Origin: an uncultured Eubacterium sp.
GTDB taxonomy: Bacteria > Bacillota > Clostridia > Oscillospirales > Acutalibacteraceae
Length of the DNA: 42,706 nucleotides
Direction of reading: 5' to 3'
Assembly: GCA_905233545.1 (NCBI GenBank)
Contig: CAJOEV010000011.1
Coordinates: forward strand, 1 to 42,706
A program made the translations under genes and the position numbers. The stretch's first letter is position 1. Each line of letters begins with the position of its first letter. Shown in pieces: positions 1 to 42,706 of the stretch. Under the pieces are notes generated by a model. That model was not told where the DNA came from. It saw only the letters and a list, made by a program, of their open reading frames with translations, and ran no database searches.

Positions 1-38
1 TGTCAAGTCTTTTTTGAAAACTTTTTTACTTTTTTTGC

Positions 39-78
39 AAAAAGAAAAAGCCCCACACATTTTCTGTGTGAGGTTTTT
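39..78. terminator. Bidirectional rho-independent terminator
   Basis: An imperfect 9-bp stem (51-59 with 65-73, one mismatch) has an A-rich tract on its left (39-49) and five T on its right (74-78), so it can end transcription from either side. The gene it serves to the left lies outside the window. Confidence 0.75.
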
Positions 79-84
79 CTTAAC

Positions 85-366
85 TTAATGACATTGCCCT
101 ACAGGGTGCTTTTTGTTTTGGAACAGCGGATGAGACGAGAACAGGGCAATTTCTAGAAAAGAAATAGAAACAGTCCGGGGGACTGTTTCGGTGCCCGCGT
201 GCGTGTCGGCGAGCGTGGAAGCGAGTCGAGCGAGTCTCGTAATCCGCTCCATCGTTGAGCAGAGCTCAACGATAAAGGTTTGCCTAAACATTATTCCATA
301 AATGAACGAACGGAATTTACGCAGCGTTCACAAACGAACCGTCGAGGGCGCCGACCCCTACAAAAA
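85..366. repeat. Intergenic stretch of dispersed palindromic repeats
   Basis: No convincing gene is seen between the left terminator and the UDG gene. An open frame on the minus strand (85-291) has no ribosome site and lies over palindromes. The stretch holds a perfect hairpin at 167-189 (10-bp arms, loop GGG), a second at 251-273 (10-bp arms, loop AGA), a 20-bp segment at 321-340 that recurs with one mismatch at 12866-12885, and a 24-bp segment at 340-363 that recurs with four mismatches at 3276-3299. It therefore looks like a patchwork of short dispersed repeats. From memory, similar stretches are common in gut Clostridia genomes; this was not checked. Confidence 0.6.
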
Positions 367-367
367 G

Positions 368-517
368 CGGGCGGATAATCCGCCCGTTAGTGATATTTTG
401 CGCATTGCGCAAAGTGATATGTTTGCACTGCAAACGTGATATTTTTTACTTTGTAAAAAGTGATATAAGATAAATCTTCAGATTTATCTTGTTGAGATTT
501 AGCTTGCTAAATCTCAA
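368..517. repeat. Hairpin array with GTGATAT spacers
   Basis: Four exact copies of GTGATAT (390-396, 414-420, 436-442, 460-466) separate perfect inverted repeats: 397-413 (TTTGCGC arms, loop ATT), 421-435 (GTTTGC arms, loop ACT), 443-459 (TTTTTAC arms, loop TTT) and 467-490 (AAGATAAATC arms). The array is capped on the left by a 9-bp hairpin at 368-386 and on the right by a perfect 12-bp hairpin at 492-517 whose right arm contains the UDG stop codon. Every arm sequence is different while the spacer is constant. It is not CRISPR: the spacers are only 7 bp and the variable parts are palindromes. Read from the UDG side it would be a chain of RNA hairpins. Confidence 0.85.
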
Positions 518-1070
518 TCCCAAGTTCCTGAATCTTATCCCTTACCTTGAGCCAATCGGCAAATGCGAGCTCTTTGTTATTCGGGTTTCTGAGGATTGCG
601 GCGGGGTGGAAGGTTCCCATCATAAGAACTCCGCCCTTTTCAATAAATTCGCCGTGCTGTTTTGTTACTCTGAAATCGGGTGAAATAAGGCGCTGAGCCG
701 AAATTCTGCCGACGCAGATGATAATTTTCGGCTTGATTATCTTAAACTGTTCCCTCAGCCAGCCGATGCACATATCCTGCTCCTCGGGCTTCGGGTCGCG
801 GTTGTGGGGCGGACGGCATTTTACCATATTTGCAATATAAACATTTTTATCCCTTGAAAGGTCGATGCTCTCAAGAAACTTATCAAGCAGTTTTCCGCTT
901 CTTCCGACAAAGGGCTCGCCCTGCAAATCCTCGTTTTCACCCGGACCCTCGCCAATAAGCATTATATCGGCGTTTTTGTTGCCCACGCCGAAAACAAGAT
1001 TTGTTCTGCCTTCGCAAAGCGCGCATTTTTTGCAGTTTTTACATTCTTTTTCAAGCTCGTCAAGCGTCAT
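507..1070 (-). CDS. Family 4 uracil-DNA glycosylase (4Fe-4S)
   Basis: A 187-residue base-excision-repair enzyme that removes uracil from DNA. Cysteines C13, C16, C85 and C101 match the 4Fe-4S ligand pattern of the family, the motif GEGPGENED (about 40-48) is the active-site loop, and FHPAAIL near the C-terminus is the second DNA-binding motif. The start at 1070 follows GAGGTG at good spacing; an open extension to 1151 has no ribosome site and is rejected. The gene stands alone. Its last codons fold back on the adjoining hairpin array (492-517). Known in the family: thermostable homologues act on U opposite G and on U in single strands. Whether this one has the same range is inferred. Confidence 0.93.
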
Positions 1071-1191
1071 ACAATCACCTCGAAGAATATTATATTTATA
1101 TAATACCAAAATAATGGTTGAAAAACAATCAAAAGTGTTATAAAATAGCAACGGAAAACAATAAATGTAAATCTTTTGGAGGTTTTTTATT

Positions 1192-1770
1192 ATGAAAAAT
1201 GAAGTTCTTGTTGAAATTTCGGCTCGTCACGTTCACGTTTCACAGGAAGACCTTGAAGCGCTTTTCGGAAAGGGCTATGAATTAACAGTTAAAAAAATGC
1301 TCTCCCAGCCGGGTCAGTATGCATGTGAAGAGCGAGTTCGCGTTGTCGGAACAAAGGGTGAATTCCCCGCAGTTTCAATTCTCGGTCCCACAAGACCTGC
1401 AACCCAGGTTGAGCTTTCATTAACAGACGCGCGTTCAATCGGCGTTGCAGCTCCCGTAAGAGAGTCGGGCGACGTTGCAGGAAGCGGAGCTTGCAAGCTC
1501 GTTGGTCCTGCAGGTGAGGTTGACCTTACCGAAGGCGTTATGGCTGCTAAAAGACATATCCACGCAACAACCAAGGACGCAGAGGAAATGGGTCTTGAAA
1601 ACGGCGAAATCGTTTCGGTTGAAATTCCCACCGCAAACGACAGAAGCTTAACCTTCGGCGATGTTGTTGTTCGTGTTTCAGACAGCTATGCGCTTGCAAT
1701 GCACATTGACACCGACGAAGCTAATGCAGCAGGCATGAAGCCAAACACTATCGGAATAGTGAAGAAATAA
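1192..1770 (+). CDS. pduL: PduL-type phosphate acyltransferase (phosphotransacetylase)
   Basis: A 192-residue enzyme exchanging acyl-CoA and acyl-phosphate (acetyl or propanoyl), unrelated to the Pta family. The N-terminal SARHVHVS and the later KRHIH supply the histidines that bind two metals in PduL, and HIDTDEANAA near the C-terminus is a family signature. A strong TTGGAGG ribosome site precedes the ATG. No encapsulation peptide extends the N-terminus and no microcompartment shell genes lie nearby, so it probably serves soluble acetate production with an acetate kinase encoded elsewhere (inference). A strong terminator follows at once, so the gene is monocistronic. Confidence 0.93.
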   Translation: MKNEVLVEISARHVHVSQEDLEALFGKGYELTVKKMLSQPGQYACEERVRVVGTKGEFPAVSILGPTRPATQVELSLTDARSIGVAAPVRESGDVAGSGACKLVGPAGEVDLTEGVMAAKRHIHATTKDAEEMGLENGEIVSVEIPTANDRSLTFGDVVVRVSDSYALAMHIDTDEANAAGMKPNTIGIVKK

Positions 1771-1775
1771 GACAT

Positions 1776-1806
1776 AAAAACGCCTCTCGGAAGAGAGGCG
1801 TTTTTT
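1776..1806 (+). terminator. Terminator of pduL
   Basis: An 8-bp GC-rich perfect stem (1781-1788 with 1793-1800, loop GGAA) is flanked by A5 and T6. A heptanucleotide array starts directly at its end. Confidence 0.9.
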
Positions 1807-1841
1807 AGTTTGGAGTTTGGAGGGTGGTGAGTGGAGTTTAG
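1807..1841 (+). repeat. Five-unit heptanucleotide array, locus 1
   Basis: Five contiguous 7-bp units in the register AGTTTGG. Units 1 and 2 are identical, unit 3 (AGGGTGG) and unit 4 (TGAGTGG) diverge, and unit 5 is AGTTTAG. It abuts the T-tract of the pduL terminator. The same five-by-seven layout occurs at 12733, 28555 and 32253 with other heptamers. Confidence 0.75.
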
Positions 1842-1870
1842 GGGCACAAGCGCCGATTAAAGTAAAAAAA

Positions 1871-1929
1871 CAACACCCTTGCAATGAGCAAAGGTGTTGA
1901 GAAATAACAAATTATCTCTTTGAGAACTG
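1871..1929 (-). repeat. Duplicate of the rpsI 3' end with terminator, copy A
   Basis: Positions 1906-1929 match the true rpsI end (2255-2278) at 23 of 24 bases and still encode Q-F-S-K-R-stop on the minus strand. Next to it a hairpin at 1871-1900 has the same design as the rpsI terminator at 2219-2243, including a C-A mismatch at the same step of the stem. The unit is thus a copy of gene end plus terminator, without the rest of the gene. Confidence 0.8.
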
Positions 1930-1974
1930 TCGAAGCGTTAAGAAAACAGTTCGGTGGACTGTTTTTAGCTTCGA
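1930..1974. repeat. Palindrome of the GTCC-GGT-GGAC hairpin type
   Basis: Nested inverted repeats: outer TCGAAGC (1930-1936) with GCTTCGA (1968-1974), inner AAAACAGT (1943-1950) with ACTGTTTT (1958-1965), loop TCGGTGG. Closely similar hairpins lie at 167-189 and 37437-37457. Confidence 0.7.
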
Positions 1975-2027
1975 CCGCAAGAGCTGTGCTCTGAGGACCC
2001 GCAGTGGAAGATGCGTTAAGAAAAAGA

Positions 2028-2081
2028 AAAACGCCTCCAAAAAGGAATCGTTTTGAAAAGCAATTATCTCTTTGAGAACTG
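2028..2081 (-). repeat. Duplicate of the rpsI 3' end, copy B
   Basis: Positions 2061-2081 again carry the Q-F-S-K-R-stop tail of rpsI in the minus direction. It is followed, in that direction, by a weaker hairpin with an A/T-rich stem (2028-2054). It lies about 150 bp from copy A and about 200 bp from the real gene end. Confidence 0.75.
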
Positions 2082-2191
2082 GGGAGCGCTTCGTCAAAAC
2101 ATCCTCCGTGATTGAAGCATTTTGCAATCAAAATGCTATGAATCACTTCGAATGTTTTTCCTCTCCCCAAAAAATCTGCGATTTTTCGGGG
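2081..2191. repeat. Long imperfect palindrome and adjoining hairpin
   Basis: Segments 2081-2086, 2096-2102, 2108-2113 and 2116-2124 pair in order with 2163-2168, 2152-2158, 2141-2146 and 2129-2137, giving an interrupted 88-nt foldback. A second hairpin at 2165-2191 (CCCC-AAAAATC arms, loop TGC) shares its base. No gene is seen here. It could be the remains of a small palindromic mobile element. Confidence 0.65.
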
Positions 2192-2201
2192 ACCCCGGTA
2201 A

Positions 2202-2214
2202 CGCAAGACGCGCA
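2202..2214 (+). repeat. Inverted copy of the rpsI coding tail
   Basis: These 13 bases are the exact reverse complement of 2282-2294 inside rpsI, so the gene end and its terminator are enclosed by an inverted repeat. Confidence 0.75.
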
Positions 2215-2218
2215 AAAA

Positions 2219-2243
2219 ACACCCCTGTATAATACAAGGGTGT
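2219..2243 (-). terminator. Terminator of rplM-rpsI
   Basis: The stem ACACCC/GGGTGT with inner TGTA/TACA lies 18 bp past the rpsI stop and is followed, on the minus strand, by a T-rich run (revcomp of 2214-2218). Confidence 0.75.
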
Positions 2244-2260
2244 AGTTGAGATAAAACAAA

Positions 2261-2659
2261 TTATCTTTTTGAGAACTGCGGTGCGCGTCTTGCGGCTTTG
2301 AGACCGTATTTCTTTCTTTCCTTCATTCTCGGGTCACGAGTGAGGAAGCCAGCCTTCTTGAGTGCTGGACGAAGGTTTTCGTCGTACTGAAGAAGAGCTC
2401 TTGAAAGACCGTGACGGATTGCGCCTGCCTGACCTGTTACGCCGCCGCCGTTTACACGGCAAACGATGTCAAACTTCTCAGCAGTATCTGTTAAAGCGAG
2501 AGGCTGACGAACGATGAGCTTGAGAGTTTCAAGTCCGAAATAATCGTCGATATCTCTGTCGTTGATTGTGATTTTACCTGTGCCTGCATAAACGCGAACA
2601 CGAGCAACAGATTCTTTTCTTCTGCCTGTTCCGTAGAAATAAGGATTTGATTCGTACAT
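2261..2659 (-). CDS. rpsI: 30S ribosomal protein S9
   Basis: A 132-residue ribosomal protein of the small subunit head. The [13 protein letters not shown] start, the [14 protein letters not shown] core and the basic C-terminal tail ending in SKR, which reaches the P-site tRNA, are all present. The length is normal. It follows rplM by 16 bp, the usual L13-S9 operon. The last codons are duplicated twice downstream (1906-1929, 2061-2081) and one 13-bp part is present inverted at 2202-2214. Known from streptococci: the rpsI 3' end is an integration site for tyrosine-recombinase elements, which may explain the copies here (inference). Confidence 0.97.
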
Positions 2660-2675
2660 TAGCTACATACCTCCC

Positions 2676-3104
2676 TTACATTTCCCAAGCTTCAGGCTTC
2701 TGAGCCTCGTGCTTGTGCTGAGCGTCTTTGTAAACCTTGCATCTTGTGAGCTGCTTTCTGCCGAGTGTTGTGTCGGGAATCATGCCCTTAACAGCAAGCT
2801 GCATAGCAAAATCGCTCTTTTCCTTCATAAGTGTTGAGTATTGAACCTCTTTAAGGTTACCGATGTAGCCTGTGTGGTGCTGATAGAACTTCTTTGTGAG
2901 CTTAGCACCGGTTAATACTGCCTTATCTGTGTTAATGATAATAACGAAATCACCGCAGTCTGTGTTGGGTGTGAAAATCGGCTTATGCTTTCCTCTGAGG
3001 AGAACAGCAGCTTCAGCAGCAACTCTTCCGAGCGGTTTGTCTGCTGCGTCGATAACATACCACTTGCGCTCGATTTCGTCAGCTTTTGGCATAAATGTTG
3101 ACAT
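2676..3104 (-). CDS. rplM: 50S ribosomal protein L13
   Basis: A 142-residue large-subunit protein. The KWYVIDAADKPLGRVA start, GKHKPIFTPN and the GMIPDTTLGR signature are clear. A GGAGGA ribosome site sits 7 nt before the ATG at 3104. It is first in the rplM-rpsI operon and is driven by the promoter at 3152-3180. The untranslated leader is only about 40 nt; it contains a short foldback but I do not see enough to name an L13 leader. Confidence 0.97.
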   Translation of the reverse strand: MSTFMPKADEIERKWYVIDAADKPLGRVAAEAAVLLRGKHKPIFTPNTDCGDFVIIINTDKAVLTGAKLTKKFYQHHTGYIGNLKEVQYSTLMKEKSDFAMQLAVKGMIPDTTLGRKQLTRCKVYKDAQHKHEAQKPEAWEM

Positions 3105-3151
3105 AATCGTTTCCTCCGAATTAATAATAGTAACTTTTAAGTTGCCTGCAT

Positions 3152-3180
3152 ATCATAGCAAAAGCGCAAAAAAATGTCAA
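3152..3180 (-). promoter_or_regulatory. Sigma-A promoter of rplM-rpsI
   Basis: On the minus strand a perfect TTGACA (3175-3180) is separated by 17 bp from TATGAT (3152-3157), with TG just before the -10. Transcription should start near 3145. Confidence 0.85.
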
Positions 3181-3275
3181 CACCTAAATTAAAATAATTT
3201 GGGTTATCTCGCTTTATCTCTGTTTTTCTCGATTAATCATATAAAAATCTCGTTTATAATTTATGAAAAACGTAT

Positions 3276-3299
3276 CGTCGGGGATGCCGATCCCTACAA
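3276..3299. repeat. 24-bp dispersed repeat, second copy
   Basis: Matches 340-363 at 20 of 24 bases and contains the self-complementary core GGGATGCCGATCCC. The rest of 3181-3400 is AT-rich with no gene; a possible TTGACA at 3375-3380 may be the -35 of the sigma operon, but its -10 is poor. Confidence 0.6.
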
Positions 3300-3424
3300 T
3301 TTTGTTCTTTTACTCTTTTGCAGGGGAGGGTTTCCGAGCTCTCCAGCAAATCAAAATACGAAACTAAAAAACTTTTGACATATTCTGCGATATCTGCGAC
3401 TATTTAATGAGGGAGGTGAATGCC

Positions 3425-3970
3425 GTGGCACGAAAAGAGGAAGCCGACAAATTGCTTCGCATGGCCTATGTTTCGTATTATGAAGCTTCATATTATTACT
3501 GCGTTGCAAGAACAAAGCACGCCAGGGGAAGCGAGGAGGACTCGGTTCAAAATGCATTTTTGGTTTACTATAAAAAGCTGCTTTCAGGTGAAAACATTAT
3601 AAATGTTAAAGCTTTTTTATACCGAACCTGCGAAAATATGTGCCGTAAGGCTGACACCAAGTTTTTAAGGGACGCAAAGCGAAGCGTTGATTTGGAAAAC
3701 GTAACGGATATTCCTGCAAAGGAAACGGACGTTTTTGCTTTGGAGCTTGATTATGATGCGCTAAAGGAAGAGCTGGTCGGAATGCTGAGTGAAGAGGAAC
3801 AAACTTTGTTCACGTTGAAATACGAGCAGAAAAAAACTCTTGAGGAAATCGCAAAACAGCTCGGCATTTCGCCAAACGCCGCAGCGCTTCGCACCTCACG
3901 CCTCAGGAAAAAGATAAAAACACTCATACCAATCACAATTGACAAATACAGGGAAGGGGGAATTCGATGA
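3425..3970 (+). CDS. ECF-type RNA polymerase sigma factor
   Basis: A 181-residue sigma-70 family regulator with region 2 (about 25-80, including the QNAFLVYYKKL helix) and region 4 (about 125-175, helix-turn-helix LEEIAKQLGISPNAAALR); regions 1 and 3 are absent, as in ECF factors. A GTG start at 3425 is chosen because GGGAGGTG lies 6 nt before it; the in-frame ATG at 3407 lies upstream of that ribosome site. The stop overlaps the next start (ATGA, 3967-3970), so the two are translationally coupled. It probably directs transcription of its own operon including the surface protein (inference). Many ECF factors of this kind in gut Firmicutes have no assigned signal. Confidence 0.88.
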   Translation: MARKEEADKLLRMAYVSYYEASYYYCVARTKHARGSEEDSVQNAFLVYYKKLLSGENIINVKAFLYRTCENMCRKADTKFLRDAKRSVDLENVTDIPAKETDVFALELDYDALKEELVGMLSEEEQTLFTLKYEQKKTLEEIAKQLGISPNAAALRTSRLRKKIKTLIPITIDKYREGGIR

Positions 3971-4614
3971 GCATAACAGTAAATGAAAAAACGCTTTTCG
4001 CAGTTCTGACTGAATCACAGGGCAAAAACGAAATGATTGCACTTCTCAATGAAATAATTGATGAAGAGCTTGAAAAAGAAGAAATGAACACGGCGCTTGT
4101 TGATGAATGTGTTCAGGCAATAATCGATTTGGAAAGCGAAGGTGACATCAAAGCGCTTTGCACATATCAGGAGCTTGTGCAGTATTGCCATTCGGAAGCT
4201 TTCAAGAAGAGAATACGCCTGAGACGTGCCGTTATTATTGCTGCAGCGGCGGCAATTCTTACAAGCGGGGCGCTTTCGGTATCACCTGCGCTCGCTGAGC
4301 AGGCAAGGAGCTTTATTGGTTCTGTAATAGCAAGCCTCGGTATTGCAGCCGAGGAATCGGATGAGAAAAACGGCGAAATTGTTTCAATCTATGCCGAGCC
4401 AATCGGAAGCATAAACTATACCGTAAAAAGCGAAGATGAGATAAACGCCGAAGCGTTCAGGATTTTTGCAGTTGATAAAGATAATAATGAAAAAGAAATA
4501 TCGGTTTCAAAATGCAAAACAACAATAAAACGTCCCGACGGCAGTCATATAATGATTATTTATTCTTACGAGGGCTGTGCGTGCTCGGTTATCTATAATC
4601 TGGAGGAAGTATAA
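3967..4614 (+). CDS. Single-pass membrane protein, probable anti-sigma factor
   Basis: A 215-residue protein with an acidic, helical cytoplasmic half (1-80), one transmembrane segment (about 88-110) preceded by the positive run KKRIRLRR, and an external part of about 100 residues. No zinc-binding HxxxCxxC anti-sigma motif is visible, so the call rests on position: it overlaps the ECF sigma gene by 4 bp and the following LRR gene by 1 bp (TAATG at 4612-4616). The external part holds three cysteines near its end. It could instead be a DUF4179-like sigma-linked sensor, whose architecture (short helical N-terminus, one TM, outer domain) it resembles. Confidence 0.65.
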   Translation: MSITVNEKTLFAVLTESQGKNEMIALLNEIIDEELEKEEMNTALVDECVQAIIDLESEGDIKALCTYQELVQYCHSEAFKKRIRLRRAVIIAAAAAILTSGALSVSPALAEQARSFIGSVIASLGIAAEESDEKNGEIVSIYAEPIGSINYTVKSEDEINAEAFRIFAVDKDNNEKEISVSKCKTTIKRPDGSHIMIIYSYEGCACSVIYNLEEV

Positions 4615-7600
4615 TGAAAAGAATTAATAAAATAGTATGCAGTATACTTGCGCTTGTTATATTTATTGCGCAGCTGCCGATTACGGCGCTTGCATATAAT
4701 GAAAACGTTCCTTCGTTCACTGCAGAGCAAAAAGATGTTGTTTCTCAGGACGGCAAGTGGAAATACGATATTGCACTTGATAAAAATGAAGAACCCCGCG
4801 TCTGGATTAAGGAGTATCTGGAAATTGCGCAAGCCGGAAAAGATTTTGTTTTTCCGGGGGTTCTTGACGGAATGAAGGTTCAGAGCGTTGATATGTACCC
4901 TTCTTCAAATTTGTTTAACATAAAAAAGAACACTAAAATTGTTTTTGAGGAAAACATTGAAATAATCAGCGGCGAATTTTTGCGCGCATCACAAAATCTG
5001 GAGGTTGTGCTTCCCTCAACTCTGTTGATGATAGACCAACGAGTTTTTGCGTCGTCGGTTAACCTTAAAATCAATTTCCCCGACAGTCTTTGCGCGATAG
5101 CGAAGGAAGCGTTTCAGTTTTCTTCTTTCAGTACGAATACGGACATTGTTTTGCCCGAAAGTCTGAAATATATTGGTAACGGTGCATTTGAAAAAACAAA
5201 TATAACCTCTGTTAAAATCGGAGCAAAGACGGATTTCAGTGATGCAAAGTTTTCACAGACTGCAGGAGTTTATTATACGGGTTCGGTTACATATCCATAC
5301 ACCCCGTTTATTAACTGCGGCAGTTTAACAAAAATTGAAATTGACGATAATAACCCGAATTTCAAAAATGATGACGGAATAATTTATACGGCAGATGATA
5401 AGGAATTGGTGTTTATTAATGAAAGCCCTGCGGATTATGCTATTCCCGAGAGCGTTGAATATATCTGCTCGGGTGTTTTTAACAACAAAAACTTTAACAG
5501 TCTTATTATTCCGTCTAACTTAAAAAAGTTTTACAGCGTTACATTCAGCAATACGAATATTGGAAAACTCAGTTTTGCCGAGGGTTTTGAAGACGACAGT
5601 TTTTCGGAACTCACTTTTAAAGATTGCACAATAGAGGAACTGACTATTCCGAAAAGCATAGCGCTTATTAATCACAATACTTTTAAAAACCACGGAATAA
5701 AAAAGTTATATTTTGAAGAGGGTTCGGCGCTTGCAGAAATCGGAGCATATGCCTTTAAAGGCAATAATTTTGAAACGCTTGATTTAACAAACTGCAGACG
5801 GTTAACGGTTGTGCAAACGGAGGCATTCAGCACCAACAAATCACTTTTATCGGTGGATATGACAGACGTTCCTCTGGAAGAATTTTCTTCAGGTATATTC
5901 TCCGGATGTTCTAAACTTAAGGATTTCAATATATCGAAATATACAAAAACAATTGGATACAATGCGTTTTCATGGGATACGGAGCTTGAAAATATTGATT
6001 TAAGCAATATAGTTAAATATGAAAACGGCGCTTTTGACAGATGCGATAAAGTTAATGTTTCAGATATCATTGTTTCAAACGGCACAACAGAAGACGGTTT
6101 TGAATACGTCGAGCTTGAAAATCACGTTTCTTTAATCGGCTACACGGGCAATTCCCTGTTTCTATCAATGCCTGATACAATAAACGGAAAGCCCGTAACC
6201 GATATCGTCTGGACGGCAGCAAAACTGAAAAGCAGCAAACTTCTTTACATAAAGTTTCCTTCATCCCTTGCCTTCATTTCCTCGGGAGCGTTTCAGTATA
6301 AGGATGTTCTCAAGGTAAGCGATTTCCCGAAAACGCTACGCTATATCGGCAAAGGTGCTTTTTCGGGAGGGAAACTTACAAGCGTTAAGTTGAACGAAGG
6401 ACTTGAATATGTTCTTTCAGGCGCGTTTGCGTCTTGCCCGATAATAAACCTTGAAATTCCTGACTCTGTCTGCTTCTATTTAGGAATGGGTTATGGTGTG
6501 GCAAACAGTATAACCTTTGGAAAAAATGTTCAAAATATTAAGCAAATACTTGAAAATGCAAGCGGGGACGGCAAATCAAAGAGCATTCAAATCAGTTTTG
6601 AAAACCCATACTACAGTTTTGAAGACGGCGTTTTGTATAACGGCGATAAAACTCATATCTATAAGTTTTATTCGTGTTATAATGCTGACGAGATAGCGGA
6701 TAATTATAAGATACCCGAAAGCGTAAAAACAATTGACAAAAGCGCGTTTTATCAATGTAACGTTTTGGGTGACTTAATTATTCCCGCAGGCGTTGAATTT
6801 ATTGGTGCGAACGCGTTTGAATCCTCAAGTATTACAAGCGCGCATTTTGCCGACGGGTTTAAAACCGAAAGACTGTATCGTACGTTTTTTGCATGCAAAT
6901 CGCTTCAAAATGTAACATTTGGTGACGTGGACATAAAAGTGCTTGCTGAAACTTATGTTGACAGCTCTATTAAAAACGTTGAAATTCCCGACAGTGTTGA
7001 AAGACTGTCCGCACCGTATATGATGACGGATTTATCATCTGTAACTGAACTGAATTTGCCGAAAAATCTTAAATACATTGGCGGTGCATTTGAAGGCACA
7101 AAAATCAGTATTACGGAGTTGACACTTCCCGAGGGGTTGAAGTCGGTCGGTCCTTATGCTTTTGCACAATGCAAGATGCTTAAAAGCATTGATTTTTCCA
7201 ACGTCGAGTTTTTGGAAAGAGCGGCTTTCCTCGGCTGTGATGCGCTTGAAAGCGTTGATTTAACGGGAATTACATATATAAAAGAGGAATATGACGGAAC
7301 CTTCAGCGATTGCCCGAACCTCAAAAAGATTACCTTTAACCGTGAGGACAGGGAACATGATATTGAAGATGAAGCAAACAAGGGCAACACCGCAGTTGAA
7401 ACCGTTGTTATAGGAAACGGAATCAACAGCGTTAAATCAAAGGCGTTTGCCGATTGCAAAAATCTTAAAACTGCAGTTATATCGCCTTCGGTAAACAGCA
7501 TTGCCGACGACGCTTTTGAAAATTGCGGCAAGCTGACTATCGTATGTACCGAAAATTCAACTGCGCATGAATATGCTCAGCGTAACAGCGTTAACTATAA

Positions 7601-8228
7601 AACCTTCAAGATTCTTCCCGTTCCCGACCAGACGTACACTGGCAAGGAAATCAAGCCCGCGCTCCATATTGTTGCAGGCGAAAAAGAGCTTGAAGCAGGC
7701 AGGGAATACACCGCTTCATATGCAAACAATATCAGGGTCGGAACAGCAAGAGCCACCGCTGTGGGACTCGGCGACTATAGCATTTTTGCCGCAACGGTGA
7801 ATTTCAACATAGTTGCACCGCCGCATACTCATTCATTCAAAACAACAACCGTTAAGCCTACCTATGAAAAGGCGGGATATACGCTTCACACCTGTTCCTG
7901 CGGATACAGCTATAAAAGCGACTTCAAAGCAAAACTGACTGTGCCTGCAACAAGCATTAAAAAGCTGACAACGGGCAAAAAATCAGTAACCGTCAGCTTT
8001 AATAAGGTTAAGAATGTCAGCGGTTATCAGCTCCAATTCAGCACAAGCAAAAATTTTGATAAAAACAAAAAGACCGTTACTCTTTCAAATCCGAAAACGG
8101 CAAAAAGGACGGTCAAAAATCTCAAATCAAAGAAAAAATATTATGTTCGGATAAGAACATATAAAAAGGTCGGAAAGAAAATATATTATTCCGCCTGGAG
8201 CAAGGCAAAGACTGTGAAAACGAAATAG
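4614..8228 (+). CDS. Secreted BspA-type leucine-rich-repeat protein with FnIII tail
   Basis: A 1204-residue exported protein. A signal peptide occupies residues 1-27 (cleavage after ALA). From about 60 to 1000 it consists of BspA-type (LRR_5) repeats, recognisable by recurring IGxxAFxxxxxLxxxxIPxSV-like blocks, partly degenerate. After these come a beta-rich segment (about 1005-1065) and a HTHSF...CSCGY motif from 1071, seen at the end of many gut Firmicutes surface proteins. A fibronectin III-like domain (about 1115-1204) forms the basic C-terminus. No LPXTG anchor or terminal transmembrane helix is present. It is the last gene of the ECF sigma operon. A role in adhesion or host or glycan contact is typical of the family but not shown here. 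Confidence 0.85.
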   Translation: MKRINKIVCSILALVIFIAQLPITALAYNENVPSFTAEQKDVVSQDGKWKYDIALDKNEEPRVWIKEYLEIAQAGKDFVFPGVLDGMKVQSVDMYPSSNLFNIKKNTKIVFEENIEIISGEFLRASQNLEVVLPSTLLMIDQRVFASSVNLKINFPDSLCAIAKEAFQFSSFSTNTDIVLPESLKYIGNGAFEKTNITSVKIGAKTDFSDAKFSQTAGVYYTGSVTYPYTPFINCGSLTKIEIDDNNPNFKNDDGIIYTADDKELVFINESPADYAIPESVEYICSGVFNNKNFNSLIIPSNLKKFYSVTFSNTNIGKLSFAEGFEDDSFSELTFKDCTIEELTIPKSIALINHNTFKNHGIKKLYFEEGSALAEIGAYAFKGNNFETLDLTNCRRLTVVQTEAFSTNKSLLSVDMTDVPLEEFSSGIFSGCSKLKDFNISKYTKTIGYNAFSWDTELENIDLSNIVKYENGAFDRCDKVNVSDIIVSNGTTEDGFEYVELENHVSLIGYTGNSLFLSMPDTINGKPVTDIVWTAAKLKSSKLLYIKFPSSLAFISSGAFQYKDVLKVSDFPKTLRYIGKGAFSGGKLTSVKLNEGLEYVLSGAFASCPIINLEIPDSVCFYLGMGYGVANSITFGKNVQNIKQILENASGDGKSKSIQISFENPYYSFEDGVLYNGDKTHIYKFYSCYNADEIADNYKIPESVKTIDKSAFYQCNVLGDLIIPAGVEFIGANAFESSSITSAHFADGFKTERLYRTFFACKSLQNVTFGDVDIKVLAETYVDSSIKNVEIPDSVERLSAPYMMTDLSSVTELNLPKNLKYIGGAFEGTKISITELTLPEGLKSVGPYAFAQCKMLKSIDFSNVEFLERAAFLGCDALESVDLTGITYIKEEYDGTFSDCPNLKKITFNREDREHDIEDEANKGNTAVETVVIGNGINSVKSKAFADCKNLKTAVISPSVNSIADDAFENCGKLTIVCTENSTAHEYAQRNSVNYKTFKILPVPDQTYTGKEIKPALHIVAGEKELEAGREYTASYANNIRVGTARATAVGLGDYSIFAATVNFNIVAPPHTHSFKTTTVKPTYEKAGYTLHTCSCGYSYKSDFKAKLTVPATSIKKLTTGKKSVTVSFNKVKNVSGYQLQFSTSKNFDKNKKTVTLSNPKTAKRTVKNLKSKKKYYVRIRTYKKVGKKIYYSAWSKAKTVKTK

Positions 8229-8231
8229 AGC

Positions 8232-8272
8232 AAAATCAATCATTGGGGTCTGACCCCGATGATTGATTTTTT
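8232..8272 (+). terminator. Terminator of the sigma-LRR operon
   Basis: Two stacked perfect stems (8232-8243 with 8259-8270, and GGGGTC 8245-8250 with GACCCC 8252-8257) end in a T run. The A-rich left side lets it work from the other strand too. Confidence 0.88.
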
Positions 8273-8322
8273 GTTCGATTGGGGACTGTCCACAATAGTT
8301 GAACAGATGCATAAAAAGCAAA

Positions 8323-8342
8323 GGCGGGTGTTAAAACCCGCC
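8323..8342 (-). terminator. Terminator of the M23 gene
   Basis: The GGCGGGT/ACCCGCC stem lies 11 bp past the stop at 8354. On the minus strand it is followed by a T-rich run. Confidence 0.8.
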
Positions 8343-8353
8343 CATACTTGCCA

Positions 8354-9049
8354 CTATTCCGTTTTTCCCATTACATCCAGCGGATTGACGAGCTTTCCGT
8401 CAAGGATAGTTTCAAAATGAAGGTGCGTTTCAAGAGCACTTTCAGCGGGAATTGTTCCGAGCGTGCCGATTTTGTTACCCATATCAACATATGAGCCCTT
8501 TTTGACCGTTGCGCTTTTGAGTCCGCAGTATCTTGCAACAAGCTTTCCGCCGTGGTCGATTTCAACAACCTGACCGTACATACTGTCGCTGTAAACGGCG
8601 GTAACAAGTCCGTCGTTAATCGCTGTAACCGCGTCGCCCTTTTCACCCTTGAAGTCAACGGCGGGGTGGGCGCGGAAGTCGTTCATTGTTTTGTCAAGAA
8701 CAAGCTCCTCGGTGTAGCCGTTTACAACCGCTTCATTAATAGGATATTTATAATAGCTTTTGTACGGCGTGTTGTTTTCGCCGAGCTCCATTGTTGCGGG
8801 CTCGGTTGTTTTTTGTTTTGTTGTAGTTTTCTTCTTTTTGGTTGTTGTTTGTTTTGTTGTTGTTTCGGTAACCGTAACTGCTCTCTGAACTTCGGTTGTT
8901 TCTTCAACAGTTGTTGCCTGATTTACCGCGTTGTTTTTCGGCTTTGATGAATTGGTTGAAAAATAAACTATCAGCCCCAGAGCGATAACGCAGAGGCATA
9001 CCGCCGAAAACAGCGCCTTTGTATTTTTGTTCTGTTTGCTTTTTTCCAT
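8354..9049 (-). CDS. M23 family metallopeptidase, SpoIIQ-like
   Basis: A 231-residue membrane-anchored peptidoglycan endopeptidase-like protein. It has one transmembrane segment near residues 15-38, a Thr/Lys-rich linker (about 55-90) and an M23 domain. The zinc and catalytic residues are present: HPAVDF (H and D of the HxxxD motif) and THLHFE (the HxH motif). This single-TM design with a lysostaphin fold matches SpoIIQ, the forespore partner of SpoIIIAH, in the clostridial version that keeps zinc ligands; the assignment is inference. GGAG lies 6 nt before the chosen start at 9049. An in-frame ATG at 9061 with AAGG just before it is the alternative. Confidence 0.8.
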   Translation of the reverse strand: MEKSKQNKNTKALFSAVCLCVIALGLIVYFSTNSSKPKNNAVNQATTVEETTEVQRAVTVTETTTKQTTTKKKKTTTKQKTTEPATMELGENNTPYKSYYKYPINEAVVNGYTEELVLDKTMNDFRAHPAVDFKGEKGDAVTAINDGLVTAVYSDSMYGQVVEIDHGGKLVARYCGLKSATVKKGSYVDMGNKIGTLGTIPAESALETHLHFETILDGKLVNPLDVMGKTE

Positions 9050-9152
9050 AATAATCTCCATAGCCTTTCTGCCCATCAATAATTTTTATATAATTAAAAC
9101 ATTTATACTGACCTTGCTGGGCAGACAAGGCGTATAATGGAGATTCAGCCAT

Positions 9153-9183
9153 CGCTCGTTGTCGCAGGGCGACAAACTGAGCG
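9153..9183. repeat. Intergenic palindrome
   Basis: TTGTCGC/GCGACAA arms (9159-9165, 9069+100 to 9175) are nested within CGCTC/GAGCG (9153-9157, 9179-9183), loop AGG. It has no T-tract and no obvious function. Confidence 0.6.
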
Positions 9184-9223
9184 GGCATATAATTGATAAT
9201 TTTGCGTGCAACACAAAATTTAA

Positions 9224-9251
9224 CACCTCGGACTTATTATTGACCGAGGTG
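9224..9251 (-). terminator. Terminator of mfd
   Basis: An 8-bp stem CACCTCGG/CCGAGGTG lies 8 bp past the mfd stop and has a T-rich side on the minus strand. Confidence 0.8.
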
Positions 9252-9258
9252 CTTTGTT

Positions 9259-12200
9259 TTATTCATTATTTGCTTTTTCGTTTGCCTCTTCAAGAACTCG
9301 CAGTGTGTTCTGAACGGTTTCAATCGGCGTTTCATTCAGGTTTTTAACGCTGATATACGGCTTTTTCGCCGCTGTGAAGGTTGCGCGTTTTTTCATTTTT
9401 TCATTCAGCGCAACAAGATATTCAACCTTAACATCATTAAGATAAAAATTAACCGATGAAGCGCTTTGCTTGATTTCGATAATGCCGAGTTTGAGGGCTC
9501 TGTTTCGCATAAGAGCAATCTCAACAAGCCCGTAAACCGAAGCGGGCGGAACGCCGAAACGGTCGGTTAATTCATCATATACATCGTTTGCGTCGTTATC
9601 GTTTTTGATATCCGCAATCGCTTTATACATATCAAGCCTTGCCTGTGTTGAGGAGATATAGCTCTGCGGAATATTTGCGTCAACGGGAAGGTCGATAAGG
9701 CACTGAGCCTCTTCCTCGCTTGTAACTTTTTCGCCCTTTTCTTCTGCAACAGCCTCTTCAAGCAGTTTTATATACATATCATAACCGACGGCTTCCATAT
9801 GACCGTGCTGACGCGTTCCCAAAAGTGAGCCTGCGCCCCTGATTTCAAGGTCGCGCATTGCAATTTTGAAGCCTGAGCCGAATTCAGTGTATTCCCTTAT
9901 TGCTTCAAGGCGCTTTGTTGCAATATCCGAAAGCTCTTTACCGCGCACAAAGGTGAAATATGCGTAACCGTGGCGCGAGCTTCTTCCGACTCGCCCTCTT
10001 ATCTGATGAAGCTGAGCAAGTCCGAGTCTGTCGGAGTTTTCAATAATCAGGGTGTTAACATTTGAAACATCAACGCCCGTTTCTATTATAGTTGTGCAGA
10101 CAAGTATATCAATCTCGCCGCGCAGAAGCTTTTCCCAGACGTCTGAAAGCGCTTCTTCGCCCATTGCGCCGTGGGCAATTCCGATTTTTGCGTCGGGAAT
10201 AGCTTTTTTAATCTGGAGCGCAGTGTGGTCGATTGTGTCAATATTATTGTGAAGATAGTAGCATTGACCGCCCCTTGCAAGCTCCCTTTCCATTGCTTCA
10301 ACAAGAACGCCGAAATCATATTCGATAACATAGGTCTGAACGGGGTGGCGGTCACCGGGTGCCTCTTCAAGCACGCTCATATCGCGGACTCCGCTCATTG
10401 CCATGTTCAGCGTTCTCGGAATTGGTGTTGCCGAAAGGGTTAAAACATCAACCTTCGGGAACTTTTCTTTTATCTTTTCCTTTTGTGAAACGCCGAAGCG
10501 CTGTTCTTCGTCAACAACAAGAAGCCCCAAATCCTTGAAAGCAACATCCTTGCTGATAAGACGGTGAGTTCCGATGAGCAAATCGACTCTGCCCTTTGCG
10601 GTGTCCTCGATTATCTGCTTTTGCTTGGCGGGGGAGACGAAGCGCGAAAGCATTTCAATTCTTACGGGATATGCCTCCATACGCTTTTTAGCAGTCTGAA
10701 AATGCTGCATTGCAAGAACTGTTGTAGGAACAAGTATCGCGCACTGCTTGGAATCGCCTATGCATTTGAAGCAGGCTCTGAGCGCAACCTCGGTTTTGCC
10801 GAAGCCGACATCACCACACAGCAGTCTGTCCATCGGCGCGCTTTTTTGCATATCGCCCTTGATTTCATCGGCACAGCGTAGCTGGTCGTCCGTTTCCTCG
10901 TATTCAAAACGGAGCTCGAAGTCTCTTTGAAGGTCGGTATCCTCGGAGAAAGCGTAGCCCTTTGTGCTCATTCGCTTTGCATAGAGGGCAATAAGCTCCT
11001 TTGCAACATCCTTAACGCTTGCGCGCACACGGCTTTTTATTCTCTTCCAGTCACCCGAGCCCATTCGGTTGATTTTAACCTTTGCGTTATCCTGGGGACC
11101 GATATATTTTGAAACCAAATCAAGCTGAGTTACGGGAACATAGAGTGTGTCGCCCTTTGCATAGCCGATTGTTATATAGTCCTTTTTAACATCGTTGATT
11201 TCAAGCGTTTTTATGCCTTCAAAAACGCCGATACCGTGGATATTGTGAACAATGTAGTCGCCTTTTTCAAGCTCATCAATTGAACGCAGAGCATCCTTCG
11301 ATGAAAAATGTTTGTGCTTTTTCTTCGATTGATTTGTTCTTGAATGGGTTATTAATAAAAACTTTTCCTCATTGAGCTGAAAGCCCGAATCAAACGTTCC
11401 GCAAAGCACATTTGCAGCGCCTTTTTTCAGCTCCTTTGGTCTTTTTTCAAAGAAAACGGAATCAAAGCCCGCCTCGTTTATATCGTAGGCAAGCGCCTTG
11501 CCCGCCTTTGCGGTTCCTGCCATAATGGCAAGAGTGTAGCCCGATTTTAAAAGCGGAAGATATTCGTCTTTCAGCTGGGCGAATGTTCCCGTCCAGACAT
11601 TAATGCTCTGGGATTTGAAGTTTGAAAGATTTCTTATCGGAGTGTCGAAACTGCCTTGGGGAAGGGAATCGAAATATATTGCGTTATCCTTTTCGTAAAC
11701 CGAACACAAATCCTCAAAATCAAGCTGGAATTTGTCAATTCCCTTGCAGAGAACGCCGTCCTCAAGCAGCCATTTCAGCTCCTCGTTCATCAGCTTGTTC
11801 TGCGCGGAGCATTTCTCTTTAACTTTTGCGCTTTCGCAGATGAAGAGCATTCCTTCAAAATAGTCAAAAAGACCGTTTGAAGAATATGCAAGAGGAAGAT
11901 ATTTATCGTTACATCTGAGGTTTATTCCCTGATTCAGCTTGTCGGCATCTGCAAGAAGGTGTTCGCGCGCCTTTGTTGCTTTGCCTTTCAAGGTTGCCGA
12001 CAGCTCTTCAATCGCCTTTGCCTGGCGCTCTCTTGATTCAAAGAGAACTTCGGTTGAGGGAATGATTTCAACTTCTTTTGCAACATCGTTTCTTCTCTGG
12101 GTTGAAACGTCAAAATATGCAATCGAGTCAACCTCGTCGCCCCACAGTTCGATTCTTACGGGGTTGTTTGACCCCGGAGGGAAGATATCGAGCAGACCGC

Positions 12201-12726
12201 CCCTGATTGCAAACTGACTTGTTCCGTCAACCTGCTCAAAGCGTGTATAGCCTGCCTTAATCAGCTTCTTTGCGGTTAATTCAAGGTCGATTTTGTCGCC
12301 CGTTTTTATCTTAAAGCTTCTGTCGCGAAGTGCGTCGGGAGGCATTGTCATCTGAATTGCCGCCCCAACGGAGGCAACAACTGCGGAATAGTTGCCGTTT
12401 ATTATATTTGATAAAACGCCCAGTCTGAGCTGTTCATATTCACGGCTGATACCCTCAACCTCGAGAAAGGTGAATTCTCTTTTAGGGTAGAGATAAACGC
12501 CCCTTTGAAGCTGGGAAAGATTTTCGTAAACTCTTACTGCGCTTGCCTCATCGGGAGTTATGATGAACGCCTTTTTTCTGCTGTTATAGCAGAGCGAATG
12601 AATAAGGAAAACCTTGTTTATGTCGGAAAGACCAATTGCCCCGACCGGTGCATTGAGGGAGTCAATGCCTCGGCTGAGGCTGATAAATTCGGTATTCTGG
12701 TCAAAGATTTTTGAGAAACAGGACAT
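9259..12726 (-). CDS. mfd: Transcription-repair coupling factor
   Basis: A 1155-residue ATP-dependent DNA translocase that removes stalled RNA polymerase and recruits UvrA. Order: UvrB-like N-terminal region (1-480), RNA polymerase interaction domain beginning at DYIVHNIHGIGVFEG, superfamily 2 motor with Walker A GDVGFGKTEVA and DEEQRFG box, the GRVGRS motif VI, and the C-terminal TRCF domain. Length is normal. The open frame runs on to 12819, but those extra residues read through a heptad array and a long palindrome, so I place the start at 12726 (MSCFSKIF); its ribosome site is weak, which leaves some doubt. It lies downstream of pth, the order seen in many Firmicutes. Confidence 0.95.
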   Translation of the reverse strand: MSCFSKIFDQNTEFISLSRGIDSLNAPVGAIGLSDINKVFLIHSLCYNSRKKAFIITPDEASAVRVYENLSQLQRGVYLYPKREFTFLEVEGISREYEQLRLGVLSNIINGNYSAVVASVGAAIQMTMPPDALRDRSFKIKTGDKIDLELTAKKLIKAGYTRFEQVDGTSQFAIRGGLLDIFPPGSNNPVRIELWGDEVDSIAYFDVSTQRRNDVAKEVEIIPSTEVLFESRERQAKAIEELSATLKGKATKAREHLLADADKLNQGINLRCNDKYLPLAYSSNGLFDYFEGMLFICESAKVKEKCSAQNKLMNEELKWLLEDGVLCKGIDKFQLDFEDLCSVYEKDNAIYFDSLPQGSFDTPIRNLSNFKSQSINVWTGTFAQLKDEYLPLLKSGYTLAIMAGTAKAGKALAYDINEAGFDSVFFEKRPKELKKGAANVLCGTFDSGFQLNEEKFLLITHSRTNQSKKKHKHFSSKDALRSIDELEKGDYIVHNIHGIGVFEGIKTLEINDVKKDYITIGYAKGDTLYVPVTQLDLVSKYIGPQDNAKVKINRMGSGDWKRIKSRVRASVKDVAKELIALYAKRMSTKGYAFSEDTDLQRDFELRFEYEETDDQLRCADEIKGDMQKSAPMDRLLCGDVGFGKTEVALRACFKCIGDSKQCAILVPTTVLAMQHFQTAKKRMEAYPVRIEMLSRFVSPAKQKQIIEDTAKGRVDLLIGTHRLISKDVAFKDLGLLVVDEEQRFGVSQKEKIKEKFPKVDVLTLSATPIPRTLNMAMSGVRDMSVLEEAPGDRHPVQTYVIEYDFGVLVEAMERELARGGQCYYLHNNIDTIDHTALQIKKAIPDAKIGIAHGAMGEEALSDVWEKLLRGEIDILVCTTIIETGVDVSNVNTLIIENSDRLGLAQLHQIRGRVGRSSRHGYAYFTFVRGKELSDIATKRLEAIREYTEFGSGFKIAMRDLEIRGAGSLLGTRQHGHMEAVGYDMYIKLLEEAVAEEKGEKVTSEEEAQCLIDLPVDANIPQSYISSTQARLDMYKAIADIKNDNDANDVYDELTDRFGVPPASVYGLVEIALMRNRALKLGIIEIKQSASSVNFYLNDVKVEYLVALNEKMKKRATFTAAKKPYISVKNLNETPIETVQNTLRVLEEANEKANNE

Positions 12727-12732
12727 AATTTT

Positions 12733-12767
12733 AGTTGCGGGTTCCGAGCCTCGAGTTCCGAGTTTTT
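12733..12767 (-). repeat. Five-unit heptanucleotide array, locus 2
   Basis: Contiguous 7-bp units on the plus strand: AGTTGCG, GGTTCCG, AGCCTCG, AGTTCCG, AGTTTTT. The third and fifth units are the divergent ones. It ends six bases before the mfd start codon, in the 5' untranslated part of mfd. The register AGTT is shared with locus 1. Confidence 0.75.
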
Positions 12768-12778
12768 GGTATACGACC

Positions 12779-12831
12779 AACGGTTCCCAAAATTTGTTAT
12801 CGGCTTGGAGCGCCGACAAATTTTGACCGTT
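12779..12831. repeat. Interrupted palindrome upstream of mfd
   Basis: AACGGT, CAAAATTTGT and CGGC on the left pair with GCCG, ACAAATTTTG and ACCGTT on the right, giving a 20-bp stem with small bulges and a loop of about 7 bases. In mfd mRNA this would be a strong 5' hairpin. The neighbouring 12866-12885 is the second copy of the 20-bp repeat at 321-340. Confidence 0.7.
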
Positions 12832-12904
12832 CGGCAGTTCTTTTTGTTCGCTTCATCTGCCACTGGCAGCGCTCACAAACGAACCTCGCTGCGCTCGGTC
12901 AATT

Positions 12905-13492
12905 TTAATGACTGTATTTATTCATAGCGCTGTCCACGCCATTTTCGATTATTTCCTTTGCCGCAAGAACGGAATCGGCAACGGCTTTCTGGTATTCTTC
13001 GCGCTTTTCTTTCGGAATTTCGCCGAGAACCCAGCTTACCATATCATAATCCGCGCTAGGTTTTTTGCCGACGCCGATTTTAACTCTTGGAAAGGTTTCG
13101 CTGCCGAGGCAGGAAATGATGCTTTTTATTCCGTTGTGACCGCCCGCGCTGCCCTTTCTGCGAACGCGGATTTTGCCGACATCGAGTGAAACATCATCAT
13201 ATATTATTATTATCTTTTCGTCGGGAATATTATAGTAACTTGCAGCGGCATAAATTGCCTCTCCCGAAAGATTCATCATTGTCTGCGGTTTCATAACAAG
13301 ACAGCGCTTGCCTGCAATGAATTCATCGGCAATCAGCGCGTTGAATTTTGCTTTTTTAAATGCAAATCCATTCTTTTTGGCAAGCAAATCTATTGAATGA
13401 AAGCCCGCGTTATGCCTTGTGTCGGCATATTTGCTTCCGGGGTTTCCAAGCCCTGCAACAATATATTCTATTTTGCCTCTTTTAAAAAACAT
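12905..13492 (-). CDS. pth: Peptidyl-tRNA hydrolase
   Basis: A 195-residue enzyme that cleaves the ester bond of peptidyl-tRNA to recycle stalled tRNA. The catalytic region GLGNPGSKYADTRHNAGF carries the active His, KPQTMMNLSG and YDDVSLDVGKIRVR...GSAGGHNG are family signatures. The ATG at 13492 is preceded by AAGGTG at proper spacing; an in-frame GTG nine bases earlier falls inside that site. It precedes mfd, separated by 178 bp filled with palindromes and a heptad array, so the two may not be fully co-transcribed. Confidence 0.95.
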   Translation of the reverse strand: MFFKRGKIEYIVAGLGNPGSKYADTRHNAGFHSIDLLAKKNGFAFKKAKFNALIADEFIAGKRCLVMKPQTMMNLSGEAIYAAASYYNIPDEKIIIIYDDVSLDVGKIRVRRKGSAGGHNGIKSIISCLGSETFPRVKIGVGKKPSADYDMVSWVLGEIPKEKREEYQKAVADSVLAAKEIIENGVDSAMNKYSH

Positions 13493-13518
13493 AGTTTTCA
13501 CCTTATATCAATGCTTTT

Positions 13519-13547
13519 AAAGGGCATATCTTTGAGATATGCCCTTT
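13519..13547 (-). terminator. Terminator between the radical SAM gene and pth
   Basis: A perfect 13-bp stem AAAGGGCATATCT with loop TTG sits between the two minus-strand genes and has a short T-rich side toward pth. Confidence 0.75.
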
Positions 13548-13562
13548 GAAATCGTGTTATTT

Positions 13563-14990
13563 TTATGCCTCGGTTTTTTCGAATTCGTTGAATTCTCTTT
13601 CCTCGTCGGGCTTTTCGTAGTTATACATGTTTTCGTCTTTAACATGCTTTGCAAGGTATTCCTCTCTGTCGAAAAGCTCGTCTGCCTTAACCTTCCATGC
13701 CTTTGCAGCGTCGATTGTTTTGTCGAAAAGCTCATTTGCTGATTCGGGATTCTGCATTTCGGTTGAATATGCGCCCGTTTCGGCAACCATCTTGCTGATT
13801 GCGCCGGGGTTATCAAGCACGGGGCAGGGACGAAGCATATTGTTTGAGAACGGCTGATTGCGTCTGTAAGCCATAAACAGCGGGCTCTGGAGTGCTTCAA
13901 GAACGGAGTGCTCTTTTATGTTGACATTTGAATAGTGAACAAAAGCACAGGGCTCGCAGTCACCGTTTGAATTGATGTGGAAATAATGGCGTCCTCCTGC
14001 TATACAGCCCTGAACATATTCGCCGTCGTTCCAAAAATCAAGTGCGAAAATCGGCTTTGTTTCACGCCATTCACGCATTTTCTTGAACATGAGCGCTCTC
14101 TGTTCGGGAGAAACCATAAGCTCCTTAACAGCGCCGTGACCTGTTGGCATATATGTAAAGAACCATGCGAATTTAACGCCTCTGTCAATAAGCCAGTCCA
14201 TATATTCGTCGCTTGCAAGAACATCGGTGTTTTTGCTTGTGTAGCAAAGTGAAGCTCCGAAGGGAACGCCTCTGTCCTTAAGTCTCTGCATAGCGGCAGT
14301 GCACTTCTTGAAGGTGCCTTTGCCTCTTCTGAAGTCGTTTTCCTCCTCGTATCCCTCAATTGAAAATGCGGGGAAGAAGTTTCCGACATCGGCAATTTCA
14401 TCTGCAAACGAATCGTCGATAAGAGTTCCGTTTGTGAAGGACATAAATATGCAGTCGGGGTTTTCACGGCAGAGCCTCATCAAATCTGCTCTTCTCATTG
14501 TCGGCTCACCGCCTGTGTAGAGATACATATATGTTCCGAGTTCTTTTGCCTCTTTGATAATTCTTGAAAGGTCGTCGTATGAAAGCTGACTTGAATGTCC
14601 GTATTCAGCAGCCCAACAGCCTGTGCACTTAAGGTTGCAGGCAGCGGTCGGGTCCATAAGGATTGCCCACGGAACATTGCATCCGTATTTTTCAATGCTT
14701 TCCATTCTTACCTGGTAGCTGTTTATTGCAACATTCATAATCGGAGGAATCATTTTATTTAAAACTTCCTCATTTGTGTCGCATATAACGCTTTTTGCAA
14801 ATCTCATCCAGTTGTTTTCGGGATCATCAAGAACCTGGTGAAGACCTGCATAAGAAGAACGGTTGACCTTTTTTACATCGGCAGCCTCAAGAAGGCTGAG
14901 AATTTTTGGCGCGTTTTTATTGAAGTCTTTTCTTGCGTATTTAACTGCTTTTTTTACTGCAAATGCAGCAGCGGTTTCTTTAATAGACAT
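13563..14990 (-). CDS. Radical SAM protein with SPASM-like C-terminus
   Basis: A 475-residue iron-sulfur enzyme. The radical SAM cluster motif is CNLKCTGC (C-x3-C-x2-C) near residue 118, followed by the TGGEP glycine motif and a TIM-barrel core. Further cysteines near the C-terminus (HINSNGDCEPCAF and the later RPCPVLDN) suggest an auxiliary cluster of the SPASM type. The N-terminal 110 residues are helical and of unknown role. GAGGATG precedes the start, and a near-consensus promoter lies at 15039-15067. No precursor peptide or partner enzyme is adjacent, so the substrate cannot be told. It resembles a group annotated only as radical SAM protein across Clostridia. Confidence 0.88.
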   Translation of the reverse strand: MSIKETAAAFAVKKAVKYARKDFNKNAPKILSLLEAADVKKVNRSSYAGLHQVLDDPENNWMRFAKSVICDTNEEVLNKMIPPIMNVAINSYQVRMESIEKYGCNVPWAILMDPTAACNLKCTGCWAAEYGHSSQLSYDDLSRIIKEAKELGTYMYLYTGGEPTMRRADLMRLCRENPDCIFMSFTNGTLIDDSFADEIADVGNFFPAFSIEGYEEENDFRRGKGTFKKCTAAMQRLKDRGVPFGASLCYTSKNTDVLASDEYMDWLIDRGVKFAWFFTYMPTGHGAVKELMVSPEQRALMFKKMREWRETKPIFALDFWNDGEYVQGCIAGGRHYFHINSNGDCEPCAFVHYSNVNIKEHSVLEALQSPLFMAYRRNQPFSNNMLRPCPVLDNPGAISKMVAETGAYSTEMQNPESANELFDKTIDAAKAWKVKADELFDREEYLAKHVKDENMYNYEKPDEEREFNEFEKTEA

Positions 14991-15038
14991 AATGATTACA
15001 TCCTCTTTTCTTGTTACTAATGTAACGCTTTAAATTGA

Positions 15039-15067
15039 AATATAATACCAATAATATCAAAAGTCAA
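15039..15067 (-). promoter_or_regulatory. Promoter of the radical SAM gene
   Basis: Minus strand TTGACT (15062-15067), 17 bp, TATATT (15039-15044), about 50 bp before the start codon. Confidence 0.75.
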
Positions 15068-15093
15068 GCAAAGAATTAAACTTTAGACAAAAT

Positions 15094-18000
15094 TTAGAAT
15101 CTGATTTGGAATTTCAAACGGTAAGTTTTGTCGGTTTTGTTCATATATTTTTCGTTGCACAGTGAACCCCAGCTGTCATAACCGCCGATGCCCTGCTGTC
15201 TTGCAATACAGCGAACAACGGTTTTGTCGATTTCGGGAAGGTCCTTTGTGTGCCACGTGTTTTCAATTTCTTTGGGAAGCCAGTGGGAAGCGTTGAATTC
15301 CATAACGGGCTGGGCAATAACGCTGAAAGCTTTCTTGTTGCCGACAAGCGTTGCATAACGAACGCCCGTTCTGTTACCGCATTCCTGGGGCTTGAGATAG
15401 GGGGTATACATATCCGTAACGGTAGTGCTGTATAATCCCACCTTTGCCGAATTGCAGCGGTCAATGTAGTTTTCTTCGGGACCTCTGCCAAGATATGTAA
15501 CATTTTCAAAGTCCTTGGGAAGCTCGAACAAAAGTGAAACTTCGGGGATTTCGGGAAGTGAATCATCAGGAGCAAATTCCAAATCAACTTCAATTCCCCT
15601 TGAGGTTATTGTGTAAACAACAAGCGCTTTTGAATCGGGCTGAGTTCTTACGGTTGCCCTGCTTGTTATAACAACCTTTTTCTCGTCATCAAGAACCTTG
15701 AAGCTATCAATTTTCCACATTGTGTTGTTATAGATACCCGGGGTGTCGCCTGCGTCTCTCCAGCAGCCAAGACGGCTTCCTGCTCTTGAGCCTCTGTCGT
15801 TATCGGTGAGCGCTCTCCAGAAATTCAGACGCATGGGCGCTTTAAGGAGTTCTTCACCGCCGACCTTGATTGAAACAAGCTGATTTCTTTCTCTTTTTTC
15901 AAATCTTATTGCGACATCGTCGCTTGAAACGCGGATATTGCCATAGGTTTCGGTAACAAGAAGGGGCTGGTCGCATTCAAGCTCATCATAAACATTTTCA
16001 AATTCGTTAATGATGAACTGCTCCTCGGCAACAATGTGTCCCTCATCGCAGTAGGAAGTTGCTTCTTTTTCTTTTAATGCAAGATTAAGATAGCACTCGG
16101 TTGTTCCAACCTTTGTAAGCTCAAGGTCAATTACCGTTTTTTCGAAGGGTTCAAGGTCAATTTCGGTTACGCCTTCTCTATAGATGCCCTTGTCGGAGCA
16201 CTGGCACCAGTAGAGCTCATATTTATTAAGGTTTGTGAAAAGGAATTTGTTTTTTACTTCAATAATTCCTTTTTCAGCGTCGATTGCTTTGAATTCAACA
16301 TTCTGATAGAGCTTTTTGATTTCGGCAAGCTTCGGAGTCTCGGTTCTGTCGCCAAAAAGAAGTCCGTTTCCGCAGAAGTGACCGTCGTGGGGCTCTTCGC
16401 CGAAGTCTCCGCCGTATGCAAGATATTCAACGCCGTTTTCGTCGGTTGTCATAATGCTCTGGTCAACCCAGTCCCAGACAAATCCGCCCTGCAGACAGGG
16501 ATATTTTTCCCAGAGAGCAGTGTATTCATCTGTCGAACCGCAGGAGTTGCCCATTGCGTGGGTGTATTCACAGAGGATGAACGGTCTTGAATCCCTTCCC
16601 GAAAGCGCATATTCTTCGCACTGGTCGGGGCGGTAGTACATCTTTGACTGAACATCCGAAAGTTCTTTTTCATCAGGTGAACGGTGGCATTCAAAGTGAA
16701 CAAAGCGAGATTTGTCGTGTTCCTTAAGCCAGTTATACATCTTTTTCGGAGTTTCACCGCCGAGGGATTCGTTACCCATGCTCCAGCAAACAACGCATGT
16801 GTGGTTTTTATCTCTGTTATAGAGCGATTTAATTCTTTCCATACACGCCTTTTCAAATTCGGGGCGTGAATCGGGAAGCTGGGGACATCCGATAATTGTT
16901 GACCAATATGTTCCATGGGTTTCCATATTGTTTTCGTCAATAACATAGAGTCCGTATTCGTCACAGAGCTCGTACCAGTGTGGAGCGTTGGGATAGTGCG
17001 AGGTTCTGACTGCGTTGATATTGTTTTTCTTCATTATTTCAATATCCTGACGCATAACCTCTTCGCTTATGTATCTTCCCTTGTAACAGTCAAACTCGTG
17101 GCGGTTTGTACCTTTAAAGATAACGCGCTTTCCGTTGATTCTGATAATTCCGTCCTTGATTTCAACACTTCTGAAACCAACCTTTGAAGAAAGGTATTCA
17201 ATGGGTGTTCCGTTGCTCTTAAGAGTTAAAACAACAGTGTATAAATTTGGACTTTCGGCACTCCACGGTTTAACGCTTGTTACGATTGATTTAAGTTTTG
17301 TTGTGTGTTCTTCGCTGACATACTGGGAGTCAAGCGCAACAACAGTTCCGTCGCTGTCGATAACGCTTAAATCTATTGAAAGACTTTCGTATGCGCCGTT
17401 TGTTTTAACGCAAACATCAAGATATCCGTCGCGAAGAGTTGAATCGGGCTCAGCGTGAATTTCGAAATCGCGGATATATTCTTTTTCAGTCTGATAGATA
17501 TATACATCGCGGAAAATGCCGCCCAGGCGCCACATATCCTGGCACTCAAGCCAGCTGCCCGTACACCAGCGGTAAACCTCAACGCCGATAACATTTGAGC
17601 CCTCAACAAGATATTTTGAGATATCAAATTCAGCTCTGTTGAAGGTTGATTCGCTGTAACCGACTCTTTCGCCGTTTACATAAAGATAAAATGCAGCTTC
17701 AACACCCTCAAAACAGAGAACAAGTCTTTTTGAAAGGGTTGATTGGTTGATATGTATTCTTTTAAGATAACAGCCGACGGGATTGTGCATTGTCGGTGCG
17801 TTGGGAGGACAGATGTCCTCGTCGGTTTCCCAGGGATAACGTACATTGCAGTACTGTGCCTGGTCGTAGCCCTGCATCTGCCAGGAGCAGGGAATAATAA
17901 CGCTGTCCCAGTTGTGCGCGTCATAATGGGGCTGCGCGAAATCACTCGGACGGTATGCGTAGTTCTTATAAAGTTTGAACTTCCATTTGCCGTTGAGAAG

Positions 18001-18153
18001 CTTGCAAAGCGAGGAATCATAGCGATTTGCCTTTTTTGCCTGCTCAAAGTTCTCGTAGGGCATAAGGGTTGCATGCTGAGGAAGCTGATTTACCTCAACG
18101 ATTTCGGGGTTACTCTGCCATTCGGTGTAGCCGTCTATAAAGTTTCTTTCCAT
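15094..18153 (-). CDS. lacZ: Beta-galactosidase, glycoside hydrolase family 2
   Basis: A 1019-residue LacZ-type enzyme hydrolysing beta-galactosides such as lactose. Domain order is sugar-binding (about 50-210), Ig-like, TIM barrel (about 330-620), a second Ig-like domain and the C-terminal small-chain domain (about 730-1010). The acid/base Glu lies in WSMGNESLGG and the nucleophile Glu in LCEYTHAMGNS. No signal peptide is present, so it is cytoplasmic and needs a transporter not seen here. GGAGA precedes the ATG. It lies 62 bp after the sugar transferase gene on the same strand. No sugar-responsive regulator is adjacent. Confidence 0.95.
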   Translation of the reverse strand: MERNFIDGYTEWQSNPEIVEVNQLPQHATLMPYENFEQAKKANRYDSSLCKLLNGKWKFKLYKNYAYRPSDFAQPHYDAHNWDSVIIPCSWQMQGYDQAQYCNVRYPWETDEDICPPNAPTMHNPVGCYLKRIHINQSTLSKRLVLCFEGVEAAFYLYVNGERVGYSESTFNRAEFDISKYLVEGSNVIGVEVYRWCTGSWLECQDMWRLGGIFRDVYIYQTEKEYIRDFEIHAEPDSTLRDGYLDVCVKTNGAYESLSIDLSVIDSDGTVVALDSQYVSEEHTTKLKSIVTSVKPWSAESPNLYTVVLTLKSNGTPIEYLSSKVGFRSVEIKDGIIRINGKRVIFKGTNRHEFDCYKGRYISEEVMRQDIEIMKKNNINAVRTSHYPNAPHWYELCDEYGLYVIDENNMETHGTYWSTIIGCPQLPDSRPEFEKACMERIKSLYNRDKNHTCVVCWSMGNESLGGETPKKMYNWLKEHDKSRFVHFECHRSPDEKELSDVQSKMYYRPDQCEEYALSGRDSRPFILCEYTHAMGNSCGSTDEYTALWEKYPCLQGGFVWDWVDQSIMTTDENGVEYLAYGGDFGEEPHDGHFCGNGLLFGDRTETPKLAEIKKLYQNVEFKAIDAEKGIIEVKNKFLFTNLNKYELYWCQCSDKGIYREGVTEIDLEPFEKTVIDLELTKVGTTECYLNLALKEKEATSYCDEGHIVAEEQFIINEFENVYDELECDQPLLVTETYGNIRVSSDDVAIRFEKRERNQLVSIKVGGEELLKAPMRLNFWRALTDNDRGSRAGSRLGCWRDAGDTPGIYNNTMWKIDSFKVLDDEKKVVITSRATVRTQPDSKALVVYTITSRGIEVDLEFAPDDSLPEIPEVSLLFELPKDFENVTYLGRGPEENYIDRCNSAKVGLYSTTVTDMYTPYLKPQECGNRTGVRYATLVGNKKAFSVIAQPVMEFNASHWLPKEIENTWHTKDLPEIDKTVVRCIARQQGIGGYDSWGSLCNEKYMNKTDKTYRLKFQIRF

Positions 18154-18215
18154 AGGCTGTTCTCCAAAATTGTATTAGTAATTGTTTATAATAAGTTTTG
18201 CAAAAACAAAACCTT

Positions 18216-18839
18216 TTATCTTCTGTGGTATTTTCCTTCGTGGAAGCCCTCCTGCTTTGCAACGGTTATGAATGATTTAAGCAGGATTTGCAAATCGAGT
18301 TTAAGGCTCCAGTTATCACAGTATTCTTTGTCGTATTTTGCTTTCTTAACAATCGAAAGGTCGTCTCGTCCGTTGACCTGTGCAAGTCCCGTAAGACCGG
18401 GACGAAAACGGTATACGCCGTATTCAAGTCTGAGACGGTGCATTCTGATTTCGCTTGAAATCAAAGGACGCGGACCGACAAAGCTCATATCGCCTTTGAG
18501 AATGTTCCAAAGCTGAGGAAGCTCGTCAAGGCTTGTTTTTCTGAGAATTCTTCCGATTTTTGTTATATACTGCTCGGGGTTTTCAAGGTCGCCCGTCGCA
18601 CAGTTCGGAGTTGAATTCTTCATTGTCTGGAATTTATAAATTTTAAAAGGCTTTCCCTTTCTTCCCCTTCTCTCGTGGCTGAAGAAAATCTTGCAGTCGG
18701 GAGTGAAGAAAATAATAACACATATAACCAGGAACATGGGTGACAGTATAATCAATGCCAAAAAGGAAAAGATTATGTCAAAAAGCCTTTTAAACTTAGT
18801 CGGAGCTAAGTACTTTTTTAGAAATTTTTTCATATTCAT
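18216..18839 (-). CDS. Sugar-phosphate transferase (PglC/WcaJ-type initiating enzyme)
   Basis: A 207-residue monotopic phosphoglycosyl transferase that loads a sugar-1-phosphate onto undecaprenyl phosphate to start a surface glycan. It has the single N-terminal membrane helix (about 18-45), the KFQTM stretch, the catalytic LDELPQLWNIL region with its Asp-Glu pair, and the GPRPL and RPGLTGLAQVNGR signatures. It is the short form without the large WcaJ N-terminal region. Two starts, 18839 and 18833, are possible; neither has a good ribosome site. No glycan cluster surrounds it, which is unusual for this enzyme. Confidence 0.88.
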   Translation of the reverse strand: MNMKKFLKKYLAPTKFKRLFDIIFSFLALIILSPMFLVICVIIFFTPDCKIFFSHERRGRKGKPFKIYKFQTMKNSTPNCATGDLENPEQYITKIGRILRKTSLDELPQLWNILKGDMSFVGPRPLISSEIRMHRLRLEYGVYRFRPGLTGLAQVNGRDDLSIVKKAKYDKEYCDNWSLKLDLQILLKSFITVAKQEGFHEGKYHRR

Positions 18840-18962
18840 ACCCGATTCGTCGCGGAATTAAAAGCAATACAACTATATAAAGTGGCATAGTTTGATTGAT
18901 TATACCATATATGATTAAAAAATGCAATTTATTTATTATTTTAATTTTAATAAATATTTTAC

Positions 18963-18992
18963 TTGAAATCTGCACCCCAAATATAATATAAT
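18963..18992 (+). promoter_or_regulatory. Promoter of the small lipoprotein gene
   Basis: TTGAAA (18963-18968), 18 bp, TATAAT (18987-18992). Confidence 0.7.
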
Positions 18993-19031
18993 AGACGAGA
19001 TATATCAAGTCTGATTAAGGGAGGTGCTTTG

Positions 19032-19640
19032 ATGAAACATATGCCTAAAAACAGTATGTGCATTTTTCTGTGTTTATTGATGGCGTTCAGTCTTGCCGCG
19101 TGTTCAGCAGGAACTGAGCTGACAGAACAGAATATTAACCAGACTGTTGCAAAAGTTGAAAAAGCCCTCAAGGACTTTGATGAAAAAGAACTAAAGAAAT
19201 ATGTTGAGAGCGACACTCTTTCAAAAATCCTTGCCGTTTCCAACGGAAAGAAGCAGTTTAAGGAGCTTGGACAGGCGATTTTCAAAGACCTTTCAATTAG
19301 CGTTGATTCAATCGATATTGAAAATTCGTCCGTAACGGTTTCAATTCTGAACAAGGATTTATATCAGCCCGCTTCGGATTTTGCAACTGAGCTCAGTCAG
19401 ACCTATACCGATGTTCAGCTGATAGGCAAGCTCAATGACGAGGATTTCTTAAACAACAATCTTTCAAAGCTGACCAAGCAGATTGACAGTGCGCCGATGC
19501 AAACTCAGCCACAGCAGGTTACTCTGGGAATCAAAAAGGGCAAAAAGAACCTCGTTCTTGTTTTTGACGAGGAGGCAGAAAATGCCGTTTCGGGAGGAGC
19601 ACTCGGAGCAATTATGAAAGCTTTTTCCGCTTCGTTGTAG
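19032..19640 (+). CDS. Small secreted lipoprotein of unknown function
   Basis: A 202-residue protein with a lipoprotein signal peptide ending in the lipobox LAAC (cysteine near residue 24), so it is expected to be tethered to the outer face of the membrane. The rest is mixed helix and strand with charged repeats and resembles the loosely defined DUF5105/DUF4878-type lipoproteins of Firmicutes, but I cannot assign a family. GGGAGGTG is spaced 5 nt from the ATG at 19032. It has its own promoter and is separated from secA by a second promoter. Confidence 0.72.
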   Translation: MKHMPKNSMCIFLCLLMAFSLAACSAGTELTEQNINQTVAKVEKALKDFDEKELKKYVESDTLSKILAVSNGKKQFKELGQAIFKDLSISVDSIDIENSSVTVSILNKDLYQPASDFATELSQTYTDVQLIGKLNDEDFLNNNLSKLTKQIDSAPMQTQPQQVTLGIKKGKKNLVLVFDEEAENAVSGGALGAIMKAFSASL

Positions 19641-19665
19641 CAGTATAGTTATTAAATTATAATAA

Positions 19666-19694
19666 TTGACATTAAGAATACACTATGCTACTAT
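19666..19694 (+). promoter_or_regulatory. Promoter of secA
   Basis: TTGACA (19666-19671), 17 bp, TACTAT (19689-19694). Confidence 0.7.
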
Positions 19695-19727
19695 TAGCAG
19701 GCGAAAATTTATAGAGGTGAAAAATAA

Positions 19728-22487
19728 ATGGCAAATAAATTTGTAAATGCTCTTTTCGGAGACTACTCCAAAAAAGAGGTAAAGAAACTCAAGAAAACAG
19801 TTGATAAAATCAACTCTCTTGCTGAAAAGTACGGGGATATGGACGACAAGGAGCTTGCAGCTCAGACTCCTATTCTTAAAGACAGACTTGCAGCAGGTGA
19901 AACACTCGACGATATTCTCCCCGACGCATTCGCAGTATGCCGTGAGGCAGCTGACAGAGTTATCGGACTTCGTCATTTCGACGTTCAGCTTATTGGCGGT
20001 ATCGTTCTTCATCAGGGCAGAATTGCCGAGATGAAAACAGGTGAAGGTAAAACTCTTGTTGCAACCCTTCCCGCATACTTAAACGCATTAACAGGCGACG
20101 GTGTTCACATCGTAACCGTTAACGACTATCTTGCAAAGCGTGACTCCGAGTGGATGGGTAAGGTTTACCGTTTTCTCGGTCTTTCCGTAGGACTTATTAT
20201 CCACGAGAAGAGCAACGCAGAGCGCCAGGAAGCATATAACTGCGATATCACATACGGAACCAACAACGAGATGGGATTTGACTATCTTCGTGACAATATG
20301 GTTCAGTATAAAGAGCAGAAGGTTCAGAGAGGCCACGTTTTCGCAATCGTCGACGAGGTCGACTCAATTCTTATCGATGAGGCAAGAACCCCTCTTATCA
20401 TCAGCGGTAAGGGCGACCAGTCAACAGACCTCTACCGTCAGGCAAATGTTTTTGCTAAACAGCTTAAAATGGTTAAGGTTGCAAAAACAGACGACAAGGA
20501 AGACACAGAAGAGAATTACGAAGGCGACTATGTAGTAGACGAAAAGGCTAAAACAGCAACCCTCCTCAAGAGCGGTGTTGAGAAGGCAGAAACCTTCTTC
20601 GCTGTTGAAAACCTTATGGATATCGAAAACACAACCCTTCGCCACCACATCGACCAGGCTATCAAGGCTCACGGTGTTATGACAAGGGATATCGACTATG
20701 TTGTTAAAGACGGTCAGGTTAAAATCGTTGACGAGTTTACAGGCCGTATCATGGAAGGAAGAAGATATAACGAAGGTCTTCATCAGGCTCTTGAAGCTAA
20801 GGAAAATGTTAAGGTTGAGCACGAGAGCAAAACTCTTGCAACAATCACATTCCAGAACTATTTCCGTCTTTACAAGAAGCTTTCAGGTATGACAGGTACC
20901 GCTGCAACCGAGGCTCCTGAATTCGACGAAATCTATAAGCTCGATGTTGTTGAAATTCCGACAAATAAGCCGATGATTCGTGAAGATAAACCCGACATCA
21001 TCTTCCAGACTGAAAAGGGCAAGTATTTCAACGTTATCAATCAGATTAAGGAATGCAACGAAAAGGGTCAGCCCGTTCTTGTTGGTACAATCAGCATTGA
21101 AAAGAGTGAGCATCTTTCAAAGCTCCTCAAGAAAGAAAAGATTGAGCACAATGTTCTCAACGCTAAGAACCACGAAAAAGAAGCAGAAATCATCGCTCAG
21201 GCAGGTAAGTTCGGCGCTGTAACAATCGCAACGAACATGGCAGGCCGTGGTACCGATATTATGCTCGGCGGTAACGCAGAGTTCCTTGCAAAAGCACAGA
21301 TGAAGAAGATGAAGTTCACAAATGCGCTTATTGCAGAGGCAACGGGCTTCGGTGAAACAGATGATGAAGACATCTTAAACGCAAGAAAAACCTTTATCGA
21401 GCTTGAAGCTCAGTACAAGGAAGAAATAAAGGAAGAGGCAGACAAGGTACGCGAGGCAGGCGGTCTCTTCATTCTCGGAACAGAGCGCCACGATGCACGC
21501 CGTATCGACAACCAGTTAAGAGGTCGTTCGGGACGTCAGGGTGACCCCGGTGCAAGCCAGTTCTATCTCTCATGTGAAGACGATTTAATGCGTCTTTTCG
21601 GCGGAGACAAGATGCAGATTATGATGGCTAAGCTCACTGATGACGAGAATATGCCAATCGAATCCAAGTTTATCTCAAGAACCGTTGAATCTTCACAGAA
21701 GAAGGTTGAGGGAAGAAACTTCGGTATCAGAAAGAACACACTCCAGTACGACGATGTTATGAATCGTCAGAGAGAGCTTATCTATACCCAGAGAGACCAG
21801 GTGCTTGACGGACTTGATTTAACCGAAACCATTCTCAAGATGCTCGACCAGAACATTCAGGAAACTGTTGAAAACTATTTCGCAGGCGAGAACAAAGAGG
21901 ATTGGAACGTTGAAGGTCTCAAAGAGAAGTATAAGAGTTGGTTAATCTGCACCGACGACGACTTCAAAGAGGTTGAAGAGCTCACAATTCCCGACACTGT
22001 TGAAACACTTCAGGCAAGAGGCAGAAAGCGTCTTGAAGAGAAGAGAGCAATCCTCGGCGACGATATGTTCGGCGAGTTCGAGAGAATGATTCTTCTCAGA
22101 AATGTTGACACATACTGGATGGACCACATTGACGCAATGGAAGAGCTCAAGAAGGGAATTCACCTCAGAGCTTATGCACAGAGAGACCCGGTTGTTGCTT
22201 ACCGTGAAGAATCCTACGATATGTTCAGCGAAATGACCGCTGCAATCCGCGAGGATACTGCAAAGATGATGTTAACCCTTATGCCCAGACATAAGGCAGA
22301 CGTTCAGAGAAGAGCTGTTGCAAGAGTTACTGCAACATCTTCAAGCGAAACAGAGTCAAATGCAAAGCAGGTCACAATTCGCAAGGAAAAGAAAATCGGT
22401 CCCAACGATCCGTGTCCGTGCGGAAGCGGCAAGAAGTATAAGAAATGCTGCGGCGCACCCGGTAAAGAAAAGAATACCGAAGAATAA
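19728..22487 (+). CDS. secA: Preprotein translocase ATPase SecA
   Basis: A 919-residue motor that drives proteins through SecYEG. Walker A MKTGEGKT, the DEVDSILIDEARTPLIISG box, the preprotein cross-linking domain and GRAGRQGDPG-like motif VI region are in normal order. The C-terminus carries the zinc motif NDPCPCGSGKKYKKCC that binds SecB or the ribosome. A 40-residue insertion-like acidic stretch (KTDDKEDTEENYEGDYV) sits after the first nucleotide-binding motifs. The length and single copy suggest the housekeeping SecA. A GAGGTG ribosome site precedes the ATG, and a strong terminator follows at 22494. Confidence 0.98.
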   Translation: MANKFVNALFGDYSKKEVKKLKKTVDKINSLAEKYGDMDDKELAAQTPILKDRLAAGETLDDILPDAFAVCREAADRVIGLRHFDVQLIGGIVLHQGRIAEMKTGEGKTLVATLPAYLNALTGDGVHIVTVNDYLAKRDSEWMGKVYRFLGLSVGLIIHEKSNAERQEAYNCDITYGTNNEMGFDYLRDNMVQYKEQKVQRGHVFAIVDEVDSILIDEARTPLIISGKGDQSTDLYRQANVFAKQLKMVKVAKTDDKEDTEENYEGDYVVDEKAKTATLLKSGVEKAETFFAVENLMDIENTTLRHHIDQAIKAHGVMTRDIDYVVKDGQVKIVDEFTGRIMEGRRYNEGLHQALEAKENVKVEHESKTLATITFQNYFRLYKKLSGMTGTAATEAPEFDEIYKLDVVEIPTNKPMIREDKPDIIFQTEKGKYFNVINQIKECNEKGQPVLVGTISIEKSEHLSKLLKKEKIEHNVLNAKNHEKEAEIIAQAGKFGAVTIATNMAGRGTDIMLGGNAEFLAKAQMKKMKFTNALIAEATGFGETDDEDILNARKTFIELEAQYKEEIKEEADKVREAGGLFILGTERHDARRIDNQLRGRSGRQGDPGASQFYLSCEDDLMRLFGGDKMQIMMAKLTDDENMPIESKFISRTVESSQKKVEGRNFGIRKNTLQYDDVMNRQRELIYTQRDQVLDGLDLTETILKMLDQNIQETVENYFAGENKEDWNVEGLKEKYKSWLICTDDDFKEVEELTIPDTVETLQARGRKRLEEKRAILGDDMFGEFERMILLRNVDTYWMDHIDAMEELKKGIHLRAYAQRDPVVAYREESYDMFSEMTAAIREDTAKMMLTLMPRHKADVQRRAVARVTATSSSETESNAKQVTIRKEKKIGPNDPCPCGSGKKYKKCCGAPGKEKNTEE

Positions 22488-22493
22488 AGAATT

Positions 22494-22530
22494 AAAAAGC
22501 CCTGTTCGGAATTACCGAACAGGGCTTTTT
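22494..22530 (+). terminator. Terminator of secA
   Basis: A perfect 16-bp stem beginning AAAAAGCCCTGTTCGG, loop AATTA, closed by a T run. Confidence 0.92.
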
Positions 22531-22552
22531 GCCCGGTCTTTAGCATAGATTA

Positions 22553-22575
22553 AACCCCCGGTTCAACTGGGGGTT
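22553..22575 (-). terminator. Terminator of the FnIII protein gene
   Basis: AACCCCC/GGGGGTT stem 17 bp past the stop at 22592; its T-tract on the minus strand is short. Confidence 0.65.
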
Positions 22576-22591
22576 ATAATTATTGGTTGGT

Positions 22592-23773
22592 TTATGACGG
22601 AATCCAGATTTGTTTGGTAATATCATTTTTAACTATGATATCTCTGTAATAGAATTCTTCCTCATAGTTTTTTATCGAATCAATGAGATAGCCTTTGTTT
22701 TCTCCCATGGTTTCAAGAGGAACAAACAGATCTGCCTTGAAAGACGCTTTGTAATCATGAATTGGAATTTCACTGTTTGCATAATAGTATTCAAAGTATC
22801 CGCCGTTTTTGTAAAGCATCATTTCTTCGCCGTAGCCCTTTTTTGTTTTGGTTTTTCCTGTCGAAGTGTTTTTCTGAACATGCTTGACAAGCTCGGCATA
22901 AACCGATTCGTCACCAAACTTTTCGATTATTTTTATAGTGTCTGTTGCTTTAATATTTTTCTTCTCATAATATGTAACAGTATAGCTTTTGTTGACTTTA
23001 TATGTGCTGACGATTGATGGCAGAATTTTTACTCTCGGGTAAACGGTTCCCTCAATTTCACAGTATCCGCTCTCAGACATATCGTGCACCAGATAGTTGT
23101 AGGTGAAAAGATCAAAACCGCTGTAGTTATATGCACCGACTCTTCTGCTTTTTGAGTTGTAGCTTGTTACAGCCGAGTACGGTGAATAATAAGTTTTTCC
23201 GTCGCGGTTTTTGTATGCTCTAACTTTATAGTAATGGGTTTTTGAATCGTTTGCACTTTTATCAAGGAAAGTTATCGATGTGGACTTTCCGATATAGCTG
23301 AATTTGCCATCTTTTGAATCGGATTTATAGATTTTGTATCCGCTGACGCCGTTTTGCAAATCCCATACAACGTCTGCGCCGTTTGAGCGTTTTATTGTTG
23401 TTACTCCCGTAACCTTATACGGAAGCGGTTTTGCAGAAACGATTTTAGATGCTTTCTTTGTTTTTCCCTTATAAGCATAAACCTTGAAATAATAGTTTTT
23501 GCCCGTTTTCAAGCCATAGGAAATAAATGCTGTGCGGGATTTGTTGATTGATGCAACCTTTTTGTATCCCGATGATTTGCTTGTTGAACGGTAAATGTAG
23601 TATCCCGAAGGGCTTCCCGCTTTTTTCCAGCTGAGTTTTATTGCACTTGATGTAATGCCTGTCGCTTTAATGCTTGAAGGTGCAGAAAGCGACGCCGCCT
23701 GAGCCGAAAAGCCGATTGAAGCACAGGTGATTATCATAAAAAATGACAGCACAGTGCATAATACTTTTTTCAT
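22592..23773 (-). CDS. Secreted protein with two fibronectin III-like domains
   Basis: A 393-residue exported protein. Residues 1-27 are a signal peptide (cleavage after AQA). Two FnIII-like domains follow (about 30-115 and 118-205), with the typical SWKKAGSPSGYYIYR pattern. The C-terminal half (about 210-393) is rich in Tyr, Lys and strands and matches nothing I recognise. AAGGAG lies nine bases before the ATG at 23773; an in-frame extension upstream lacks a site. The promoter at 23804-23832 is a perfect consensus. It has no anchor, so it is secreted or held by charge. Its FnIII part resembles the tail of the LRR protein at 4614-8228. Confidence 0.75.
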   Translation of the reverse strand: MKKVLCTVLSFFMIITCASIGFSAQAASLSAPSSIKATGITSSAIKLSWKKAGSPSGYYIYRSTSKSSGYKKVASINKSRTAFISYGLKTGKNYYFKVYAYKGKTKKASKIVSAKPLPYKVTGVTTIKRSNGADVVWDLQNGVSGYKIYKSDSKDGKFSYIGKSTSITFLDKSANDSKTHYYKVRAYKNRDGKTYYSPYSAVTSYNSKSRRVGAYNYSGFDLFTYNYLVHDMSESGYCEIEGTVYPRVKILPSIVSTYKVNKSYTVTYYEKKNIKATDTIKIIEKFGDESVYAELVKHVQKNTSTGKTKTKKGYGEEMMLYKNGGYFEYYYANSEIPIHDYKASFKADLFVPLETMGENKGYLIDSIKNYEEEFYYRDIIVKNDITKQIWIPS

Positions 23774-23803
23774 AGTAAAAAACTCCTTTTTTGGTATATT
23801 ATC

Positions 23804-23832
23804 ATTATACATATTAACAAATTTATTGTCAA
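23804..23832 (-). promoter_or_regulatory. Consensus promoter of the FnIII protein gene
   Basis: Minus strand TTGACA (23827-23832), 17 bp, TATAAT (23804-23809). Confidence 0.85.
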
Positions 23833-23890
23833 CAAAGTCATTTTTTGTTTTGGCTTTTATAATATGATATAAAATAATATAAATATTTAC

Positions 23891-23919
23891 TTGACAACGG
23901 GTTAGTGTGGTGATATAAT
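23891..23919 (+). promoter_or_regulatory. Consensus promoter of the aldolase gene
   Basis: TTGACA (23891-23896), 17 bp, TATAAT (23914-23919). It is divergent from the promoter at 23804-23832; the two -35 boxes are 58 bp apart. Confidence 0.85.
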
Positions 23920-23963
23920 CGCTTTAACACTTAAAAGCTTTAAAGCGTGAAACGAGGTATAAT

Positions 23964-24941
23964 ATGTCAGGCAGAAAAGGTAATTTAATGTCCGTCAGAG
24001 ACGACATCAAGGTCGTTGACGCAACTATCAGAGACGGCGGACTCTGTAATAATTTTGAATTTTCAGATGAATTTGTAAGAGAGCTTTATAAAACAAATAT
24101 CCGAAGCGGTGTTGATTATATGGAGTTCGGATATAAAGCAAGCAAGGTTATGTTTGACCCTGAAGAATTCGGCAAATGGAAGTTCTGTGACGAAGCGGAT
24201 TTGCGCGCGATTGTCGGCGAAAACATCTCCGATATGAAAATTGCGGTAATGGCTGATGTCGGAAGATGCGATTATAAAACAGATTTTCTGCCGAAGAAGG
24301 ACAGCGTTATTGATTTGGTCCGCGTTGCGTGCTATATTCATCAGATTCCCGCTGCCATTGAAATGGTTGAGCATTTTCACAGCTTAGGTTATGAAACAAG
24401 CTGTAATATTATGGCGATTTCTCAGGCAAACACCGACCAGGTTGAAGAAGCGCTTGAAATGCTTTGTGCATCAAGTGTGGATGTTATCTATCTTGTTGAC
24501 AGCTATGGCTCGCTCTATCCTGAAAATGCGGGTGAGCTCGCGCAGAAATACTATGCTTTTGCAGAAAAAGCAAACAAAAAGGTTGGTTTCCATGCCCACA
24601 ACAACCAAAATCTTGCTTTTGCAAACACAATCGAAATGCTTTCCTACGGTATTTCCTATCTTGACGCAACAGCAATGGGAATGGGACGCGGTGCAGGAAA
24701 CTGCCAGATGGAGCTTTTGCTCGGCTTTTTGAGAAATCCGAAATATAATCTCTACGGAATATTGAGCTTTATCGAGAAATATATGATTCCTCTTAAAGAA
24801 AGCGGAATCACATGGGGCTTTGATTTGCAGTATATGTTCACGGGTCAGCTCAACCGCCACCCGAGAGCAGCTATGGCATTCACCGACGATAAAAGAGGCG
24901 ACTACTGTGAATTCTATAAATCGCTTCTTGATAATTTTTAA
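23964..24941 (+). CDS. HMGL-like aldolase (4-hydroxy-2-oxovalerate aldolase type)
   Basis: A 325-residue TIM-barrel lyase of the HMGL-like family. VVDATIRDGGLCNNFEF is the active-site strand with the Arg-Asp pair, and FHAHNNQNLA carries the two histidines that bind the divalent metal; DSYGSLYP is a further family motif. The family includes DmpG, which cleaves 4-hydroxy-2-oxo acids to pyruvate and an aldehyde, but the DmpF dehydrogenase partner is not adjacent and the C-terminal communication domain is short. The substrate is therefore unknown. The ATG at 23964 follows GAGG; an internal ATG nine codons on is less likely. It is transcribed alone. Confidence 0.85.
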   Translation: MSGRKGNLMSVRDDIKVVDATIRDGGLCNNFEFSDEFVRELYKTNIRSGVDYMEFGYKASKVMFDPEEFGKWKFCDEADLRAIVGENISDMKIAVMADVGRCDYKTDFLPKKDSVIDLVRVACYIHQIPAAIEMVEHFHSLGYETSCNIMAISQANTDQVEEALEMLCASSVDVIYLVDSYGSLYPENAGELAQKYYAFAEKANKKVGFHAHNNQNLAFANTIEMLSYGISYLDATAMGMGRGAGNCQMELLLGFLRNPKYNLYGILSFIEKYMIPLKESGITWGFDLQYMFTGQLNRHPRAAMAFTDDKRGDYCEFYKSLLDNF

Positions 24942-24991
24942 AACAATTATACTCTTAACACGGGGAGCCGGAAAAGAATATTTTTGCAAAA

Positions 24992-25026
24992 TTTAAAGCG
25001 CTGTGCATAACGCACAGCGCTTTAAA
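24992..25026 (+). terminator. Terminator of the aldolase gene
   Basis: A perfect 15-bp stem beginning TTTAAAGCGCTGTGC with loop ATAAC, about 50 bp past the stop. The flanks are A/T-rich on both sides. Confidence 0.78.
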
Positions 25027-25056
25027 CATTATTACAGTATAAAAATACAGAACAAA

Positions 25057-25091
25057 AAACAGGTTTGATGTTCACTCAATCAATCCTGTTT
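25057..25091 (-). terminator. Terminator of the 37-codon gene
   Basis: AAACAGG and TTGAT on the left pair with ATCAA and CCTGTTT on the right; read on the minus strand it ends in six T. The stem overlaps the stop codon of the small gene. Confidence 0.82.
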
Positions 25092-25203
25092 AGAATTCCC
25101 AGTCGTAATCGTCTCCGTTTCCGAGGTCGTCGCTGGTTGTTATAGCAGAGGTAATAGTATATTTGGTGATTTCAACCTCGGCTTCAATGAATTTCTTCTT
25201 CAT
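25090..25203 (-). CDS. 37-residue acidic peptide of unknown function
   Basis: A small gene with complete expression signals. It reads MKKKFIEAEVEITKYT, then a Thr/Ser-rich middle (ITSAITTSDD) and an acidic aromatic end DYDWEF. AAGGAGAGGG stands 5 nt before the ATG, a perfect consensus promoter lies at 25245-25273, and a terminator overlaps the stop. It has no signal peptide or membrane helix. From memory, short Clostridia peptides starting with a basic MKKK and followed by EVEI-like and ITTS-like stretches are common and unassigned; this was not checked. It could be a modified-peptide precursor or a regulatory peptide, but no modifying enzyme is adjacent. Confidence 0.8.
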   Translation of the reverse strand: MKKKFIEAEVEITKYTITSAITTSDDLGNGDDYDWEF

Positions 25204-25244
25204 ACGCCCTCTCCTTCTTTCGCTAATCATACTAGTTTAAATAT

Positions 25245-25273
25245 ATTATATACGCTTAGTTATAAAATGTCAA
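25245..25273 (-). promoter_or_regulatory. Consensus promoter of the 37-codon gene
   Basis: Minus strand TTGACA (25268-25273), 17 bp, TATAAT (25245-25250), about 40 bp before the start codon. The plus-strand SPFH gene starts at 25362 from an unseen promoter in the same AT-rich gap. Confidence 0.87.
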
Positions 25274-25361
25274 ATGATTATGTTGAATTTATGAAAAATT
25301 TATATTATAATAACCTTGAAAAAGTCTTTTTTTGTTAAAAAGATATGAAAGGAGAACAAAT

Positions 25362-26549
25362 ATGGGACTTATTAAAGCAGGTGTTGGCGCACTTGGAGGA
25401 ACAATGGCGGACCAGTGGAAAGAGTTCTTTTACTGTGAAGCAATTGACAAAGAAGTAATCGTGACAAAGGGACAGAAGAGGACATCCTCTCGTTCATCAA
25501 ACACAAAGGGAAATGATAACATCATTTCAAACGGCTCGGGTATTGCCGTTGCCGACGGACAGTGTATGGTTATTGTTGAGCAGGGAAGAATTGTTGACGT
25601 TTGTGCAGAACCCGGCGAATACACATACGATAAGTCAACTGAGCCCAGCCTTTTTACAGGTAAGCTCAGCACATCTATTAAAGAAACATTTAAAACAATC
25701 GGAAAGCGTTTCACCTTTGGCGGAGACACCGCAAAGGACCAGAGAGTTTATTATTTCAACACAAAAGAGCTTGTTGACAATAAATTCGGAACACAGAATC
25801 CGATTCCGTTCAGGGTTGTTGATTCAAAAATCGGCCTTGATATAGATACTTCGGTACGCTGCAGCGGTATTTATTCATATAAGGTTGCAGACCCGATTTT
25901 GTTCTACACAAATGTTTGCGGAAATGTTTCCGATGAATACAGAAGAGAGGAAATTGATTCCCAGCTGAAAACCGAATTCATAAGCGCGCTTCAGCCTGCA
26001 TTTGCAATGCTTTCAGACCTTGAAATGCGCCCGAATCAGATTGCCGCTCATACAACTGAGCTTGAAAATGCAATGAACAAGGCGCTCAGCGAAAAATGGG
26101 GCAGACTCAGAGGTCTTGAGGTTGTTTCAATTGCGCTTAATCCGATAACGCTTCCCGAAGCAGACCAGGAACTTATCAAGCAGTTCCAGAAGGGCGCAGC
26201 TATGCGCGACCCGAATATGGCAGGCGCACAGATGGCAGGCGCAACGGCAGACGCAATGCGTGCTGCTGCAGCAAACGAAGGCGGAGCAATGAACGGCTTT
26301 GTCGGAATGGGAATGGCAATGAACACAGGCGGCGCCCAGGCAGCAAATCTTTTTGCAATGGGTCAGCAGCAACAGCAGCAGGCTCCCGCTCCCGCAGGAG
26401 GATGGAAATGCGAATGCGGAGCAGAAAACAGCGGTAATTTCTGTACAAACTGCGGAAAACCGAAGCCTGTAAGTGACAGATGGTTTTGCAGTGAATGCGG
26501 AACTGAAAACCATGGAAAATTCTGCACCAACTGCGGAAAGCCCAGATAA
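25362..26549 (+). CDS. SPFH-domain protein with C-terminal zinc ribbons (YdjI-like)
   Basis: A 395-residue protein of the SPFH/virion-core family. An N-terminal segment and SPFH domain (about 20-270) are followed by an Ala/Gly/Met-rich linker, a Gln run (about 335-341), and two zinc ribbons, each CxCG or CxxCG then CTNCGKP. In Bacillus subtilis the homologue YdjI sits with YdjG and YdjH in the pspA operon and is brought to the membrane by them to dock PspA under cell-envelope stress. Here the same trio follows in the order I-G-H. AAGGAG precedes the ATG at 25362; an earlier frame start lacks a site. No pspA gene is adjacent. Confidence 0.87.
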   Translation: MGLIKAGVGALGGTMADQWKEFFYCEAIDKEVIVTKGQKRTSSRSSNTKGNDNIISNGSGIAVADGQCMVIVEQGRIVDVCAEPGEYTYDKSTEPSLFTGKLSTSIKETFKTIGKRFTFGGDTAKDQRVYYFNTKELVDNKFGTQNPIPFRVVDSKIGLDIDTSVRCSGIYSYKVADPILFYTNVCGNVSDEYRREEIDSQLKTEFISALQPAFAMLSDLEMRPNQIAAHTTELENAMNKALSEKWGRLRGLEVVSIALNPITLPEADQELIKQFQKGAAMRDPNMAGAQMAGATADAMRAAAANEGGAMNGFVGMGMAMNTGGAQAANLFAMGQQQQQQAPAPAGGWKCECGAENSGNFCTNCGKPKPVSDRWFCSECGTENHGKFCTNCGKPR

Positions 26550-26587
26550 CAGCGCAAGTTTTTAGGTATTAGTGAAAAGAGGATAAT

Positions 26588-27673
26588 ATGTCTGAGATAT
26601 TTGAATATAAATGTCCTAACTGCGGAGGTTCTGTTGAATTTGATTCGGGAACCCAGAAGATGAAATGTCCGTATTGTGACAGCGAATTCGATGTTGAAGC
26701 GCTAAAAAATATGGACAGCCGTCTTGATGAGGAACAGCCCGACGAGTTTAAGTGGGACAATGCAGACGGTACACAGTGGGATGAGGGCGAAGAGGACAAA
26801 ATGAGCATTTTTGTCTGCAAATCCTGCGGCGGTGAAATAGTCTGTGACGAAAACACAGCCGCAACCTCGTGTCCCTACTGTGATAATCCCGTTGTTATGT
26901 CGGGAAGACTTTCGGGAACGCTTAAACCCGAATTCGTCATTCCGTTTAAGGTTGACAAAAACAGGGCAAAAGAAACGCTCAAAAGCTATATCGGCAAAAA
27001 GAAATTCGCGCCGAAGCTTTTTGCAAACGAAAACAAGCTTGAAGAGATTAAGGGAATCTATGTTCCGTTCTGGCTCTTTGATTCCGATGCTGACGCAGCG
27101 GTTTCTTTTAAGGCAACAAGAACAACCACCTGGTCTGATAAGAAGTACAGATATACCAAAACCGACCACTTTGATGTTTTCAGAAAGGGAAATATGAGCT
27201 TTGCCAATATTCCCGTTGACGGCTCGTCAAAAATGGCGGACGACCTGATGGAATCAATCGAGCCCTTCGATTTCGGAGAAGCGGTTGATTTCCAGACGGC
27301 GTATCTTTCGGGATATCTTGCTGACAAATATGATGTTTCAATGGAAGACAGCATCGACAGAGCAAATGCAAGAATCAAATCAAGCTGTGAGGAAACGCTC
27401 CGGAACACTGTTCACGGATATGAAAGCGTTATGCTGAACAATTCCTCTGTTCAGATTACAAAAGGCTGTGCAAAATATGCACTCTATCCCGTCTGGCTTA
27501 TTCACACAAAGTATAAAGATGAACAGCTAACCTTTGCAATGAACGGACAGAGCGGAAAGCTTGTCGGAAATATTCCCGTAAGTATGCCCAAGCTCATAGC
27601 ACTGTTTGCGGGCATAACCGCACTCGGTACCCCGATAATCTATATTGTCGGAAGACTTTTCGGAATAATATAG
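26588..27673 (+). CDS. Zinc-ribbon membrane protein (YdjG-like)
   Basis: A 361-residue protein with two N-terminal zinc ribbons (CPNC...CPYC near residues 9-29 and CKSC...CPYC near 78-98), a central strand-rich domain of about 200 residues, and one C-terminal transmembrane helix (about 333-357). This matches YdjG of Bacillus, a membrane partner for the SPFH protein YdjI. GAGG lies before the ATG, 38 bp after the SPFH gene. It is annotated elsewhere as TFIIB-type zinc ribbon protein; the resemblance is only in the metal site, and a role in transcription is unlikely for a membrane protein. Confidence 0.82.
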   Translation: MSEIFEYKCPNCGGSVEFDSGTQKMKCPYCDSEFDVEALKNMDSRLDEEQPDEFKWDNADGTQWDEGEEDKMSIFVCKSCGGEIVCDENTAATSCPYCDNPVVMSGRLSGTLKPEFVIPFKVDKNRAKETLKSYIGKKKFAPKLFANENKLEEIKGIYVPFWLFDSDADAAVSFKATRTTTWSDKKYRYTKTDHFDVFRKGNMSFANIPVDGSSKMADDLMESIEPFDFGEAVDFQTAYLSGYLADKYDVSMEDSIDRANARIKSSCEETLRNTVHGYESVMLNNSSVQITKGCAKYALYPVWLIHTKYKDEQLTFAMNGQSGKLVGNIPVSMPKLIALFAGITALGTPIIYIVGRLFGII

Positions 27674-27687
27674 GGGGGGTGCATATA

Positions 27688-28536
27688 ATGAAAAAGATAT
27701 TAATAACATTATTAACCGCTGCGCTCCTTCTTGCACTTCCGATAAACGCTCTTGCGGATGACACCGACCGAGTTGTTGATTTGGGCAATATGCTCAGCGA
27801 AGAGCAGGAATCGGCACTTGAGGATAAGCTTAACGGAATTGCCGATAAATACTCCTTTGATGCTGTTGCACTGACCGTTGGAAACTATGTTGTAGACAGT
27901 GAAACCGCAGCAGTTAGTTTTGCCGATGACTATTATGATGAAAACGGCTATAGCAGTGACGGCTGTCTGCTTCTTATAACCGAGGACCACTATTGGCATA
28001 TTTCAACAAAGGGATATGGCATAATCGCAATAACCGATTATGGCGTTAAAGTTCTTGAACAGGAAGTAATAAAGCCATATTTCGGCAATGAGGACTGGAA
28101 TGGCGGATTCAATGCATATGCCGATTTTGTTGAAGAATTTGTGTCACAGGCAAAAAGCGGCAGCGCGTATGATATTGAAAATACATACACAAACACAGAA
28201 GGTCACACATATACGGAAAAAGAAATAAACGGAAAGGGCGGAGCTCTTTCGGAATTCAGCGGTGGAGCTGCCTTGATTTCACTTGTTGTTGCAGCAATTA
28301 TCGCTGCGGTAATCGCAATAATTGTTAAGGGCAACTACAAACCCGTTCGATTCAAGGCAAGCGCTGCGGACTATCTGGTTGACGGAAGTCTGCATCTTAC
28401 CGATGAATATGACCGATTCCTTTTCAGTAATGTGACAAAAACAAAAATCGAAAGCGATTCTTCTTCAAAAGGAGGAAGCTCAACGCATACTTCGTCAAGC
28501 GGTTCAACGCACGGCGGCGGAGGAGGAAGATTCTAG
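27688..28536 (+). CDS. TPM-domain exported membrane protein (YdjH-like)
   Basis: A 282-residue protein with a signal peptide (1-21, after ALA), a TPM domain (about 25-150; VVDLGNMLSEEQESALEDKL start, GYGI core), one transmembrane helix (about 193-214) and a cytoplasmic tail that ends in a Ser/Thr/Gly-rich run and GGGGG-R-F, as in many TPM proteins. It matches YdjH, third member of the YdjGHI set. The family was once named for a phosphatase-like activity in a plant member, but a chaperone or partner role is as likely. Start at 27688 follows a G-rich ribosome site. The last codons form a 12-bp hairpin with the sequence after the stop. Confidence 0.84.
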   Translation: MKKILITLLTAALLLALPINALADDTDRVVDLGNMLSEEQESALEDKLNGIADKYSFDAVALTVGNYVVDSETAAVSFADDYYDENGYSSDGCLLLITEDHYWHISTKGYGIIAITDYGVKVLEQEVIKPYFGNEDWNGGFNAYADFVEEFVSQAKSGSAYDIENTYTNTEGHTYTEKEINGKGGALSEFSGGAALISLVVAAIIAAVIAIIVKGNYKPVRFKASAADYLVDGSLHLTDEYDRFLFSNVTKTKIESDSSSKGGSSTHTSSSGSTHGGGGGRF

Positions 28537-28554
28537 CCGAAAGGCTAGAATCTT
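28527..28554 (+). terminator. Hairpin over the stop of the TPM gene
   Basis: A perfect 12-bp stem AAGATTCTAGCC with loop GAAA includes the stop codon and is followed by a weak T run that is already the first heptad of the next array. Confidence 0.65.
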
Positions 28555-28635
28555 ACTTTTCACTCTTCTCACTTCACTTTTCACTAAAACGCAGATGAGG
28601 GAAGAGAGAAAAGAGAAGAACGAAGAGAGAAAAGA
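28555..28635. repeat. Inverted pair of heptanucleotide arrays, locus 3
   Basis: Left array: five units ACTTTTC, ACTCTTC, TCACTTC, ACTTTTC, ACTAAAA (28555-28589). After 11 bp the right array has five units GAAGAGA, GAAAAGA, GAAGAAC, GAAGAGA, GAAAAGA (28601-28635), with one more related unit (GATGAGG) just before. The right array is the unit-by-unit inverted partner of the left, so the whole can fold into a pyrimidine/purine stem. It starts at the base of the hairpin that ends the TPM gene and lies 38 bp before the four-helix-bundle gene. Confidence 0.8.
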
Positions 28636-28672
28636 ATCGGGTGCTTCGCACAATTATTAAGAGGTAATCGTT

Positions 28673-29038
28673 ATGGATAGTCCGTTACTTGAAAAATCAC
28701 TTGATTTTGCATCTAAAATTGTTTTGTTTTATGAAGAATACAGAAACAATAAAAGAGATACAACAATCCCGAAACAACTGCTTCGCAGCGCAACTTCCAT
28801 TGGCGCAAACATTAATGAGGCGGTATTTGGTAGCAGTAAAGCAGATTTTATTGCAAAAATGCACATTGCATTAAAGGAAACAAGCGAAAGCATATACTGG
28901 CTAACTCTTTTAAGCAGAACTCAATTATTACAATATGACTATGAAAACCTGATAAGTCTTGCAGAGGAGAAAAAAAATGCTTATTTCGTCAATAAATACG
29001 GCGAAGAAAACACAAAAATAATAGTTTACATAGTGTAA
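28673..29038 (+). CDS. Four-helix-bundle protein (S23 / IVP-like family)
   Basis: A 121-residue all-helical protein of the TIGR02436-type family found in many phyla and first seen inside 23S rRNA intervening sequences; Avd, the accessory protein of diversity-generating retroelements, has the same fold. Signatures are PKQLLRSATSIGANINEA and the helix FIAKMHIALKETSESIYWL. It probably forms a basic-cored pentamer that binds nucleic acid (known for relatives). No reverse transcriptase is seen in the window. The gene follows GAGG and is preceded by heptad arrays and a tiny GTGC-TTC-GCAC hairpin (28641-28651). Such genes move often, which may be the case here. Confidence 0.85.
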   Translation: MDSPLLEKSLDFASKIVLFYEEYRNNKRDTTIPKQLLRSATSIGANINEAVFGSSKADFIAKMHIALKETSESIYWLTLLSRTQLLQYDYENLISLAEEKKNAYFVNKYGEENTKIIVYIV

Positions 29039-29051
29039 TGGTGGTGAACTT

Positions 29052-29261
29052 ATGAAAAGAGAAAAAATGATCAGAATAGTTGTGTTTTGTCTTGGAATTG
29101 CATTTGGATTTTTTGGAATTGTAACTTGTATAAAATATTGGGTAAGCGATGCAACAATATTTCCAAAAGGAGTTGACCCGATTTCGTTTATTGGCTATAT
29201 TGCTATTATTGGTATGTTCATAGTTTTGATAATTAAAGAAATAAAGAATAAAAAGGAATAG
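29052..29261 (+). CDS. Small two-helix membrane protein
   Basis: A 69-residue protein with two transmembrane segments (about 7-28 and 42-62) and charged ends (MKREK, KEIKNKKE). GGTGGTGAAC lies before the ATG. It sits 13 bp after the four-helix-bundle gene and before a terminator, so the two are probably one transcript. No family is recognised. Confidence 0.6.
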   Translation: MKREKMIRIVVFCLGIAFGFFGIVTCIKYWVSDATIFPKGVDPISFIGYIAIIGMFIVLIIKEIKNKKE

Positions 29262-29284
29262 ACATATTAACATTAATAAACGAT

Positions 29285-29321
29285 AAAGCGAAACAGGGAA
29301 CTCCTTTGTTTCGCTTTTTTT
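29285..29321 (+). terminator. Terminator after the small membrane protein
   Basis: AAAGCGAAAC/GTTTCGCTTT stem followed by seven T. Confidence 0.85.
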
Positions 29322-29330
29322 AAAAAGATC

Positions 29331-29386
29331 TTGACAAATGTAAATTATGATGTATAATGTAATTGAAATAAATTGTACGCAATTTA
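29331..29386 (+). promoter_or_regulatory. Promoter with OhrR-like operator for the gpx operon
   Basis: TTGACA (29331-29336), 16 bp, TATAAT (29353-29358). Directly after it, at the expected transcription start, lies a perfect 7-4-7 inverted repeat TAAATTG-TACG-CAATTTA (29369-29386). The Bacillus OhrR operator, as I recall it, is centred on AAATTGTATACAATTT; the match here is close. A MarR/OhrR-type repressor sensing organic peroxide is therefore the likely regulator (inference); its gene is not in the window. Confidence 0.75.
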
Positions 29387-29416
29387 ATTTTACAAAATTT
29401 ATGGAGGGATTAAAAA

Positions 29417-29881
29417 ATGAATGTACTTGATTTCAGCGTATTAAACCAAAAGGGAGAAGAGGTTTCTCTTTCTCAGTTTGGCGGAAAGGTTCTTCTTATT
29501 GTAAACACAGCAACTCACTGCGGTTTCACCCCTCAGTACGAGGGGCTTGAAGCAATGTATAAAAAGTATAAGGACCAGGGATTTGAAATTCTTGACTTCC
29601 CCTGCAATCAGTTTGCTTTTCAGGCAAGAGAGGATGACGAGGGTATCAACAAGGTTTGCTCCTTAAGATTCGGAACAACCTTCCCCAGATTCAAGAAGAT
29701 TAAGGTTAACGGCAAGGACGCAATTCCGCTTTACAAATATCTTGTTGAACAGACCGGCGGAAAGAAAATCGGCTGGAATTTCACAAAATTCCTTATCGAC
29801 AGAGACGGAAATATTGTTGAGCGTTTCGGCTCAAAGGTAACTCCCGAAGAAATCGAAGCTAAGGTTGAGGCAGCATTATAA
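29417..29881 (+). CDS. Glutathione peroxidase family protein (thiol peroxidase, Cys type)
   Basis: A 154-residue peroxidase reducing organic and hydrogen peroxides. C35 in NTATHCGFTPQY is the peroxidatic residue (Cys, not selenocysteine); FPCNQF supplies the Gln-containing second motif with C63, C81 in KVCSLRF is placed as resolving Cys, and WNFTKFLIDRDG gives the Trp and Asn of the catalytic tetrad. Enzymes of this kind use thioredoxin, not glutathione, and the operon fits: the stop overlaps the next start (TAATG), then come a thioredoxin reductase-like protein and thioredoxin. GGAGGG precedes the ATG. Confidence 0.92.
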   Translation: MNVLDFSVLNQKGEEVSLSQFGGKVLLIVNTATHCGFTPQYEGLEAMYKKYKDQGFEILDFPCNQFAFQAREDDEGINKVCSLRFGTTFPRFKKIKVNGKDAIPLYKYLVEQTGGKKIGWNFTKFLIDRDGNIVERFGSKVTPEEIEAKVEAAL

Positions 29882-30738
29882 TGTATGATATTATTATAAT
29901 CGGCGCAGGTCCTGCAGGGATTTCGGCGTCGCTCTATGCAAAAAGGGCAAATAAAAGCGTTCTTGTTATTTATTACGGTGAAAGCCAGCTTGAAAAAGCG
30001 CATTTAATCGATAATTACTACGGCTTTGATGGCGGTATTTCGGGAACAGACTTATATAGCAGCGGTATTAATCAGGCAAAAACACTCGGTGTTGATGTTA
30101 AAAACGAAGAGGTTTTGCATATTTCAATGAATGCTGATATGAATTATGAGATTAAAACCGCAGATAATGAATATGAGGGCAGGGCGCTGATTCTTGCAAC
30201 GGGCAATAAAAAGCTCAGACCTAACATCAAAGGTGCTGCGGAGTTTGAGGCAAAGGGAATAAGCTACTGTGCAATCTGTGACGGATTTTTCTTCAGAAAC
30301 AAAACCGTTGCCGTGCTCGGAAACGGTGATTATGCACTGAGCGAAGCAGCAGACCTTGAAAATATCGCCCAAAAGGTGTATATTTTAACTAACGGTGAGC
30401 CTGCGCCCCAAACCGATAAATACGAAATTATAACAAAAAAGCTTTCTGAAATAAAAGGCGATATGAAGGTTCGCTCGGTTGAATTCGAAGACGGACAGGA
30501 GCTTGAGATTGACGGTTTGTTTGTTGCACTCGGCGTTGCCGGCGGAGCGGATTTTGCAAAAAAACTCGGCATTGCGCTCGAAGGCGACAGCATTAAAACA
30601 AAAGACGATATGTCAACAAATGTTCCCGGTGTTTTCTCGTGCGGAAACATAACGGGCGGATTGCTTCAGGTCTGCAAGGCGGTTTATGAAGGTGCCGAGG
30701 CAGGTCTTTCAGCAGTAAAGTATGTTAAAGGAGAATAA
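29881..30738 (+). CDS. Thioredoxin reductase-like flavoprotein
   Basis: A 285-residue two-domain FAD enzyme. GAGPAG (8-13) binds FAD and the redox pair is C130-A-I-C133 followed by Asp, as in TrxB. The second nucleotide site is altered: GNGDYA (147-152) stands where NADPH-using enzymes have GGGxSA, and the HRRxxxR motif for the 2'-phosphate is missing (VYILTNGEPAP instead). This points to a ferredoxin-linked or otherwise NADPH-independent reductase of the type described in Clostridium, rather than a standard TrxB (inference). It lies between gpx and trxA, overlapping gpx by one base and 2 bp from trxA, so it is the likely electron source for both. Confidence 0.85.
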   Translation: MYDIIIIGAGPAGISASLYAKRANKSVLVIYYGESQLEKAHLIDNYYGFDGGISGTDLYSSGINQAKTLGVDVKNEEVLHISMNADMNYEIKTADNEYEGRALILATGNKKLRPNIKGAAEFEAKGISYCAICDGFFFRNKTVAVLGNGDYALSEAADLENIAQKVYILTNGEPAPQTDKYEIITKKLSEIKGDMKVRSVEFEDGQELEIDGLFVALGVAGGADFAKKLGIALEGDSIKTKDDMSTNVPGVFSCGNITGGLLQVCKAVYEGAEAGLSAVKYVKGE

Positions 30739-30740
30739 AA

Positions 30741-31046
30741 ATGGTTAAGGTAATTGATGATTCAAATTTTGACAGCGAGGTTTTGGCAAGCGGAAAAACC
30801 TGCTTGATTGATTTCTTCGCTACATGGTGCGGACCCTGCAAGATTATGTCACCCATCGTTGACGAGATTGCAGACGAGATGACGGACATAACTGTCGGCA
30901 AGGTTGATGTTGACGAAGCACCCGAGCTTGCAATGCAGTTTGGAGTTATGAGCATTCCGACAATCATCGTTTTCAAAAACGGAGAGATTGCTGAAACCTT
31001 CATCGGTGTAACCGATAAAGAGAACATTGTTAACGCATTAAAATAA
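30741..31046 (+). CDS. trxA: Thioredoxin
   Basis: A 101-residue dithiol carrier. The active site FFATWCGPCK holds C30 and C33, the cis-proline is in SIPTIIVFK, and the length is normal. It is last in the peroxide-defence operon and presumably passes electrons from the flavoprotein to the Gpx-type peroxidase. AAGGAG inside the end of the previous gene is its ribosome site. A terminator follows. Confidence 0.93.
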   Translation: MVKVIDDSNFDSEVLASGKTCLIDFFATWCGPCKIMSPIVDEIADEMTDITVGKVDVDEAPELAMQFGVMSIPTIIVFKNGEIAETFIGVTDKENIVNALK

Positions 31047-31054
31047 ATAAAATT

Positions 31055-31078
31055 CCCCAACGCACTGTTGGGGTTTTT
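31055..31078 (+). terminator. Terminator of the gpx operon
   Basis: CCCCAAC/GTTGGGG stem, loop GCACT, then five T. Confidence 0.9.
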
Positions 31079-31092
31079 ATATTGGTGAGTAT

Positions 31093-32256
31093 ATGAAAAA
31101 GATTAAAATAATACCTTTGATTCTGGCGCTTATTCTTCTTGTCTGCTCATGTTCAAAAAGCGTTCCTGCTTCAAAAATAAATAAGCAGGATTGGAGCACA
31201 AACTACACCTTTGTTTTCTGTCACGGGCTTTCGGGCTGGGGGAGCTACGACAAGCAGAATAAATACCTGAAATACTGGGGAATGAGAACGGGCGATTTGC
31301 TTGAATATCTGGGCGAGCAGGGATTTAATTGCGTGAGCGCTTCTGTTGCTCCTCACGGCAGCGCGTGGGACAGGGCGTGTGAACTGTATGCTCAGCTGAC
31401 GGGCAGCGTTGTTGACTACGGAAAGGAACACAGCGAGCGCTGTAATCACGAACGCTTCGGGACCGATTTCAGCGAAAATCCCCTCATTGAAAAGTGGGAC
31501 AGCGAAAACAAAATCAACCTTCTGGGACATTCTTTCGGCGGCGTAACTGTTCGATTGATGAGTGAGCTTATGGCAAACGGAAGCGAAGCGGAAATAAAAG
31601 CAACCGACTCTGACGATATTTCGCCTCTTTTTACGGGCGGAAAAGCCGACTTCATAAACAGTATAACGGCGCTTGCTTCCCCTCATAACGGAACAACCGC
31701 ATATGATATTGACCACGAGGAAGAAGCAGGAAGCAAATATCAGAATTGGCTCAGCGGTATTATGGCAAACGCAAACAATCCCGAACAGGACGGCAGAGCT
31801 GAATATGACTTTGCTAACTACGATATGTTTATTGATAATGCGCTTGAGCTCAACAGTAAAATTGAAACACTTAAGAATGTTTACTATTTCTCTGTTCCCT
31901 GCAATTCAACAATAAAACAGAAAGACGGAACATATCTTCCCGACGAAAGCAAAACCGAAGCGATGTTTTGCAGAAGTTCAATTCTTATGGGAAAACTCAA
32001 AGAAAAAACACCGAACGGTTTTGTTGTTGATGAAAAATGGTTTATGAACGACGGACTTGTTAACACCGTTTCCGCATATGCGCCTTTTGATGCACCTCAA
32101 AAGGAATATGATAAAAACAATGTTGAAAAAGGAATCTGGAACATTATGCCGATTTACGACGGCGACCATATGTCGCTTCAAGGCGGTTTCACAATAAAAA
32201 ATGATGTTAAAGAGTTTTATTTAAAGCATCTTGATATGATAAACAGATTAAATTAG
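31093..32256 (+). CDS. Lipase/esterase lipoprotein (staphylococcal-Geobacillus lipase type)
   Basis: A 387-residue alpha/beta hydrolase. The N-terminus is a lipoprotein-like signal with Cys20 after a VCS lipobox variant. FCHGLSGWG forms the oxyanion region and VVDYGKEHSERCNHERFG matches the family I.5 insertion that precedes the nucleophile. The triad is S147 (GHSFGG), D320 (NDGLVNTVS) and H359 (DGDHMSLQG). Such enzymes hydrolyse acylglycerols outside the cell. GGTGAG precedes the ATG, 15 bp after the gpx operon terminator, and some readthrough could couple it. The stop codon lies within the first unit of a heptad array. Confidence 0.87.
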   Translation: MKKIKIIPLILALILLVCSCSKSVPASKINKQDWSTNYTFVFCHGLSGWGSYDKQNKYLKYWGMRTGDLLEYLGEQGFNCVSASVAPHGSAWDRACELYAQLTGSVVDYGKEHSERCNHERFGTDFSENPLIEKWDSENKINLLGHSFGGVTVRLMSELMANGSEAEIKATDSDDISPLFTGGKADFINSITALASPHNGTTAYDIDHEEEAGSKYQNWLSGIMANANNPEQDGRAEYDFANYDMFIDNALELNSKIETLKNVYYFSVPCNSTIKQKDGTYLPDESKTEAMFCRSSILMGKLKEKTPNGFVVDEKWFMNDGLVNTVSAYAPFDAPQKEYDKNNVEKGIWNIMPIYDGDHMSLQGGFTIKNDVKEFYLKHLDMINRLN

Positions 32257-32425
32257 GTGTTAGGTGTTAGGTATTAGGTGTTAGGCGTATCCCCTCATCC
32301 GTCTGCCTGTCGGCAGCCACCTTCCCCCCCAGGGGGAAGGCTTGATAGGTTTGATTGATTATAATTCGGATATTGCGTATGGCGATTATATTCCTAAAAC
32401 CTAACCCCTAAAAACTCAAACCTGA
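32253..32425. mobile_element. MITE-like element with terminal heptad arrays, locus 4
   Basis: The left end (32253-32287) is five 7-bp units, four of them TTAGGTG or one base different, the last TTAGGCG. The right end (32391-32425) is five inverted units: TTCCTAA, AACCTAA, CCCCTAA, AAACTCA, AACCTGA. The core of about 100 bp holds two GC-rich hairpins (about 32303-32316 and 32320-32340) and codes for nothing. The layout of inverted ends, a structured core and no gene is that of a miniature element. From memory the core resembles a sequence repeated in many gut Clostridia; this was not checked. It touches the stop codons of the genes on both sides. Confidence 0.72.
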
Positions 32426-32457
32426 AAGAAGTGTTGTCAATCCGACAACACTTCTTT
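32425..32457 (-). terminator. Terminator overlapping the MATE gene end
   Basis: A perfect 14-bp stem beginning AAAGAAGTGTTGTC with its loop at the stop codon; the gene's last codons form one arm. Confidence 0.7.
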
Positions 32458-33819
32458 TTCTTTTTCATTTTCCATTTTTATTAACTGTTTTCTTTTTATT
32501 AGATAAATGATTATAAGCGGAATGTCCGCAAAAAGCCACGCCGCAGGTGCTGCATAGCAAACAGCAGTAAAGCCAATCAGCTTCGAGAAAACAAAAGCTA
32601 TTGAAATTCTTCCGAAAAATTCGCCTGCGCCAGCAATCATATTTGCATAAGTGAATCCAAGTCCCTGAAGCGTGTTCCTCAGAACGAAGAGAATTGCAAC
32701 AAGGCTGTAGCACTGGACTGTTGCAAGAAGATATCTCTGTGCCGCCTGCATAATTTCGGAGTTTTGTTCCTTCATAAAGATTGAAACCATTGGCGTTCCG
32801 ATAAGCCAGAGCGTCAGGCTCATGGCAATAGATACGCCCAAGTCAAGCAGGAAAATACTGCTGACTGATTTGGTTATTCTCTTATAATTCTTCGCGCCGT
32901 AGTTCTGACCAACAAAGGTCTGGGTTGCAACTCCGAGGGCTGACATTGGAAGATTTGTTAAATTCTCAACCCTTCCTGCCGCAGTGAAGCCTGCAATAAC
33001 ATTTGCACCGAAGGAGTTAACTGCGCTTTGCAGACACATTGTTCCAACTGAGGTTATCGTGAACTGCAGAGAAACGGGAATACCGAGCTTAACCTGCTCA
33101 ACAGCAATCTTAAGATTCGGTTTCAAATCGCTTTTCTTTATCTGAACATCGGGATTGAGTTTGATAATATAAAATCCCGTAAGCGTTGCGGCAATAATGT
33201 GTGAAATAAGAGTTGCAGCGGCGGCGCCCTCAACACCCCAGGCAAACCTTTTAACAAAGAGCAGGTCCAGAAGGAAGTTGATAAAAACGCTTATCATAAA
33301 GAAATATAGCGGTTTTTTGCTTTCGCCGACAGCCCTTGAAATTGCCGTAAAATTGTTTGAAAGCATCTGAAACGGAACGCCGAAATAAAGAATATTAACA
33401 TATGCCGCAGAGAGATTGATTATCTCGTCGGGTGTTCCGATCAGCTTTAAAAGCGGGGTTGAAACAAGGTGGGCAATAATAACGATAAAAATGCCTATTG
33501 AAATTGCAACAATAATACTGCTTCCCGAATAGCGGGCAACCCTTTTTGAGTCCCGTGCACCGAAGGCATGGGCAACGGGAATGGTAAAACCGCTGGTAAG
33601 TCCGAGTGCCGCGCCGATAATAAAGGAGTTAATCGAGCCGACGTTTCCGACTGCTGCAAGTGCGTCGGTGCTTACATATCTTCCGACGATTATGTTGTCA
33701 ACCAGTGCATAATTATATTGAAGAAGCGAGGAAAACATAATCGGGAGCGCAAAAAGTATTATGTTTTTGATTGGGCTGCCGCTCAGCATATCAATTTTTC
33801 GTTTGGTTTTGTTTTCCAT
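32437..33819 (-). CDS. MATE family multidrug/toxin extrusion transporter
   Basis: A 460-residue membrane transporter with about 12 transmembrane helices in two homologous halves, exporting cationic compounds by Na+ or H+ antiport. It has the typical PIKNIILFALPIMFSSLLQ start, the VGRYVSTDALAAVGN segment of helix 2 and VGQNYGAKNYKRITK after the seventh helix. The gene is single, with AAGGAC before the ATG and its terminator formed by its own 3' end. The substrate cannot be told from sequence; the subgroup is the NorM/DinF-like one common in Clostridia. Confidence 0.93.
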   Translation of the reverse strand: MENKTKRKIDMLSGSPIKNIILFALPIMFSSLLQYNYALVDNIIVGRYVSTDALAAVGNVGSINSFIIGAALGLTSGFTIPVAHAFGARDSKRVARYSGSSIIVAISIGIFIVIIAHLVSTPLLKLIGTPDEIINLSAAYVNILYFGVPFQMLSNNFTAISRAVGESKKPLYFFMISVFINFLLDLLFVKRFAWGVEGAAAATLISHIIAATLTGFYIIKLNPDVQIKKSDLKPNLKIAVEQVKLGIPVSLQFTITSVGTMCLQSAVNSFGANVIAGFTAAGRVENLTNLPMSALGVATQTFVGQNYGAKNYKRITKSVSSIFLLDLGVSIAMSLTLWLIGTPMVSIFMKEQNSEIMQAAQRYLLATVQCYSLVAILFVLRNTLQGLGFTYANMIAGAGEFFGRISIAFVFSKLIGFTAVCYAAPAAWLFADIPLIIIYLIKRKQLIKMENEKEKEVLSD

Positions 33820-33850
33820 ATTTTTGTCCTTAGTTTGTTCTGTAAAAAAA

Positions 33851-33871
33851 GGCGCGATAAAAAATCGCGCC
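33851..33871 (-). terminator. Terminator of the DUF3048 gene
   Basis: GGCGCGAT/ATCGCGCC stem; the minus strand continues with seven T. Confidence 0.88.
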
Positions 33872-33880
33872 GAACCTTAT

Positions 33881-34939
33881 TTATTTTGCAGAAGTGAAGG
33901 TAACCTTTCCGCCGTTGTTTGAGGAAGCAAGCCCGATATACGATTTACCCGGATTGAGTTTTAATGCGTTTCCGCTTAAATCCTTGAGATAGAGCTTGTT
34001 ATCTTTAACTTCCCATTTGATTTGTGTCTGAGTTCCGTTTGAAATGTAGTATCCGTCGCTGCCTGTGTACAGATAGTTAAGGTAGGTTGTTGAAGAGCCC
34101 TTATACGGAACGGTTATATATTTTGTCTGGTCCATAAGGATGATAACATTCTGGAAAGCAACATCCTTTTTCCAGTCCTTTGTGTGATACTTGCCCTTTT
34201 CGTATGTGAACTTTCTTGTATCTGTTCTTGCAGAGAAGGTTGCATTAACAACAGAAGCTTTTTCGCTTCCTGCCTTTTTAACCTTTTCGTTGAAAGAAAG
34301 AGTTGAAAACTTGCTTTCATCAAGTTTAGTTCTGAAGCCCTTCTGCTTGATTGCCTTTGAAAGCTTTTTGCCGTGAATAATTCCTCTGTGCTCAGATGCA
34401 ACACGCCTTGTTGAGTCTCTGCCGAAAAGGAATCCGCCGTCCATACCGTCGAGATGGTCAACCTTATCTTTTCTTATAACGGTGTATCCGCCGATATAGC
34501 CCTGAGCCTTTCTCTGCTGGCTTCCGCCCCAGTGAACGAAAATCGAATCAAAGAATTCGCTGAACTGAACATATGAAGGACGCGCAGAACGGGTGGGACC
34601 GATTTTATCGGGAACTGATTTATAATCAGCATACAGCCAGAGCATACGGCTGATTCCGCCCTCAACCTCACCCTCAACGATAATATCGGGTGTTTTGATT
34701 CCCCACTGAGGTCTTGCAGGAGAAAGATTTTCAACAACTATTGCAACGGGGCGTTTTCCGACAGCTCTTTTTTTGAAACCGGGTTTTCCCGTAAGCGGAT
34801 TGAGAATCTCTTCTTTTTTGGTTGTGGTTTCGGTGATTTCGGTTGTCGGTGCGGCTGATGATGTATCATCCTTTTTTGCACATCCGAAAAGCGCAAGAAG
34901 AATAACAGCGCAAAGTAATAGTGATAATGCCTTTTTCAT
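33881..34939 (-). CDS. DUF3048 (YerB-like) lipoprotein
   Basis: A 352-residue surface lipoprotein. The signal ends in ALFGC (lipobox cysteine near residue 20), then a Ser/Thr-rich spacer and the two DUF3048 parts: RPVAIVVENLSPARPQWG with DKIGPTRSARP, then the C-terminal WKKDVAFQNVIIL and YKGSSTTYLNYLY region. In Bacillus the homologue is YerB; its function is not established. The start at 34939 has GAGGAG seven bases before it, whereas the ATG at 34945 is too close to that site. It is monocistronic with a strong terminator. Confidence 0.88.
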   Translation of the reverse strand: MKKALSLLLCAVILLALFGCAKKDDTSSAAPTTEITETTTKKEEILNPLTGKPGFKKRAVGKRPVAIVVENLSPARPQWGIKTPDIIVEGEVEGGISRMLWLYADYKSVPDKIGPTRSARPSYVQFSEFFDSIFVHWGGSQQRKAQGYIGGYTVIRKDKVDHLDGMDGGFLFGRDSTRRVASEHRGIIHGKKLSKAIKQKGFRTKLDESKFSTLSFNEKVKKAGSEKASVVNATFSARTDTRKFTYEKGKYHTKDWKKDVAFQNVIILMDQTKYITVPYKGSSTTYLNYLYTGSDGYYISNGTQTQIKWEVKDNKLYLKDLSGNALKLNPGKSYIGLASSNNGGKVTFTSAK

Positions 34940-35015
34940 AAACATACTCCTCTTAGAAAATAACAAGATGAATTATAACATATAAAGCAGTGTAATTCAA
35001 GTAAGCGGACAAAAT

Positions 35016-35040
35016 AATTCGGCTCACATGGAGCCGAATT
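35016..35040 (-). terminator. Terminator of the unknown membrane protein gene
   Basis: A perfect 10-bp stem AATTCGGCTC, loop ACATG, 2 bp past the stop at 35043; only a weak T-run follows on the minus strand. Confidence 0.7.
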
Positions 35041-35042
35041 TA

Positions 35043-35801
35043 TTAAGCTGTTTCAATTTCTTTTTTCTTTTTCTTTTCTGCAACATAGAAGCAAATCATA
35101 AGAACAACATAAATTGCAATCCATACGAAATAGCTCTTGCTTATGTGCTGATGGTTAACTGCAAAGTATCCGATTTTACCAAGCTGGCGAAGAATATTAA
35201 TTGAAAGAGCAGTGTATTCAAAATATTTTGCAAATCTCAGAGAGGTATATCCGCTGACATATGCAACTGCAAGTATGATAATAATTGCAGCGAAATAAAG
35301 AGCAAACTGAGAGAAATAGCAATAAAGCATATTTCCGGTTTTATACATAAAATATTTCGAAAGCACCTGTGATATTTCTGAGAAAAACGGAACGCTCAGC
35401 AATATTACAAGCAACGGAAGCGACCTGATTTCGTGGGGCTCTTCCTGCGACTTATATAATTTGTAGATAACAATAACAAACAAAAGTGCAGCAGCTCTAC
35501 CGACAAGGAAATACAGAGTATAACCGTCAACTGTTGTCTGAGCAAGGAAGCCAACCGGGGGAGGCATCATCTTGTAGCCGATAAGCGCAGCAAGAATTCC
35601 GAAATACGAATTGTTGCTTTTTGAAATTAAATAAAGAACTGTCACCAGAAGCAGAGTATAGATGATTGCAAGAATCAGAGCTAAACTCTTACCGGGAGAA
35701 AGAGTTACTTCAATAATTCTTTGTGCGCCGTATGACAAAACAATTATTATCGTTGCAAGAACGCACATAATGTTTTCTTTTGTGAAGAATTTTTTTATCA
35801 T
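35043..35801 (-). CDS. Polytopic membrane protein of unknown function
   Basis: A 252-residue protein with about seven transmembrane helices and a positive C-terminal tail (EKKKKKEIETA). No conserved catalytic motif is recognised. GAGGTG precedes the ATG, and a consensus promoter lies at 35824-35852. It is divergent from the PucR/CdaR-type regulator at 36069, and the gap between them contains a 24-bp palindrome (35897-35920), so the regulator may control it (inference). Confidence 0.68.
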   Translation of the reverse strand: MIKKFFTKENIMCVLATIIIVLSYGAQRIIEVTLSPGKSLALILAIIYTLLLVTVLYLISKSNNSYFGILAALIGYKMMPPPVGFLAQTTVDGYTLYFLVGRAAALLFVIVIYKLYKSQEEPHEIRSLPLLVILLSVPFFSEISQVLSKYFMYKTGNMLYCYFSQFALYFAAIIIILAVAYVSGYTSLRFAKYFEYTALSINILRQLGKIGYFAVNHQHISKSYFVWIAIYVVLMICFYVAEKKKKKEIETA

Positions 35802-35823
35802 AAAATTTCACCTCTTTAAACTA

Positions 35824-35852
35824 AGTATATATTTTAATATGGAGTTTGTCAA
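35824..35852 (-). promoter_or_regulatory. Promoter of the unknown membrane protein gene
   Basis: Minus strand TTGACA (35847-35852), 17 bp, TATACT (35824-35829). Confidence 0.8.
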
Positions 35853-35896
35853 CGAAAATTAAAAAATCTAAACTATATAGTCAAACAGTAAGGCTA

Positions 35897-35920
35897 TAAA
35901 ACACAATATATTGCGTTTTA
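35897..35920. promoter_or_regulatory. 24-bp palindrome between divergent promoters
   Basis: TAAAAC-A-CAATA pairs with TATTG-C-GTTTTA with a single mismatched pair and no loop. It lies 45 bp behind one -35 box and 55 bp before the other, with no T-tract, so an operator is more likely than a terminator. Confidence 0.6.
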
Positions 35921-35974
35921 TTGGCAACTTTATGCAAAATTAACAGTTTTTTAAAATTATTTTTGTGAAAAAGG

Positions 35975-36045
35975 TTGCAAAACCACAAAAAGCCTTGTAT
36001 AATATTAACAATCGGTATTATGTTTTTTTGTGCAACATTGTTGCA
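35975..36045 (+). promoter_or_regulatory. Promoter and short palindrome of the CdaR-like gene
   Basis: TTGCAA (35975-35980), 17 bp, TATAAT (35998-36003). A 15-bp palindrome TGCAACATTGTTGCA lies downstream at 36031-36045 in the leader, where binding of a protein would block transcription. Confidence 0.7.
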
Positions 36046-36068
36046 AATTCAGATAGAGGAGGCTTATT

Positions 36069-37154
36069 ATGCCAAACAGATTGTTTCAGGGCGTTGTAAA
36101 CCAGATGCGCGAGGCTACCGACAGAGTTGTCGGCGTTATCGATGAAAGCGGTTCAATTATTTCCTGCAGCGAGCTCGGTCTTATCGGTGAGGTTAAGAAG
36201 GGCGTTATTGCAGCAGGCGTTTTCAACGGACCGCAGATTTGCGTTGATTCGTGCACATACAAAGCATTTGGCGACAGCATGCATCCCGAATATGCAGCGT
36301 TTGTTGAAGGAACTGACGAAATCAGCAGAAGCTATGCGGGAATTATTGCCATTGCGCTTGACCAGATAAAAAAGAGCAACGACGAGAAGTTTGACCGCTC
36401 CAATTTTGTTAAAAATGTAATTCTTGACAACATCCTCCCGGGAGATATCTATATCAAATCCCGTGAGCTTCATTTCAATAATGACGCTTCAAGAGTTGTT
36501 TTCCTCATCAGAGTGGTTGGCAGCACGGATATTTCTGTTTTTGATGTTATTCAGAATTTCTTCCCCGACAAATCGAAGGACTATATCATTAATATAAACG
36601 AAACCGATATTGCACTTGTCAAAGAGGTTCGCCCGAATGTTGAGAGCAAGGACCTTGAAAAGCTTGCTCAGTCAATCTGCGACACTCTTGCAACCGAATT
36701 CTTCTGCAATGCAATTGTTGGAATCGGCGTTTGCGTAACAGGTATAAAAGAGCTTGCAAAATCATTTAAAGAGGCTCAGGTTGCACTTGAAGTCGGCAAG
36801 GTTTTCGACACCGAGCGTTCAATCATCAGCTATGAAAACCTCGGTATTGCAAGACTTATCTATCAGCTTCCGACAACGCTTTGCGATATGTTCCTGAAGG
36901 AAGTTTTCAAAAAGGGCTCGATTGATTCACTCGACCAGGAAACCTTGTTCACAATTCAGAAGTTCTTTGAAAACAACCTCAATGTTTCGGAAACATCGAG
37001 AAAGCTTTTTGTTCACAGAAACACCCTCGTTTACCGTCTTGAAAAAATCAAGAAGTTAACGGGACTCGACTTAAGAGAATTCGATGACGCAATCGTATTT
37101 AAAGTAGCATTAATGGTAAATAAATACCTCAATTCAACCCCAATTAAGTATTAA
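36069..37154 (+). CDS. PucR/CdaR-type transcriptional regulator
   Basis: A 361-residue regulator. The first 130 residues form a CdaR-like sensor region (RVVGVIDESGSIISCSE), then a central GGDEF-derived PucR domain (about 135-270), and a C-terminal helix-turn-helix (about 300-345: LNVSETSRKLFVHRNTLVYRLEKI). In Escherichia coli CdaR senses sugar diacids; here no such genes are near, so the ligand is unknown. GAGGAGG precedes the ATG. Its own leader holds a palindrome (36031-36045) that may allow self-control. The divergent membrane protein gene is the natural target to consider. Confidence 0.88.
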   Translation: MPNRLFQGVVNQMREATDRVVGVIDESGSIISCSELGLIGEVKKGVIAAGVFNGPQICVDSCTYKAFGDSMHPEYAAFVEGTDEISRSYAGIIAIALDQIKKSNDEKFDRSNFVKNVILDNILPGDIYIKSRELHFNNDASRVVFLIRVVGSTDISVFDVIQNFFPDKSKDYIININETDIALVKEVRPNVESKDLEKLAQSICDTLATEFFCNAIVGIGVCVTGIKELAKSFKEAQVALEVGKVFDTERSIISYENLGIARLIYQLPTTLCDMFLKEVFKKGSIDSLDQETLFTIQKFFENNLNVSETSRKLFVHRNTLVYRLEKIKKLTGLDLREFDDAIVFKVALMVNKYLNSTPIKY

Positions 37155-37157
37155 TAT

Positions 37158-37186
37158 AAAGAGCAATCCGCACGGGTTGCTCTTTA
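37158..37186 (+). terminator. Terminator of the CdaR-like gene
   Basis: AAAGAGCAA/TTGCTCTTT stem four bases past the stop. Confidence 0.75.
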
Positions 37187-37211
37187 ATAATAAAAAAATT
37201 ACAAAAAACTC

Positions 37212-37240
37212 TTGATAATTAAATTGATATATGTTATATT
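37212..37240 (+). promoter_or_regulatory. Promoter of tRNA-Gln
   Basis: TTGATA (37212-37217), 17 bp, TATATT (37235-37240), 20 bp before the tRNA. Confidence 0.78.
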
Positions 37241-37260
37241 ATCTCTTGCAAAAAGCATAT

Positions 37261-37334
37261 AGAGGCATAGTGTAACGGTAACACTCCGGACTCTGACTCC
37301 GTCATTTAAGGTTCGAATCCTTATGCCTCTGCCA
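37261..37334 (+). tRNA. tRNA-Gln (anticodon CUG)
   Basis: A complete cloverleaf: acceptor AGAGGCA/TGCCTCT, D stem GTGT/ACAC, anticodon stem CCGGA/TCCGT with loop CTCTGAC (anticodon CTG), T stem TAAGG/CCTTA with loop TTCGAAT, discriminator G and encoded CCA. A 14-bp part of its 3' end (37315-37328) recurs at 37472-37485, as expected for an integration site. Confidence 0.95.
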
Positions 37335-37340
37335 AAGAGG

Positions 37341-37372
37341 AACAGACACCCATTCGGGTGTCTGTTTTTCTT
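37341..37372 (+). terminator. Terminator of tRNA-Gln
   Basis: AACAGACACCC/GGGTGTCTGTT stem, loop ATTC, followed by a T-rich run. Confidence 0.9.
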
Positions 37373-37620
37373 TCTCAAAGAAACTAAGGATTCGAAACGA
37401 ACTCCAAGAGGCGCGCAAAATGTGCGCCGATTGGGAGAAAGGTCCGGTGGACCTTTCGATAGTTGAGAAGAGAATCCTTATGCCTTACTAGTTTTAACTT
37501 GTCAAAAGTGACTACCAGAGACGCAAACAGACCATAAATCTTATAAAAAGCAACAGCGGTTCATGGCGGCGCTCAGCGATTTTTTGAGTGACTCTTGAGT
37601 GACTGTTGATTTAATGTTAT
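37373..37620. repeat. Attachment-site-like remnant after tRNA-Gln
   Basis: This gene-free stretch holds an inverted copy of the tRNA T-arm side (TAAGGATTCGAA, 37385-37396), a GGCGC/GCGCC hairpin (about 37410-37428), a perfect GAAAGGTCC-GGT-GGACCTTTC hairpin (37437-37457), and a direct 14-bp copy of the tRNA end, GAATCCTTATGCCT (37472-37485). Further right, AGTGACT occurs at 37507-37513 and twice inside the 10-bp direct repeat TTGAGTGACT (37584-37593, 37595-37604), which could be arm sites of a tyrosine recombinase. The second of these overlaps the -35 region of a promoter (TTGAGT, 17 bp, TATAAT 37618-37623) for the next gene. Confidence 0.65.
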
Positions 37621-37656
37621 AATATATGAAGAACTAAACAAAGAAAAGAGAATACT

Positions 37657-38286
37657 ATGAGACCTCAAAATAATTATCACATTTTAGCAGTAGGTATAAT
37701 TTATCTAATAATAACTATAATTCAAATAACAGTAAAAGGGCTGTTGCCAGCATGGCTGTATTTTTCCATTACTTTTGTAACTATAGACATTACGTTGTGC
37801 GAATCATTAAAGTATTCTATTAATCAATTGTTTAGTATATATAATTTTCAAATTGAAACTCTTGATTTTATCGAATCAAATATTGATGTACTAAGAGAAT
37901 GTAATGGCGTTGACAGTTATTTAGAAATCCTTAACAAAGCTAATAAAAAGAAACAAAAAACATATAATCGTGATGAATGCTCTAAAAGTTTAAAATTTTT
38001 AAACACCCTTTGTAGAGCCGTTGAGTTTTTTGAGTTCTTTTCTTGTGCCTTAATGATTTTGATATCACCTCTAAAAGCAATCCCTTATGATTTACAGACA
38101 AATCGAATAATTAGTATATTTACACTATTATCTTTTTCTGTTACATTAATATCTCTGTTTTTTACTCGATATTTCGATTCAAAGAATGTTTTTAAGGTTG
38201 ATAACAAAGAGCTATCAAGATACTATTTAGATGTTATAAAAAAGATCTCAATAGCAACAGATAAAGTTCCAGAGGAAGACGACTGA
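37657..38286 (+). CDS. AT-rich four-helix membrane protein, first gene of the island
   Basis: A 209-residue protein with two transmembrane pairs (about 8-50 and 125-170) separated by a charged helical loop of about 75 residues, and an acidic end (VPEEDD). No family is recognised; it resembles in outline the small membrane effectors found in phage-defence loci but lacks a known signature such as SLATT. Codon use is clearly more AT-rich than in genes left of the tRNA. The ribosome site is weak (AAAAGAG). It is 77 bp before the zinc-ribbon nuclease gene on the same strand and may be co-transcribed with it. Confidence 0.62.
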   Translation: MRPQNNYHILAVGIIYLIITIIQITVKGLLPAWLYFSITFVTIDITLCESLKYSINQLFSIYNFQIETLDFIESNIDVLRECNGVDSYLEILNKANKKKQKTYNRDECSKSLKFLNTLCRAVEFFEFFSCALMILISPLKAIPYDLQTNRIISIFTLLSFSVTLISLFFTRYFDSKNVFKVDNKELSRYYLDVIKKISIATDKVPEEDD

Positions 38287-38363
38287 TAAATCTGTCTATC
38301 AGTTTAAAAGTTTACAAATAATAAAACACAAACTATAAATATCACTTAAAAGAGAGGTATTAT

Positions 38364-40121
38364 ATGCCATCATTAATAGTTGGAAAAAATGATATTCTTA
38401 CCGCAGATCCAAAATTAGCGGTCGAATGGAATTACAACAAGAATGGCACATTAAAGCCACATATGGTTGCTATTGGAAGCCAAAAGAAGGTATGGTGGAT
38501 ATGTGAGAAAGGACACGAATGGCAAGCAACTCCAAACAATAGGCATTATGGAAATGGTTGCCCCTATTGTTCTGGCAGACTTCCGATAATAGGCGAAACC
38601 GACCTAAAATCACAGTTTCCCGAAATAGCTAAAGAATGGAATTATAATAAGAATAACAATTTGTTACCAGAACATGTAACAAGTGGCAGCCATAAAAAAG
38701 TTTGGTGGATATGTGAGAAAGGACACGAGTGGGAAGCAACCATTAGCCATAGAGTGAGGGGCGAAGGGTGTCCATTTTGCAACTCCGAAAGGTCAACTTC
38801 TTTTCCTGAGCAATCACTTTATTACTATATAAAAGGCATTTTTCCTAATGCTCAGAACAGGGTAAAACCGTCTTGGTTAATTGGTAAAAACAACAACCGA
38901 TTAGAAATCGATATTTTTATACCTTCTATAAAACTTGGAATAGAATATGATGGGCAAGGCTTTCACAAGGACCCAGTCAGAGACATTTATAAAGATACAA
39001 TACTAAACAAAAACGGCGTTAAATTATTACGCATAAGGGAACCAAAATGTCCTGTTTTAAATAGCACAAGTATTTGTATAAATATTTTTGATACAAAAGG
39101 ACCTTTTTACTTTCAAGAAGCTATTAAATCAGCATTAGAATACATAAAACACTCGTATAAGCTGTCTTTTGAAATTGATGTTGATATAAAACGCGATTAT
39201 AATAAAATAATAAGTTCTTACGAACATATTAACAAAAGCAATTCTGTGTTTTCAATAAATCCAAAATTAGTTGAAGAATGGGATTATTCAAAAAACGGAA
39301 CACTTCTACCAGAGCATGTTTCTTACGGATCAAATAAATTAATTTGGTGGAAGTGTAAGCAGTGTGGTTTCAGGTGGCAAGATACTGTTAAACACAGATT
39401 TTCAGGAAGAGGTTGTCCAAATTGTGCAAAAGACAAACGAATTGTCACTAGAAGAAATAATCTAATTAGGGATGGAAAAAGCCTTTTTGATTGGTGTAAA
39501 AATAATCAAGAATGGGGAAGACTCCTTTTATTAGAATGGAGCGATAAAAATGACTTTACTCCAAGCGAAATCACTTATGGTAGCAGCAAAAAAGCATGGT
39601 GGAAATGCGAAAAAGGACATGAGTGGAAAGCAAGCATTAATGACAGAGTTCACAACCGTAAATGCCCGTATTGTACAAACAAACTCACTTTGTCTGGTTA
39701 TAATGATTTAGCAACGGTTTATCCAGATTTGATGCTCGAATGGTTGTATGAAAAAAACTCAATAGATCCAACTACAATTAGACCAGGTAGCAATAAAAGA
39801 GTTTGGTGGAAATGTAAAAGTTGCGGATATGAATGGGAAACATCAGTCAATAACAGAACAAACAGCCACACTGGGTGCCCATATTGTAATGGTCGAATTG
39901 TAATAACAGGGAAAAACGATTTTGGAACGTTATATCCTCAGTTGATTTTTGAATGGGACTTTGAAAAGAATACAATGGATCCTTACAAAATTTCGCCAGG
40001 AACAGACAAAAAAGCATGGTGGATATGTAAAGTATGCAGAAAAAGTTGGTATACTTCTGTAGGAGAACGCACAAGAGGACATGGGTGCCCATCTTGCTCT
40101 AAACGACACAAAAAACCATAA
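38364..40121 (+). CDS. Six-module zinc-ribbon protein with embedded PD-(D/E)XK nuclease
   Basis: A 585-residue protein. Six zinc-ribbon modules of the DUF4379 type (about 14-69, 82-139, 297-354, 383-437, 449-508, 518-578) share the pattern EW-x(20)-WWxC-x3-H or WWxCxxC, then GCPxC. Between modules 2 and 3 lies a restriction-endonuclease-like domain (about 148-265) of the Vsr/DUF559 kind: candidate catalytic residues are E149, D183 (LEIDIFIP) and E194 with D196 (GIEYDG), then LLRIRE. The protein should bind DNA or RNA through the ribbons and cut it. GAGAGG precedes the ATG. Composition is AT-rich. The place beside a tRNA and next to a helicase operon suggests a defence role (inference). Confidence 0.83.
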   Translation: MPSLIVGKNDILTADPKLAVEWNYNKNGTLKPHMVAIGSQKKVWWICEKGHEWQATPNNRHYGNGCPYCSGRLPIIGETDLKSQFPEIAKEWNYNKNNNLLPEHVTSGSHKKVWWICEKGHEWEATISHRVRGEGCPFCNSERSTSFPEQSLYYYIKGIFPNAQNRVKPSWLIGKNNNRLEIDIFIPSIKLGIEYDGQGFHKDPVRDIYKDTILNKNGVKLLRIREPKCPVLNSTSICINIFDTKGPFYFQEAIKSALEYIKHSYKLSFEIDVDIKRDYNKIISSYEHINKSNSVFSINPKLVEEWDYSKNGTLLPEHVSYGSNKLIWWKCKQCGFRWQDTVKHRFSGRGCPNCAKDKRIVTRRNNLIRDGKSLFDWCKNNQEWGRLLLLEWSDKNDFTPSEITYGSSKKAWWKCEKGHEWKASINDRVHNRKCPYCTNKLTLSGYNDLATVYPDLMLEWLYEKNSIDPTTIRPGSNKRVWWKCKSCGYEWETSVNNRTNSHTGCPYCNGRIVITGKNDFGTLYPQLIFEWDFEKNTMDPYKISPGTDKKAWWICKVCRKSWYTSVGERTRGHGCPSCSKRHKKP

Positions 40122-40131
40122 CGAACAATTA

Positions 40132-40158
40132 AAGGCAACGGATACAATCCGTTGCCTT
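40132..40158. terminator. Shared terminator between convergent island genes
   Basis: A perfect 12-bp stem AAGGCAACGGAT with loop ACA lies 10 bp past the zinc-ribbon gene and 7 bp past the opposing small gene; it has T/A-rich flanks on both sides. Confidence 0.82.
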
Positions 40159-40165
40159 GATTCTT

Positions 40166-40261
40166 TTATGCCATCTTTGACAGTTCTTCTTTTTCATTCG
40201 CATATTCGGCGAGGCGTTTGCGGTCTTGCTCAAACGCTTCGCAAACTAAACAACCACCCAA
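40166..40261 (-). CDS. 31-residue peptide after the helicase gene, TTG start
   Basis: A small frame opening directly after the helicase stop codon, in the same frame. It starts with TTG (40259-40261), 6 nt after GGAG inside the helicase end, and reads MGGCLVCEAF, then a charged helix rich in Glu, Lys and Arg that ends SKMA. It contains a CxxC pair. The coding-like composition and the ribosome site support a real gene; the rare start and the short length weaken it. It could also be the eroded end of a longer helicase or a stop-readthrough extension. Confidence 0.5.
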   Translation of the reverse strand: MGGCLVCEAFEQDRKRLAEYANEKEELSKMA

Positions 40262-42238
40262 TTATATCTCCTGCAATCCTAAACTTTTAAGATAATTATA
40301 TGTTCCGTCATAGAATTCGTGTGTTCTTGTGTGGTCGGAATCGCTGCCTTCTGGAACAAAGATTACCATTCCCTGACGAGCGCGTGTGAGCAGAACACGG
40401 TAAGCATTTTTAAGATATAAAATCTTTTCAGCATTATGCATTGTTTGCCATTTCTTCCCGCTGAAATTATTATATGTCCACTCGCCATTTACAAATCTGA
40501 AGTCCGCATCCCAAGCAACAAGCGTATAATCAAGCTCAAGACCTTGAATGTCAAATTCTGTAACAACATCTTCAAGCATATAGCTTGAGCGCACATCGTC
40601 TTTAGCATTCAAAAACCAGTTTGCAACGCTGATTTCATTTTTAACAAAAATGCCTTCGGGCTTCAAGCGCAAAGCACCACTTGAAGCAATCAAACCGTAT
40701 CGAGTTGTTCCTTGGCATTGAGCTTTTATCCATTCTTTTGCCTTTGCCAAATCACGCGTAAGCATGACGGGATATTTGTCTTTAATACGTTCGCAAAGCG
40801 CTTTTGCTTTTTCAGTGTCAACATCAAGTATTGCTTTTACAAGTGCTGCGAGGTCTGGTGTACGGAAGGAACGAACAGAGGTAGCAAGGTGCAGTTTCTC
40901 ATTTTCAACAACGTTGAGGTCGGCAATCATGTCGTCCCACTCATATTCACGTCGATACTCGGTATCGTTGAGCTGAGGTGTTACATAAACATCCCAATCG
41001 GGGAAGGAGCGACGAAGAGAATTGAACCACTCGGGCAACCCTGCTTCCCCACTGTTAATTTCTTGTCCTCCGCCGACGAGACAAATTATTACCGCCCAAT
41101 CATCGTGTCTGTCCATTGTACTGATAAGGAATTCCGGCTCACTATAATCAAACTCCGGAACGCCCTTTTTAGTTTTCATAAAGTTCGCAATTTGTGTTTT
41201 AGTCCAAGCACGTTGCGCTTCATCAAATATTGCAACCCTTTCGGGCGGTTTGTTGTCATTACCAACAAACGAATCGCGGTATTTATGAATAATTTGAATG
41301 AACGCACTCGTCTCGCGAAGGGCGTCGCTTTTTGTGATTTTGTTTCCACTTGTTTTGCCCTGCAAAACCTTGTCGCGCGCCAACGCCTCCTGCAAAACGG
41401 TTACAAGCGGATAGTTACCCGAAAGGAAAACAGCGTGTTCACCAGCACTAGCATCGGAGCGCTCTATTGCAATATTCAAACCAACAAGTGTTTTGCCTGC
41501 GCCGGGAACACCGGTAACAAAGCAAATTGATTTGCGGTTGTTGTTTTTGCTGTATTCAATTATATTATTAATTTCATCGGTGGTAACTGTCAGATTTTCT
41601 GCGCCTGCATCGCTGCGGGTAATGTCATGAACATTGTGACCGCGATAAAGCGCTTGCGCTGCTTCAACAATTGTTGGTGTGGGGAGGTATTCTGAATTCT
41701 CCCAACCTTTATAATCAAATGCAGGTTCAACATAACGACTTGTAACCATGGCGATTGCTGTTCTGATGTTATCTGCGTTACACTTAATCGGCTCAATAAT
41801 GCGATTGACTTCTTTCACAACAATCGGTGCCGCCTCTGCGCGCGTTGAAACCATAATAGGCACAAGAAGTTTGTCGTGGCTTTCCTTTTGGAAATTACGA
41901 AGGTCAAGCGCATAATCATATACTTGGTCATAGGTGGACGCACGATACTCGGTGTCGCCACACTTAAATTCAAGCAAAAATACAATATTTTTATAGAGAA
42001 CAACCGCGTCAACACGTTTAGCCATACGTGGAATAGTATACTCAAAAAGAACCCTGCCTTCGCTAAGGAATGCGAGCTGTTCTTTCAGTACATTAATTTC
42101 TTCTTCCCAAGTATTAATTTGCAATATAGATATATCGGAAGAAATATTGTTTTCGTGAATTATACCGAGAATTTCCTCTTTTGACTGCCTCAAAAACTGT
42201 TCAATCGAAGCGGAATAATAGCATCTCAAATTTCTCAT
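40262..42238 (-). CDS. Nuclease-helicase protein with DUF2075 domain (Nhi-like)
   Basis: A 658-residue protein. The N-terminal third has a PD-(D/E)XK-type nuclease core: D77 (RVDAVV), E90 and K92 (LLEFKCG). A superfamily 1 helicase domain of the DUF2075 type follows, with Walker A GVPGAGKT (243-250), Walker B DEAQ (339-342) and a C-terminal LTRARQG motif VI. The same pairing of nuclease and DUF2075 helicase is known, as I recall, in the staphylococcal anti-phage protein Nhi. It starts one base after the stop of the Xre gene, so the two are coupled. A role in phage or plasmid defence, under the Xre repressor, is likely but inferred. Confidence 0.85.
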   Translation of the reverse strand: MRNLRCYYSASIEQFLRQSKEEILGIIHENNISSDISILQINTWEEEINVLKEQLAFLSEGRVLFEYTIPRMAKRVDAVVLYKNIVFLLEFKCGDTEYRASTYDQVYDYALDLRNFQKESHDKLLVPIMVSTRAEAAPIVVKEVNRIIEPIKCNADNIRTAIAMVTSRYVEPAFDYKGWENSEYLPTPTIVEAAQALYRGHNVHDITRSDAGAENLTVTTDEINNIIEYSKNNNRKSICFVTGVPGAGKTLVGLNIAIERSDASAGEHAVFLSGNYPLVTVLQEALARDKVLQGKTSGNKITKSDALRETSAFIQIIHKYRDSFVGNDNKPPERVAIFDEAQRAWTKTQIANFMKTKKGVPEFDYSEPEFLISTMDRHDDWAVIICLVGGGQEINSGEAGLPEWFNSLRRSFPDWDVYVTPQLNDTEYRREYEWDDMIADLNVVENEKLHLATSVRSFRTPDLAALVKAILDVDTEKAKALCERIKDKYPVMLTRDLAKAKEWIKAQCQGTTRYGLIASSGALRLKPEGIFVKNEISVANWFLNAKDDVRSSYMLEDVVTEFDIQGLELDYTLVAWDADFRFVNGEWTYNNFSGKKWQTMHNAEKILYLKNAYRVLLTRARQGMVIFVPEGSDSDHTRTHEFYDGTYNYLKSLGLQEI

Positions 42239-42239
42239 A

Positions 42240-42452
42240 CTATTTTTCCTCGATAAACAGTTTATATGTGTCTACACCGAGCGCATCGGCAATACGCTGA
42301 ATATTTTCGAGTGAAATACTGCGCCTGTAGCACTCAATAGCGCTGATGTATGTTCTGTGCAGACCGCACATCTCTGCAAATTTTTCCTGTGATACGCCGA
42401 GTTTAGTTCTATATTTTTTAACATTAGAACCAAAAACATAAAGAATATCCAT
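42240..42452 (-). CDS. Xre-family helix-turn-helix regulator
   Basis: A 70-residue DNA-binding protein. The helix-turn-helix spans about 10-65: KYRTKLGVSQEKFAEMCGLHRTYISAIE is the core, and RIADALGVDTYKLF closes the fold. GGTGGTGATT precedes the ATG. On the minus strand an extended -10 TGCTATAAT (42471-42479) is the promoter; no clear -35 is visible, in line with a regulated promoter. It is translationally coupled to the helicase gene and probably represses the pair. Confidence 0.88.
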   Translation of the reverse strand: MDILYVFGSNVKKYRTKLGVSQEKFAEMCGLHRTYISAIECYRRSISLENIQRIADALGVDTYKLFIEEK

Positions 42453-42510
42453 ATAATCACCACCACTAAAATTATAGCAGCAGTGAACACAATAATTCTA
42501 CATACAATAA

Positions 42511-42563
42511 GTATCATTTGCCGGTGGTCACATTTTAGGTTAGGTGGTCACATTGTATCATTT
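42511..42563. repeat. IS21-like terminal repeats (remnant)
   Basis: GGTGGTCACATT occurs twice with a 20-bp period (42523-42534, 42543-42554), and the pair is flanked by a 9-bp direct repeat GTATCATTT (42511-42519, 42555-42563). Multiple short internal repeats near the ends are typical of IS21-family elements; no istA or istB is present, so this would be only an end fragment. Confidence 0.5.
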
Positions 42564-42584
42564 TTAGTGTCGAAACACAAAATC

Positions 42585-42610
42585 AAAACCCGTCCATAAG
42601 GACGGGTTTT
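42585..42610. terminator. Bidirectional terminator at the right edge
   Basis: A perfect 11-bp stem AAAACCCGTCC, loop ATAA, with A and T runs built into the arms. Confidence 0.82.
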
Positions 42611-42706
42611 CAGACTGTCGAAAAAGTCCACTCGAAAGGGTGGGCTTTTGTTGTTTGAGGAGGGAAAATATGGTATAATAACTATGGTGATGAAAGATGA
42701 TGGAAA
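42611..42706 (+). mobile_element. Possible start of an insertion sequence, cut by the window
   Basis: After the terminator come a possible terminal repeat (GACTGTCGAAAAAGTCCAC, 42613-42631), a second hairpin with loop GAAA (about 42625-42650) and a strong promoter: TTGTTT (42651-42656), 17 bp, TATAAT (42674-42679). Several ATG codons follow at 42684-42700, but the window ends. From memory this arrangement precedes IS1182-type transposases in gut Clostridia. Without the coding part it cannot be confirmed. Confidence 0.35.

What the first reader, a model, noticed from the sequence alone, without database searches (positions are those of the whole stretch)
1807..32425. A family of five-unit, 7-bp degenerate arrays with a different heptamer at every site
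Four loci (1807-1841, 12733-12767, 28555-28589 and 32253-32287) each hold exactly five contiguous 7-bp units. The heptamer differs (AGTTTGG, AGTTCCG, ACTTTTC, TTAGGTG), so they are not copies of one sequence, yet the internal pattern is alike: units 1 and 2 similar, at least one middle unit diverged, the last unit altered. Two loci have an inverted five-unit partner (28601-28635 and 32391-32425). Three abut a gene 3' end and one lies just before a start codon. Heptanucleotide tandem repeats (STRR) are known in cyanobacteria. A conserved period and copy number with a changing sequence suggests an active process, for example templated synthesis or repair at nicked gene ends.
Basis: partly seen in the sequence, partly recalled or inferred. 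Interest (0 to 1): 0.78.

Follow-up and report, generated by a model that had tools for sequence, protein, structure and literature searches.

The report
Paired four-heptamer arms at gene ends
The odd seven-letter repeats are the mirror-image arms of one short, scattered DNA element at gene ends, and most arms repeat one two-letter code four times while the code differs from element to element, which points to something that reads them rather than to sloppy copying.

Summary
The arrays are real, and they are variants of one 31-bp site: four units A-R-T-K-N-N-G plus a closing ART. Two such arms face each other across a ~54-bp hairpin/AT-rich core, a ~116-bp palindrome dispersed in intergenic DNA of this Oscillospirales genome (54 of 60 arrays mostly outside ORFs). 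Period 7 gives 37 arrays in 439 kb, other periods 0-2; in stretches not chosen for repeats, 9 against 0-2. At orthologous sites relatives show empty sites, other heptamers or the same one. The novel point: letters 5-6 are constant within an arm (all four units in 89 of 131 arms; shuffled 2.5) but differ between arms, whereas letters 2, 4 and 7 vary within arms (repeated in other congeners). At one site all four units differ together, A here, C in three relatives, copy number kept. Copying does not predict this; a reader meeting the same dinucleotide four times does. Reverse transcriptase was not found in this genome; a RAYT owner is not supported. Closest known: Xanthomonas/Nostoc heptamer repeats and pSM19035 heptad parS. 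Reader and mobility enzyme remain unidentified.

The parts
1807..1837 (+). arm: AGTTTGG AGTTTGG AGGGTGG TGAGTGG + AGT, directly after a terminator T-run; core side 1838-1858
   Evidence: units 3 and 4 odd; G038 has a different, shorter arm at this site
12733..12763 (+). arm: AGTTGCG GGTTCCG AGCCTCG AGTTCCG + AGT, between pth and mfd
   Evidence: same class in L136 and G038; not seen at this site in the other relatives printed
12764..12904 (.). core side of the 12733 arm, with extra palindromic sequence and a half-core CCTCGCTGCGCTCGGTCAATT reaching the pth stop; no second arm
28527..28554 (+). terminator-like hairpin overlapping the stop codon of the TPM-domain gene, core side of the next arm
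28555..28585 (-). arm read on minus strand: AGTGAAA AGTGAAG TGAGAAG AGTGAAA + AGT
   Evidence: pairs with the next arm in the predicted RNA fold, z -5.0
28605..28635 (+). degenerate arm: AGAGAAA AGAGAAG AACGAAG AGAGAAA + AGA; core side ATCGGGTGCTTCGCACAATTATTA. Its partner at 28555 faces the other way, so this pair is back to back, not convergent
32258..32288 (+). arm: TGTTAGG TGTTAGG TATTAGG TGTTAGG + CGT, one base after the stop of the Lip_C-domain gene
   Evidence: 32 genome matches to the 19-mer, reversed control 0
32289..32389 (.). core between the two arms, with a CCTTCCCCC...GGGGGAAGG palindrome and AT-rich stretches
32390..32420 (-). inverted arm read on minus strand: TTTGAGT TTTTAGG GGTTAGG TTTTAGG + AAT

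Best explanation
The arrays are the arms of a dispersed, non-autonomous palindromic element of about 116 bp: arm (four heptamers + ART), hairpin, AT-rich centre, hairpin, inverted arm. Half elements with one arm also occur. It sits in intergenic DNA, mostly just behind gene 3' ends. Shown: anatomy, dispersal, presence/absence between species, convergent arms of matching class, the letter-by-letter pattern. Inferred: each arm is a row of four binding sites for a DNA-binding protein that takes one subunit or dimer per 7 bp. Letters 1, 3 and 7 are the shared frame, 2 (purine) and 4 (keto) are tolerant contacts, 5-6 carry the specificity. Different elements answer to readers of different specificity, so a change of reader forces all units of an arm, and usually both arms, to change together.
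For: Convergent pairing: of 29 neighbouring frame arms within 140 bases of each other, 26 are convergent, 0 divergent, 3 tandem; 22 of the 26 gaps are 46-66 bases. Both arms share the 5-6 class in 20 of 26, shuffled mean 6.6. Dispersal: 54 match rows to one 124-base element in this genome (some are one place seen on both strands); besides itself, 11 places match over 100 bases or more at 72-89% identity. Length: unit 1 keeps all three frame letters in 117 of 131 arms, the 7 bases before it in 7 of 131. Letter pattern, identity within arm / same unit of other arms: letter 6 .96/.35, letter 5 .83/.56, letter 7 .80/.81, letter 2 .70/.50, letter 4 .68/.54; own genome alone, 75 arms.96/.41.83/.50.77/.78.72/.50.67/.50; core-anchored arms, not chosen by their letters, 39 of 42: letters 5 and 6 .89/.52 and .91/.33; other congeners, 43 arms.83/.42 and .83/.48, letter 7 .75/.76, letter 2 .74/.74, letter 4 .67/.61. 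In-place difference in all four units with copy number kept, and with the core shared by own and G051. A known reader of 7-bp rows exists: RHH ParB of pSM19035 takes one dimer per heptad and needs at least four contiguous heptads for full activity (PMC9499535, passages).
Against: No reader or mobilising enzyme was identified. 6 of 26 full elements have arms of different class. No target-site duplication (mean direct match 0.58, shuffled 0.61). Copies are diverged, so movement may be old, and ectopic recombination could also spread them. In the window itself one pair (28555/28605) is back to back with degenerate frame letters. Frame letters 1, 3 and 7 were used to find the 131 and 43 arms and a coherence filter was applied (neither). 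The reversed-sequence control of that finder gave 55 raw hits against 145, partly because words such as AATTAAG fit the frame when reversed; in the named loci it gave 0 against 19. The odd-unit-3 mark was weaker on replication (7 of 15, unit 2 6 of 15), and a fifth unit was commoner there (7 of 43). The in-place switch rests on one clear site.
Confidence: 0.4

Rival explanations
1. Ordinary heptameric tandem repeats (STRR type) made by polymerase slippage and homogenised by slippage or gene conversion between dispersed copies.
For: Heptamers are over-represented in many bacteria, and a slippage idea is cited in print (PMC4692102, passages and Discussion). Ectopic exchange would explain mosaic elements: arms, cores and core orientation change independently at one site. 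Class repertoires differ by genome (AC 0 of 75 own arms, 20 of 56 in relatives). G036 has more arms with a fifth unit.
Against: Slippage should give length tails; here 91 of 109 arrays have 4-5 units. Homogenising copying should equalise all letters, but letter 7 shows no within-arm excess and letters 2 and 4 little, while 5-6 show much. Unit-specific marks survive: the odd unit at letter 2 is unit 3 in 37 of 59 (chi-square P 3e-10, not corrected for shared descent).
Confidence: 0.22
2. The element works as nucleic-acid structure: the inverted arms form a long hairpin in RNA (3'-end protection, bidirectional termination) or a DNA cruciform.
For: 10 of 10 elements given folded better than all 200 shuffles, z -3.7 to -8.5. 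Arrays lie a median 14 bases from a gene 3' end (n 46) and are in 11 of 39 convergent, 23 of 122 co-directional and 3 of 43 divergent intergenic regions. Arms of one element share class in 20 of 26.
Against: Pairing needs complementarity unit by unit, not the same dinucleotide in all four units. Letter 4 flips T/G and breaks pairs. Some sites hold one arm only. 6 of 26 elements have arms of different class.
Confidence: 0.2
3. REPIN-like elements mobilised by RAYT (Y1, HUH) transposases.
For: Inverted pairs of hairpins of REPIN size. RAYT-like genes are present (8 matches at 7 places in this genome, 25 of 60 congeners). One lies between inverted TTAGGTG-type arrays. By eye two more own RAYT genes (L256, L257) have core-like halves beside them without a scored array.
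Against: G038 is array-rich but has no match to this RAYT. A scored array lies within 400 bases of only 3 of 38 RAYT loci. Array-rich congeners carry it in 7 of 11, others in 18 of 49, P 0.17. No GTAG tag was seen at the arms.
Confidence: 0.12
4. Templated synthesis of heptamers by a reverse transcriptase or telomerase-like enzyme at nicked gene ends.
For: Constant period and near-constant unit number with changing word; many arms start at stop codons or T-runs.
Against: PF00078 found in 1 of 5 genomes, not in the window's own at 97.6% completeness. Dispersed copies share core and register, i.e. descent.
Confidence: 0.03

Closest known systems
Heptameric GGGAATC repeats of Xanthomonas and GGGGA(C/T)T of Nostoc (Rehm et al. 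2015, PMC4692102; passages, one Results section and the Discussion seen)
   Same: 7-bp units, mostly four, intergenic, dispersed, often two sites in convergent orientation (70 cases in Xcc, 75 in Xac). Their heterogeneous form GGGANTN rotated is A-N-T-N-G-G-G: the same two variable letters (2 and 4) as here.
   Different: The paper follows one G-rich word per genome and reads it as G-quadruplex; lengths reach 26 units. Here AT-rich words without G-tracts dominate, several dinucleotide classes share one genome, there is a defined core and a near-fixed arm length.
TAACTGA repeats of Beggiatoaceae, Cyanobacteria, Bacteroidetes (MacGregor 2015, PMC4679880; abstract and passages)
   Same: [quoted passage not shown] minus strand AGTTATC fits A-R-T-K-N-N.
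   Different: One word, mostly just before start codons, one indirect pair; arrays up to 43 copies elsewhere.
parS heptad rows of plasmid pSM19035 read by RHH ParB/Omega (PMC9499535, passages)
   Same: Contiguous non-palindromic 7-bp sites, one dimer per heptad, four or more needed for full activity.
   Different: Plasmid partition, 7-10 repeats in mixed orientations, one consensus WATCACW.
REPINs / REPtrons / TIRtrons with RAYT (PMC3733652, abstract and one section)
   Same: Short dispersed inverted pairs with hairpins, mostly behind genes; some RAYT genes flanked by TIRs unrelated to REPs.
   Different: No tandem heptamer arms in the parts seen; this RAYT is not tied to the arms here.

Membership tests
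Xanthomonas/Nostoc type heptameric repeats | 7-bp tandem units, preferred number four, intergenic, dispersed | tested here: met
Xanthomonas/Nostoc type heptameric repeats | convergent neighbouring sites | tested here: met
   26 of 29 neighbouring frame arms convergent
Xanthomonas/Nostoc type heptameric repeats | G-tracts able to form G-quadruplexes | tested here: not met
   units such as AATTAAG, AATTACG, AATTGAG have no G-tract (by reading)
Slippage-type simple sequence repeat | unit number varies freely | tested here: not met
   looser in G036
Slippage-type simple sequence repeat | all letters of a unit homogenised together | tested here: not met
REPIN/RAYT | GTAG-tagged hairpin pair | tested here: not met
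   by reading: no GTAG tag at the arms; separate GTAG REPINs lie in the same genome
REPIN/RAYT | gene of the mobilising RAYT flanked by the element | tested here: not met
   scored array near 3 of 38 RAYT loci; core-like halves at two more by eye
Transposon with target-site duplication (MITE) | direct duplication at the ends | tested here: not met
   26 elements
parS heptad rows of pSM19035 | bound by an RHH ParB | not testable with these tools
   no binding data; RHH genes were not searched
Retron/DRT/telomerase-like array | reverse transcriptase in the genome | tested here: not met

The most novel reading that the evidence does not exclude
Many bacterial heptamer repeats (Clostridia, Xanthomonas, Nostoc, perhaps Beggiatoaceae) are one kind of site, A-x-T-x-N-N-z in rows of four facing another row of four. 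The dinucleotide N-N is an address code read by a family of oligomeric proteins with exchangeable specificity, so that elements change address by rewriting all eight copies together.
Probability: 0.25. Interest if true: 0.88.

Novelty: new variant of a known kind. Interest (0 to 1): 0.68.

Why it matters
Over-representation of heptamers in bacteria has been in print for years without a settled cause (PMC4692102 cites a slippage idea and says a functional role remains to be elucidated). The letter-by-letter result separates two ideas, polymerase slippage and recognition, and argues for recognition. The AT-rich version has four units without G-tracts, so the number four there is not explained by G-quadruplexes. 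The pattern gives exact predictions (letters 5-6, four units, two arms) that one binding experiment can test.

Tried and rejected
Chance: rejected. Phylum-wide feature: not seen in 18 other Bacillota genomes, 20 kb each, 0 arrays. RAYT as owner: followed because one RAYT lies between inverted arrays; not supported. Reverse transcriptase: not supported. Target-site duplication: none. Genes enclosed by distant arms: 8 convergent, 11 divergent, 10 tandem arm pairs 140-3000 bases apart, no excess. Phages: one 36-base pattern in viral contigs, 0 matches. Promoter scan of 28300-33000: 11 sites, shuffles 9.0. AGTTTGG 19-mer: 0 in the genome; AGTTCCG 19-mer: 1. Rfam at gathering score: only a tRNA in the window. 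Literature for an earlier description: (search listings); no listed title or abstract start names such an element, but only part of some hit lists was shown and subscription papers are not held. Elhai et al. 2008 on small dispersed repeats in cyanobacteria is recalled, not seen.
Full report
The window is a whole 42,706-base contig (G000:C11) of a 2.23-Mb draft genome. Nearest named relatives by Mfd are rumen and gut MAGs titled Oscillospiraceae, Eubacterium or Clostridia; the highest identity listed is 88%, Oscillospiraceae bacterium SIG609 (L136). No call names the species itself.

Observation. Against 60 local dinucleotide shuffles the window has 5 period-7 places at 70% self-match where 0.07 are expected; periods 5 and 6 give 3 each. 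In 438,624 bases (window plus 20 stretches, 8 chosen because they held repeat hits) period 7 gives 37 arrays, every other period from 4 to 15 gives 0-2. Split: 12 unselected stretches 9 against 0-2, window 1 against 0, selected stretches 27 against 0-2. ORFs of 100 aa or more cover 89.8% of that DNA, yet 54 of 60 arrays at a looser cut-off lie mostly outside them. TTAGGTGTTAGGTGTTAGG occurs 32 times in the genome, its reversed control 0 times.

Anatomy. Reading many sites showed that arrays are arms of a larger thing: arm, short hairpin-like module such as TTTCGGGTCGCTTCGCTCC, ATTATAAT-like centre, second module, inverted arm. A 124-base copy gave 54 match rows in the genome, some of them one place on both strands; besides itself 11 places match over 100 bases or more at 72-89% identity, in the same register to the core. 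When arms were collected by their core alone (42 anchors), 39 had the closing ART. With a frame search (A..T...G four times, then ART) 145 arms were found in 877 kb of this genome and four relatives, 131 after removing incoherent and double hits; the reversed-sequence control of the raw search was 55, partly because some words fit the frame backwards. Of these 131, unit 1 keeps all three frame letters in 117, the preceding 7 bases in 7. Frame arms within 140 bases of each other are convergent in 26 of 29, with gaps of 46-66 bases in 22 of the 26. In the window the 32258/32390 pair is convergent, the 28555/28605 pair is back to back. Ten of ten elements given to the RNA folder beat all 200 shuffles.

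The two-letter code. Within an arm letters 5 and 6 are nearly constant (.83 and .96), while the same unit in other arms agrees at .56 and .35. Letter 7 shows no within-arm excess (.80 against .81), letters 2 and 4 a modest one (.70/.50.68/.54), and they use essentially two bases each: A or G in 510 of 524 units, T or G in 509 of 524. All four units share the same letters 5-6 in 89 of 131 arms, against 2.5 when units are shuffled among arms. The 75 own arms alone, free of orthologues, give the same picture, and so does the core-anchored set, chosen without looking at the arms (.89/.52 and .91/.33). Stretches from five other congeners, 377 kb, those of G036 chosen for AATTAAG hits, repeat it: 40 period-7 arrays against 0-3 for periods 5, 6 and 8-11 (none in G015), 43 arms, letters 5-6 equal in all units in 25 (shuffled 2.8), letters 2 and 7 without excess, a fifth unit in 7 of 43. 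Both arms of one element share the class in 20 of 26 (shuffled 6.6). The odd unit at letter 2 is unit 3 in 37 of 59 arms with one odd unit, and unit 3 is the commonest odd unit in each of the five classes that have any; in the replication it was 7 of 15, with unit 2 at 6, so this mark is less secure.

Turnover. At the 32253 site the gene before and the gene behind are conserved in the nearest relatives, which carry AGTGCAT (short), AATGCAA or CGTGGCT arrays in place of TTAGGTG (30 of 60 congeners have the gene). By eye over the sites printed, some arms are retained (mfd-pth, L028:1273), some sites are empty in relatives (L018:5193, L015:17772, L028:16193), some hold other classes or other palindromes, and one holds the core inverted (L015:16608 in G002). 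The clearest case is L028:16869: own, G051, G049 and G002 align without gap over the arm; the three relatives have AC in every unit, own has AA in every unit, while letters 2 and 4 differ from unit to unit and species to species; own and G051 also share the core. Class AC is absent from 75 own arms and present in 20 of 56 relatives' arms. In 80 congeners a loose (AATTAAG)3 search finds something in 40 and 10 or more matches in 12 (its reversed control is not independent because that word reversed is the same cycle). Eighteen other Bacillota genomes showed none in 20 kb each. In 80 named Mfd loci, 1.45 Mb, period 7 gives 23 arrays, in 12 loci, against 0-2 for other periods; the first 36 loci, mostly the nearer ones, have none at that cut-off. 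With the frame search 19 arms lie in 9 of the 80 loci, reversed control 0.

Mechanism. If arrays were made or evened out by copying, all seven letters should be evened out. They are not: letters 2 and 4 have flipped often while 5 and 6 stayed equal in all units, so the equality looks kept by selection for something that reads each unit in the same way. A/G share N7 and G/T share a keto group in the major groove (recalled chemistry), which fits tolerant protein contacts. The known precedent for protein rows at 7-bp pitch is the RHH ParB of pSM19035, which needs four contiguous heptads (PMC9499535, passages). I therefore read the arms as four-site rows for an oligomeric reader and the element as its mobile or bridging substrate. 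RAYT transposases are present but not tied to the arms by the tests made, although one lies between arrays and two have core-like halves beside them. Reverse transcriptase was not found in four of five array-bearing genomes.

Comparison. Rehm et al. (PMC4692102) describe Xanthomonas heptamers with four units preferred, 89-93% intergenic, convergent neighbours, and the heterogeneous form GGGANTN. Rotated, this is A-N-T-N-G-G-G, the same frame with the same two free letters. They link four to G-quadruplexes; the AT-rich arms here have no G-tracts. The Nostoc, Beggiatoaceae and H. pylori words quoted in the two papers and two of the WATCACW variants also hold A-R-T on a strand; a random heptamer does so in 38%, and TTAGGTG does not, so this is a lead only.

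Verdict. The heptamers are one word with an exchangeable dinucleotide. The kind (heptameric repeats, convergent pairs) is known; the code-like letter pattern, element anatomy and concerted class difference were not found in the listings and papers seen (calls named in Tried and rejected).

Noticed in passing
L204:1615-2115 and L205:1522-2049 (G000 C21 and C24): RAYT-like genes, 8 matches at 7 places in this genome, 53-87% identical to the query copy; two carry an inverted repeat TTGTAGGGAGCGGCGACC...GGTCGCCGCTCCCTACAA read in frame inside the gene.
   Followed up: partly
L204 about 3555-3640; L018 about 5290-5360: GTAG-type REPIN or REP (TTGTAGGGGAGGCTCTCCCGAGCCTCCC...) in the same genome, separate from the heptamer arms.
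   Followed up: no
e.g. L098, L102, L187: Other palindrome families at gene ends of relatives, such as CCTTCCCCTTGAGGGGAAGG with GCGGTGGATGAGGTG, and GGGGACG...CGTCCCC; they replace or sit inside heptamer elements at orthologous sites.
   Followed up: no
window 28527-28554: A terminator-like hairpin overlaps the stop codon of the TPM-domain gene.
   Followed up: no
L177, L171, L162 (named Clostridia loci): Heptamer arrays of other words (AGTGGAC, AGTCAAC, AATTCCG, CTAACAG), some ending in C rather than G at letter 7.
   Followed up: no
L152:17321-17385: A longer AGTAAGT array, about nine units, in one relative: unit number is not always four elsewhere.
   Followed up: no
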